DNA of 64,000 nucleotides from Patiria pectinifera. Its lineage: Eukaryota > Echinodermata > Asteroidea > Valvatida > Asterinidae. The position numbers and the translations under genes were made by a program. The DNA is taken from NCBI GenBank assembly GCA_029964075.1, contig CM057138.1, positions 12,642,932 through 12,706,931 of the forward strand. The letters run 5' to 3'. Positions 1-64,000 of the stretch are shown here, piece by piece (positions within the stretch are counted from its first letter, which is position 1; each line of letters opens with the position of its first letter). The notes beneath the pieces are model-generated. The model saw only the letters and a program-made list of their open reading frames with translations, did no database searches and was not told where the DNA came from.

Positions 1-2431
1 TTGTTGAGGTCCGCTAATACCTGACTCTTACTAAATTATAGGTGTCCAGTGTATTCTGTCAACAATCCTTTGCTGTGCACGTTTCTGTTTTTGTACATGT
101 ACATGGTGTGTACTCCAACAACCTTCATTTCACGCAAACAGCGTTGGAGATGATCAAAACTATCAATAGTTTTTAATGAAGACTTCTGTGAATTAATTGG
201 TTTCCACTGTGATTAGGACTTGTGATTGTGAATGAGCCTTCTTATAATGAGCTATTTTAATGTCTTGTCCTTGTTTGTAGTAGTTTTACTGATGGTGTAC
301 CCGTTACACGTTGATAAACACCAGTGGCGTAAATCTGTGGCAGCTAGTGGGGGGTAGGGATGGGGGATGACCAAAATCCAAAAATTGCCTGGCCTTGGAA
401 AAGAAGGGGGATAGTGCTGACACTACTTGCGCTATCAATGCAGCGCATTATTAAAAGCTTTTGAACTTTGTTTCTCCAATTGTTTAATGCGGGAAGCTTT
501 ACACATACAAAATAATCATGACGTCACCACTCGAAAGGTCACCCTATAGCGCTTTCCTTATTAGTGATTATGAACTTTTATTGGAGGGCTACAAACTAAT
601 GTACAAAGTTACAAAATGATGACTTCATCAGACACAAAGTTTTTTTTGTAGCTGGTATAACCTCACGTTTTCTTCTGATATCTTAATGAAGACAATTATT
701 GTTTTGTGCATGTCGTGTAGCCATTAACCAGGTTAACAAAAATAAAGCATTTTTACAACTGCCAATTTTTCTGCAAAGCAACTTCTTCTTTTGAACACGG
801 GCACAATCAAATTCTGCTCTGAGTTCACGAAAAAAATGGTCCCTGGCCACACGGTACGAAACAATAATTATTTGGTATCTCGGATCCACGATTCATTGTT
901 TCGCTATCTCTGAGCAGAACTTTATTATGCCCCTGCAAAACAAAACAAAACATCAAATATCTATCTGTAGACGATGCGCATAATGTTGCATAAACGCCAA
1001 GGACGTTACAGGCTTTGTCAAACTCCATATTGAAGTCAACTGATGCTGTTTCTATTTTGAGAAGCTATAAATTTTATATGCAGCAACAGAAATGCGCTCC
1101 ACAAAATAAGGTTATATCTTTCATAATGATATGTCTAGAACATAAAATAGTTTATGTAGTTGTACTAGTCAATGTCAAGAGCCAAGGAACGAAGAGGACC
1201 TCAATAATACAGACGGAATTCTTCCAAACAGTTCAAGACATGAAGACGAAACTGTGTAGAAACAACTGTCTAAACATTTGGACAAAGTTGTGATGTCATC
1301 ATGATGTCATCCTATATTATACTACAAATGATTTCAGATTTAAGATCAAAATAATGCTTTAAATTACAACTTTGTTGAACTGAATTAGGTTCCCTCTTCT
1401 TTTTTTGTGAGCCTGAGCCATTCTTCTAAACGGTTCAAGACATGAAGACGACAATTGTGACGTCATGATGATGTCATCCCATATCAAACTATAAGCAATT
1501 TCAGGTTTGAAATTGCTGTCATTTCCAATTTTATGTACTGAATTTAGTTCCCTCTTTCTTTTTTGTTAGCCTGGGACATATTTGTTTTTAATTGCCGGCT
1601 AAATACTTTAACGAAATGATGATTTAACGTTGTGAGACCTTCAACTCCTGTCCGTATATTGGATAAACTTTGTGATGTCATCATGACGTCATCAGGTAAT
1701 CCAATAAAAAACAAAACAAATTGAAGTTTAAAATTTGAAAAACTTCTTTGATATATTCATTTAAATTGTCTGCCCGATAACTTTTTAAAATTATGAGAAT
1801 TAATCTTCTTTTTGGGCTTGTCCACAAAGTTGCGAACAAGTGCACAAATAATTGAATGCATTGCAATGTGACGTAATGATGTCGCCATCAGTACAGTGTG
1901 TCTCTTGGAGTAGGATGGCCATTGGTTGAGGGGCTACCACTAATTTCTCCAGTTTGTTGATTTTGGCATTGGTGATGAGGCTTCAACATTCAACTGCAGG
2001 ATCGGAGCACCCTTGCCTTCGACGACAGTCGCCCGTCCTGAATAGCGCGCTATGCAGGGCAATGGACCAGGTTGATCTGTCTGTTGACTAGTTAACGACA
2101 TTAGTTGACTGCGATAAATTGGTCATTAACAGGAGAGACTGCGTGAAGGATGTTGTCTTTCCTCCCACGTGACGTTATCATCAATTTTCTTTTTTCTTTA
2201 AAGTGGCCTATAACAACGGAAATACAAGTCCGATCGGGTTGAAAATATGTATGTTAATAGACAGGGGAGGTTCATGAATGAAATTTAGATGAAGTTATGA
2301 TGACGTCATCGTGTGAATCAACTACATTTTACGCACATGCCCGAACCATGGCAAATGAACCATACCTTCCACGCATCCAATTCAGACCCAAACCAACTCG
2401 GACCAATGTCGAGTTGGCATGCGTCCGAGTT
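1..2431. repeat. Tandem repeat array, unit 1 (about 2.4 kb)
   Basis: The stretch is repeated almost unchanged from 2432, both beginning with TTGTTGAGGTCCGCTA. No gene is recognised. Within the unit a shorter block of roughly 200 bp recurs with divergence. Each block carries a long palindrome of the form TGATGTCATCATGACGTCAT or a variant, near 1290, 1457, 1671 and 2298, plus single CRE-like TGACGTCA or TGACGTAA sites near 516, 1868 and 2170. The phrase TTCAAGACATGAAGACGA occurs at about 1228 and again at about 1433. The left edge of the window falls within or at the start of the array, so the true copy number is unknown. Confidence 0.85.
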
Positions 2432-4749
2432 TTGTTGAGGTCCGCTAGTACCTGACTCTTACTAAATTATAGGTGTCCAGTGTATTCTGTCAACAATCCT
2501 TTGCTGTGCACGTTTCTGTTTTTGTACATGTACATGGTGTGTACTCCAACAACCTTCATTTCACGCAAACAGCGTTGGAGATGATCAAAACTATCAATAG
2601 TTTTTAATGAAGACTTCTGTGAATTAATTAGTTTCCACTGTGATCAGGACTTGTGATTGTGAATGAGCCTTCTTATAATGAGCTATTTTAATGTCTTGTC
2701 CTTGTTTGTAGTAGTTTTACTGATGGTGTACCCGTTACACGTTGATAAACACCAGTGGCGTAAATCTGTGGCAGCTAGTGGGTGGGGGGTAGGGATGGGG
2801 GATGACCAAAATCCAAAAATTGCCTGGCCTTGGAAAAGCAGGGGGGATAGTGCTGGACACTACTTGCGCTATCAATGCAGCGCATTATTAAAAGCTTTTG
2901 AACTTTGTTTCTCCAATTGTTTAATGCGGGAAGCTTTACACATACAAAATAATCATGACGTCACCACTCGAAAGGTCACCCTAAAGCGCTTTCCTTATTA
3001 GTGATTATGAACTTTTATTGGAGGGCTACAAACTAACAAGCACAACAAAAATAAAACATTTTTTTACAACTGCCAATTTTTCTGCAAAGCAACTTCTTCT
3101 TTTTTGAACACGGGCACAATCAAATTCTGCTCTGAGTTCACGAAAAAAAATGGTCCCTGGCCACACGGTACGAAACAATAATTATTTGGTATCGCGTATC
3201 CACGATTCATTCTTTCGCTATCTCTGAGCAGAACTTTATTATGCCCCTGCAAAAAACAAAACAAAACATCAAATATCTATCTGTAGACGATGCGCATAAT
3301 GTTGCATAAACGCCAAGGACGTTACAGGCTTTGTCAAACTCCATATTGAAGTCAACTGATGCTGTTTCTATTTTGAGAAGCTATAAATTTTATATGCAGC
3401 AACAGAAATGCGCTCCACTAAATAAGGTTATATCTTTCATAATGATATGTCTAGAACATAAAATAGTTTATGTAGTTGTACTAGTCAATGTCAAGAGCCA
3501 AGGAACGAAGAGGACCTCAATAATACAGACGGAATTCTTCCAAACGGTTCAAGACATGAAGACGAAACTCTGTAGAAACAACTGTCTAAACATTTGGACA
3601 AAGTTGTGATGTCATCATGATGTCATCCTATATTATACTACAAATGATTTCAGATTTAAGATCAAAATAAGGCTTTAAATTACAACTTTGTTGAACTGAA
3701 TTAGGTTCCCTCTTCTTTTTTTGTGAGCCTGGGCCATTCTTCTAAACGGTTCAAGACATGAAGACGAAAATTGTGACGTCATGATGATGTCATCCCAGAT
3801 GAAACTATCAGCGTATTCAGGTTTGAAATTGCTGTCATTTCAAATTTTATGAACTGAATTTAGTTCCCGCTTCCTTTTCTGTTAGCCTGGAACAAATGTG
3901 CTTTTATTTGCCTGCTAAATACTTCCAAAACGGTGAACGGGATGATGATAAATCGTTGTATGACCTTCAACTCCTGTCCGTAGATGGGATAAACATTGTG
4001 ATGTTATCATGACGTCATCACGTAATCCAATAAAAACAAAACAAATTAAAGTTCAAAATTTGAATAACTACTTTGATATATAACTATTTGAATTGTCTGC
4101 CCGATAACTTTTTAAAATTATGAGAATTAATCTTCTTTTTGGGCTTGTCCACAAAGTTGCGAACAAGTGCACAAATAATTGAATGCATTGCAATGTGACG
4201 TAATGATGTCGCCATCAGTACCATGTGTCTCTTGAAGTAGGATGGCCAGTGGTTGAGGGGCTACCACTAGTTTCTCCAGTTTGTAGATTTTGGCATTGGT
4301 GGGGATTCAACATTCAACTGCAGGATCGGAGCACCCTTGCCTTCGACGACAGTCGCCTATCCTGAATAGCGCGCTATGCAGGGCAATGGACCAGGTTGAT
4401 CTGTCTGTTGACTAGTTGACGACATTAGGCCGCGATAAATAGGTCATTAACAGGAGAGACTGCGTGAAGGATGTTGTCTTTCCTCCCACGTGACGTCATC
4501 ATAAATTTCCATTTTTGTAATGGCCTATTACAACAGAAATACAAGTCCGATCGCGTTGAAAATATGTATGTTAATAGACAGGGGCGTGTCATAAATGAAA
4601 TTTAGATGAAGTCATGATGACGTCATTGTGTGAATCCAGATCATTTTACGCACATGCCAGAACTATGGCAAATGAACCATACCTTCCACGCATCCAATTC
4701 AGACCCAAACCAACTTGGACCAATGTCGAGTTAGCATTACGTCCGAGTT
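2432..4749. repeat. Tandem repeat array, unit 2 (about 2.3 kb)
   Basis: Second copy of the unit that starts at 1, in the same orientation. It is some 110 bp shorter owing to scattered indels, one of them near 3040 where a block present around 600-720 of unit 1 is missing. The palindromes recur at about 3606, 3773, 3998 and 4606 with the same spacing as in unit 1. The high identity points to recent amplification or homogenisation. Confidence 0.85.
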
Positions 4750-4945
4750 TTGTTTTGGTCCGCTAATACCTGACTCCTATACTACTATAGGCGTCCAGTG
4801 TACTGTCAACAATCCTTTGCTTGCACGTTTCTGTTTTTGTACATGTAATGGTGCGTACTCCGACAACCGTCATTTCACGCAAACAGCGTTGAAGATAATC
4901 AAAACTATCAACAATTTTTAATGAAGACTTCTGTGAATTAATTAA
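4750..4945. repeat. Tandem repeat array, truncated third unit
   Basis: This repeats the first ~195 bp of the unit (TGGTCCGCTAATACCTGACTC onward) and stops just after GTGAATTAATTA. Sequence beyond 4945 no longer matches, so this is the right edge of the array. It is more diverged than units 1 and 2, as is usual at the edge of a tandem array. Confidence 0.8.
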
Positions 4946-5279
4946 GATCCTCTTCCTTTACATGTAAATTCCGGTTATGATTTTTTTCGAAGTCTCAATA
5001 GACGGTCAAGCAATCCTGCGTAGTTCCATTTTGGTCTATCCACATGATAGTCCATTTGGTCTATCCACATGGTAGTCCACATACGCAGGGTTCGACCTTC
5101 ACTTTTTTGTTCACTATAGCCAGCCGGGCTACTAAAACAGACTCTTAACTAGCCAGCGGGCATGTTCACAAACGGTTTTTTTTTCTTTCATATTCTCTTA
5201 TTTTTTTTAATAAACAACAATGTGGCAATGTGCATACATGTAAAACGTGTATAGCGCCTGAAAATTGACCCCTGGTGGC
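4946..5279. other. Non-coding gap with a 25-bp duplication
   Basis: No gene is seen. Two adjacent copies of a ~25-bp phrase with core TTGGTCTATCCACATG lie at about 5030-5078. The rest is unassigned AT-rich sequence up to the hAT-like element. Confidence 0.5.
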
Positions 5280-6628
5280 CAGGCCCGGATTAGCCAATAG
5301 GCACAGTAGGCACTATGCCTGGGGGCTACGAAAAATGTGGGGCCTATGAAATATTTGGGGGCCTACGAAAACTTGGGGGAGGGCCTACGAAAATGCCGCA
5401 GTGTACCATAACTGACGCTGTACAGCATGTATTCATTGCCCTACGTATAAAATGTACGTGTAAAGTCTGTCGTTGTGAAGCACGGTGCCAACCATGGGTG
5501 TCGATCAGTGGGGAACGGAGGGACTAATGTCGTTCTCCAACGTTTTTTCGTCCCTGAATAAAAATACGTAGCCTACATTTGATTTTATAGCTCAGAACAG
5601 TCATCAGAAATTGCCTCAGATCGCACCATAGGGCGCCTAGAATCCATTTTTTTCAGGGGCCCTTAAGCGGGCTGTTATAGAGCTAGGACCTATGCCACTT
5701 TGGCCTGGCTTGATTTGTACAACCCCCCCCCCCCAACAAAAGTGTGTTCTGGATCCGTCCTTGTACTCCCACTCCCAATAGGCCTAATCTATAGCCACAG
5801 ATTATAATTAAATGGGTTTTTTTTAGACAGGGACATTTTCCGGTTCTTATTACATGATTTTCCTAGTGTATCCGCCTTCAGGCGTTGATTACTCATAGCA
5901 TGGTTTTTGGGGGACATTCCTCATTTTGCCACATTAAGTCACAAATGTGCCCCCTCGCGATAAAAATAAACAGCCCTCAAACGCACATGAAAGCATTATG
6001 ATTGCGTTTAAAAATGATCTCCTCTCTTATAATGCAACAGTGCCCCTCAAAAACACAAATACCCCTCGCGCGTTAACAAGATTTTGAACCTTCTCGAGAT
6101 GGAAAACTATCCCTCGAAAACACGAATGACCTCTCTCGCAATACAAACAATTGTGCCCCTCTCAAAATGGCAAACTGGCCTGTAAAGAAATAATAGTGCT
6201 CCTTGCGCTTTTAAAATGTAATGCAGACATTTTTAAAAGTGAATATCAATGTTGGTAGTAAATTTTGCTCTGGGTAACATGTATTCCTTGCAATGTGAAC
6301 GAAAATAGTTTCACAATTTTCTCCTCTTTGACACCGACGGAAGGTGCCTTTTTTCTGAGCAAAAGCCTCTTTTTGGTGATGCCCCCAGTTTTAAAAACAT
6401 TCCGCCGCCGCCGATTGGCGTATTACATGTGCAGGTGTTAGTACAAATTATACTCGCTTGTACACCATACGACCCCAATTTAGATCGAGTCGTCAAAGGT
6501 TCATTGATTTGTTTGTTTCATCTCAAAGGCCTTTTCATGACCGTAGACTTGAGTCAAGGCGTACGGCAACCCGGACACGAAAAAAAGGCAATGCGAGTGC
6601 CAGGCTCATTGGCTCCGTGCGCCGTCAT

Positions 6629-7343
6629 CAGGGGCGTAATTCCTGGGGTGGGGGTGGGGCGGGGGTATATATACCCCCACACTTTTTGACCGCGGGGAAA
6701 GGGTTATTGAATCATCCCCCACCTTTTTTGGAGAAAAAAAATGAGGATTTTGAGGGTTTTTTCGAACGTCCCAGCAATTAAAATGTATTCAATAGCACTG
6801 GAAAGTTGAGAAACAAAGTACAAAGCTTCTAAAAATGTAAGCGCGACTATACATAATTGATAAAGAGCGTCACAGTATAATATGGTGTCCAGGCTCTCCC
6901 CCCCCCCCTTTCGAATGTCCACGGCCGGGCAATTCGGGCGTTTCATGTACCGCCAAGAGTTTGCCACGGTGAGTTCATTTTTTCTAGTGCATTGTGGGAG
7001 ATGGTCGACAAATTCGCAGTGCGGGACATTTGAAATTGTTTTTTTTCGGTCACTAGTTTCGTAAGCGTATGATTCGAGTATACATTTACCTTTTTCTTTT
7101 CTTTGTATCAATATGGTATTTTTATTAAGGCGGCAGAACGCTTTACCCGAATTTATAACCACTTAGCGAAAGTTGTTTAATGACACTCATTCGAATGGGT
7201 CTTGTTTTTTCGACCGTAATTTGAAAACCTGACTCTCCATGGGACACTTTTGGTGGCACACTGCATTGTAAATCGCCCGAATTTTATGATTTTGGTCATC
7301 CCCACCCCCCCCCCCCTCTCGCCAGCACAGATTTACGCCACTG
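6629..7343. mobile_element. Nested hAT-like element, 715 bp
   Basis: The ends are CAGGGGCGTAATTC and GATTTACGCCACTG, imperfect inverted repeats of the common hAT type. The flanks are GCCGTCAT (6621-6628) and GCCGTTAT (7344-7351), an 8-bp duplication with one mismatch. G-rich sequence follows the left end and C-rich sequence precedes the right one. The 152-codon minus-strand frame at 6704-7162 matches nothing I recognise and is probably chance. Confidence 0.7.
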
Positions 7344-7861
7344 GCCGTTATTGCACTCACGTGGTCACGATTCTAATCATGCCACCGGCTGACGTTAATG
7401 TGACATTATATTATAATGGCATCATTCCAAAGACTTAGCGAAGTACAAGAAAATATGAAGTTTCCCAAGCTAGCTAAGGGAGCTGAATTAGAATCAGACA
7501 AACACAATTCCCTCGTAAAAAAATGAAATCGGCTCAGTAGTTTGTTGTAAATATAATGAGGTAGGGAAAACTTGCTAGAATTTCTCTCAATCATAGCAAC
7601 ATTTCAGTGCCGGCCGAAAGACGCGCGACGCGAAACAATAATTAATGAGACAGAATAAGGACGAGCTTGGAAAGGTTAAGTGCTCGTAGTGACTCTGAAT
7701 AGTCAACTGCTCGGTACATAACAATGATTGTAGAAAAAGAGTTACGTAACAACATTCATGTGTATAGCACGATGCTGATGCATCTTTCGTGCAGCTATGA
7801 AACACAAAGTAACTCTCCCACTGCGGAAATAGGGATTATGTTTTAAACGCAAAGAGAAAAG

Positions 7862-8300
7862 CACCTACTGAAACAGCCTAGTTGTTAAGCTGTCTGACGT
7901 CGGACCCAGGGTAAGGGGTTCGAACCCGCTTGGTGTAATTTTTTGGTTTTCGATGCCCGCGGTTCTGTCATTTAAGAGAATTAATTTCCCGTCGTCATTT
8001 ACCAACAGCAGTTAGCTCGGTCGGTCGGTAAGCTGACTCACAAGTTGGGACTGTCTGCGAAGTCCAGGTTGGCATCTGCGTATAGGTACGGGGTTCTTTT
8101 GCTGACTCGGCAGCAAGGCTTAGGGTGTCACCTCGTTTCCTCCCTTTATGGTGCCTGACTTTCGAGTTACATGGATAGACAGGGAAGGAGGTGTGGTGGG
8201 CCGGGTACCGAGTCCCGGAAGAGTTCTATATGGAAGTCGGTAAGGGGCTCATTGAGTTAGGGTCATAAGTCCGACTCCTGAAGACTTGGCCATCGCCACA
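7862..8300 (+). repeat. tRNA-like, possible SINE sequence
   Basis: A Pol III B-box-like GGTTCGAACCC lies at about 7917-7927, with an A-box-like stretch (CCTAGTTGTTAAGCTGTCTG) some 35 bp upstream. A second tRNA-like head, AGTTAGCTCGGTCGGTCGGT, follows near 8010. A clean cloverleaf cannot be drawn, so a tRNA-derived SINE or pair of SINE remnants is more likely than a tRNA gene. Confidence 0.4.
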
Positions 8301-8832
8301 TAACTTTTTGTTTTATTTCCTTTCTTTTCTATCGGAGGACAATTGCAAGAATGATTTATTTGTTTTATTGAAAGCTTGTACTGTAATCGTTCAAAATTAA
8401 TGTTTAAAATTGGTCGAAAATATAAAGTCAATCCAGCTATAATGTTTTTATTTGATTGTCGCAAAACTGCATGTACATGCTCAGTACCTTTGCCCACACC
8501 TTGTTCATGCCTGTTCCCTGATCCCAGACTGCAGGGGGGGGGTGGTCTTTAAATCCTATAGTGGAATTTTTAATATGTCTTTATATGCACAGCTGCAGCT
8601 GTCAGCCCCCGTATATGAAGCGACTTTGCGCGGCAGCTTGTGCCGACATGACAGAATGAACAATCTTTTGACATGGGTTTCAGAATCGGATTTTAGCTAT
8701 GCGGAATTTTGAGCAGCGGTGTTTATTATTTACATTCTCCACTTTGTTCTTTTTCTCTCTTTCTTTGCCCTTCCTTCTCTATTCTTCGGAACACTGGTGC
8801 CTAGGGCCTACGAAACACTTAATCCGGGCCTG

Positions 8833-9577
8833 GTGGTGGCGCTTCAGGGCCCCTCGAAAGAATAATTAATGTGTAAAGGTCAGAGTTTTTTAAAATTAGT
8901 TTGGTATATTGATTTCTTAAAAAATCACCCGCGGAATATTATGGAAACTGAAAAATCGCATGATGAGAAATAGAAATATCCTGCAAAAAATGGACCTGTC
9001 ACTTCCAAAAACTTCCTTGTGGACTCGTGGAACTCGATCACTCGTTTAAGCATGAATATTCATGACATTATTTTGTGGCTGACACATTTTTTTGAACAAA
9101 CTTGAAGGATTTATTTTTATTTACAAACAAATCTAAAATAACCGTTGATAAGAACTGTATTAATGAGGAAATTACGATAACGTGTATCCCTAATGGTACA
9201 TTTAGTAATATAATAACATATACTTTTAACTACGTTGTATGATATACTTCTTAGAAGCTCTATGACGTTGGGTCCAGGTCGAATATATTTATATCCTACT
9301 TTAGGAAATGGCAAAATTATGTTTTATTTAGGTGATGGTGCCTTCAAGGAGAGGATGCATTATTCTAACAACATCAACAGTTTTATTTTTATATTTCACA
9401 GGCAGCGAATAGAAAGAAAAAAACACAATAATAAATCCAACTCTTCCATACACGTTTCTTTTATAGTCTGAATTGTGCACACCGGGTTTATTTTTGTTTA
9501 ACAAAACAGCCATTTAAAGTAACTAAAGAAAAGTATTTCTTAAGGTCGTATAGTTGAAGGCAACTGAAGTGAAATTT
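8833..9577. other. Non-coding gap
   Basis: AT-rich sequence with no recognisable gene or repeat ends. Confidence 0.4.
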
Positions 9578-9901
9578 CAGGGTGAGTCAAAAAAAGCGAA
9601 ACCAATATGTCGGGACTATTGTTTTAGTGAAGTGTGCGTTCTTTCAGCTAAACACTCATCCGTATGTACAAAACGAAAACCGTTTTGCTAAAAGAATACT
9701 TACCTTCTTGTGATCCGTGGACAGAACTTTAAAACGGTGGTTGTTTTAAACTCCGTAATTTAAAAAGTGCATGAGTAATTTGAATTATTCTTGTACTAAA
9801 AGAAAGCTTTTGAACTGGGCTTTAATATCCTAGATATTGAAAGTACTACATGCAGAACTTCACTAAAACAATGGTCCCGACATTTTTTTTAACTCACGCT
9901 G
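9578..9901. mobile_element. Small terminal-inverted-repeat element (MITE), ~324 bp
   Basis: The left end starts CAGGGTGAGTCAAAAAAA, followed by GTCGGGACTATTGTTTTAGTGAAGT. The right end is the reverse complement with few changes, ending ACTCACGCTG. The arms are about 55 bp. The CAGGGTGAGT-type end resembles mariner-type termini, but no clean TA duplication is seen on both sides, so the superfamily is left open. Confidence 0.6.
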
Positions 9902-11468
9902 TACAAAAATTGCTGCAAAGGACAGTATAACATATCTCAGACCAGGCATTCAACTTGTATCGGATCTGCCGATTTCCTCGTTTTTCACTTCAACCTTACG
10001 ACTTTCAAGTTTGCCTTTTGAAAATTGAAAAAAGAATGTATACAATTAACATACAATAGCTTGGAGTATCCTCTTTTAGTTACTTCCAGGTGCATGCTTC
10101 ATCAAGGCCCATTTAAAAGTATCACGTTTCATTGTACCACACAGTCTGATGTGGAGAACAGATGTGAGTTGACTTCTCGCTTCCTTCTTTATTTCCTGTC
10201 ATATGAGTCAAACGAGGAATGCAGTCCGGAAGCTCCAGGGTGCACTGCACTAATTCAAGCCCCATTGAAAATAGAGTAATACCAACAAACTTCAGGGCTC
10301 AATAACATGCAAGCCGTCATCACTAGGGTTTCTCAAAAAAAATTGTACTATTGTCTTGTCCTTCATCTTTTCATTTCTATTCAATTTTGGCTAGACTAGC
10401 AATTTACATGTTTAAATATTCACATCAAAACACAATCACCTCCCGAAAAGTGATAGTTCCCAAGTCTGCATGTATAGCAATTTTACAAAAATCATCCTTC
10501 CACTTTCTCAGGCAAATAGGACCCATTTCCAACCGTAATTTTATCAAGCCTGCCCTCAGATGGAAGCCCTAAAACCAGGAAGAGAGTCTCCGTTTTCCAT
10601 ATACGTTGTGGGGGGAGGGGGACATTGTATGCTAATGGGCTCGCGTAGAAATTTTCACTTGAATTAGTGCACTGCACTCTCCAAGATGACATTGAGGTGC
10701 ACAAGGTCAGTCAGGGAAATTGACTTTTAACCTTCGAAGTCCACGAAATATATGACCTTTACTAATGTGCAAGGTTCATCTATGCAGTTTAAAACAAGAA
10801 AACTTCAAATCCCTACTTTCAAGGCCAGTTTATGGATTGTCATTTTAAAATTGGAGGATGTATCTGGACTGTTATTAAGGTTGAGGAATGGTACCATGGG
10901 AGTGCTAAAATATAAACTTACATGTATACATTTACTTGCCATACTTAATACGTAAAAGTAGTTATGTAGACCAACAAGTAATTATGTAAACAAATTCAAA
11001 TGAGATGCAAATCATATGACGCAAATCTCTGTTACTATAATTATGTACAACTTTATCTAAAGCACTTATACATTTGTGTGGGTTTGTTTAGTTTTCTAAA
11101 TTCTGTATTTTGTCGTAAATATTATTGCTCTTTTCCATGGCTCGTGGCTTAAGGCTAAAGGCTAAATTGTCATCTTTGGGGGTAATTCAATCAGTTCAAC
11201 AACAGTCTGGGGCGAAATATTTGAAAGGTATTGAGGTATTATTAGAGCTACTTTTTTTACCATATCGACCAAAAAGCAAACAAAAGAACTCTGCTTGATG
11301 GATTAATAATTACTGATTCAGGATATACCAAAACATCAAAAATAATCAGTTTCACCCCCAAATGAATTCAGATACCTCTTGGGCGAAGACAACATCTGCA
11401 CATTTATCCGAGTTTGATGGAAGCAGAACCCAATTTCATGACTCTGCTTACCGTTAGCTAAAAATCCC
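9902..11468. other. Non-coding gap
   Basis: No gene supported. The short phrase AGTGCACTGCA occurs near 10240 and 10665 in related contexts, a hint of a decayed inverted repeat. Otherwise unassigned AT-rich sequence. Confidence 0.4.
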
Positions 11469-11981
11469 CAACCTCGTCCCCAGGGTATCGAGCAGTACGC
11501 GCCCACCACTACCTGCTCTCTCACCCTGGTATTGGATCATTTGCATGTGCAAGATTTTGCAGACGTATGCAAATGAGGAACAGTCTGGTGCCTGGATATG
11601 CGTTACACATTAGCGTTTGTTTTTGTATGCGGGGTCTGGCGTAAAAACAGAGTCAATTCGTAGCAGCGCGAGCACGGCGTGAGTTACGAAAACACGATTT
11701 TTGAAATCAAACTGTTACGATCTTATCAAGACAACATGCAGTATCATTTTTCATATTAATAAGAGCAAATTGGAAAGGAAATAAGTATTTTTGAGAAGGC
11801 GTGGACGAATGACCGCGAAAACACGTACTGCACGTTGTGAATATATAGCACCAAGTACACGATAAAAATCCATTACTAGCCAATTGCGGTATCCAATCAG
11901 GATACAGGAAGAAAGTTTCTTATCCAGGGTTTACTATTGGAAACGCGGTTGGAAATAAAGTAAGCACTGGGGACGAGGTTG
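11469..11981. mobile_element. Mutator-like MITE, family 1, copy 1 (513 bp)
   Basis: The ends are CAACCTCGTCCCCAG and CTGGGGACGAGGTTG, perfect inverted repeats over 15 bp. A perfect 9-bp duplication AAAAATCCC flanks it (11460-11468 and 11982-11990). Nine-bp duplications are typical of Mutator-like (MULE) elements. A second full copy lies at 18128-18651 in inverted orientation and a truncated copy at 34697-35059. No coding capacity. Confidence 0.85.
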
Positions 11982-13092
11982 AAAAATCCCTGCTTACTAG
12001 TTACAGAATATTCCTTACGTGCCTACAATTAGCGTATTTCATGGATTAGCAAAGAATTGTGACTTATGCGCATGCGTAGATCCCGTAACTAACGATTATG
12101 TGCTTAATTGGTTAGCGCACAATTTCTCTGCTAGCACTGTTACCTCAAGTGGTGACCGTAAGCGTGGAATTCTTGGGTAAGAACAGTCATGGAATCGGGC
12201 ACTGGTCTGAGGCTTCTAAGCAATAATATATCTCTTAAATATTTGAAAGTATAGATAGGTATACACAGCCACAGCTCCGGATTGTAAATTCTTACATTCA
12301 GCTTTCCTGATTAGTTCTTTTTTCTTCAAGTTCATCAATTGTTTTACTCTATAGCCCTTTGCCAAGTTTATAGCCTTGCTATGGGCGATTTTTTTTATTT
12401 AAAAATAACACTTATTTTGTGAAAGAAAGCTGTATGTACCTTTACAACTTCGGGAAAATCTACAACACTGCAAAAAGAATCTTGCAAACATTTTCACTAA
12501 GCAAGAAATATACTCTTGCAATTCCCAGTCTAAACGAAAACTAAAAGCGGAATAAACTTGGAAAGTCAAATAATGGCAGTTAAATATAAAAAGGAGGCTT
12601 TATGGTGCTTTTGTCTTTTGTCTGTAATCATTCGATGTAAGGAAATAACTTTTTAACAAGCTGATTGTAATTTGAAAAGAAAATATGTGTTGGCTCAGTG
12701 TTAGTTATTAATAAAAGATAATTAATGAAGCAACAATCCAATTGTTGCTATGTGGGAGCTTGCTTGTGGGAGCACATAAATTATGCATTTTTTGGGTGGG
12801 CCTACACTCTATGAAACTCTCAGGATCACTCAACAAGTTCAAAGTCACTTGATGCCATTTTCTGACCCTTTTATTGTTGGGACAATTACATTAGAAATTG
12901 GAGGGGGGGGGGTTTCTTCGCCCGCAAAAAAAAGGTTCCAATAATTTCACTTTTCTTTTTTCGCATTAGGACAGCTCACCCAATTTCTACATCATGAGAT
13001 TAAAATGGACGCACCGCCCACACACCGGTCAGAGTGAAACATGTATTCAGTTGTACATTCTTCCTTTCGGCTCCAAAAAAAACACACAATAA
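11982..13092. other. Non-coding gap
   Basis: No gene or repeat boundary recognised. Poly-G/poly-A runs near 12900-12930. Confidence 0.4.
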
Positions 13093-13469
13093 GGCCAAAA
13101 CAAAATATTCGGTCTCTGGTCAGACCAAAGTTCCGGAATTGACGCGGCGACGCGGCTTTTTTTTTTTTTTGGCTTTTTTTTTTTTGTTTCAAGCTTGGAT
13201 TGTACAGACAAGGTGGGGTACTATTTTGCTTTTTAGGTGTCCTCATGTACATTGGCGTCCTTCATCATTTGCCTTGGTGCTCTCGATCATTTGCCGTGGT
13301 GCAATTTCCCATTCCTTGGTGCACTTTGGTAAAAAAAATTGAGGAGGTGCGGCAATAGAGGGCGCTGTTGGAGCTACCGCGGAACATTTTGGAGAAAAAA
13401 AAAGATTGACGCGCATGATTAAAATCGACGCGCGCGCTGACCAGAGACCGACATATTTTTTTTTTGGCC
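13093..13469. mobile_element. Harbinger-like MITE, copy 1 (377 bp)
   Basis: The ends are GGCCAAAA and TTTTGGCC, flanked on both sides by TAA (13090-13092 and 13470-13472), the 3-bp duplication typical of PIF/Harbinger. An inner inverted repeat follows: CGGTCTCTGGTCAG on the left, CTGACCAGAGACCG on the right. Related to 52336-52702 (close) and 49146-49525 (ends only). Confidence 0.8.
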
Positions 13470-14903
13470 TAACCCGACAAAACCTCGACAGCACGATTTT
13501 TCGGAGACAAAACTGTGACCCCCGAAATTCGTTCTCGCATGGTTCTCGCAAGAATTACACAAAACGCTCAGTTTTTAAAGGATGGTTGTAAGAAGGTTTA
13601 TATTCTACTTTTAAATGCACTTTGTATTTAATATCATTTCTTTTAAAGCGCGTTTTGTAGCCACATTGGGCGAATTCCTGGCCGTAATGCCTTAAAGTGT
13701 ACTCTTCGTACATTCATGAACTTGTCGCCAGAAATGCGTGCAGTTTACCCAATGTAGGTTAACCCACGTCAAGGGCAGGTCTCGGTGTTCTTTTGTAATA
13801 AGCGAGTAGATTGTCATTGAATTTAAATAAACAAAATTTGTCCTCAGGGGGCCAGGGAGCACCCTAGAAATTGAGAAGTCTATAATTATTATTGTAGGAT
13901 GGATAATCTTTCTTTTGGGCCATCCTCACAACATGAATTGCAAGAATTAGCTCTTCCCGTACATACTTGGAATTGCCTTTCTTCTCTTTTAGGAACACAT
14001 TCGAGTATTCATAATGCAGTGGCGTAACTAAGGGGAGCACCCCGATGCCTACCCCCCCCCCGACAATCGGATCTTTGGCAATGCAAAAATGAATGAGCCT
14101 TTTATTGTTAAACACGCGCTTTAGGTTTCACCTACAGATATAGGACCCTTTTATACGCCACGCCCCCCCCCCCACACACACACACACTCTTGTTTCACTA
14201 TACTCCCGAGGACAATGCTTTTTGATTCCCTTTGTCCCTAATATATAATACTCTTCCATTGACTAAGCACTAAAACCTACTAAAGAGGACCGTTTTGAAC
14301 AAAAGACCCAACTCCCGAGGACTGAAAGGATCTGTTGGTCTCCCTTTGTGTGTCTGCCCTCAGGGGTTATGTAGAACAAGAACACACAAGTGCGTTAACA
14401 CCGTCGTTCGTGGACGTCCTATTGTCCCTCTTGTGTTTGTTCTCTGATATTTTAAGAAGACTACACACATCAAACCGAGGATTTCCTATAGTGTTCGGCT
14501 TTTGTTCATAAACTTTTTGCAACAGCTTCCACTGGTTATGTTAAAGTTTTGATCCAATCAAGAACTTCCTTGATTGACCTCCTGTTCTCAATTAGAAAAG
14601 GAAAATCCACATGCATGTCCTCGATTTAAGCCATATACGCACATTGGATCCCTTGTAAATCCTTATCAGGGTGCTACATTATGGGTCTCATAGTTCTCGT
14701 TATAAACTTGAGGGCCTCCATGGAAAGCAGTGCATTGCACTGATTGGAGTTTACCCTCATTAAAGATGACGTTAAAAAAAAAAAGTTAAGCCATTGTTAT
14801 ATGGCAAGTGCCTCTCTTCCGAAATAACCAGTGATATAGGGCCGATAGAAGAATTGCCTACCATCATCAACAAGTGACCTGGTTATTGATGCTTACTGTG
14901 TGG
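13470..14903. other. Non-coding 3' flank of TRIM-NHL gene 1
   Basis: No gene seen. A hAT-type end-like phrase CAGTGGCGTAACTAAGG stands at about 14032 without a matching right end. A C run followed by (CA)n lies at about 14164-14190. The part next to 14903 should hold the 3' UTR of the TRIM-NHL gene. Confidence 0.4.
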
Positions 14904-15631
14904 CTATTCTTTCCTCCATGGTTGGACATCAGACACGTTTCGGTAGACCTTCACCGTTTTTGTATCGGCCACAGCCAATTTCTGCCCGTCCGCAACGATT
15001 GTGATTCCCATTGGTTGGTACAGCTCCTGCACGATGCAGCTGAGAAACTGGCCGCGTGCGCTGTAGTGGTGAATGTGGCCCGTTCCTTTTTCTTCGCCGT
15101 GCACAGCCAGGTAGATGCCCGAGCTGTCGCAGCAGACTCCCGTGCACGTTGTTTGTTCCTCTGGGATTCCCCGGATGGCTGGTTGAATGCTGAATTCTGC
15201 AGTACCGTCGTCTTTAACAACTGTCGCCTTTCGATAATCGCTCACTACAAATCTGTTATTGGCATTACCAACAGCCACAAAATATGGCGTTACATCAAGT
15301 TTTATTGTTCGCTGTAAAACCACATGAGTGTGCATGTACCAGTAATGTTCGGTTAACACATTTCTCAACACATCACCTATCACGATAATACGATTGGACT
15401 TGACTGCTACTGAACTCGGCTTTGCATTTTGAACAAAGTAGGTTGACAGGCCAGTCGCGATAAATTTACCACACTTGTTATCATCGTGGGTTTTGAAATG
15501 TTCGAATGTGTAGAAGCCACTTGTCGCCCACGTACCAGAGGCCGAGGACTGATGTTGCAAAGTCCAGACATATTGGTGCGGGCAGCATGGAACTATCAGG
15601 TCATTACCAAATACTCCAATTCCGCTTGGAG
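14904..15631 (-). CDS. TRIM-NHL-like protein, gene 1, exon 2 (C-terminal NHL region)
   Basis: This exon encodes about 241 residues that look like a set of NHL repeats forming a beta-propeller. Repeat-like phrases include PSSVAVKSNRIIVIGD, FVAVGNANNRFVVSDYRK, GVCCDSSGIYLAVHG and GITIVADGQKLAVADTKT. The exon starts at 15631 after a C-rich tract ending CCCCCACAG and enters in phase 1, matching the phase-1 donor of exon 1 at 16288. Joining the exons restores a serine codon at the border. The stop (TAG) is at 14904-14906 after QPWRKE. The NHL propeller in this family usually binds protein or RNA targets for the ligase. The matching exon of gene 2 is damaged, so this copy is the better guide to the ancestral sequence. 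Confidence 0.88.
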
Positions 15632-15891
15632 CTGTGGGGGAGGGGAGGGGGATAAAGAAATCAAACATTAACATGCAGTGCGCATAGCAACAAAAGATAT
15701 GCGTGAAGTTAGAAATTTCTAACCAGGGCAATATTAGACTTAATACCCAAGCGATAGGGAAAAACAAAGTTAAACCACATTATTTTGAAACTTTACTCAA
15801 ATATGCCTACTACACTCTTTTAAAAACATCTGGGTAAGATTGTCCCGGAATCAAGGGTTTTATTTGGCTCAACCCTTTCCTGGCTCAACAT

Positions 15892-16150
15892 GACAATTTT
15901 CCAAGTCATTTTGACTCAAAAAAGTGTCATTTTGACTCACGGAAAGCGTCGTTTTGACGGAGGAAAATGTCAGTTCAACGGGGATAGGCCTATTTGTCAT
16001 TTTTACCCAGAGAAATGTCATTGTGATCCAGAAAAGTGTCATGTTGACACAGAAAATGTCATTTTTACCAAGGAAAGTGTGAATTTTGATCTGGAAAAAG
16101 TGTCATAACTGAGAACCGGAGAAAGTTTTATGTTTGACCTGGAAAAGGGT
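15892..16150. repeat. Degenerate ~21-bp minisatellite in TRIM-NHL intron
   Basis: About ten diverged copies of a ~21-bp unit resembling AAGTGTCATTTTGACTCAGAA run through this part of the 656-bp intron (15632-16287). Gene 2's intron does not show it, so it arose or was lost after the duplication. Confidence 0.7.
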
Positions 16151-16287
16151 TTAGCTAAAAAGAACCCGAATTAAGGTCAATCTTACACATGTAATAAACG
16201 AAAGTGGGGTAAGAGGGCTGATTATGAAAATTAAGCAATGTTTAGGGGCCATATATCAAAATTAATGCGCATATTTCAGTTACTCAC

Positions 16288-17404
16288 AGTATGTTTTGGA
16301 TGAAAATATCCCCTCCATTAAGCGTTGCTTTTTGCAGTACCCTGTACTCGTGTAGATTCCCACCATTCCATTTTGAGAGGAGCCATTTACCACTGCAAAT
16401 ACGTCAGGCTGAAATTCGCCCATAGAGGCAACGTCACAAGCCGATTGGAAGTCGCCAAACTCGGAACATTTCTCCCATGTTCTTAGCATCACCGTGCCGA
16501 TGCTTACGCCCGCATCCTTTACACCTGAAATCGTCCCTTTGAACGTGATGTTCGGCAAGCGAAGGTCAACTTTGGGGAATACCTTCCATTGTCGCAAGTC
16601 TTCCCTGACCGCTGGGTAGAAAGAGAGAAAGTCATCTTCTGCCGCAACATCGACTGTTTTCTCGACTGTTTTCTTTGCTGTTTCTAGCGAGTGTTGTGCT
16701 TTCTGCAACAACTCCTTCACTGTTTTCTCATGGTGATCATAACTTTCGATGTATTTCTTTTCAACCTTTTTTATTTCGTTCAATAATTGTTCTTCCCGTC
16801 TTGTTATAACTGATTGGTTCTGGCAAGCCCTATTTTGCACCTCTTGCGTTGTCTGTTTTATCCCACTCGCAAACTCAAATTTAGCTTCAGATGCAGTCGA
16901 CAGGGCTTGCTGGCATTCATCGATATTTTTGTCCAGTGGTGAGAATAAGCCCTTCAGTAACTGCCTGCGCTCAAAAGATGCAGTTTCTTTGCCAATACAC
17001 CGATGTTGCGCATGGTCAGAGTCGGCACACTTCTGGCAAAGCAACTTTTCGCATGTTTCACAAAATAATAGTTTAACCATCCCTTTGTGCTTGCCACATC
17101 TGCTTAAATTTGTTGTCTTTTTCATTCCCTGTTGCGAGATATCCTCCAGCATGTTAGTCAAGTTGAAGTTCGTTTTCAGGCCCTGCACACCGGTCTCTGG
17201 AAGCGGTGTCTCTTGGCGACACATTGGGCAGTGGATCTTTCGAGCGCCTGCATACCTGCCTTCGTGGTATGTTTCAAGACAACTCTCACAGAAGCTGTGT
17301 TGGCAGTCAAGGGTTTTGGGTTGGTTGTAAATGTCTTGACAGATGCCGCACTCAAGATGATTTTTGATGAGTTTAAAATGATCAAATGATGTACCGGTGG
17401 CCAT
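16288..17404 (-). CDS. TRIM-NHL-like E3 ubiquitin ligase, gene 1, exon 1 (RING, B-box, coiled coil)
   Basis: The chosen start is ATG at 17404 (MATGTSF); it is shared with gene 2, whereas the frame upstream is not conserved. Residues 19-62 form a RING: C19, C22, C34, H36, C39, C42, C59, C62. Residues 103-134 form a canonical B-box 2: C103, H106, C115, C118, C123, C126, H131, H134. A long charged helical region (about 150-280) is the expected coiled coil. The exon ends at 16288 on a GTGAGT donor, phase 1. With exon 2 the protein is 614 residues, in the usual TRIM-NHL range. Such proteins act as ubiquitin ligases; expanded TRIM sets in marine deuterostomes are often linked to innate immunity (inference). 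Upstream of the ATG a pyrimidine-rich tract ending in AG suggests a 5' UTR intron. Confidence 0.9.
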
Positions 17405-17911
17405 TTCTTTATCTGGTTTGAAAATGAAACAAACAAAATGACACAAATGCAATTCAATAAATTTCCCCACCAACTGTAATGGCTTGTTATTCACGTAACG
17501 GGGAAAATTGGTAACAGAGCCTGAAAGTTCACCCTTAGTGACCTGCTTCAAGAACCCGTGACTATAGGAAAATTAACTTGCAAAATATTCAAAAAGAGTA
17601 ATTACATGTAATTTTCGTTAATTGATTTCTCCAGAATATAAACCCCAAAAAAGGGCCTTGGAAGAACAGTCACTGTGAAATCAATTTATAGAAACTGATG
17701 AAATAGAAATGTCGTGCCAAAAATTAACCTCACTCGTCCGGAAATCTAAAATGCATGCTGGCTGCGCAACTTACGGATGTTAACCCCTAAATTAGTACGC
17801 ATATTATGAGAATTTCTGAACTAGTGTTACACAATTAAATCTAGAACCCATCGGTTTTAGGTAGCTTAGACTATTTGCGTAACATGAGCACACCCCCCCC
17901 CAAAAAAAAAA

Positions 17912-18106
17912 CACACCTCACATGGACGATTGGACCAAGGCGTTAGTCTAGATCCAAATGATTTGCAAATTAATAGTAGATCGTTGTTTGCGCTGTATTT
18001 TAAGATGCACTGCTGCAAATTAGCGATCAGTAGTCAGCGCGCGGTGAGAGTATGCAGCCGAATATACCGTACGAACGGATAATGACGAACGCCTTGACCA
18101 AGGCTA
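17912..18106. mobile_element. Fragment of Mutator-like family 2
   Basis: This matches the right part of the element at 62367-63073: CCTCACATGGACGATTG at the left and CGCCTTGACCAAGGCTA at the right end. The left terminal repeat is missing. It lies directly beside the MULE MITE at 18128. Confidence 0.65.
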
Positions 18107-18127
18107 GTGTGCAAGCGACTATTCCAT

Positions 18128-18651
18128 CAACCTCGTCCCCAGTGCTTACTTTATTTCCAACCGCGTTTCCAATAGTAAACCCTGGATAGGAAACTTTCTT
18201 CCTGTATCCTAATTGGATACCGCAATTGGCTAGTAATGGATTTTTATCGTGTACTTGGTGCTATAATATATTATATTCACAACGTGCAGTACGTGTTTTC
18301 GCGATCATTTGTCCACGCCTTCTCGAAAATACTAATTTCCTTTCCAATTTGCTCATATTAATATGAAATATGATACTGCATGTTGTCTTGATAAGATCGT
18401 AACAGTTTGATTTCAAAAATCGTGTTTTCGTAACTCACGCGCCGTGCTCGCGCTGCTACGAATTGACTCTGTTTTTACCCCAGACACCGCATACAAAAAC
18501 AAACGCTAATGTGTAACGCATATCCAGGCACCAGACTGTTCCTCATTTGCATACGTCTGCAAAAATCTTGCACATGCAAATGATCCAATACCAGGGTGAG
18601 AGAGCAGGTAGTGGTGGGCGCGTACTGCTCGACACCCTGGGGACGAGGTTG
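18128..18651. mobile_element. Mutator-like MITE, family 1, copy 2 (524 bp)
   Basis: Same family as 11469-11981 but inverted. Ends CAACCTCGTCCCCAG and CTGGGGACGAGGTTG, with a perfect 9-bp duplication CTATTCCAT (18119-18127 and 18652-18660). It sits in the 5' flank of TRIM-NHL gene 1 and is absent from the matching site of gene 2. Confidence 0.85.
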
Positions 18652-18805
18652 CTATTCCATATATCCTAGGGTGGTTACGGTTAGCAATCCCCCATTGTGC
18701 CAAAACAGATAGGGACAGGGCAACGCATTTGTCAATGTGCGAGCCTCACGATGGTCGCGGATAGGAAGTTGAGCCGCATAACCTTCTACTTTCAGGCTGC
18801 ATAAA

Positions 18806-18925
18806 AATGCCACGGAAACGACGGAGCCTATGTCGATTAAATGAGAAAAAAACATTGCTCACAGTGAAGGCAAGAGTCACGTACCAAATACCGTGTTTTC
18901 CGCCTGATGGTATCGTAGCGTACGC
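18806..18925. other. Conserved 5' flank of TRIM-NHL gene 1
   Basis: This matches 37840-37905 plus 38245-38290 upstream of gene 2 (shared phrases CTATGTCGATT, TACCAAATA, CAGATGGT/CTGATGGT). The gap in gene 2 is filled by the element at 37915-38244. It may be leftover duplication or a promoter/5' UTR remnant; the sequence does not decide. Confidence 0.5.
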
Positions 18926-19261
18926 CTATGCCAGGTTCGTGTTTGTTTTATCGGCCAAATGCAATCAGAAAACAAACACTCAGGTGGGACCTGCATGGAC
19001 GCTTTGGAACAACCATATCGATGGCCTATCTTTTTCGGGCAATATTCGTTGTTTTGTCGCTGGATTTATATCAAGTTATGTCCGCAGACTCCAAACTTTT
19101 GGAGAATGTAGCCACTCTATCCATGTCAATGTTAAGTATGAGCCTCCAAGACCAAGTACTGGATAATAATCTCATCTTTATTTGCATGCGGGTTGTCGCT
19201 TGATTTCAAACCAAAGAAAAACAATAGCCAAAGCCTGCGGATGTTCCAAAGCGTTCTTTCA

Positions 19262-19405
19262 GCACTACATGATTTGCATATTGTAGCCTAGCCGCGTGAG
19301 GTCGCTGTTCGCGCCTCGCACAGCACGTATACATGATGAGTGCATTGTTCGCGGCCAACCATCTATCATCGGAATCTTTCGTCGAACGCCTTGACCAAAG
19401 CTAAG
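19262..19405. mobile_element. Diverged fragment of Mutator-like family 2
   Basis: It shares GCCGCGTGAGGTCGCTGTTCGCG with the element at 62367-63073 and ends CGCCTTGACCAAAGCTA, like that family's right terminus. No left end or target duplication found. Confidence 0.55.
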
Positions 19406-22400
19406 CCTTTTCATTTTTTGGTGGGTTGACCATTGTTTTTTTCGAGAAATGTTCACCCCCAAAAACATCTTGAAAAATGATCCCTCCACAACATGGCAAA
19501 GTAGTACCACTTTCGAGTCCAATTGCATCCAAAATGCTCAGAATTGGAAGCCCCAAGTCCGAGCCAGAGGTTCATTGCCATATCTCCTCAATTACCCAGT
19601 TTTATAGCTCTCAGAACAAACTCTTTAATATAGAATATTTTGAGGGGTATAACTGGATTTAGGCCTGTTTACCGGTGTGCACCCCGAAGCCACTTGCTAC
19701 GCGCCGAGTTGATCTTCACTCCAGTCGCTTCACGGCTTCACCGCTTAAGCCACGATATGCGAAAGGCTATAGGCCAAAACGTTCCCGGATATCTGGAGAG
19801 AAAAAACCCAAGAAACCCACTCATAAAGCAGTTTATTTATAAAGCCTGTTTCCGGAGCTGCAGCACACTAGATTTCACGGTCAAGACTGAAGAAGCTCCG
19901 AGACCGGCGGTGATCCAGCGTTGCTCCGGCGGAGTCCTACAGGAGCGTTCGTTATCGTAAAAACACCTTCGAAGCTGTTTAAAAAAGTATTGCCGCTCAC
20001 ACACTAAATTGCGACTGTTTGACAATATACTCGTTGAATTCTAGTACAAAGATTACACATCCACCGGGTCGACCGGTCCTCGACGTCATAATACATGTAT
20101 ACATACCTGACCAGGCGGATGAGAATCAGTCCTGATAAGTGCTGAGCATTGTACATTTTAAAATATTGTAAGTACTCAAACCCCACTTCTATGCAGTGTT
20201 GTGGGTGTGTGGGTGTGTGTGTGTGGGGGGGGGGGGGGGTGGGGGGGGGTGTGTGTGTGGTAGCTCCATCTTACACTTAAGTTCGGATCATGTACTCGGA
20301 CAAAACACAAATTAAACTAAAGATAGAAACCATGTAGTACTAAGGATCTCACATGAATCAGTAAGATATAATTGGATTTCAAAAGATCGAGTTACAATTC
20401 CAAAACAAGCAGTTTATTTTTTGATTAAATAAATATAAAATTATTTAGCTAAAGTTCCAAACTTATTTCTTTTGAATAATGCAATGTCAAGTATTCCCCG
20501 AGCGATCAGGAGGTGGATCCTGTTGTCCTTCTGATGGTGGTCGCGCGTAGAAGATCGGCACACGCACGTGAATGTCACGTAAAACCAAGCGTGACGTACA
20601 CAAGGCTAATAAAACAACACCAAATAACTCGCGCTAACAATGTGAAATGCTCACAAAGACTCACCAACAGCATCTACATCATGTCATCCATCATGTCAAA
20701 CGTGTGGCGAAAGGCCGGCTAATTGAAGGCGAATCACGTCGCAGTAACATGCATGGCGACCCACGGCCATAGCAAGAGACCGACAACAGTTTGTGCACGT
20801 ATAGGTTGGGCACCAAGCAATAAGATCCGAAGCCTTCTAAAACGGGTCTTAATAATCCAACACCCAGTTCGAAAACTTACATGAAGTACAATACCTAATT
20901 CAACATTTTTAACAGTTATCAAAAAGTATTACCTAAATAAAAGAACTAATGGAACAGTATACACATACTTGAAGTTTTAAATAGGTACACCCTGCACTCT
21001 GTCTTGGTCACATGCAAATGAGGGCATATGCTATTTTTTGTTATGGTGAAAATCCCGTACCCGTACCGCTGCAATATAAAATGCAATTTTGCACTTCATA
21101 TTGTAGGTCAGTCGTTGATAAGGAAAGTTAATCGGATTACGTAGCTGAATGCCACAGACAGAGTAGTGCCATTGCAACCCCCCCCCCCCCTAAAATAAGA
21201 CCATCACTTTGTTAACTTTCTGTTGGTGGAAAAATTTGCTCAGTACGTTGTTAAATTAAAATAGTAGAAGAAGTTCTTCACTTAAAGTCAGTGAAAAAAA
21301 AAACGTCGTTATTGATGCAGAAACGTCAATACATGTACTGGTCACTGGTAAAGCTTACCTACAAGACTTGGAAAACCGTTCGAAAAGGTCCTCAAATCTA
21401 TTGACTTATCTCAAAATCTAGGAATCCTAACAAGTTTTTATATCACGAGACACGAGTGGTTGAAGACTTATAACATCTAAGAATATTCCGAATTTTAGCT
21501 TCATCTGTTGTTGCAAACGCTTGAATTACACTTTGTGCTATAACCAAAATGTCGACTCGGATTTGTGCCAAGCAAAACAACACGTTACGTTACTAGGATG
21601 ATTTGGCCGATTCGGCCGCAACGATGACGTAGCGCGTTATTAGCATAGTATTTTTTAGTCAAATTGAGGCCCGTCCAAAGGTTAAAGGAGGGGCTCACAC
21701 AAACTAATTGTTACTGCACATTCGAGGCGTGAAAAGATTGACAGATATTGCAAACAATTTTAATACAGCTTTGGAAAATGGACGTACCAAACATTATTTT
21801 TCCCAATTTGAATTAAAAAACACTGAACATATCAAAACGATTTTAAGCACATAGTTGGATCATTATAAGGGAAACAAACTCCGAAACGGCTTGAAGATAC
21901 GGTCTTCAAAACGGGAGAAATTGATGTGAGGGGAGGGGAGGGGGGAAGCACCCCCTCCCCCCCCCCCTCACACCCTCGCCCATGCCAAAAATCCACATTT
22001 CAGGATGGCTGTCACTCCCTGGCATTAACGTGTTACATCCCATGCATATTGTACACATTTCTCAACGTGCTCCACACACAAAATGATTTCTCATCGGGGA
22101 AAATCCCTCAGCATGCAATACGTACACAGCAGCGGTGTCAAAGCAAAATGGAACCCCATAACTTTTTCGAGCGATTTCGTATGCTTGCACAGCCGCGGTT
22201 TCCTATAATATCGGAACTCCCACATTACGTAAGTGGCCAAATCGGCCTTAGCAACCGGAAGACTGCCAATGGCAACGGCACTCACGAGATCAAAATGCGT
22301 GCATATGTTTTTCACTAATTTCTTAAAATCCACTGAAAATTGTCCTCATGCAATAAATGTACATTGGAACGGCATAAACATGTGTCATGCACCCATAGCT

Positions 22401-22546
22401 GGGTGCATTTGTTCCTCTCTTGTGAATACATACTAATGCTCAACTTTTAAAGAAAAAAATAATCATTCTCAGTTTTTGTTTTTCTCAAGCTGGTTTTATG
22501 GCAGTATAAGGCAATGTATTACAAATTACATGTACCACTGGTTGCA
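19406..22546. other. Non-coding stretch with simple repeats
   Basis: No gene recognised. A (GT)n/(G)n run lies at about 20201-20260 and a G-rich/C-rich palindrome at about 21925-21972. The rest is unassigned. Confidence 0.4.
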
Positions 22547-23272
22547 GCCCGATAGTCCGAATTAAGGTTCGATAGTCCGATCAGTCCGAAGGCGGAGGGT
22601 CATTAGTCCGAAGGTATGTTAGTCCGAAGGTTCGATAATCCGAAGGTTCGATAATCCGAAGGTTCGACAGTCCTAAGGTTCGATAGTCAGAAGGGCCTAT
22701 TAGTCCGAAAAGAGAATGTTTAATCCGAAGGTTCGATAGTCCGAACCGACGAAAGGGTTTGATAGTCCGAATTGACAATAAGGTTCGATATTCAGAATAG
22801 ACGGTATGGTTCGATAGTCCGAATGCACGGTAGGATTCGATAGTCCGAATTCACAATAAGGTTCGATAGTTCGAATAGAGAATACAGTTCGATAGTTCGA
22901 ATGCAGGGCAACGGATCGTCAGTCTGACACTTCGGACTATCGGACCTTTTTGTTGATTCGGACTATCTGACCTTATTGCCGATTCGGACTATTGGACCTT
23001 TTAGTCTTTTCGGACTATAGAATGTTAGCTAATTCTTGTCAATTCGGAAAAATGACAACTGATCCTTCGGACTAATTAACCTTATTTTAATTTGGACTAC
23101 CGAACCTTCGGACAAATGAACCTTCGGACTAAATGAACCTTCAGATTAATGAACCTTAGGACTTTTGCATCAGATGTTTGGATTAACGAACTTTACTACA
23201 TTTTCGGACTAACGAGCCCCCTCTTATGGAAATTGTGTGCATTCGGACTAAAGAGCCTTCGGACTATCGGGC
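22547..23272. mobile_element. Foldback-type element built of inverted TCCGA minisatellite
   Basis: The left half is a run of about 15-25-bp units with core GGTTCGATAGTCCGAA. The right half is the same motif inverted (TTCGGACTATCGAACCTT). The outer ends are GCCCGATAGTCCGA and TCGGACTATCGGGC. Terminal inverted repeats made of short tandem repeats are the mark of foldback elements, such as the TU elements described in sea urchin. No coding capacity and no clear target duplication. Confidence 0.75.
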
Positions 23273-23338
23273 GGTCCCCGTACCGCTACCATTGCAATTA
23301 TTCACCCTACAGCCGTGTTACATTATATCGTCACGGAC

Positions 23339-23971
23339 ACCACGAAGTAACACTCTACCGTGTTAAACCATATTTTTTTTTCGATTTTCAGTATTTTTGG
23401 ATTTTTAAACATTATTCATTAAGGCCTACCATTGCATGAAGTTTCAAAGCTTCAAGAGCTTTACTTTAATAATTACGCTAAGTATCCATGGCAACTTTTG
23501 CGCAAAAGTGACAATTTTCGTTTTCACAAAGTAACACTCAAGTTCCATTTACCATTGCAATGCATGGCGCGCACTCTGCTCATAAGTGAGCAAAAACGCT
23601 TTCACCAAGTAACACACTTCTTGTAATAAGTTGTATGAGCGCGCGCGCGCTGACCTGAAGTTGCACTTTCCTCGTGTTGTACACATTGAAGAGTGTTACT
23701 TCGTGAAAACGAAAATTTACAGTTTCGCAGCTTTTTCGGTTTCACGGACTAACACTCATCTTTTTCTCTTATTTCTTGTTTATTTAATACACAAACGGGT
23801 GAAACAGCAGATTTAATAAATTCAATTGATCAAATGTCCACAATGAGAGACCCAACTGAAAATACTCTGTCGTTTTGACGCAAAGTGTTTGTTTTTGAAG
23901 GCGTTCAACTTTAGTTGCCGTTTTCTCCAATTGCTAGTTTTTACTGGTATGTAGATGGTGTTACTTCGTGG
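23339..23971. mobile_element. Candidate TIR element with repeated GAAGTAACAC motif
   Basis: The outer ends are CCACGAAGTAACACTC and GGTGTTACTTCGTGG. The motif CACGAAGTAACAC or a close variant occurs six times (about 23341, 23525, 23603, 23691, 23741, 23959), in both orientations. Such subterminal arrays are often transposase binding sites. No target duplication is clear, so this is tentative. Confidence 0.5.
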
Positions 23972-24179
23972 GTTTGTTGACGATATGCATGCAGGAGTTT
24001 ACCTTTTACTTCACTTTCCAAGTTCATCCGCCTATATCCATCAGGTTGGTCCATAGGCCTATATCCAGGAACTTCTGTAAAAACCACCAATTCAACGACT
24101 TTATTGCCAAAACAAGCTGATTTACCCGATCATAGATCGCGTAGGGCGTATTGTGTTGGGGATGAAAATGTGGGGAGTT

Positions 24180-25316
24180 AAATGTAAATGGGGGATATAG
24201 TTGAGGAGACATGCAGTTGTATAAAAGCAATTTCTGTGGTGTGATCCTAGGCAATTTCTGACCACTAAAACCAATTTCAGGAAAAGATCATCTTTAAAAG
24301 TTTTGAGTTTGGAGTAATTGAATCAGGTACGTGTATTCTGAGCAATAGAATCATTATAGTAGGCTACAATTTTTATTCGGGGAAGAAAAAGTGTGGGGGG
24401 GGGGACCAAACAATGTCCCCTGCTTTAAAATGGAGGGGGGGGGGGTTCCCCCTGTCCCCCGTCGACTTACGCACATGATAATTGTGCACCATGGCAACTG
24501 TCTGTAAATGTTCCCGTTTGTGTGTTAAAATGGCATTTTGTGAGAAAGTTGCATTTGTGGAAAAACGTAATGAAAATGTTACCGTAGTACACAGGCGAAG
24601 GCTGATTGTACAGTTTTGACAATAAATCATAATGCATTAAAACGTAAAGGTGTCATTTGAAATGGAAATGTTGAAGGTTACCATACAATTACAAACGGTC
24701 TGAATCATGGAGGAAGGTCATAATTAAGTTTCAGTATTGGACTCTTCAACAAACGTAAACTTGATCCTTCTTACAATTTGCTAGACCGTTTGCAAGGAAA
24801 AAGTCGATTCAACTTTTATTCAAGTTGGTTCAATCATCTATATAACAGCAAAATGTGGTATTAAATGTAAATGAGGGATGTAGTTGAGGAGACATGCAGT
24901 TATAAAAGCAATTTCTGTGGTGGGATCTGAGGCAATTTCTGACCACTAAAACCAATTTGAGCAAAAGATCATCTTTTAAAGTTTCGAGTTTGGAGTATTT
25001 AATCAGCTACATGTATTCTGAGCAATTGAATCATTATTGTAGGCTACAATTTTTATTCGGGGAAGAAAAAGTGGGCCACTTTTTCTTCCCCGAATAATGC
25101 AATAAAACGTGGTGTCGTTTGAAATGAAAATGTTGAGTGTTACCATAAAATTACAAACGGTCTGAATCATGGAGGAATTATAAGGTCATAATTAAGTTTC
25201 AGTATTGGACTCTTCAACAAACGGAAACTTGAACTTCTTACAATTTGCGAGACTGTCTGCGAGGAAAAAGTCGATACAACTTTTATTGAACTTGGTTCAA
25301 CCATCTATATAACAGC
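24180..25316. repeat. Local tandem duplication (~450 bp shared)
   Basis: 24180-24395 matches 24866-25075, and 24633-24853 matches 25096-25316, both direct. The first copy holds ~237 bp (24396-24632) that the second lacks, including G-runs. At the middle of the second copy (about 25063-25095) AAAAAGTGGGCCACTTTTT forms a perfect small palindrome where the missing block would be. Confidence 0.8.
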
Positions 25317-26292
25317 AAGTTTTACTCGGCCTCCGAGAAATGTTTGCTCCTGAAAGGATCCGAGACCGCGGTCTCCCGCGACGCCAAAATGGCTCCAAGT
25401 CCGTGGAAAAATGTGGATTGTGTCTTCCGGGGGGTTAGGCACTTTTTCGTCGATTGTTTTTCTTGACTGCGTTTAAGATCGCGACATTTGAAGCAATGCA
25501 TCGATCCTTCGATGATCCCAAACAGGCCCCCAAAATTATAACGCGACACTGAATATTATACGTGGCGGGCAGCGAAGTCACAACGCTCGGCCTTGGTGGT
25601 GGAAGCATGGAGCTGTAAACACATTATGGAAGCAACAGCACTCTATCACGCGACGTCACATGCTTGTGCAATACCGAGAACCGTAGACCCAACCTCGTTT
25701 CCAGGGTGTGGAGCAGGCTGCAGTACGCGTTGCCATCGACGGTTTACGCATAGCCGGGAAGTACCACGCAGTGTAGACTTTCGATTGGTCAGACCGCGCA
25801 AGGCATACTAATGTGTAGTCCTTCTGAGTATTCGTTGCACTCGGCGCAGGGGCGGCAAGCAAAGCAAAGGAAAGATTGGAACACTTGGTGGCCACGCACC
25901 ATGGAAAAAAAATATTTTGCCAAGGTCACCCCATACTAACGTTTGGTGAACGCTTTTGCAGTACGGCCGAGTAGAACACGTAAACGAAACCCCTACGTTG
26001 ACCTCGCTGACCTCGCACAGTCTAGACACGCAGAAAAGCCAGCACAGGGGGCGGCCAGGCAGTCAACGTGAAAGCGCACACGACGGCAAATTCCTGCGAA
26101 AAAATCCTCACGAAAAATCGACGAAACGGATCGCCGGTCCGTACGGGAAAATCAGGACGACCCGAAGTGTCCGACCCGGCGGAAGACACCCTCCGCATTT
26201 TTCCACGGACGTGGAGCGATTTTGGCGCCGCGTGAGCCTGCGGTCTCGGATCCTTTCATGAGCAAACATCGTCTCGCAGGCCGAGTAAACTT
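25317..26292. mobile_element. TIR element, ~976 bp
   Basis: The left end AAGTTTTACTCGGCCTCCGAG and beyond matches the inverse of the right end (GGCCGAGTAAACTT). Shared inner phrases are ATGTTTGCTC, AAAGGATCCGAGACCGC and TTTTTCCACGGAC. The arms are about 150 bp with indels. No transposase frame, no certain target duplication. Confidence 0.65.
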
Positions 26293-29200
26293 CTCTCTTA
26301 TATATATAGATAAAGCCACAGATTACTGCAGCGATATCACAAAATGGCTGTTCCTGGTCACGCACGCAATATACACACCGGCACACAGTGACGGGAGAGC
26401 GCAACGGAACCGCACCCAAAATGTGATAAGGCCAGTGTATTTTGCGTCATTGGTACATTGTGGTTGCATACCATTGGCTAGTCTGAGTATCACCCGTTAT
26501 CCACGGAGCCATCACGGCATTCGCCGTGGTCTATTACATAGACTAACCATTGGCTGGGGTTTATGCAAACCAAAGGCTAAGTTCATGAACCCGCCAGCAA
26601 GCGTCACGCGACACAAAGTCTGCATTCATGCAGGTCGCATTTTCATTGTGTTGTCTGCACGCAACCTTTCGAAAATCGGCGCACAAATAAACCCAAGGTT
26701 CGTCGAACCTTTTATAAAAACTCTCAAAACAGCACGTTATTGCACAGTGCCCTTCAAAAGGGCACTGATGTTTCAAAACCATTCATTCTAACAAGTTTTT
26801 TAAAGAAAAAAAATGACGAACATCTGTTATCCTTTTTAGGAAAGCTATGAGATCTGAAAATGACATGAAAGAAAATAAATTCCTAGATATCCCATTTTAT
26901 TACCAAAACTTGAATGTAACGAAATGCTCAAAGAAACTGGATAATAGTTAGGACAATATTTTTTCCACAAGATATATAAGAACTTGGAATGTTTCAGTCT
27001 CCTGACTGTGCACAGTATGTTCAAAACCACGAGTTCTTCACTGCTCTGCTTTTCTATAAGAAACACAAAAACTAAAAAAGTACGTAATAAATAAAATAAT
27101 ATTTTTAGTATTTCTTTATATTAATTGTCCTTTGCCTTGTTTCTATTTAAAATATGCAAAGTAGTAACCTTGGCATTTGTTCTCCTTTTGAATTTATTTT
27201 ATATATTTTTTTTCTTTTTGAACACGGTTTTAGGTGCCTACGTAATTTGTTTTATAGTAAAAAATATATGTCATCTCTTCCAGCTGTTGGCTAGTGATAA
27301 AATCAATAAAATACGTTTGCTTTCACCAGGTGCACCGTCCAGCATACACTCAATCGAACACGATGTAATCGACAGAAAATGACACACTAGGTTAAATATA
27401 TAACACAAACAATAACATCACTGCATGGGTAGATCTCTTCTGAATTTACATTTTATGTCAAATTTTCAAGTGATGTATGATTTCATAAAATAACACCATA
27501 CACACTATATACCAATAATTAATACAACATAGCTGGCATTGGCAAATCATACTGGTAATGCACATAGCTGAACCTCAGGACGGCGATCTTTTTTAGTGGC
27601 TGTTAAAGGGAAGATACAACATTTGCAAACATCAAAAAATGAAACGATCAAATTATCACGAAATACCTTACTGAACTGTCAGGGAATGACAGTTTAAAGC
27701 ATCCTGTAGAGTCGTGGCTTCTTGTGTATTGACATTTTCAAGAAAAAACTGTATTTTTACAACGATGGTCGGCCGATCAGCGTTGGGGAAAAAAACTGGC
27801 TTGTTTTCAAAAACTGCTCCTATTTTTTATATTTAGTCATTCCGCATTTTCTTTGCAATGGATTACACACCTGTGAAGGGGTACAAGCCAGCTAGACTGA
27901 TTCCTTGACCTTACAATTCCCTAAAGTCTATAATTTGCTCTGCTTCCTCTTAAGTGGGGACAGGGAACCAGACTACAAGAACACGATTGGTTCTCTTGGT
28001 TTTTCAGTATCTACAAACCAAAAACGTGAAACAAGTCAGTTTAACAACATTTGCTATAACATACTAATCCTCCAAATCTATTTATTTCTGAAAATTACAT
28101 CAAAGGCAAATGTTGTTCATTCCCTTTTAAATAGGCCTACATAATTATGCGTAAATATATAAGGTGGCTGGCTAACATGAATACTGTAACTATTGTTGCA
28201 ATTAAGATAGAAAACCACAATCCCGTTGTGCTCTGTTTTTTTTGTGTAAGAGTTGAAGAAACAAACGAACCGATTTCATTGAAATCAACAAACTAAGACA
28301 AGGATAAAATTTACAGAATTTTGAATTTGACGAGTTTTCACAGCTGCTTACTCTAGGTTCACTATACTGAAGCCAGGAGTGCTTCATTTTGATCTTCAAT
28401 GTGAGGCAACAAACGTTAGCCTTAAAGTACGTCTCTGAGACCACCTTTAACACCGATGTTCTCAAACACACATCAAAGAACATGACTGCTACTAACCTGA
28501 AACCTTTTAATTTGGATAATTCATTAAAATCCAAACTCAGTTCTACTACGAAACACCTTTGAGAAACCAAACAAATCTCACAAGGAAATCTATCATTGAC
28601 TACAGAAATTTAACCTGATTGGTTAAAAAAAATTGATAAAACACATCTTTTCCAAGCTTAAAAAGTACATATTTGAAATAATTCCTAATAAAAAAAAAAT
28701 GTTTAGGATGCATGCCTTAAAATGGCTGCTGCTCTTTGACATTGGAATTAGCTTTATTCCTGAGCGAGCGAAGGGGCTGTAACGGTACCATTTGGGGTCC
28801 CAAAACTATTGGAATAAAAGGTGATTGATATAAGTGTACATATTTTACGGCTCAAAATATTGTTCAACACAAAAACTTATTTTAAGTTACTGATTCAATA
28901 AATTCCAGTCATGTCACTGCTTAGATAAAGCGACTTTCTCTAAAGTGTTTGTGCATAGAAAAGTGCCGTCGTTACATTGGCTTCATTTGATTAACACGGT
29001 ATATTACCAATCGCACTGACGCGTTGTAAATATGCGGAAATGTGGCAAAGGCAAGGACCACTTTGAGATCAGCGTGTCGAAATCTGTTTTAAAATGGGAA
29101 AATGTTAAGATGCCTATTTTGAATCAAGTTGAGAATGTAACAAAATATCTATTTTTTAAAAATTCACTTGTTATATCATTTTGTGTATTAAACAAACCAC

Positions 29201-29640
29201 CACTACTAGCAAGAAACGTGACTGAACCTCTAATTGAAGGTACTATGATCATCAGGTAATTAATCACAAAAACACATTGAAAACTAAATACATTTGCTGA
29301 CATGCAAGCATGCATCCGTCGAACGTGGCTGTATGCACATTTCCGCACCAAGTTAGGCCTTTATGGATTTTTATAAAAGGTTTTCTTCATCACATCCTAC
29401 AAATTATCACCCAACCTGCACACGAATCTGGATATCTCGTACCAGAACTAAAATAGCTCCGCCCCCCTTTCGAGATCCGTACGTCCAATCCCCACACCCC
29501 CTTGAGCTTTTTAATTGTGAGTGCCCTTTCCAGAAAGAGCGCCCTTTAGTTGCCCCATGCCTCCACACTGGACAATTGTTACGCTACATGGCCAGTGCTT
29601 CTGTTATTTCAAATAAACGTCCATGAGGACTCAGCTTTGA
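26293..29640. other. Non-coding part of segmental duplication, copy A
   Basis: Several blocks (26577-26735, 26820-26945, 27380-27550, 28140-28350, 29190-29330) match copy B. None keeps a conserved frame in both copies, including the minus frame at 28202-28570. They may contain the distal promoter or 5' UTR exon of TRIM-NHL gene 1. Confidence 0.5.
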
Positions 29641-31950
29641 TGATTAAAGGGACACTAGGTCCTGGAACAGCCCCATTGGGCTACAAAACGCGCTTTGAAC
29701 GAGACGATGTTAATCGGAAATAACATTTAAAAGTGGGATATAAACATCCACACCAACTATCCTTTCAAAACTGGGCGTTTTGTGTTATTCCTGTATTATG
29801 CGTGCGAGAACGAATTTCGGGGTCCACTTTTGCGACCCCATAAATTCGAGCTGTTTGGAAGCTAGTTGTGATTTCATTCGTAAAGTGTTCGCCTTTTGCA
29901 GACGTTGAAGAAACACTTTTTTGTGCATTGATGATTGGTCACCGCTGTTTCCGAGACACACAACGTCTATATCGTACACTGATGAGAACGATACGAAAAA
30001 CGTATTCGTACTTCGTCATGTCCGATGTAAACAAGCGGGGTTTTTCCGTCTTTTTCTCGGGAACGGTAAGACTTAAGGTTGGTTTCCTTTCAACCAGATG
30101 TTTGAAATAGGCTAAGTAAACAATCCAAAACATAAATTTTCGGGGATTTCAGTTCGTTGGGCAACACGACTTTTATTTAAGCGTGGTTTTCATATAATCG
30201 TTATAATCGCCTACTTTCGAGAAAAACAACATTCTAGGATCTCGATTTCAAATCAAAAGTTTCTGAATCATGTCTTGAAATGGGCCTGAATTCAGCGTCC
30301 GAGACACGTTCTCACTGAGCAGATTGCAGCTACGCGATGTCGCGCACTGATCCGACCATAGATATAGAATGAAAAGACTAGATCGGCAGCGCGTGCATAC
30401 GCGCCATAGGGTGTGCACAAATTTCCCCGTTCCCGCATGGACGCTCTACGCGCAGTAGTGCGTGGGGCAAAACGTGCGTTGCGCCCACCTACATTCCCGT
30501 AGGTTTGTGCACAAACTTGCATTTTTATGTCCGTAAAAGTAACATTTGATACCAGTAGTTATTATGTATCCAAAAAACATTCAATATGCATTTTCAAGCT
30601 GTATAGTCACCTCGAAGTTTGCTCCATTTTCCCCTCGTATTTATTTTTCGTTTCAAAATGGAAATAAAAAATCTCCAAATAAATGTCAGCTAATTTGACA
30701 AAATGTGTATAAAGACATTGTTTATAAACAACAATGAAAAGGAAAACGTAGAATGTAAAACCTGCTTTAAATTACAGTTGAATTATTTAAGAAAATTGTG
30801 AAATGTTTCAATGGATGATTTTAGAAGTGTGTGTTACAGTTATTATCTTTTGGGGATGAGAACAATACTTGGATTGCATTATATATGTCTGATTTTTAAT
30901 GACAATAATATTGCCCCTGGAAATTAAATTACACTCCCGTAATGTTCCGGACTCTTTAATATCCTAATTAACATATCAAGTACCCATTTTGTATAACATT
31001 GTGAGATTCTTGCGCCCTCTTGAAGATTTTCAGATGCTGGATACGCCACTAGAGGTCCAGAGCAAAATAACACAAATATATTTGATCTATTTTTTTTTTT
31101 GAAAATGAGTTAGTTAAGGGCTGAGGAGGGGCGTGCATCCCCGGCCCCCAGTATCCAACAGTACAAAACTGCATCTGATTACGGCGTATGTCATACCCTG
31201 GGGGGCAATTAAGAAAAAAAAATCTGGGTGTTGTCCCTTGAAGCTGCTGTGAGTTTAAATTAAAAGACAACGCAACATTGACTACGGAAATAAGACGTTC
31301 AAAATGATCATTGTTCTGTTTGTTGATGAAGAAAATAACACTTAAACAGCTGGATGCAAGGTTTTTTTAAGCAACGCGCACCAGCATTTTAAGACGGGAA
31401 ATAAATACGAGAAATAAAATGGACCAAACTTCTAAATGAACATGCAGCTTGATAACCCATTTTGAATTTTTTTTATTGAAATACCTACTACAGGTCAAAA
31501 ATATCACTTTTCCAGACATAAAAATATGTCTTTCCATACAAACCTACGGAAAAAAAGGTGCGCGTAACGCAACTTTTGCCCCACGCGCTAAAAAAAAAAT
31601 GGTGCCGCCCATGGCAGAACGCGCGTCCGTACGGACTGCCGATCTATAGTCTTTTTATTCTATCTATCCGACGAATTATAGAGGGCGCGCGCGCGTGTGC
31701 GTCGTGTCAACGCTTGCGCGCGCTTCGCCGTATAAAATAAACCGAACTTCTAACGGAAATTTGCAACGGTGCGTCTTAAGACGCATAGTTGGAAAGGCCT
31801 TCTTTCGTTGATTTCTTCAAAATGACAGCATGCCAGAAAGAGTAATTTCACAAAAGGTTTAGTCCCCTTACTATGTTCCAACCAAGTATGTTTTTCAACA
31901 ATAATTACGTCAGTTTTTGATCGCTGCAAATGCTGGACTCTAGCTTTAAT
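29641..31950. repeat. Large inverted repeat, probable decayed DNA transposon
   Basis: About 250 bp at 30280-30545 is the inverse of about 31490-31745, with shared phrases such as GGGGCAAAACGTGCGTTGCG and its inverse, and AACCTACGG. The outer parts near 29641 (ATTAAAGGGACACTAGGTCC) and 31930 (GACTCTAGCTTTAAT) may continue the relation weakly. The segment between the arms is AT-rich and non-coding. Confidence 0.55.
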
Positions 31951-32154
31951 CTAGCTCTATGGGCTACTTACAGTGTGCGCGCATTGTTATACGGCACTGA
32001 AGTGGAACGCGTGCACAAATGTACCCCGTCGTGCTTCTTGAAAGATGTAAACTACGTGATTTTTGTGATTTTTTTTTTAGGATGCCGACTTATAGCAATT
32101 CCGACTTGAGTCAAGTCTAGCTCAACGTCGATATGGACACCAGGCTTTATGGTA

Positions 32155-33917
32155 GCAGACCAGTAAATAAACTTCCATAGACCCCAATGGTAAATGCTCC
32201 CACTTCAAAAATTCGGGAAAAATACTCACAACTCTCCAAGGTGTTCGAGACACACATCAAATTAAAGCTTATTTCATCATCTTTCAATTTCTGTTCAATT
32301 TACGGGGGGTCAACTGATGACTTTTAGGAGAAATTTCCATCTGAAGACGATCACCCCTGAAAATAGTCCTGAAGCCCATCGCCATTTTGAAAAACGATGC
32401 CTACACTCCATTGCAAAGTAGAGCGCTTTTAGGGTCCAAATTACATCAAAATTACACAGAACTGCAAGCTCCAAGTCCTGTGCACGGTTTCCATCCATAT
32501 TTTTGACAAACCCTCAAGTTCATGGCCCACAGCATGCTCAAATACCGAAGATTTTGAGGGCATGCAAATCGTGATTTGGCCGGCGCAGGCAATTTCGGAC
32601 CGATTTACTGGTCTGCACCCTATAGAGAAGCGAGGTTTTGAAAAATTTCTCCAAACCACTTGTACGGCACGAGGAAGGATGGATGACTCATATTTCATCA
32701 AAAAATGGCGAGAAAAAAAAATCTCTGACTGCGATTTCTGGCCTGAAAACAAGCCCTCTGTTTGCGGCTACCTTACTGTAGGGCGCCCCCAACGGGCGTG
32801 AATTGAGTTTTTGCTCCTTCCGACCCCAAATTACCCCCCCCCCCCCTTGTTCGCTCGAAATTGCTGTGATCGGAGGACGGTCCATCGGCCCTATTCAGAT
32901 TTTGGGCGCATTTGTTGCGGAACCGCCATTGGTGACCCCTTTTGAAACGCTGCCCCCCCCCAGGTTCCGCCCCCCTGAAAAAACCACTCCGCAAACATTT
33001 TGACAACAAACGGTGGAAGGCGCCATTTTGAAACTACAGAGAAGCGAGGTTTTGAAAAATTTCTCCAAACCACTTGTACGGCACGAGGAAGGATGGATGA
33101 CTCATATTTCATCAAAAAATGGCGAGAAAAAAAATCTCTGACTGCGATTTCTGGCCTGAAAACAAGCCCTCTGTTTGCGGCTACCTTGCTGTAGGGCCCC
33201 CCCGACGGGCGTGAATTGAGTTTTTGCTCCTTCCGACCCCAAATTACCCCCCCCCCTTGTTCGCTCGAAATTGCTGTGATCGGAGGACGGTCCATCGGCC
33301 CTATTCAGATTTTGGGCGCATTTGTTGCGGAACCGCCATTGGTGACCCCTTTTGAAACGCTGCCCCCCCCAGGTTCCGCCCCCTGAAAAAAACCACTCCG
33401 CAAACATTTTGACAACAAACGGTGGAAGGCGCCATTTTGAAACTACAGGTAGCAGACCAGTAAATAAACTTCCATAGACCCCAATGGTAAATGCTCCCAC
33501 TTCAAAAATTCGGGAAAAATACTCACAACTCTCCAAGGTGTTCGAGACACACATCAAATTAAAGCTTATTTCATCATCTTTCAATTTCTGTTCAATTTAC
33601 GGGGGGTCAACTGATGACTTTTAGGAGAAATTTCCATCTGAAGACGATCACCCCTGAAAATAGTCCTGAAGCCCATCGCCATTTTGAAAAACGATGCCTA
33701 CACTCCATTGCAAAGTAGAGCGCTTTTAGGGTCCAAATTACATCAAAATTACACAGAACTGCAAGCTCCAAGTCCTGTGCACGGTTTCCATCCATATTTT
33801 TGACAAACCCTCAAGTTCATGGCCCACAGCATGCTCAAATACCGAAGATTTTGAGGGCATGCAAATCGTGATTTGGCCGGCGCAGGCAATTTCGGACCGA
33901 TTTACTGGTCTGCACCC
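32155..33917. mobile_element. A-B-B-A element inserted in TRIM-NHL gene 2
   Basis: Two 466-bp direct repeats, A1 (32155-32620) and A2 (33452-33917), look identical by eye. They enclose two near-identical ~412-bp tandem blocks, B1 (32624-33037) and B2 (33038-33451). Each A starts GCAGACCAGTAAAT and ends ATTTACTGGTCTGCACCC, so A itself has terminal inverted repeats. The whole is flanked by TTATGGTA (32147-32154 and 33918-33925), a perfect 8-bp duplication. The ends are not the TG..CA of LTRs, and the 8-bp duplication suggests cut-and-paste (hAT-like) insertion. No protein is encoded. Identical outer repeats imply a recent insertion or recent homogenisation. Confidence 0.75.
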
Positions 33918-34589
33918 TTATGGTAGACCTTCACTGTTCTTGTATCGGCCACAGCCAATTTCTGCCCGTCTGCGACGATTGTGATTCCCCGTGGTCGGTA
34001 CAAATCTTGCGCAATGCAGCTGAGAAACTGGCCACTGGCACTGTAGTGGTGAACGTGACCCGTTCCTTTTTCTACGCCGTGCATCGCCAGGTAGATGCCC
34101 GAGCTGTCACAGCAGACTCCTGTACACGTCGTTTGCTCTTGTGGGATGCCCGGATAGCTGGTTTAATGCTGAATTCTGCAGCACCGTCGTTTTTAACAAC
34201 TGTCGCCTTTCGATAATCGCTAATTACAAATCTCTCTTTGGCATCATCAACTGCCAAAAACTCAGGCTTTATTTCAAGTTGTATTATGCGTTGAAGTGAA
34301 CCCTGAAGCGAATGCTCCGTTAACTCTTTTCTTAACACATCACCAATCACTATGGTACCATTGCATTTGACTGCTACTGAACTCGGCATTGCAGTTACGT
34401 TCGCATAGGAATCGAGCACGGCCATGATATATTCACACAATGTTCCAACGGCTTCGTGATGGAATGTGTCAAAGCGACCAGGCTTCATCGTACCATTGTC
34501 CAGGAAGAGCTTTGGAAAGGTCCAGACACATTGGTGATGGACACATGGAACTATCAGAGTGTCATCCCACACACTGATTCCGCTTGGAG
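33918..34589 (-). pseudogene. TRIM-NHL-like gene 2, exon 2, frameshifted and cut by a transposon
   Basis: The exon begins at 34589 after TTTTTCCCACAG, phase 1, just as in gene 1. NHL-like phrases are recognisable throughout: SSVAVKCNGTIVIGDVL, ERFVISDYRKATVV, DSSGIYLA, GITIVADGQKLAVADTRT. Compared with gene 1, one nucleotide is missing near 34145-34153 (gene 1 has GGATTCCCCGG, here GGATGCCCGG). As read, translation leaves the NHL frame there and stops at 34072, giving a 549-residue protein with exon 1. The bases after the shift still encode a conserved NHL sequence in the other frame, so the shift is recent or a sequencing error. The element at 32155-33917 interrupts the last codons, replacing the native C-terminus by HKGADQ in that other frame. 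Confidence 0.75.
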
Positions 34590-34696
34590 CTGTGGGAAAA
34601 ATAAAGGAATCAAAAACAAACATGTATAGTAGCTATTCTGGTTCCCAGAACAAAAGATTGTGACTATTCCTGATGAATCTTAGGTCAGGTAGCCGT

Positions 34697-35059
34697 CAAC
34701 CTCGTCCCCAGTGCTCACTTTATTTCCAACCAAGTTTCCAATAGTAAGCCCTGGATAGGAAACTTTCTTTCTGTATCCTGATTCGATACTGCAATTGGCT
34801 AGAAATGGATTTTTATCGTGTACTTGGTGCTATTATTCATAACGTGCAGTGCGTGTTTTCGCGATCATTCGTCCGCGCCTTCTCGAAAATACTAATTTCT
34901 TTTCCAATTTGCTCATATTAATATGAGATACGATACTGCATGTTGTATCGATAAGATCGTAACAGTTTAATAAAACAATCGTGTTTTCGTAACTCACGCC
35001 GTGCTCGCGCTGCGACGAATTGACTCTGTTTTTACAAACGCTAATGTAACGCATATCCA
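34697..35059. mobile_element. Mutator-like MITE, family 1, truncated copy
   Basis: The left end CAACCTCGTCCCCAGTGC and the following ~360 bp match 18128-18490. The right part is missing after CGCATATCCA, and no second terminal repeat is present. It lies in the intron of TRIM-NHL gene 2. Confidence 0.8.
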
Positions 35060-35440
35060 ATTGTCGTCGACAATCGGATATAATTATGTACTGTTTTGAA
35101 TTTTGACGAACGTTACCAGGATTCGTCATTATTTGAAAATTTGATCGGAACATTAAAAGCTATAGGTGATTAAGTGAATTCGGAAACGAAGTCGATCTTT
35201 GAAAAAGGGAAGTCAATATTTTTAGCCACTGAGGCTGCCTGACCTACAATTTAGACGTGAGCGTCGGGAATAATTGTCAGCTCTGGGAACCAGACCAAAC
35301 ATGTATAGTGGCATAGCGAGAAAAAAATTGTGTGAGGGGGTTAACCAATCCCTCCCCCCCCCCCCCGAATTTTCAATTCGTCGGTGTAATATGAAATGTT
35401 GACCGCTAAGAAATCTTGCCTCTTTAACTTTGTATGTACC

Positions 35441-36001
35441 TTCGCTCGTACCCCTGCCCTGCAAACAGGGCGCTGGGACACACTGATGAGCTTCACATAA
35501 TCTTGTGAAGGAAGTGGGGTTGCATTCTGGGTAATTTATCATGACCTATGTATAAAGCATCTGGCCGCAGCTGTTACTTTGCGACCGCAGTTAGCCAAAT
35601 GCTATCCGAAAACTTTCTCTTAGAAATGTACACATTCCATACCGGATGTGATTTCTTTTTCATTGCGGACCACGTGGACACATTTTGAGCGTCGCATAAT
35701 ATGCAATTTGACCTTTCGTGAATTCAAAACGGAGCCTGAGCAAGTGATGGAAATTGAAAACTTACAAAACAGATCTGCTTCACATATTATCCTACATTAT
35801 CACGCTTTTCAACGAAAACAATATTTATGATTGGAATAAAAGAGTGATGACTTAGTCTTAACGGCCGTTTGAAACCTTTCCGGGTCGTGGTCGTGATGAC
35901 TTGCAGGTCACAGGTTACGTAAAATCTATCCAATCAAAAAGTAAATTTATCAGCCTATATCCCAGCGTCCTGTTTGTAGGGCGGGAGTGGGTACGAGCGA
36001 A
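35441..36001. mobile_element. TIR element family 3, copy 1 (561 bp)
   Basis: The ends are TTCGCTCGTACCCCTGCCCT and the inverse GGGTACGAGCGAA, with the arm extending through AAACAGGGCGCTGGGA. The flanks GTATGTACC and GTATATATC could be a diverged 9-bp duplication. A second copy in the opposite orientation lies at 46578-47008. Long arms and 9-10 bp duplications suggest a Mutator-like MITE. Located in the intron of TRIM-NHL gene 2. Confidence 0.7.
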
Positions 36002-36285
36002 GTATATATCCTGACCCTCACACTTGCGCAGTACAACAAATTAAAATAGTACGTATTTCAGAGAGTCTAAATTTCACACTACACCGGACTTGACTCCATC
36101 AAAACCGACGCTGAACATATTTGTTTATCTTGAGATTTCTTCAGATATCTCAGACCTGGCGCGGTAGCCCAGGATTACGCGTAGCATTTATATTTCTAAC
36201 CAGGGCTAAGACTGAATACCAAAAGCGAAAGGGAAAGCAATTCAAAATAAAACGCGTTATTTTGAAAGCTTTCAAAATTTAAATA

Positions 36286-36407
36286 CACTGCAAAAACTTC
36301 AGTGTTAAATTTACACCATTGGTATCTATATAGGACCATCTGGTGTTAAGGTGTTGTCCTATATAGATACCGAATGGTGTTAAATTAACACTACAGTTTT
36401 TGCAGTG
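36286..36407. mobile_element. Palindromic MITE, 122 bp
   Basis: Nearly the whole element is an inverted repeat: CACTGCAAAAACTTCAGTGT at the left and its inverse ending TTTTTGCAGTG at the right, with GTATCTATATAGGAC inside each arm. TA flanks both ends (36284-36285 and 36408-36409), typical of Tc1/mariner or ISL2EU-type insertion. Confidence 0.8.
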
Positions 36408-36528
36408 TATACATGAACACGTATTCACATATTATGACCAAAAAGGGGTTGTGGGGCTTTGATTAAAATTTAATAGGGTTGTTAATGACTGTAGTAAAGA
36501 CTGGTGCAGCTCGCTTTCAGTTACTTAC

Positions 36529-37660
36529 CGCAAATTCTGAATGAATTAATTTTCGAGATTTTACAGCCTTGACTGTTGTGGTACCCTGTACATCTGTAGA
36601 TTCCCACCGATCCGTTTTGGGGACAGCGGTTTATCACTGCAAATTCGTCAGGCTGAGAAGTACGTACAGAGGCAACATCACAAGCCGATTGAAAATCGCC
36701 AAACTCGGAGAATTTTTCCCATGTGTGTAGCATCACCGTGCCGATGCTTGTGCCCGCATCTTTCACACCTGAAATCGACCCTTTGAACGTTATGTCTGGA
36801 AAGCTAAGGTCGACAGCGGGAAGTTGATGAGAACTCAGCTTCCGCAAGTCTTTCCTGACCACCGGCGGGTAGAGAGAGAGAAAGTCACCATCTGACGCGA
36901 CATCCACGGTGTCCTTTGCCGTCTCCAGCGACCGTTGTGCTTTCTGCAACAACTCCCTCACTGTTTTCTCATGGTGATCAAAGGTATTGCTGTATTTCTT
37001 TTCAATCTTTTTGATCTGGGTCATTAGTTGCTCCTCCTGTTTCGATACAACTGCTCGGATCTGGCGAACCCTTTCTTGCACCTTTTGTGTTGTCTGCCTT
37101 ATCCTACTCGTAAACTCGTCTTTAGCTCCAGATGTAGCCGACAGGGCTTGCTGACATTCGTCGATCTTTTCCTCCAGAGATGGGAATAAGTCCTTCAGTG
37201 ACTGTCTTTGTTCCAAAGATGCAGTTTCTTTGTCAATATACCCATGGTGTCTGTGGTTACATTTGGCACATTTTCGGCAAATTAACTCTTCACAAAACTC
37301 ACAGTATAATTGTTTAACCATCCCATCGTGCTGGCCACATCTTCTTGGATCTTCCAGATAATTCAGTGTCGACTTATCCTTTTCTTGTCGGGAGATATCA
37401 TCCAGCATATTAGTCAAGTTGAAGTTCGTTTTCAGGCCCTGCACACCGGTCTCTGGAAGTGGTGTCTCTTGTCGACACAATGGACAGTATATCTTACTTG
37501 CGCCTGCATACCTGCCCTCGTGGTATGTCTCAAGGCAAGTCTTGCAGAAGCTGTGTTGACAGTCCAGGGATTTGGGTTGGTTGTAAGTGTCCTGACAGAT
37601 GCTGCATTCAAGATGATTTTTGATGAACTTATAGTGATCAAATGATGTACCGGTGGCCAT
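36529..37660 (-). CDS. TRIM-NHL-like gene 2, exon 1 (RING, B-box, coiled coil)
   Basis: Paralogue of 16288-17404, starting at the same MATGTSFDH. The RING cysteines and histidine match those of gene 1 (C19, C22, C34, H36, C39, C42, C59, C62). The linker to the B-box is a few residues longer. The B-box 2 ligands are complete (C-x2-H-x8-C-x2-C-x4-C-x2-C-x4-H-x2-H). A charged helical region follows as the coiled coil. The exon is open throughout (377 codons plus one base) and ends at 36529 on a GTAAGT donor. Ahead of the ATG, CCCTTTCAG looks like a 3' splice site, so a 5' UTR intron is likely. The exon itself shows no decay, in contrast to the downstream exon; a RING/B-box/coiled-coil protein with a shortened propeller could still be made. 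Confidence 0.88.
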
Positions 37661-37914
37661 TTCTTTATTTGGTTCTGAAAGGGAACGATTCACAAATTCA
37701 ATTCAAGTATTACCCCCCCCCCCACACACACACACACAAACTAGACTTTACATTACATAACATTACAGTACACTTGTGGCTTATTGGGATTCCATTAACG
37801 GCACATAAAGAGGGACATTGATGGTAAAAACCCGGAAACAATTGAGACTATGTCGATTCAATAAGAAAAGTGAAGGAAGCTAGGAGTTATATACCAAATA
37901 GGCCTACCCAGGGT

Positions 37915-38244
37915 CGTCGGGTGCCCGGCAGAAGGGCATATGAGCGTTCTGACGCAAAAATCATGTTCATGAAATTTGCATTGAAAGGCTTCAATGTTCC
38001 CCCCGCGTGTATTATGAATTCAATGTTCCCCTACAAGTAATATAAATCGTACGTTTTTGAAACTTGTCACACGGATGAATCATAAGTTTTGGAACAACTG
38101 GTAGTAATTTCTGACAAAAATGTTTAAATTTCATTAAAATAGAGGCAGTTTGCTGCATATGCCCTTTTGCTGGGAACATTTTGGTCATTACGCGCTATTG
38201 CATAAGGGCATATGCACATATGCCCTTCTGCCGGGCACACGACG
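37915..38244. mobile_element. TIR element, 330 bp
   Basis: The ends are CGTCGGGTGCCCGGCAGAAG and CTTCTGCCGGGCACACGACG, followed inward by GGCATATG and CATATGCC. It splits the conserved 5' flank of gene 2 relative to gene 1, dating it after the duplication. No target duplication is certain. Confidence 0.7.
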
Positions 38245-38500
38245 CCATGTGAAATTATTCCACCAGATGGTTACTCTTCGCCTTATATTTTTTTGTGGCT
38301 CAAATAGAGGGCTTCCTCTGCCGTGAGCAATACAGTACATGGTCATACTCTGAATGTGGGGTAAAATTTATTTTGAGGAAATCGAAATCGCGACTACTTT
38401 CCTCTTGATATTCACCAGGCAAGATACCTGGTAAATAAGGAGGGACCATCAAAATATCAAGATTGTGTACATAACCTGTGAGCCAGAGAAAAGTACTGCA

Positions 38501-38663
38501 AGTGCAAACTTTTTGAGACAAACTCACTGCCAATTTTTCCAAGCTATTATATAGTATAGGTTTTCCCGGCCAATTTCCTGAAAAGTGCAAACTTTTTGAG
38601 ACAAACTCACTGCCAATTTTTCCAAGCAATTATATGGTATAGGTTTCCCCGGCCAATTTCCAA
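38501..38663. repeat. Tandem duplication of ~82 bp
   Basis: Two adjacent copies beginning AGTGCAAACTTTTTGAGACA and ending CCCGGCCAATTTCC/CCCCGGCCAATTTCC, with few differences. A TIR element follows at once. Confidence 0.85.
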
Positions 38664-39169
38664 AAATGTTCATTCACTTCTGAAAATTGGTCATTCATTT
38701 TCGTCTGAATGTGCGAGTTTTAGTGCACACGCGTTTCATTTTTCGCTACCAGAGTATTCGATTCCATTTTAATTCAATCAATTAAGTGATTGAGCAGCAA
38801 CTATCGTTCATGTTCATTCATATTCGTTTACAAGATTCCTTTTTCGCTTTTAAGAGGGCGATTCAAACAGTGACCATTCTATTTCACTTTAAGTTTAATC
38901 TTCTGTGATCTAATCTGCTATTTTTAATAAGAAAAATGTACTTTTAATTGCACATTCACGAAATTGTACTCCAGAACTCTGTGCGAAAAGGTAGTTTGCG
39001 TAAATGAATGCACACAGGTAACGTAATTGGCCGTCTGTTTTTCAAAACCGAATGCACGGACAATGAAAACGATTGAACTTTCGTTGAATTAAAATGGGAT
39101 TAAAGACGTGCATTCACGTTCAGACGAAAACGAATGACCGGATTTTTTTTTAGAAGTGAATGAACATTT
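38664..39169. mobile_element. TIR element, ~506 bp
   Basis: The left end AAATGTTCATTCACTTCTGA and the phrase GGTCATTCATTTTCGTCTGAA are matched inverted at the right (TTCAGACGAAAACGAATGACC, then AGAAGTGAATGAACATTT). The arms are about 55 bp. No coding capacity; superfamily unknown. Confidence 0.7.
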
Positions 39170-40655
39170 CGGGAAAGTGGACGGGAAAACCTATATTAAA
39201 CGGGTAAGTATCTTCCATGGTGAATATCAAGGGATCCATTTTAAATAAACAAATTAACTTTTCCCAACACATAGCCTATGGCCACTGTGTGGCTCCATAT
39301 AGCAAAGAACGGAAGACCATTACTTCGAGCCACATTTATGGGGCTAGCCTGTTCTACATAGAACTAAACCCCAGAGCTAGAAAAGAGGCCCAGGGATTTC
39401 AGGGGATGACCATTCTTGTCACGTCGAAGTCTTGGATTGGGAACTCCTTTGGTCCTTAGGCTAGGTCTATATAGCTCCAGGGTCGGTACGTGTAGTGCAT
39501 AGAGCCACGCTACGGAACGTCCGGCCTAGGCTATAGGCCTATATCCGAGCTGCCCAATTCGACCCCGCTCCCTTACCAGCCATGCAATCGGAGTCGACCC
39601 ATAGTGACGTCATTTCAATCAAAACGTGGACTAATTTGCTGATGTTGATTGGTCAATTTGGCTGCCAGGTTTTGTAATACACAAACGGCTCACCAATATA
39701 CACTGGAGCAAAAATGAGAAACATGATTTTTTTTTTCTGGAGGAACTTGTAATATTCCATTGAGCTATCGAAGCTCGATGATTATTCCATCATATGTCTT
39801 CATGATATGGAGAGCCTCGCAGCTGCCTTTAGGTTTCTAACACGCACACGGCGGTATTACACAGGCCTTCTAGCGAAGATACTGCATGTCGGCCGCGTCC
39901 TGAACGGAGATACCCATTTTTGCCACGCTGCTGTTGTACGTTCGGAGCTGGTTTAACTAACACAAGCCATGTTCACGTGTTGTCTCTATATCCACGTACA
40001 TAGTAACTTACTTAATTCAGACGATCCAGTACAACTTCAGTAACAACCACCACAGTATTGCCACTGTAGCCACAGATTGAAGAAAGCGGTATCAAGTTAA
40101 CAAAATGACTGTTCAGTCCTGATCACACAACTACCCGTGCTATCTAGCTACCTAGAGGCCCAATAGGAAAGGTTAAAGTTCATGAACTCCAGCAAGCTTA
40201 ATTCACGTCACAAACACGTACACGCGACACAACAGATGTATTCACACAGGTTGTGTCCTCATTGTGCAGACTTCTGTGATGTCTGCACGCTAACTATTGA
40301 AAATACGTACAAACAAACCCCAAGCTTTGTTTAGTTGAACGTTTATGAAAATGTTACTCTCCAAACAGCACATGTAGGCCTATGTGAAGTCATACATGTT
40401 GCACTGGGTGTATACCCACGCGTCTAATTTAAAAACAGACTCATCACAAGTTTCATTTCATTTATTTGAAATGGCAGACAAATTATCTGTGGGTCCCAAC
40501 TCGACAGACAACATAATTTATGGGCCCAATGAGGTCAGGTAGCCCAATTGAGAGTTGACTGTGAGACTAGACACTGATGTTTCAAGGGCACTGGTGTTTC
40601 ATACAGTAAAAATCGGTTAAATAAATTCGAATTTTATTCAGTAACAAAATGTCAA
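39170..40655. other. Non-coding stretch in copy B
   Basis: No gene. 40060-40373 matches copy A (26315-26735) in pieces; the rest is unassigned. Confidence 0.4.
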
Positions 40656-42350
40656 CACCGGAGGCGGAACCGGGGGGGGGGCAGAGGGGGCAGTTGCCTC
40701 CCCACTTTTGAATAGGTAGCTATTTTTCCCCCACCCCTCCCCCCACTTTTTGCCAGGAGCGATTTTTAAAAAAACAGGTTAATTAAAATGATGCAAGAGG
40801 TAAAAAAAAGATTTTTGAACACGTGTCTCATTTATAGGGCCCTATTAAGAGTATTATGTACTACAATGAATCTTTTGCTCAGAAAATATTGGTTAAAGTG
40901 GTCAGAAATTGCCTCAGATCGCACCACAGAGCATCTAGAATCCAAAAAAAATTCGGGGCCCTTTAAAGCGGGTCCCGAACCCCACGCCTCAAGGGCTTCG
41001 CGCTTCACGCTCGCATCAGTTCCGATCAAGGTATGTTCCCCCACTTTTTAAAAGCGAATGACACCCCAGGTTGGGGTTGAAATTTGACAATAGGCCTTAT
41101 ACCTAAGTGAGTATGGCGACACAAAATTAGAAAAATGATTAGAAAAATAGGGATATACCGTAATTTTCGGAATATAAGCCGCGCGGTGTATAAGCCGCAG
41201 CACGCAAAAATCTGCAAATTAAAATCTGAAGTCGGCGTATATAAGCCGCCTCCAAAAATTCTAGTCAAAAAGCTCTGAACCAGTTCCAGTTACACTACAG
41301 AAGCTATAAAAAGGGCCACACAATTTATATCAAATCATTTTCAATCAATACTCTTACAAACAAATATGGAAATTGATGATGAGAAATAAACACCGGGAAG
41401 TGCTGCCGGCTGCCCCGTCCCGGTCCCCGGCCTTTACAAGTTAGTGCATGGCAGGCCAGGCAGCCTAGCTGCGCCGCGCCGGTGAATGACAACATTTTCC
41501 CGCAGTACGTGAGAGAGTAGGCAATTAACCCACCGTGTGTTGTCTGACTGGAGCGCTACAAATCTTGCTTTTGTGGCAACAGATGCTGACTTGTTTTGTC
41601 TTAAGAATAAACAGGTCCGTTTTTATCTCAAAACTTTTCATATTTTTGTTAATACTAGCGAATAGTAACGTAAAAAATTCAAGTTTCGATCGTAACTTTC
41701 TTCAAAAATAGTCAAAAACAAAGACCCTTTAGCGCCGTAGGAAACGATGCTGACATTTTTATGGACGAATCCATTAATTTTGTAAGGGGTGATTTAGTCC
41801 CTGTTTTGAGTTTTACATCGTTTCTTGAATTCGTTTCAAGAAAAAAATATATACTGTGACGTTAAACAACTTATTTTCTAATACAGAAATGTTTCGAACA
41901 CCATAAAAAAAGCATTAGTCGTCTTTTTTCGTGTTTTTTAAATGCAGAAATATTGGTAAATATTGTTCCCAAGAAAGTACACCCCTTCATTACCACAAAT
42001 GGTGTGGTCCGCTGGGGGAAAGCATGCAGCTAGCTGCACACCACCCATGGTATCACGTTTTACCGCTCGATACCTTGATTTCGGTTTGTTAATGACTTTT
42101 TAATTGATAATTAATTTCAGCAACACCTCTCTTCTTATACCAGTACATTAACTACACATGTGAATCTTATTTTTATTCTTCAGGGCTCAGCGTATAAGCC
42201 GCCCTGTGTATAAGCCGCAGTAAACATACGTAGGTCACACGTTTCGGACCAACTTCACACTTTTACCATTTGCTTTGATTTTGCTCCGGAAACAGTAACT
42301 GGACCTTCCCCCCCCCCCCCCACACTTTTAAAAGTGTTCCGCCGCCGATG
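40656..42350. mobile_element. hAT-like element, 1695 bp
   Basis: The ends are CACCGGAGGCGGAAC and GTTCCGCCGCCGATG (inverted, 13 of 15). A perfect 8-bp duplication AATGTCAA flanks it (40648-40655 and 42351-42358). The left part shares GTCAGAAATTGCCTCAGATC and neighbouring bases with 5599-5660 in the hAT-like element at 5280, so the two are related. No transposase frame. Removing it restores collinearity with copy A (26800-26830). Confidence 0.8.
41157..42233. mobile_element. Nested element with TATAAGCCGC repeats
   Basis: The left side reads CCGTAATTTTCGGAATATAAG followed by TATAAGCCGC copies near 41173, 41190 and 41240. The right side has TATAAGCCGC copies at about 42193 and 42210 in the same orientation, not inverted. 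It lies inside the hAT-like element. The phrase is common in repeats of marine animals; the class is not decided here. Confidence 0.45.
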
Positions 42351-42830
42351 AATGTCAACAGAATGTGAAATGCATGATCTGCTATCCTTTTAGGGAAAGC
42401 TGTGAGCTGAAAGTGGCGTGAAGGGAGTATTAATAATAATTTCCAAGAAATCTCGTTTTATTACCAAGAGACGTCAATGTAGAACTAGTGAAAAGCTAAA
42501 AGAACCTGGATAATACCTACCTACCTACGTACTACCTTGGTCGATCTTCCGATCGAACCAAGGAAACGAATCACCATATGCATCTCTTTCTAGCATCACT
42601 GATCTCCGATGGTGATTTCAGCCCAGTGTCCCTTTGAAGAAGATCAAAGATGGTTGTGGCCTGTTCCCTGGTTCAGATGACCACGTGTTAGTTGCCATAG
42701 TATCAACTTCGAGGCTACCTCTTCAGGGTATGCCTAGCCTACACACAGTGGCCGCCTAGGCGTAATCTCCGCTCGGCGATTTTGTGTGAGACTTTAGAAT
42801 AATAATGAGGAAAAGAGTGGGGCCGTATCG

Positions 42831-43178
42831 TAAGTTCGACGTCTCATAAGTCCGACGCCTCATAAGTACGAAATTTCGGAATTATGAGGCGTCTGATTTA
42901 TGAGGCATTGGACTAAGGGATTCGGCCTCATAGCTCCGACGCCTCAGAGGCTCAGAAGTCCGTCGATCGTCTCATAATTCCGACAACAAACAAACAACGA
43001 TTCGGACTTGTGAGGCGTCGGACTTATGAGGCGTCGGGCTTATGAGGCGTCGGACTTATGAGGCGTCGGACTTATGAAGCGTCAGACCTATGGGGCGTCG
43101 GACCTGTGAGGCGTCGGACTTATGGGCCTTTATTTGGTTGGGATGAACTTTTGTCGGACTTATGAGGCGTCGAACTTA
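42831..43178. mobile_element. Second foldback-type element, ~348 bp
   Basis: The left part has units with core CATAAGTCCGACGCCT. The right part has the inverse AGGCGTCGGACTTATG repeated about eight times. The outer ends TAAGTTCGACG and CGTCGAACTTA are perfect inverses. The architecture is the same as at 22547-23272, but the unit differs; both share a TCCGA/TCGGA core. Confidence 0.7.
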
Positions 43179-43445
43179 ATGCGCGGATTTTAAAGCATTT
43201 TCGTAAGGTATGAAAGAACTTTGAATCTGTGTCTCCTATTGGGACAATGAATACACAGTATGATGTTCAAACCGGTGAGTTCCTCACTGCACTGGATTTC
43301 TTGGAAACAAGTTAAAACCTAACTAAAAGAAAATGTTGAAGTAACTTACGATTTTACATACTGTCCTTTGCACAATCCTACTTTAATTGTAACACGGAAT
43401 TTCGTTGCTTTATATTTTATTTGCCAGCTGTTCGGCTGTCGACAT

Positions 43446-43646
43446 CAGTGGCGTAGCCAGGAATGTTTCAGTATGTGTGTGTGTGTGTGCGGGGGTGGGT
43501 GGCCTGAAACATTTGATGGGGGCGTCATGTAGATTAATGATAATTTTTGTAAAAACTCAAAATCTCATGGGGGGGGGGGGGGGGGCGACAAGGTTTCATG
43601 GGGGGAGGGCTGTCACCCCCCACGCCACCCCGTGGCTACACCACTG
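43446..43646. mobile_element. hAT-like MITE, 201 bp
   Basis: The ends are CAGTGGCGTAGCCAGG and CGTGGCTACACCACTG, inverted. A perfect 8-bp duplication GTCGACAT flanks it (43438-43445 and 43647-43654). The interior has a (GT)n run and long G runs. Confidence 0.9.
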
Positions 43647-44337
43647 GTCGACATGATAAAACAAACTTCAAGAGTTTGCTTCCCCATGATACACGGTATA
43701 ACCGCAAGCCTGTACTATCAGTAAAATATAAGGTCATCATCAGAATGCGTTGAACACTACTATACATTTAACATTACAATGATCATGATTCGGTTTCCCG
43801 TCCTAACTTAATTTTATGGATTGCTTTAACCATCTTGTGTGTGTGGAAATTTCCTCACACTAGGTCAAAAACATAACACAAACAAACGAACACGGGAGGT
43901 CTCTTCTGAATTTCCGTTTAAACTTTTATTTCCCCTTTTCAATTAATTTATGATTACATAAAATAACACCATACACATTTACTAACAATTAATACAACAT
44001 GGCTGGCATTGGCAATTAATATACTGGAAATGTACAAATGGAGAACCTGGTAACCTTTTTGGTGGCAGTTAAAATACATAAATAATGCATAAATATATAA
44101 TTGGTGCCTGACTAACGTGAATACTCAAACCACGCATTTTCCTGAAACTATTGGTGAAATTAAGATAGAAAACGAAAACTAAAACAAGCACGTCGTGCTA
44201 TGTTTTTGCAGGAGTTATAATGGAAGAACAAACAAACCCATTTCCTGGAACATCAACAAACGTAAGAATAAGATAAGAACAAACTTGACAAAATTTGAGT
44301 TTGAAGAGAGTTTTCACAGCTGCTTGCTTCTGTAAAA

Positions 44338-44483
44338 GACCTAAGACGTAATGACGTCACACTTTGTTTACATGTGCGCTTTCCTATGTAGTAGACGGAC
44401 CCCACTTTATCTGGCGTCCCGACTTCGCTCCCATAGGAAAGCGCATATGTAAACAAAGCCATTACGTCATTACGTCTCAGGTC
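44338..44483. repeat. Near-perfect palindrome, ~146 bp
   Basis: Arms of about 52 bp (GACCTAAGACGTAATGACGT onward on the left, its inverse on the right) flank a ~40-bp centre. The arms contain TGACGTCA and GTTTACAT. Probably a MITE inserted in copy B; copy A reads through near 28345 without it. Confidence 0.75.
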
Positions 44484-45520
44484 CATTCACTGTGATTTTA
44501 TACCTAAAAGCCAAAAATCATCACAGTGCTTGTTATGATCTCGAAATAAGGTTACAAGTCAAAATACAATTTTCAAACAATAAATAAAGCGCGTCCCTGA
44601 AACCAACTTTTAAACCGATTTTATCAGTGAGAGCACAATCATGTTAATACTGTGGAGTATTATGTACATGTACGGCACCGCTACTAAACCTGACACTTTT
44701 GTTTGTTTTGGCAAATTCATTTAAATCCCAACTCAGTTTCCGAACGAAACACCTTCGAGACGCCAATAAAATATCGCTATACCTCATCGAATACAGAAAT
44801 TTAAACCTGATAAAATAAAAATGTTCTTGAACAAGACAGAGCTTTCCAATGCACAAACGTAAATTCATACATTTTATGGATAATTTGGCGGATTATAATT
44901 CAAGTAAATAATTCACGTTGGAAATGACTTAAAGTCTATGATACAATCCTTTATGGCTGATGCCCTTTGACACTGTAAATGTTTTTTATTCTATTCTTGG
45001 GCAACAGAAGGCGATGTACATAACGACATCAGTTGAGGTCACAGAATGATGTGAATCAGAGGTGATTATTATAAGTGCTTAAGTGTACTTATTGTGCTAC
45101 AGCTCAAAAATACAGTTTTTGCAATAGTAATTTGAACTTTACCCTCCTACTGTTTAAGCAGTCACAGACAGTCAAAACCTCCTTCCACTTGACCTGCCAT
45201 GCCCTTTACACAGGCTACAAACAGTCAGATCATATTTCAAGCAAGCACTCTACATCTGACAAGTCAAATACCAGTTCCGAAATTCATGGGGGAATGTACA
45301 ATTTCAAGTTCAGAACTTCTGCACCAAATACCTGTTTTACAAATTCACTTGTGAAACAAGTCTGTGTAACAAACCACCAGTATAAGCAAGATATGTACAT
45401 GTAACTGAATTCACACCTCTATTTGAAGTTTCTATTCTCTTAAGGTAATCACAATACATTGGAAATTGAATACATTTACTGACATGCAAGCATGCATCCT
45501 TGGAACGTGCAAGCCCCATG

Positions 45521-46577
45521 GTGCCATCTCATTTACATAGCTACCTTATGAAACATGAATATGCGTGCCACAGCCTATAAATATGAATATGCATATGACC
45601 TCAAACTTATAAATACGAATATGCAGCTGGTTCTAGATGCTAATTATATAAATTTCATTTCACATAAAAATACACTTTGCTCTAATTTCTGTTATATTTC
45701 ACACTTTTTTTGCATCAGGAATACTTTGTTAAAACAATTATTTTACATTTACTGTTTAAAAACTTAATTTACTTGTTTATACTCAAATGGTACAAGATTG
45801 TTTCACATAAAGTTATTTAGTAATACACAATACATGCTTCAGACCTGGAGCATAATATTTACAAGGAAAACATAATTGTAGCACTGTCGAATGGTCTAAA
45901 AATGCATTTTTTTTCTTCAAATAATATATCCATTGGTGGGATTGTACCTGACAGTTACAAATTATATCAAACACATATAGGTAATACTTTACAAATTTAA
46001 CAATTCCTACTTTCTCCAAAATGTGTAAACAAAAAATGTGTAATAATTCAGTTCAGCAAATAACATTTTATCATCCGAGGAAAGAAGAGCCAGTTTTATG
46101 GCAAATTAACTTGGTGTAAGTTTCTGGGAAAAAATGCTAATTACATTTAACATTTGCAAAACACAGATGCTGCTGCACATCAATTCATTCATTTTGTGGC
46201 AAGTAAAAAAAAAAAACTAAAAAAATATTGACGTGAATGCTATAACAATTTTTATCAAAAATATTCCGCACAAATTTGTTAACTAATTGTCATCCATATT
46301 TAAGCTGTTCCGCTTTTTTTAAATTTAATTTTTTTTTTACAATACCCTGTGTAATACACATGCTAATTTTGCATGCTGATCTCAAAATTGTGTGATATTT
46401 ACATTTGGCCATGTTCCAGATTAAAGCGTACATTCCTCCCTAATTTCACCTCAGAACACTTTAAGTAAGTAGTTTCCCTTCTTGAGAAAAAGGTACAACT
46501 GTTCTGTAGTTTTGGCAGCTATAGACACTGTGCACAAACCCCCTCAACTGTTACGAATGGAGAGATGGGGGAGACCA
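45521..46577. other. AT-rich non-coding stretch
   Basis: Follows the end of the segmental duplication. A short tandem phrase ATAAATATGAATATGCA / ATAAATACGAATATGCA lies at about 45577-45635. No gene seen. Confidence 0.4.
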
Positions 46578-47008
46578 TTCGCTCGTACCCCCCGCCCTGC
46601 AAACAGGACGCTGGGATACTCAGATGAATTCATGCTCCGATTGGTTGGATTTTGCGTGACCTGTGACCTGCGCGTCATCACGGTCATGACTCTGCAAGAT
46701 TTGAAACGGCCGTTAAGACTGATTCATTACTCTTTTATTCCAGTTTAGAAAAAAAAAATTTTCGTTGAAAAGCGTAATAATGTAGGACATTCTGTAGGAT
46801 GTAGGAATTTCGAAAATATGGTCTGCAATGAAACAGAAATCACATCCGGTATGGATAGCATTTGCGCATATTGTCTAACTGCGGTCTGGAACAGCTGCAG
46901 CCAGATGCTTTATTATAGTTAGGTCATAGGCCACTTCCTTCACAAGATTCTGTGAAGCTCATCAGCGTATCCCAGCGTCCTGTTTGCAGGGCAGGGGGTA
47001 CGAGCGAA
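46578..47008. mobile_element. TIR element family 3, copy 2 (431 bp, inverted)
   Basis: The ends are TTCGCTCGTACCCCCCGCC and the inverse GGGGGTACGAGCGAA. The flanks GGGGAGACCA (46568-46577) and GGGGCGACCA (47009-47018) are a 10-bp duplication with one mismatch. The interior matches 35441-36001 in reverse orientation. Confidence 0.75.
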
Positions 47009-47088
47009 GGGGCGACCACTAGGAGAGACTCTTGAACGCATTGCCAGTAGGACCGAGGCTCAAGCGAAGATGCCAAGGTTCTATGCAC

Positions 47089-47853
47089 TAGGGCTGTTCA
47101 TTTTAGAATACTTAAGTATTGGATTAATCAAAACTGTGTTTGACCAAATATTCGGATATTCCTAGCTGCCAGCTGCAACATCATGCCCCACCAGTCAGAA
47201 GTTGCATGCGGAGCGCACCAGTTAAAAAAGTGTTTTGCAGAACCGGTAAGTACATTGCATGTTTGTAACTGTTAAGGGCTTGAACTTGCTAACAGGACAG
47301 AAACAACGAACAATTATTGACAAAAATGTTACTGCCGACAAAAAAGTGGCACCTGATGACAATAAGATACTTGCCGCAACTTTATGATTAAATAACATGA
47401 CAGTCGTGTGTGTATGTGCAGGCCGTCACCGCGCATTGGGGAAGGTTTTTTTTATTGTTGGGCAAATTAGGACCGAGTGATGGGGACTTTCTGCTGTCCC
47501 CATGGCGTTTTCAGTCCCCACAAATACCTCGTAGCGACGAGTGTTTGTCCCCACAACTGCAGAACAAGAATGTGCGAGTATGTAAACACCGGCAATCGTG
47601 GACCTAAGATAATACGTCCACGAATGACCGATTGTCCATGTACAAAACCAATGAGAGCTGTTGCTAAAAAGTTATAAGTACAAAAAAAGGAATGAGGATT
47701 AGGGACAATAGGGGGTCCAGGGACAATAGGGGGTCCAGGAACCATGATTCGCCGGTGTTTACAAAGATGTGTGTATGTGTATGTGCATACTTTTTGCTAA
47801 TATTCGGTTGACGATAGAATATTTGAATATTCGGTATATTCGAGACAGCTCTA
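47089..47853. mobile_element. hAT-like element with TAGGGCTGT end, 765 bp
   Basis: The left end TAGGGCTGTTCATTTTAGAA and right end TATATTCGAGACAGCTCTA are imperfect inverses. The flanks CTATGCAC and TTGTGCAC are an 8-bp duplication with two mismatches. A tandem 18-bp phrase GGACAATAGGGGGTCCAG occurs twice at about 47703-47738. No transposase frame. Confidence 0.6.
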
Positions 47854-49145
47854 TTGTGCACATGTTGAAAAAAATTTGTCACGCATACTTTTGCACACCC
47901 TCCCATTGCTCCCATTGGGCTCTTGATAGCGGTCGCAAATTAAAGTGCCATCTACTCTTCATACAGAGAGTCCATGTACCATAGCTACCGAGAGCAGGTA
48001 ATACTAGTAATTTAACAGAATATATACATACATGCACAGTAATTTACATGTTTTGGAGGCAATTTTAAAAAGAGTTCAAATTCTAGCCTAGAATCACCCC
48101 AGTATCAACAAATTCTAGAACAGCATTTTTACACTGACCATCTCAAAAACTGCTTCTCTTTACAGCTAGGCCTTTAACATGTACGCTTATTCTCACTGTC
48201 GAAAGTCATTGACTTGTTCATGTACCTTGACACATGCAGCTAGCTAGCCAGATCAAAGGATTTCCCCTCGAGAAGACGGAAATGGAAAAAAAAATATCCA
48301 AGATCTGTAGAGTAGAGCCATTGATGACAAAATCCATCACAGCTCAACTGTCATCCACAGGCAGACAAGACTTATCCATGCAAACATGCAGAACAAGAAA
48401 CATTCACAATTCAAGATGGCTGCCTGCTACATTCAGCATAATATACAGTGTACAATTACTTAGCAATTTTCAAGCGCCAACCAAGCATTTTGTGGAGCAG
48501 ACTTACAGACCACTTTTCATAATAGAAATTGGTGGGGCACAACTTTTGTTCAAATGGCAAGGGACACTTCTTTGTCAGGGACCAGTTTGCCAGCAGGTGC
48601 AGGTGCAGACATCTCGGAGCTTCTTACATTGGCTTGTCTAGTACCCTGACCTATTTACTTCAATCCAAAACTGAAAACTGGTGTGCGAATGAATCAATGT
48701 TTTGACTGGCTGCCGTAATCCCGCACACGCCTAAAGGTAGAAGGTGCTGTTCAAATAAAAAAAAGTGACCAGTCACAGCTGTGTGTTCAAATTGAGAATA
48801 ACAGCTGGGATGTTTGATGTAACAAAAAAATGGCTGCCCTATTCTCAACACAATTTTAAGCAAGTCGGATAAAGAATAACATGTATTGAAGTTGGCGATG
48901 GTTAGCCTAATCTATAGTCACCCATTTGGAACATTCTACCGGTAGCTTCCCATGGTTTACTAGATTGCTGGTTATTATGTACGTGTACATGTATAGCAGG
49001 GTGCAGTAGGCCTACAGTATAACTGGACTTAGCACTTTATATTTACCATTATCCTATGTCCTCCATGTTAACCCTTTTACTGCTCCTAACTTTGTCAAAC
49101 CTGTATGGTTTTATGATTCATCAAGGAATGTAATACAAGTACTAA
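47854..49145. other. Non-coding stretch downstream of NOS1AP
   Basis: No gene supported. The 135-codon plus-strand frame at 48234-48641 has low-complexity composition and no recognisable domain. This may include distal 3' UTR of NOS1AP (minus strand). Confidence 0.4.
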
Positions 49146-49525
49146 GGCCAAAAAAGTCTCTCTCGTTTCTGGTATGGCGCATGCGCGCCCCCAGTAGCCA
49201 TCGTGGGGCAAAATGAAAAAGTTTTTTTTTCAATACAAGATGATGTTTCAAAACCGCCAAACTCACTGGTTTGACTGGAATTCTGCTGCTGCACAATTTT
49301 AACGGGTTTTTAGAAGGGGTTATGATCGAGAATAAGATTTATGTGGCCTATCTGGACTCCCATATATTTGCACTAAGTTTAGTCAGGCACCATTTGCAGT
49401 CATCAGCCGACATTTGAAGCAAAAAAAAAAAAAAAAAACAGGTAAAAAAAAAAAAAAAGCCGCATCGCCGCACCACTTTTGGGGCAAGCTCCATACCAGA
49501 AACCGGAGACTTTTTTTTTTTGGCC
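49146..49525. mobile_element. Harbinger-like MITE, copy 3 (380 bp)
   Basis: The ends are GGCCAAAAAAGTCTC and GAGACTTTTTTTTTTTGGCC with TAA on both sides (49143-49145 and 49526-49528). The inner inverted phrase is GTTTCTGGTATGG / CCATACCAGAAAC. Long A runs near 49421-49459. Confidence 0.75.
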
Positions 49526-50614
49526 TAATGGGTCAAGATGCAAGGTGTTCGACAGATGGTCTTTGTTAAGAGTTTCTCTTTTGTTACATCACCAGTTCCT
49601 TGTGAAGAGAAATTGAATTATCTGTTCACGTTCAGCGGAGAGCAAGTTAGGGTGAGACTTTGGTTAACCATAGTCTGACTAACTTCTATCGAATACAGAA
49701 TGGTCGGACTACTCTAGTCAAATATTTGGAACCGAAGCGCAGTGCATGGTTGCATCACTGGTTGCCAATGGCTGCATGTATCATAATACACAGCGGGGCA
49801 CCAAGATTCAAAAGTTTCGTGATGACATTTTCACCAGCGTTTGACCAGAGTTGTTCACACGTTGCTGTTGGTGTGCAAGCCTAAGTTGCGTTGAGAATCA
49901 ACCACCAGTTGACTCAGGTACTTGCCCGACCTTCCTCCTTGATTTTGTATTTACTTTTCATGTCATAAAGTTTAAGCTGTAGAATTCTTAACTGAGTTGT
50001 TACAAGCATGCCTGAGTAGTTTATAATGCCATTTTCAACATTAACTTTAAAAATCCAAAACTGCCCTGCAATTTACACGACCCTATTTCATAGCTCTGAC
50101 TCCCGTAAACCGGGCAAAGAATAGTTGCAGAAGATTCTGCACAAAACGGGGAGGGTTCAATGTATATCATGAGTTGGTTGGGAATATTGGCATGTGCTCA
50201 TCGGTACACACCAAGGATTCAGTGCTACTCTTTAAATTTAATTACAAACTTTAGTCACAAAACTGGTGACCACATATGTGCACATTATTCTGGTCAGTGG
50301 TAAGAGGAGTTGCAGGATTCTGAACAACTCTCCAGGATCTTCCCCCAATGATGTTATCAGGTTGTAAACAAGTTATTCAGAATCCTACAACTACCAGCCC
50401 ATAAACAAATTTCTGTTTTATAGCAACTCCGTGAAATTGGGTCCAGGATTCAGATGTTGCATTGACCCTTATAACCCATTAGCCATTGTACCATCTGAAA
50501 CTGTTGGCCTATTATTAACACTACTGCCACAGTTTTCAGAAGCAATAGTGTGTAAGACACCAGGTGGTTTCTGACAATCCAATGACTAATGGTAGAGCCA
50601 ATTGCTGGGCTTTT
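49526..50614 (-). other. Probable NOS1AP 3' UTR and flank
   Basis: This directly follows the NOS1AP stop on the minus strand. No gene is seen. The polyadenylation site could not be fixed. Confidence 0.4.
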
Positions 50615-51817
50615 CTACGTCTCCAAAACTTCCAACTCATCAAAGTTCAAGGATTCCAGCGCCCTGGGCGGCCGGGGAACGCCAGAATCTTCTGAGTTCT
50701 CTGTGTTTTCATCGTCAGAGAAACTAATGTGGAGTTTGGTGTCTGGAATGGACAGCTCGTTGCCGTGTGGGCTCAGGCTTCCGTCAGACAGCACACCAGG
50801 GCTTTGGATGTTGAGAGATGTGGAATGCAGGGCGAGCTTGGTGAAGTGGTTGCCGGCGTCCATCAGTCGGGAATCGGAGAGACTCTGGCCCCTGGAGTTG
50901 TGGTTGAAGTTGAGGTTGAGAGGCGACCGCTCGGTTAACGTCCCTGAGGAATCCGTCACTCCGCTGCTGTTGTTGTTGTTGGATGTCTCAAACAAGTTCG
51001 GATACTGTTGCTGCTGCTGTTGCTGTTGCTCTTGTTGTTTCTGCTGATGTGGCTTGCTGCTGTGGTGATGCCGGCGACGCTGTTTTGGGGATTTAACTCC
51101 TGGCGCCTCTGCTACCGGAGAGACGTTAAGCTCCAGCTTGTTCCCCGTCGAGTCCTGCATGGGCACTGGCACGATCACCCGGATGCCATCGTTGGGTGTC
51201 GATGTCAGCTCCTTCCCCATCTTTTTTGGCCGCTCGATTGTCGGCGTGTCAAACATGTCCCGGTCGGCCGGGCCGAAGCTGTCCCCCTCCGGAGGGTCTG
51301 AGAGAATGTTCAGCTTCTTCAAGCTGGTTGTGACCAGCTCCTCTTGGCTCTCATTCATGAAGTTGTCATCGTCGTAATAATCGTCGACGTTGTGGCCGTC
51401 CGGGAGGGTCGGGCCTTGGCTGAAGAGATCGTTGTTACTGTCCGACGTGCTGCCGCTACTCCGATCCCCGGGTTGCCTCTGGGATATGTTCATCTGTTTC
51501 ATCTCCTCCCGATGTTTTTTGATGGCCTCGTAGTTGTCAAACAGGTCCTCCGGCTCTGGTTCCTCGGGGTTCTGGTCCACCAGATCAAACGGCAGACTGT
51601 CCGCTAAGGAAGGGAATTCCGGCAGGAGGATCCCACCTGATTTGGGCGTGGTTATCTCGCTGGGCTGGGATTTTTGTGTCTGCATGTTGACAAATGGGTT
51701 ACCGGGGCTGGGCGAGGTACCGTTGAGTTTCATCTCCAGCTCCTGGATGTGTAGGACGAGTTCTTGTTGGTGCATCAGGAGCTCACGGTTGTGGACCATG
51801 AGTTGGTGAATTCGTGC
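50615..51817 (-). CDS. NOS1AP: NOS1AP (CAPON) orthologue, last coding exon
   Basis: NOS1AP is a cytoplasmic adaptor with an N-terminal PTB domain; its C-terminus binds the PDZ domain of neuronal NO synthase. This exon begins at 51817 (phase 0) after TTCAATTCAACAG with ARIHQLMVHNRELLMHQQEL, matching the ARVHQLLLQNKDMLQ coiled-coil segment of vertebrate NOS1AP. The remaining ~370 residues are mostly disordered and acidic or serine-rich, with a polyglutamine run (about 51000-51050). The exon stops at TAG 50615-50617. The end reads FDELEVLET, where vertebrates end in DDEIAV, so the PDZ ligand seems to be followed by three more residues. The exon is 1203 bp including the stop. Confidence 0.88.
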   Translation of the reverse strand, partial: ARIHQLMVHNRELLMHQQELVLHIQELEMKLNGTSPSPGNPFVNMQTQKSQPSEITTPKSGGILLPEFPSLADSLPFDLVDQNPEEPEPEDLFDNYEAIKKHREEMKQMNISQRQPGDRSSGSTSDSNNDLFSQGPTLPDGHNVDDYYDDDNFMNESQEELVTTSLKKLNILSDPPEGDSFGPADRDMFDTPTIERPKKMGKELTSTPNDGIRVIVPVPMQDSTGNKLELNVSPVAEAPGVKSPKQRRRHHHSSKPHQQKQQEQQQQQQQQYPNLFETSNNNNSSGVTDSSGTLTERSPLNLNFNHNSRGQSLSDSRLMDAGNHFTKLALHSTSLNIQSPGVLSDGSLSPHGNELSIPDTKLHISFSDDENTENSEDSGVPRPPRALESLNFDELEVLET

Positions 51818-52335
51818 CTGTTGAATTGAAACAAAAAGGAACAGCCTCTTTAATATAAATTTAATCACGGCGGACTCAGCTTTTGCTAAACATGTTTTAG
51901 GAATTAATTCAATCATAAAAGTAAAAAGTAATTTAATAAGATTAAAGCAAAGTACATCAAATTACCAACAGTATCTGAACCATATCTGACATTTACTCTT
52001 TAAGCAAAGAAGATCGCCTCATAGTCTTGCAATTTCCTTCATTTTTTTTTCTGTCCAAAATGGGGATTCACAATAGCCAGCAAGTGTTCGGCTTCAAGAG
52101 GTCCTTTTCATCTTTACCTCTACTTCTGCCATACACTGCTTAGCAATTCTTCATCCATTTACACTGAGTAAGTGACTAAATTTAAACTTCCTAATTATTG
52201 TGAACCTCGGTTTCAAAAGCTTTCTGGAAAAAGTGGAAAATGTTCAGAACAATTTCATTAGAATCTCTGGTAACACTTTGAATTTAAATACTTTGGGAAA
52301 TTGTCTTATTTGGGTGTGGCGACTACAGGCAGTAA

Positions 52336-52702
52336 GGCCAAAAAAAAAAAAAAAAATACTCGATCTCTGGTCAGACCAAAGCTCCGGAATTGATGCGGCG
52401 ATGCGTTTTTTTTTTCTTTTCCAAGCTTGGATTGTACAGACAAGGTGGGGTACTATTTTTGCATTTTTTGGTGTCCTCATGTACATTGGTGTCCTCCATA
52501 ATTTGCCTTGGTGCCCTTGATCATTTGCCTTGGTGCAATTTCCCATTCCTTGGTGCTCCTTGGTACAAAAATTTGAGGAGATGCGGCATAGAGGCTTCTG
52601 TTGGAGCTACTGCGGAAAATTTTGGAATAAAAAGCATTGACGCGCATGAATAAAATCGACGTGCGCGCTGACCAGAGACCGACTATTTTTTTTGTTTTGG
52701 CC
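52336..52702. mobile_element. Harbinger-like MITE, copy 2 (367 bp), in NOS1AP intron
   Basis: GGCCAAAA and TTTTGGCC ends with TAA on both sides (52333-52335, 52703-52705). The interior is closely similar to 13093-13469, including the TCTCTGGTCAG and CTGACCAGAGACCGA inner repeats. Confidence 0.8.
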
Positions 52703-52924
52703 TAAACTTTAGAGTTGTAGGTAATAGGACTTGGAATTGGTCGTGTCTGAACTTTTTGGTAGCTCCAGTATCACAGCTCCAGCGGTACCACTTATGATAA
52801 TGTATTCTTAAGTCAGTGGGCCAGTATGTTTATTCATGAGAACAGCACAATATCAAGATCATTATTGTTATTTAGTCAACCCATTACATTACAGCATTTA
52901 TTGAGAACAGTTGTTGTCAAGCTA

Positions 52925-53045
52925 CCACACAGTATCCACACAAGTGGATAGCAACATGAGCTATGGATACAAAGATCCCTGGTTCGAATCCACGTCGTCG
53001 CTGCTCATTTTCTATTGTTCATCTCCGAGTTTATCGTTGAGACAA
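52925..53045 (+). repeat. tRNA-derived SINE-like sequence in NOS1AP intron
   Basis: The B-box-like GGTTCGAATCC lies at about 52982 with an A-box-like AAGTGGATAGCAACATG some 40 bp upstream. A tRNA fold is not complete, so a SINE or tRNA pseudogene is more likely than a tRNA gene. Confidence 0.45.
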
Positions 53046-53208
53046 TTTAATTTATATTTAAGGGAGGAGAACGAGAACTAGCTAAGTGTCTTGCAATGAG
53101 TCAAAGGAAAACATAAATTATCATAAGTGGTACAACTGGAGTTGTGCTACTGGTGCCACCAAACTTTTTAATGGACATGATACTACGACACTGGTAACCA
53201 TGCCTGAC

Positions 53209-53412
53209 CTGCGACTCCATCCTGGCCGAGGTCTCGGCCGACAGCTGGTCTTTCAGCAGCTGCACCTGGGCCAGAGCGACCTGCGTCTGGGCTTCCTGCT
53301 GCTGCAGCTGCTGCTGTAAGAGTTGGCGCTGGTGGTACAGTGACAGAGACGCCATGTGAGACATGCTGGCTTCGTCGTAGCCCATGCCCACCGGCGGGAC
53401 AAAGGCTGAGAA
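53209..53412 (-). CDS. NOS1AP: NOS1AP orthologue, exon with glutamine-rich coiled coil
   Basis: This exon encodes 68 residues, FSAFVPPVGMGYDEASM onward, ending LKDQLSAETSARMESQ. The glutamine-rich part followed by QTQVALAQVQLLKDQL is a near match to the vertebrate NOS1AP coiled coil (QTQVAVAQVHLLKDQL), which decides the identification. Acceptor TCTTTCCAG before 53412 and donor GTCAGG after 53209, both phase 0, join it to the exons on either side without a frame change. Confidence 0.9.
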
Positions 53413-53893
53413 CTGGAAAGATGAGAACAGGGATCCTAATTTGCGACGTGTTTTATACCATTGTCAAGGAACTTACATGTACATTGTACGTATCTCAAAG
53501 CTCATACGACGCGTTGCAAGTTGTGACATGTTTCGCATCGCAACTCGAGTCCAATGAGATGCAAGTCCTCATTTTATGGACTGTATAAAAATCATAAAGT
53601 AGCCTTTATTCTCAAATATGTTTGCCATCTCATGTCCAAATAGAGAAGAACATGTCCCTTCACTGGCAACTTACTAATGGATGTATGAGACACCCTTCAA
53701 TGTCTAGCTCTGACAGATACGGTACCTTCCGGTCTATTTTCTCAAAATTCCTCGAGAAAATTTTGAGAAAATTTTGAAAATTTTGGTGGCCGAACATACA
53801 TGATCACCCAACACAATGCATTTTCCAAGTGTGAACAAAATAACGTAGGAGGGGGATTGCCATAGTCATCCCCTCCCCTCTCAATCTACACAC

Positions 53894-54066
53894 CCTCTGC
53901 TGTGCGTGCGTCACAAAGAATGGATGTTTGCTCATCATCTCAGGCTGAGCACTGGCCGGCCGCTCTGGCATCTTGACGGCCTGGTCGTCCGTCTTGGGTG
54001 CTTCCTTAGTGACATCTAACGAGAGTGGGCGGGGCTTGGCCTCGTTGCCCCCATCCACTGCTCGAT
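53894..54066 (-). CDS. NOS1AP: NOS1AP orthologue, internal linker exon
   Basis: This encodes about 57 residues, RAVDGGNEAKPRPLSLD onward, through MPERPASAQPEMMSKHPFF to THAQQR. It is a low-complexity linker between the PTB domain and the coiled coil, not conserved enough to identify alone. It is assigned because its frame is open, its acceptor (TTTTATAAAG, weak) enters in phase 2 and fits the phase-1 donor at 55682, and its donor (GTGTGTAG) is phase 0 like the next exon's acceptor. The acceptor lacks a strong pyrimidine tract, so the exact 5' border is uncertain. Confidence 0.7.
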
Positions 54067-54284
54067 CTTTATAAAAGTCATGACACAATAAATAATATTA
54101 ATGTGATGCATATATACACGTAGCTTCACAGTTATTACCCCTGCTCAGCATGCCACGGCACCAAATCTCTACAGCTGCTCGAGATCCGTGCAATCTGGTC
54201 ACTACCCACACAGATACCCATTTATACTCCTTGGTGGAGAGAGGCAATTCTTGAAAAGCGTCTTGCATAAGAACACAAACACCA

Positions 54285-54345
54285 TGCTCCTCTGTCAGGG
54301 TTCGAACCCATGTCCATCGCACACCAATCTGGTGCAAGTAACCGT
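54285..54345 (-). repeat. tRNA-like B-box remnant
   Basis: On the minus strand GGGTTCGAACCC (about 54298-54309) looks like a Pol III B box in a short tRNA-like context. Possibly a SINE remnant in the NOS1AP intron. Confidence 0.3.
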
Positions 54346-55344
54346 TGACCAACCTCGTTCCCCAAGGGTACGATCTTGCTGCGCCATGTTGTTTCCCATC
54401 ATGCCTTGCGCGAACTTAACCCCTGGATTTGTCTCATTTAAATGTGTCAACATACGACACATTATAATTAGGGCTGTAGTCGATGTATATAACGCGCGAC
54501 GCCATCTTTAAAAGGTTGAAAGTTGTGTTTTTGAGGAATCAATCCTTTCAAACATAAGGTGTTGACGCCACGTTATTTAGCAAGGTTTTGTATTAAATGT
54601 ACGTACCTCTTTCGTCCCATTAAAAATGAAGATACAGGTTTTTTTTATCAAAAAAAGAGGCTGCCTTAATCCATATTGTACAGGCATTGGGCAGTTTTGA
54701 AAAACAAAATGTTCGTACGTGACGTGACGTGACGTGCAAAGCACGTGAGCGCATTATGGGCGTGCAGTCTTCGAAATGCGCTCGCAGTATGCTCTGAATT
54801 GCAAGTCAGCATCGTTTACGTGTGCATCACGGCCAGGGGTTAGTGCAAGGAACGCGCACGCACCCATGGAGTCGAGGCTGCCGTTTGACCACAGTGCACT
54901 ACAAGTCAGATTCTTATTTTTATAAGCGAAATCAAAGATTTCAAAACGATGTGATTATGTGATGTGTAGCACTGCCTCAGCAGCAACATCAAGACGGCAG
55001 CCACTCATGGAATGGTTCACTCGGTTTCCCCCCGCTTCGGTTTCATTGATGATTTGTATTATTATCGTATTCTCTCTGAGTGATCCCCGTTTGCTATTTC
55101 CTAGGTTAGCAGCATTGCTAATGTTGCTAACGTCATGATTCTGGGCGGGATCCCTGGCTACCGTTACAGGTTTTGAGTGTTGAACCAGTATTTGAGTCCC
55201 TGCAAGTCATATACCGATACATGTACAAGTTCATCACAAGTCTTTCAGTCTCAAGTCAAGTCACTAGCTATGCAAAATGAACTGTGACAAAAGCATTTCT
55301 TTGTCATTGTTCATCCAGTTACTTGTGACCAGCTTTATGAAAGA

Positions 55345-55427
55345 ACTCATAAAAGGACTTGTGAACGGACTTGTGAAAGGACTTGTGAAAGGACTTGTGA
55401 ACGGACTTGTAAAAGGACTTGTAATGG
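55345..55427. repeat. 12-13-bp minisatellite in NOS1AP intron
   Basis: About seven copies of GGACTTGTGAAA or GGACTTGTGAAC in tandem. On the minus strand it reads as repeated TSPF codons, which is not a real protein. Confidence 0.85.
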
Positions 55428-55497
55428 ACTCAAATACAACACTGAGGGATTCTGAATAGCACCCTGGAACAAACACCTTGACAACATGGGGAACCGC

Positions 55498-55600
55498 CAT
55501 GGCTGGACAGCTCAGTCATGTCAGTAGGAAGAGCATCGGTGCGGCTTTCTGGAGGTCACAGGTTCAAATCCCGCTCCAGTCAATTTGTTGAACCTTAATA
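55498..55600 (+). repeat. tRNA-derived SINE
   Basis: The head has an A-box-like AGCTCAGTCATGTCAGTAGG, the phrase AGAGCATCGG and a B-box-like GGTTCAAATCCC at about 55560. CTGGA...CTCCAG could pair as an acceptor stem. An A-rich tail follows to about 55650. The insertion in the D arm argues against a working tRNA. Confidence 0.55.
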
Positions 55601-55681
55601 GTAGGGGTTTACTTGATGAAAACAAAACAGAACCAAACAAAAACAACATCAAGAAGATTCTGCCATGCGTGCAATACTCAC

Positions 55682-55838
55682 TGTGGGCGGGGCTTGGTTC
55701 GGTAGCCTGTTCCTCACCCTGTTTGTCGCTCTCTCCGTCGGCCTGTCCGTCACCTGTTGTGGACGCGTGCTGGACGCTCAGCTTGTGGCACACCTCGAAG
55801 GCTTGGCCAATACTGCGCACAATGCGCATAGCTTGACT
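55682..55838 (-). CDS. NOS1AP: NOS1AP orthologue, C-terminal end of PTB domain
   Basis: The exon encodes [20 protein letters not shown] and SVQHAS, almost the same as the last helix of the vertebrate NOS1AP PTB domain ([20 protein letters not shown]), then an acidic [15 protein letters not shown] linker that also has a vertebrate counterpart. Acceptor CACTCTCCAG before 55838 (phase 0) and donor GTGAGT after 55682 (phase 1) are clear. This is the strongest single exon for naming the gene. Confidence 0.95.
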
Positions 55839-56201
55839 CTGGAGAGTGGAACACAAGAAATCAGGTAGAGTGATACTTAGTGAGTTTGAAAGTTGGACTC
55901 CGTAAAAAAAACATGGTTTTCACAGTGATAGTTAACAATTTCAGAGTGATAAAAAAGAGAGTTAACAATTTTAAAGATGTTCTTTCCCTGGTTCCACACA
56001 AAGAAAATAGATTCAGATTTCAGTTTTTAAATTGCTAACACTTACAAAAGTTGTTCCATTTTGAATGAGACTTCAAAAAAAAATGGCCAGCATTTACATG
56101 TAGTTATAAAATGATTACTTTACAAATTTTGAAATTACAAGTACGCGTTGCCCAATAATAATTCAGTTTTCACAGCACTGACAGTACAATCTTACATTTA
56201 C

Positions 56202-56372
56202 AAATGCAAGTCCCACACTTTTTAAGGATTTTTCCCCCGTATCTGTTATTTTCTATAATATCTTACATATATACTTTTGGGCCTCTTATTGGCTTGTACG
56301 GTAGCTGGCAATGACAACTATACCGCTAGATGTGAATTTTTTTTATTACAAATTTTACACTAACAATATCCA
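56202..56372. repeat. Dispersed intronic repeat, copy 1
   Basis: Matches 58880-59048 in the same orientation, with GGCTTGTACGGTAGCTGGCA and the following ACAACTATACCGCT. The class is unknown; both lie in the large NOS1AP intron. Confidence 0.75.
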
Positions 56373-56936
56373 CAGCAGCAGAGAAAAAGAATGCTTATTT
56401 TAAACAGGGTCCCATCATGAATTCGATAGAGCGCCCTCTTGTGATGGGATATTGCACATGTATTTAGAACTGAACTCCACGTACGTGTACATACATGTAC
56501 ATTTGTGTACGGTACTTGTACAAATCCAAAAAGTCAAGAATTTGCCAAATGTTCATGCATTTCTTGGCTGTAAAGTCCCCTAATTCCTTTTCGGGTACTA
56601 ATTACATGTACATGTACCGGTATGACAACTCGATGTCCACATTTTGTGTAATGTATTAGGACAAGATCAGGGACTCAGTGCAAATACAAATGTAGTAGAT
56701 GACACTTTTTAGTAAGTGCTTAATTTCAAGAGCCAGTGGCAGGGACACACCTTGTTTTTGCATACCTATGGCTTGAAGCAGGCACAACAATTTCATTTAG
56801 AAAATTTGCACCGTCGCATATGAAGCGCCATCGGTGATGCATTTGAATGACTATCACAGTGGTCTCCCTACATTATTTTGTGCAAATAACCATTCCTCTG
56901 AAATGTACAGCGCACCCCAAATACCCCCAACATTTT

Positions 56937-57533
56937 GTTTTGCGAGGCTCTAGCGTTGCCGCGGAAGCACGTACCGCCATTATCTTTATATCATTTTAAA
57001 GCTTGGAGTCTTAACTTTACCCCTGGTATTGGTTTGATTTCCAAAAGGGCTTTGAAATTATTAGTGTTCAAAGAAAGGCATGTCAAAAACAACTCAACCG
57101 ATTTCACGAAAAATCTATCATGCACATTTTGTTCTAATGTGGAAATGGTTCATCATGTTTATGATGTGACAATCTGGTTGCCTTTTACTTTCTGTGTTCC
57201 CTTTTCTTTTCGATCTACGTGGACTACGCCTTAAATAAATTCACAGTATTGTTCATTTCAAGTTCAATGTACATCAACAAATTTTGTAATTTATTTTTTA
57301 TTTCAACAGCTCATTGACTCGAGTTGCATCTGAAGTAACGCATCATGGAATTCCCTTGAAATCGGTTGAGTTTGTTTTTGACATCCCTCTTTTTGAACAC
57401 GAATATTTTTAAAGCTCTTTTAAATATCAAACTAATACTCGCCAGGGATAAAATTAAGATTCCAAGCTTTAAAATGGTGTGAGAACAATGGTGGTGCGTG
57501 TTCCTGTGCTGACGCTAGAGCCTTGCCAAAAAA
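56937..57533. mobile_element. Long-arm inverted-repeat element in NOS1AP intron
   Basis: Arms of about 180-190 bp: GGCTCTAGCGTTGCCGCGGA at the left and its inverse at the right (CTGACGCTAGAGCC). Further paired phrases include AACTCAACCGATTTCA with TGAAATCGGTTGAGTT, and AAAGCTTGGA with TCCAAGCTTT. The centre is short. The plus-strand frame at 56935-57234 is part of the arm and not a gene. Confidence 0.7.
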
Positions 57534-58734
57534 GTTGCAGGTATTTTGGGACGCGCTGTATTGAAAACAATGACCCATCCCTTTTTGCCATTTTGCCCTT
57601 TTTGCCGTTTATACCAGACCCCTTGTGGTTTGCCATCTCCCTTTGTTTCTTTGTTCTCTTATCCACCCTCCCCCTGCATCTTTCCACACCTTTCCCACCT
57701 AATCCTCCTTTTGTGTTTCTTCTTTCAGCCCTGCATGTTTGTGTGCACCCCCATGTTAATGTATGTACCTCTGTCATTTCTGTTTTAGCCTCTGAAGAAG
57801 AACTTGCTAAGTTCGCAACATCAGGCCACATTAATTTTTAGATTTATATATTTCAGGTCCATCCAGTCAGTAAGCAGTTTGCAGCAGTCTTACTTTTTTT
57901 CACATGCCTTTTTGGTTTACAATTTATGTAAAACTGTGCACTTTAATCGTTAAGCTTTTAAACCGTTTCATGGGTTTTTTTTCTCACAACAAAGCCATTG
58001 ATGTTACTGTGATGGGGTTTGCCATTCAAATAGTGAACCCAAAGTTTTGCTCATTAAAAACATGTTTGCATAAATTAATATTGGTCTCCGTCATAGTCTG
58101 ACTTCTGAAACAACAATGGATCACCAACTCAGAAAATTTACAAGGGCAAATATCTGCCTTGAATGACATCATACCTTTTTTTTTCATGAATACGGAAATT
58201 AGCATCAGTACCAAAAAAGAGTAGAAAAACAAATTTGAAAATGACAATATAATGATCGAAATAAAGTAAAATGGAACACAAAAGGTGCATTTCAAGGATT
58301 GCTTGAAAAGATGTCTATTATTTGGGCCCTTTGAAAACCAAGGGACCAGCCTGAGGAGATACTAAATCAGTGACGGTATCTAAACTCCGAATCAATCAAT
58401 TCAAAGCCCCCAGTGAAACTCAATCCTTAAAATTGTTCGTGTGGAGGATCCGATAGCATCAGAAGGCTCATGTTTCATTCAAAATATTTTCCAGAAGCCG
58501 GTGAGCTTTTCTAAAGAGCATTATGCACTGACGTCTATTTGTGATCTCCGAAAGGAACTCAACTGTACACTAAACAGCATTGCACTTGATTTTCATTATA
58601 CAATCTTATCAATTTCAAATGCCAAATTTGCATTGCAATATATACATGTACATGTACTTCGGAATACTTTATGTACATTTTGATCACTTTTGGATGCATT
58701 TTTCATATGAATTACATGTAAGTATCAGAATTGT

Positions 58735-59098
58735 AATGTATTCAGTGCATTGTTTTGACTTATACAATTTCAATGGTATATAATCGCTTGTGGTGTGGAT
58801 TTCTACTTTTTCCCATAATGCACTGCAGAAAGTAGCCTCTGTGTGGTAATTAACCTCTTTGATAGGGCACTGTATGTGCATGTACAAGTCTCACACGTTT
58901 TAAGGGTTATTTTCTATAATATCTAACATACATGTACATTGTATACTTTTGGGCCTCTTATTACATTGGCTTGTACGGTAGCTGGCAATGACAACTATAC
59001 CGCTTGATGTGATTTTTTTTATTACAAATTTTACACTAACAATATCCTTATGTAATGTATTCAGTGCATTGTTTTGACTTATGCAATTTCAATGGTAG
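58735..59098. repeat. Dispersed intronic repeat, copy 2, with a 45-bp direct repeat
   Basis: 58880-59048 is the second copy of the repeat at 56202. Around it a ~45-bp phrase (ATGTATTCAGTGCATTGTTT onward) occurs at about 58735 and again at about 59055, as a direct repeat on both sides. This may be a long target-site-like duplication or a local duplication. Confidence 0.6.
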
Positions 59099-59727
59099 GA
59101 CTGTAAACTTTGATTAAATTATTTTTAAATTTTGATTAACCCTAGCCTCATCACCAAAAGCTACAAATTTATTAGTGGGCACAGAACTCGTAATAGTTTT
59201 TGGTATTTGGTTCCTGCATACATAATTTTTGCACAGTATTTTGTAGTACTCAGTTCTTTATCCCAAATTCATAAATACCTAAGACAGTTTAGGCATTCCT
59301 ATTGGTCAAGAGCCCGTCACGTGGCCGGTCTTAAACATGGCTAGCTGGTCTTAAACACTTTTCCGTGTCACATGAAATTTGGACTCCCATGAAATCCGGT
59401 GCCTTTTAACGTTTCATCGGTTGAGCGTTCAAATTCCCCACGTACGCATGCGCAATACTACCAATGAATCATTATTTCATGGTCCGATTTTCACACTACA
59501 CCAGCCCAGCTGCGTTTTGCGCGACATCGCGCAGTATGCACGACCATGGAGGTGGAATGCTCGACATGCACGCAATTGCGGAGGGGCATTCCATATTATA
59601 GTCAGAGGGGTGTTTCGTAAAACTTGAAGTAAAATTGTTAAACAAAATGGTTAACAACGTCTATTTTTTGACTTGTTTTGATTTTTGGACCGAAAAGATT
59701 GTAGTTTTTTTTACCAAAAAGGTATTG

Positions 59728-59875
59728 ATGAATGGGAATAAGTATGTGTTCCGTAGGTATTAAACACTACGTTTAAAACCGGTGTGAGTCTGGATGGGTG
59801 ATTATCACCCATCCAGACTCACACCAGTTTAAAACAGAGTGTTATAATACCTCCGAAACACACATTTATTCCCTT
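59728..59875. repeat. Near-perfect palindrome, ~145 bp
   Basis: GGTGTGAGTCTGGATGGGTGAT faces its inverse across a single central base at about 59790. The arms extend some 65-70 bp with few mismatches (GGGAATAAGTATGTGTTCCG paired with CGAAACACACATTTATTCCC). A MITE or recent palindromic insertion in the NOS1AP intron. Confidence 0.8.
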
Positions 59876-61129
59876 AGTAATGGCTAGGACGTAAGGGTGA
59901 ATATAAGTCATTTATTGAGAGGGTTATACAAGGACTGCAAAAAGGGTAGGATTTTTGTCTTTAAGTTCTCAGTTCTTCCATGACTCACGATCTTCCCAGG
60001 CACTTACTGCCTGGATACATGAAGTTGAAAGTAGTCACGTTAGATTTTTTTTTACGAGCCCAAAGGAAATTGCTCCAGACAGCTCTGTGCATCAGTGTCA
60101 CATGAGAGTGGCCATCAGTGATAATGTGATCATGTATCGGCAATTACTGTTAATAGCGACCTGAAGTCTTTGTACTGATTCTGACAGCTTAAGTGGGAAC
60201 GGATTTTTCCCTAATGTGATAAAAGTTCAACTTGCAGCACTGAGAATTTTACATGTAGCCAAATACATGTCAGAAACCGTGCACTTTCCTGCAAAGACAA
60301 TGGGTTGATTCCCACTCAGATAAAAATTACAATGTTCACACACTGCATCCTTCACACTGGGCCGCAAAGTGCCTTCTGTCCAAGTCCTTTTTTTTTCTGT
60401 GTTCTATCTCACCAAGATCTCTTAAACTCTTGAAATTCACCCTCTTATTAAAAAAACCCACCAAAAAACCCTAAAATTGAATGGCATTTCCCCCTTTTTG
60501 ATGGTACATTTTGTAATTAGTGACCTCATAGTGTATTGTCTCCCCCCATCACAATATAACACATTTTTGCAATATTGACGTGAGTGATTTTGATGTACCG
60601 GTACATGTAAGGTGTCGCGTCATCAGAAATGACAAAGCAACTTTTAAAGGAATCCTACAAATTGTCAGTGTATTCATTTTGTTACGAGATTTGCTCATAA
60701 AATGCTTTTTCCTAAGACCCTTTCCACTGAAAAGCAAGGACAGAGGAGGGTAGCACTGCCTGGCAAAATTGTTTTCTTAAACTCAACTTTTTCAGAGAGA
60801 AATCTAACTATACAGAAAATATTGTTTTTGTTAAAAAATACATACCATGCTGGCCTAGGTATCCTTATCCAAATTCTGCAAAACAAACATTTCTTCAGAA
60901 AAAAAATATTTTGCTCTCTTGCAGACCTGAAATCCCTTTAAAAACGCTCTTTCACAAGCTCTGCCTCATCCCCCGAGGGCAGTATTTAACTAAGGTGCTT
61001 AGACTTTGCGCATCAGTGACGGTTACGGCTCCCGCCAGGTTGCAACTAATCAACCGCGCAACGATGAAAAAATAATAATAACCGGACTCGTACACGCAGG
61101 AAACAGTTCATGGGTCTAGCTCACCATAC

Positions 61130-61238
61130 CTTCTTATGTGATTTGAAGACATTGCACTTGAAGATATTCGTCTGGCCGTCGCGGGCAATGTAGCTGAAGA
61201 TTTTGAGGTCCTGGGAGTCGTGTGAGACATAGAAGACC
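61130..61238 (-). CDS. NOS1AP: NOS1AP orthologue, PTB domain exon
   Basis: Encodes [21 protein letters not shown] and [14 protein letters not shown], nearly the same as the vertebrate NOS1AP PTB core. Acceptor TTTTCCCACTTTCCAG before 61238 (entering with one base of a split codon) and donor GTATGG after 61130 (phase 0) are clear. The next exon on the minus strand (55838) continues with SQAMRIV, as in vertebrates. The first ~100 residues of the PTB domain and the start codon are not found up to 64000, so the 5' exons must lie beyond the right edge. The five exons here give 614 residues, so the full protein would be longer than the ~500-residue vertebrate form. Confidence 0.95.
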
Positions 61239-61364
61239 CTGGAAAGTGGGAAAACAGGGGGAGAGGTCATTCCACGGCTATGATCCCAAGTTAATGGCTG
61301 ATGACAATGCATGCACTAGACCTTCAAACAAAAATCTGAATAAACAGTAGCTAAGAACACAATA

Positions 61365-61455
61365 TTCATTTACATGTACATGTACTTCAACAAAAACATA
61401 CATCTGCCTTGCAACTGAACTACATGTACACAAACATGTACATTGTACATGTATA
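61365..61455. repeat. TACATG-rich simple repeat
   Basis: Runs of ACATGTAC/TACATGTA near 61372-61384 and 61422-61452. The same octamer recurs at about 58636, 62276 and 63460-63502. Such repeats are frequent in echinoderm genomes. Confidence 0.6.
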
Positions 61456-62366
61456 ATAAATAAAATCTTATAGTATAGCACTTACATTGTGTACATTGTA
61501 AATTAGTCTTCAAACAACACAAACAAAAATGTCTTATTAAGCTAAACAGCCAAGCTATCAGAGAATTAAAAAGATAGAAACTAAAGCAGGCTCATTTAAA
61601 AAAAAAAGGATTTATAAAACCTAAAAATACAATAGAATGATAGTTTTAAAGATATGTCTCAATACAAAAATGAATGTTTCTGAGTGCAACGGTGAGAATA
61701 ATTTCATGAGGTGACAGATGAAATGTTTTATTCTACGAGACAAAAAATGGAACACTCCTGTCACTGTAGGAAATTATTCTTTCCATTACACAAAATGTGA
61801 AAAATGTATCTACCGCGGTATTTGTTTTATACAACATAGATCCTGGACATCTGATCCGTCAGAGCCATCAATCGTGTGACCATGCAATGGAATTTATTTC
61901 TATTTACCGTGGAATAGAACTTCTGTTGATGACGTGCGGACGGGACAAATAATTCAATGTCAATTAAGTGATCAACGACCCACGCATGACATGACAGAGA
62001 TTAATTTATGCAGGCACTGTATAATTATGATATACACTGTACCAGGTACACTGTATAACATGGAATTAAAATATCAAATTTTGACAAACACATAAACTGG
62101 TACTGGTGCATTGTAAAACTCTATTTGCAGCCACATCAGGAATGGTTGATTCTGTATTCTAAAAAGTTCTACACAATGCAGAAAAAAATGATCTCTCTCC
62201 TTCCACAAAAATAATTCCAGTCCCTAATGTTCCATGCATTCTAGACTTAATCCTTCTCTGCACATTTATTTACTACTACATGTACTTTAATACATCATGT
62301 ACACTGTACATGTACACAGGTACCAGTAGATGATGAACTTATGCCGCAATTATTCAATGTACTGAT

Positions 62367-63073
62367 TAGCCTTGGTCAAGGCGCTAGTTGTTATTCATCC
62401 CGGCCGTAGCGCAGTAAACGATATCCTCGCTAGCGCTAGTACAGCACGAACAGCGACCTCACGCGGCCACCATTTTTATGCAAATCAGTTGGACCCAATC
62501 TAGCGCCTTGGTTCAATCGTCGGCAAAAGCTTATTTTTTTTTATTTTGCGCTGGATTTCTAGCGCACGACCTCATATGCGAATACAGATAAGTGTAGGCG
62601 GAGCTTTTATGTGAAGTGTCCAATCACACCTTGTTAAATCCGGACGTCATCAAATTATTTGCAGCTATTTGCCTTTTGCGGATGTGACAGGAACCACAGT
62701 TTTTGTGCATAGGTGCCGTGTGCCGAGACACACAACGTGTACGTGGATGGATTATGTACAATGTACGGTGCCACGTTTCACTATGCAAGTTTCCACTCAA
62801 CGATCGACCATTAAGAAAACGACATTTAAGGTCAGCTAAGGCTATTAACATAATGAGCACCACCCCCAAAACCTCACATGGACGATTGAACCAAGGCGCT
62901 AGATTGGGTCCAACTGATTTGCATACAAATAGTGGCCGCGTGAGGTCGCTGTTCGCGCTGTATTTTTAATGCACTGCATGCATAGACATATGACTGTATG
63001 CACAGCGCTAGGGAAGATATCGTTTACCGCCTTACGGCCGGATGAATAACAACTAGCGCCTTGTCCAAGGCTA
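62367..63073. mobile_element. Mutator-like family 2 element, 707 bp
   Basis: The ends are TAGCCTTGGTCAAGGCGC and GCGCCTTGTCCAAGGCTA; the inverted arms run on for about 160 bp (TTGGACCCAATCTAGCGCC with GGCGCTAGATTGGGTCCAA inside). A perfect 9-bp duplication TGTACTGAT flanks it (62358-62366 and 63074-63082). No transposase frame. Fragments of the family lie at 17912-18106 and 19262-19405. Confidence 0.85.
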
Positions 63074-63082
63074 TGTACTGAT

Positions 63083-64000
63083 AAAAGAAACATGTTTTCC
63101 CTATCCAACATCCCCCCCCCTCTCCCCCAATTCTGTATGCCCAGCAACTCTACACACATTGCATACCAAGCAGGGATCTAAAACCACTCATTGATTTGGC
63201 CTCCCAGCTCATGATGTCAACAAGCACGCTCTTGCATTCTACATTGTAAGCGCATTTCAATAATGTGGTACCGCATGGTTGTCATGAAATCCTGGACTGA
63301 AGAAAAGGCTTCGACATGGGAGTGGAGTTTCTAAGCTGTTGAGCTAGCAACAACAAACCGAGTCGGCCCAAGAAAACAGTGGACAAAATCCCCCTAAATG
63401 GGCCTGGGATTTGAAATACGCGTACATTAAAATGCCTTTGGGCTATCAACGACTGACATACATGTACATGTAGAATATTTCAATACACACATGTACATGT
63501 ACGGTATGTAAACAGCTTACAATACATGCATGGGTATACAAAACATGTATGATCAGGCAACTGATTTTGTAATGATTGTGTTCATCATAAAACCTGTGTC
63601 CTTTCAGCGTAATATCCCTGACGCTCTTTGTAATTATTGTATTTAATTAAGTAATCATGATTTATTCAAATGCACAAGGCATGGTAATAATAATACTGTA
63701 AGCACTGTGATTTAGTTTACTAATAAGGGCGTTCTAAAATGCCAATTATTATTATTATTATTATTATTACAGGGCATGTTAGGTACAGACTAGCCTTTAG
63801 TCAAGTCCCACGCGCCTATACCCGGACCATGCGGTCCCACGCGCCTATACCCGGACCATGCGGACACGTAACGCACCCTGGATGCTGGCACGTAAAAAGA
63901 CTAGCACGAGCGGCACAGCTGCGAGGGCCTTTACTATCTCGTGGAACTAATCACTTATTCATTTATTCACGTAATATAAATCAAGCAATATAAACCAATC
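63083..64000. other. NOS1AP intron, simple repeats
   Basis: No exon found. (TTA)n lies at about 63745-63769. A perfect 29-bp tandem duplication lies at 63806-63834 and 63835-63863 (unit starting TCCCACGCGCCTATACCCGG). Confidence 0.6.

Follow-up and report, generated by a model that had tools for sequence, protein, structure and literature searches.

Can the non-coding DNA beside a pair of tandemly duplicated genes be used to order, and even to date, what happened to the genes after they parted? The question arises in a 64,000-nucleotide stretch of the Patiria pectinifera genome (hereafter the window), for which a tandem segmental duplication carrying two TRIM-NHL genes and their upstream regions had been predicted from the sequence alone, together with a natural dated comparison of insertions. 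We find that the pair is a readable case of ageing tandem duplicates, in which empty sites reveal which insertions postdate the duplication and the interruption of one of the two genes seems to be a late event. The duplication as such is ordinary cluster evolution; the part deserving follow-up is a conflict between gene and flank in a third unit, which lay beyond the view of the original prediction. This conflict is a caution against dating such duplications by non-coding identity, and it suggests that exchange or shared control took part in this TRIM expansion of an invertebrate.

The gene pair

Copy 1 (14,904-17,404) and copy 2 (33,919-37,660) are adjacent TRIM-NHL genes on the minus strand. 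The first coding exon of copy 1 (16,288-17,404, with the ATG at 17,404 and a GT donor after 16,288) encodes the RING, the B-box, a middle region and the start of the NHL part, and the second (14,904-15,631), which carries NHL sequence, is open down to its stop at 14,904. The first coding exon of copy 2 (36,529-37,660, ATG at 37,660) is open as well, and the second (33,919-34,589) has a one-base frameshift, a stop in frame at 34,072, and last codons that are interrupted at 33,918. By eye, an AG just above the ATG of both copies would permit an upstream untranslated exon. Self-comparison of the window matches 14,942-15,675 with 33,922-34,624 at 75% and 16,274-17,471 with 36,515-37,720 at 77%, and the intron gives a single short match (15,715-15,794 with 36,192-36,272). 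When 30 exon-1 proteins are placed in a tree, the two copies form one clade (support 100/100), and they differ at 33 of 166 fourfold sites (K80 0.234), with an NG86 dS of 0.459.

The RING (PF00097) scores above cut-off in both copies, the B-box reaches 29.3 bits in copy 1 and, just below the cut-off of 24.1, 23.0 bits in copy 2, and the NHL repeat (PF01436, cut-off 20) is recognised in both second exons, at 24.3 and 29.3 bits. Human TRIM2 and TRIM3 provide the best solved-structure matches for the RING/B-box part (E 4.7e-21 and 8.1e-19), and their NHL domains are likewise the best such matches for residues 487-603. Judging by family, the proteins are predicted to be RING ubiquitin ligases that would use an NHL propeller for target choice. 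They resemble TRIM2/TRIM3-type ligases in having RING, B-box and NHL in the same order, but represent a local two-copy expansion in an invertebrate, in which copy 1 has only one NHL repeat past the Pfam cut-off and copy 2 is interrupted.

Upstream DNA shared by the two copies

The original prediction had matching blocks, in the same order and orientation, running over exons, intron and more than 10 kb of upstream flank. Order and orientation are borne out by the self-comparison, which gives, besides the two exon matches and the one in the intron, seven plus-strand flank blocks, and the predicted coordinates are accurate to within about 100 bases. In copy 1 the blocks span 26,605-29,327 (26,605-26,735; 26,822-26,946; 26,962-27,105; 27,383-27,607; 28,138-28,352; 28,485-28,836; 29,124-29,327), and in copy 2 they span 40,221-45,509 (40,221-40,371; 42,377-42,515; 43,198-43,355; 43,856-44,073; 44,075-44,328; 44,677-45,077; 45,304-45,509). 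The extent, however, was overstated: only about 1.4 kb of the copy 1 flank truly matches copy 2, and a single in-order match of 37 bases (18,813-18,849) lies between 17,471 and 26,605. The comparison of the two copies finds no homology past 29,327 and 45,509, and below 14,942 homology goes on for only about 20 bases, across an element in copy 2. The blocks are 63-74% identical with gaps counted, and their ungapped sites show 280 differences in 1,353 (K80 0.242).

With copy 2 reversed, no match was obtained at E<=0.01. Random pairs of window stretches (300 drawn, of which 115 were removed by distance and location filters) gave no match in 168 of the 185 tested, and 1 to 4 matches in the other 17. 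Searched against the whole genome, copy 1 flank 28,136-29,400 finds, apart from itself, only three places in the copy 2 flank. Flank 26,600-27,604 finds itself, one place in the copy 2 flank and three places in a single additional unit of this contig. For these two stretches dispersed repeats are ruled out as the source of the flank matches, so the case in which only the exons are homologous fails where it could be tested. Three other flank searches returned mostly dispersed repeats, located outside the paired blocks apart from one that runs 5 bases into the end of a block. No match to the paired blocks was found at 64 other loci, and copy 2 flank 37,870-40,220 aligns with neither copy 1 nor the third unit beyond short weak matches. 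When four of the gaps between blocks were compared with shuffled sequence, one aligned clearly better and one weakly so. A hidden coding gene in the flank was considered and rejected, as tblastx favoured no coding frame: 59 of the 105 matches fall in the flank, 20 of them in a mobile element found in both units, and the remaining 39 are short, linked to exon matches and spread across all six frames.

With order and orientation preserved and the tested flank matches not attributable to dispersed repeats, copies 1 and 2 are an old tandem duplication that carried some upstream DNA. In its usual sense a segmental duplication comprises at least 1 kb at 90% identity or more; with exons at 75-77% and gapped flank blocks at 63-74%, that part of the predicted description does not apply.

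A third unit in which gene and flank disagree

The gene-then-flank layout recurs in a third unit, which lies on the same contig and strand at a distance of about 136 kb. Ten blocks of the copy 1 upstream flank (19,207-27,377) are collinear with it (partner C10:12,524,853-12,529,469), differing at 217 of 1,437 aligned sites (15%, K80 0.169). The genes give another picture. Over the larger gene piece, 31 of 44 fourfold sites are different between copy 1 and the third unit and 113 of 313 residues are identical; for copy 2 against the third unit the counts are 29 of 47 and 114 of 310. Fourfold sites between the third gene and either copy are saturated or nearly so. Since flank and gene disagree in the third unit, the flank does not serve as a simple clock.

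In the best-aligned 158 columns of a three-way flank alignment, a small sample in which the third unit is poorly aligned in the right part, the three possible pairings are backed by 18, 20 and 19 sites, and the grouping of copies 1 and 2 seen in the gene is not apparent. Further stretches of 190 and 311 columns, in parts of each of which one copy is not clearly homologous, gave 39/45/21 and 81/78/14. Clustering of the three-way sites is weak, 230 of 10,000 shuffles being as high. When the copy 1 flank was aligned continuously with that of the third unit, the middle blocks were skipped; the values taken along this alignment were left unused. By the signature expected of interlocus exchange, namely adjacent stretches of one unit with different closest relatives, the conflict between gene and flank is clear and the fine-scale clustering weak. 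Taken together, the third unit suggests that genes and upstream DNA of the cluster have separate histories.

Exchange, constraint or transposition

Because gene and flank of the units differ in closest relative, we infer, with a modest preference over the other readings, that units of the TRIM cluster exchanged DNA, on top of a tandem gene-and-flank pair with its own insertions in each copy. Exchange would have proceeded through unequal crossing-over or gene conversion, leaving the copy 1 gene closest to that of copy 2 and the copy 1 flank at least as close to the flank of the third unit, whose gene would be older than its flank. Beyond the other end of the gene there is a weak match (12,782-13,005, 69%), which would call for replacement of the gene body instead of a single crossover; no donor of the third unit's gene was found. 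That the NG86 dS of copies 1 and 2 exceeds their flank K80 counts against exchange. The situation resembles concerted or mosaic evolution of clustered families, in that gene and flank imply different unit relationships, but here no exchange tract is delimited and constraint stays a rival.

Constraint is indeed the main rival, and a possible though distinctly less probable account: the upstream blocks would be conserved regulatory or untranslated sequence of the TRIM units that outlasted the saturation of synonymous sites, copy 2 and the third unit having each lost a different part. Matching blocks are interspersed with non-aligning stretches, and the gaps between copy 1 and third-unit blocks align no better than shuffled sequence in four of four tested; together with the gaps between copies 1 and 2, this fits islands of constraint too. 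The retention of flank in three units, despite a third gene whose fourfold sites are saturated or nearly so, speaks for the same account, as does the room that the AG above the ATGs would leave for an untranslated exon. Constraint alone, however, predicts that copies 1 and 2, with their similar genes, would have flanks more alike than those of copy 1 and the third unit, whereas the 158 three-way columns show the flanks to be equidistant and the pairwise distances, mostly over different columns, place copies 1 and 2 farther apart (0.242 against 0.169). Copy 1 insertions of 0.7-2.2 kb moreover interrupt otherwise continuous homology, and no Rfam RNA family reaches the gathering threshold in the 64-kb window. 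One could also speculate, somewhat more tentatively still, that the units of the cluster share a control module in their upstream region, kept alike by selection or repeated copying beyond the lifetime of synonymous sites while the genes below diverged or were swapped; different TRIM proteins would then have been placed under one old control region. That a low-copy mobile or transposed segment makes up the upstream DNA, having arrived beside each TRIM gene independently, seems to us improbable. It would account for the different ages of gene and flank in the third unit, and a genome search with 19,207-24,115 listed matches all belonging to one repeat, but ten blocks in the third unit and seven in copy 2 are collinear and in the same orientation relative to the gene, 26,600-27,604 and 28,136-29,400 are confined to these units genome-wide, and the 64 other loci lack the paired blocks.

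Insertions after the duplication

Every mobile element that was recognised sits outside the paired blocks, and copies 1 and 2 have none in common by position, as had been claimed for the transposons; each copy gained its own after the duplication. The copy 1 flank contains an element with inverted ends at 18,128-18,651 (9-base target repeat CTATTCCAT; relatives at 11,469-11,982 and 34,693-35,035), a 2.2-kb repeat at 24,112-26,312 that is absent from the third unit (93-99%, mostly 97-99%, among the sisters listed), and an element at 27,608-28,137 (87-90% among the full-length sisters listed) whose empty site in copy 2 is at 44,073/44,075. In the copy 2 flank we find an element at 40,656-42,351 with AATGTCAA on both sides (most long sisters 86-90%), a short palindromic element at 44,329-44,489 (93-99% among the sisters listed) that is absent at the matching place in copy 1, and, within 42,522-43,178, two older repeats at 42,522-42,797 (one sister among the matches listed, 81%) and 42,819-43,178 (75-82%), where the copy 1 sequence is 16 bases long. 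At 32,151-33,918 a 1.8-kb element interrupts the last codons of copy 2; it is flanked by TTAT at either end, its 471-base end repeats are 100% identical, and it has at least six full-length sisters at 97-99%. The dated comparison survives as an order of events, which empty sites and sister identities reveal; a clean clock is not what the flank provides, given a third-unit K80 of 0.169 beside fourfold sites that are saturated or nearly so. In its unshared insertions, collinear exons and flank on the same strand, and one open and one interrupted copy, the pair does not differ in kind from other tandem duplications with copy-specific insertions and late loss; the conflict of flank and gene appears once the third unit is added.

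A probable late interruption of copy 2

Copy 1 is open, but copy 2 carries a one-base frameshift and has its last codons interrupted by an element, damage that had gone unmentioned in the original prediction. The distal NHL part is nevertheless still conserved: beyond the frameshift 66 of 77 residues are common to copy 1 (dN 0.07, dS 0.49), and three outgroups assign 1-2 changes in the distal part to the copy 2 branch and 1-4 to that of copy 1. Had copy 2 been dead ever since the duplication, 20-40 changes at amino-acid sites of this part would be expected on its branch, by a rough Poisson reckoning for that branch alone, against 11 differing residues observed in all; this history is therefore unlikely. 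Copy 2 reads as interrupted now, its protein having been conserved during most of the time since the split. Since the distal part is still conserved, either copy 2 was damaged recently or its frameshift arose as an error of assembly. The latter, a side question compatible with any of the above readings and one that would leave only the last-codon element as real, is conceivable but the less probable option: the shift of just one base, the conserved residues beyond it and the few outgroup-assigned changes are what an error would leave, but a recent genuine mutation fits them equally, and the TTAT-flanked element interrupts the last codons independently.

A tandem TRIM-NHL pair with collinear upstream blocks

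In the window, which spans C10:12,642,932-12,706,931, the two tandem TRIM-NHL genes lie on the minus strand at 14,904-17,404 (copy 1) and 33,919-37,660 (copy 2). Copy 1 is open: its first coding exon starts with the ATG at 17,404 and ends at 16,288, where a GT donor follows, and its second lies between an AG acceptor, just ahead of 15,631, and the stop at 14,904. The 614-residue product contains RING, B-box and NHL parts, and the closest solved structures are those of human TRIM2 and TRIM3. When the window was compared with itself, the gene bodies matched at 75-77%, and seven more blocks of conserved order and orientation were found in the upstream flanks (26,605-29,327 versus 40,221-45,509), comprising 1,353 ungapped sites and lying 9.2-11.9 kb above the ATG of copy 1 and 2.6-7.8 kb above that of copy 2. 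Reversing copy 2 as a control gave no match at E≤0.01, and among random stretch pairs (300 drawn, 115 removed by filters, 185 tested) 168 were without a match and 17 had one to four. In searches of the whole genome (613.5 Mb in 1,020 contigs), the only hits of flank 28,136-29,400 besides itself were three stretches in the flank of copy 2; those of 26,600-27,604, again besides itself, were one stretch in the copy-2 flank and three in a third unit, described below. No coding frame was favoured in the flank matches.

These data bear out the matching blocks noted in the original prediction, and its reading as a tandem duplication followed by later insertions stands. Its extent, genes plus more than 10 kb of 5' flank, was put too strongly, as was the prospect of a dated comparison, and the account lacked both the interruption of copy 2 and the third unit. 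Between 17,471 and 26,605 of copy 1, a single 37-base stretch is common, in order, to copy 2.

The two copies form one clade, with support of 100/100, in a tree built from 30 exon-1 proteins; the remaining 28 were taken from at least 164 genomic matches at E≤1e-10, and the program warned of long branches. Their flanks differ by a K80 of 0.242 and their fourfold sites (33 of 166) by 0.234 (bootstrap 0.15-0.33), with an NG86 dS of 0.459 (0.37-0.55). The dN is uneven along the gene, at about 0.05 in the first 90 aligned codons, 0.23-0.26 in the remainder of exon 1, and 0.36 and 0.07 in the first and last parts of exon 2.

Copy-specific insertions

All copy-specific insertions fall outside the paired blocks, none at an equal position in both copies, and their ages are loosely bounded by the identities of their sisters, the other genomic copies, among the matches listed. 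Restricted to copy 1 are an element at 18,128-18,651 with a 9-base target repeat, a repeat at 24,112-26,312 (sisters 93-99%, mostly 97-99%) and an element at 27,608-28,137 (87-90%), for which copy 2 retains the empty site at 44,073/44,075. Copy 2 alone carries elements at 32,151-33,918 (sisters 97-99%), 34,693-35,035 (two relatives in the window, at 90-92%), 40,656-42,351 (86-90% for most long sisters, with an 8-base target repeat) and 44,329-44,489 (93-99%), and repeats at 42,522-42,797 (at least one sister, 81%), 42,819-43,178 (75-82%) and 43,444-43,646 (mostly 77-83%). The window holds three members of one inverted-end family with 9-base target repeats, at 11,469-11,982, 18,128-18,651 and, truncated, 34,693-35,035.

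Interruption of copy 2

In copy 2 the first exon is open and both splice sites are retained; the second exon carries a one-base frameshift, the frame stopping at 34,072, and the last codons are broken at 33,918 by the 1.8-kb element (32,151-33,918), with TTAT on both sides. The 471-base end repeats of this element are 100% identical to each other, and it has at least six full-length sisters (97-99% among the matches listed). It has an A-B-B-A build, the ends flanking two middle units that are 97% identical, and its sisters often stand in tandem. Copy 2 still agrees with copy 1 at 66 of the 77 residues aligned past the frameshift (dN 0.07, dS 0.49), and three outgroups assign 1-2 changes to copy 2 and 1-4 to copy 1. 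By a rough reckoning, a copy 2 unconstrained since the split should by itself have gathered 20-40 changes, whereas the two copies differ at 11 residues altogether. Either the damage is thus recent or the frameshift is an assembly error.

A third unit, and possible exchange or constraint in the flank

The third unit lies on the same contig, C10, at 12,521,279-12,529,590, and contains a TRIM-NHL gene on the strand of copy 1, about 136 kb away from ATG to ATG. Its RING exon is broken by a short mobile element (C10:12523700-12523972) with CTGGACTG on both sides. Upstream, ten blocks are collinear with copy 1 19,207-27,377; within that span, copy 1 has a large imperfect palindrome of short tandem units (22,550-23,194) where the third unit has about 100 bases. 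The flanks differ at 217 of 1,437 aligned sites (K80 0.169). The genes, by contrast, are distant from each other: in the larger piece, 113 of 313 residues are identical to copy 1 and 31 of 44 fourfold sites differ; against copy 2, the values are 114 of 310 and 29 of 47 (K80 1.3). Neither the introns nor the 1.8 kb immediately above the ATG of copy 1 could be aligned with the third unit, and a weak match (12,782-13,005, 69%) lies beyond the opposite end of the gene. Compared with 64 other loci, the third-unit flank gave a single weak match at each of two, one overlapping a paired block. A fourth TRIM gene adjoins the third unit (about 12,515,470-12,516,740 on C10), where no copy of this type of flank was recognised.

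If the flank shared the history of the gene and were merely slowed by constraint, one would expect copies 1 and 2 to be more alike in the flank than either is to the third unit. In the best three-way alignment (158 columns), 18, 20 and 19 sites support pairings 1-2, 1-3 and 2-3, and in separate columns copy 1 is nearer to the third unit than to copy 2 (0.169 versus 0.242). Judged from these sequence comparisons, we favour an exchange of DNA between the TRIM units. Two further three-way stretches, whose counts (39/45/21 and 81/78/14) arise in part because one copy is hardly homologous there, weigh against it, as does the weak clustering of sites (230 of 10,000 shuffles were as high). The gaps between blocks weigh against it too, and would fit islands of constraint in the flank as well: between copy 1 and the third unit none of four aligns better than shuffled sequence, while between copies 1 and 2 one of four is clearly better and one weakly so. 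With exchange or constraint alike, the flank is no simple clock for the duplication of copies 1 and 2.

TRIM family setting and neighbouring features

A 2008 TRIM survey (PMC2533329) describes clustered and rapidly evolving vertebrate genes of SPRY type and an older group with invertebrate members; set against these groups, the NHL part places our pair in the older kind. Literature searches turned up nothing on this TRIM cluster. Most of the exon-1 matches listed lie on another contig, C22, where a large expansion of exon-1 relatives, some nearly identical, occupies about 27-36 Mb. The genome contains exactly one copy of a 21-base sequence of the echinoderm microRNA miR-2008, pointing to an echinoderm source; a search of the assembly for COX1 gave no match.

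Elsewhere in the window, 1-4944 is a long direct repeat (1-599 versus 2,432-3,036, 98%; 735-2,630 versus 3,044-4,944, 93%) with shorter internal repeats. A minus-strand gene at 50,615-55,919 has a 448-residue open frame, and the neighbouring frame at 55,521-55,919 resembles a phosphotyrosine-binding domain at a level below the Pfam cut-off.
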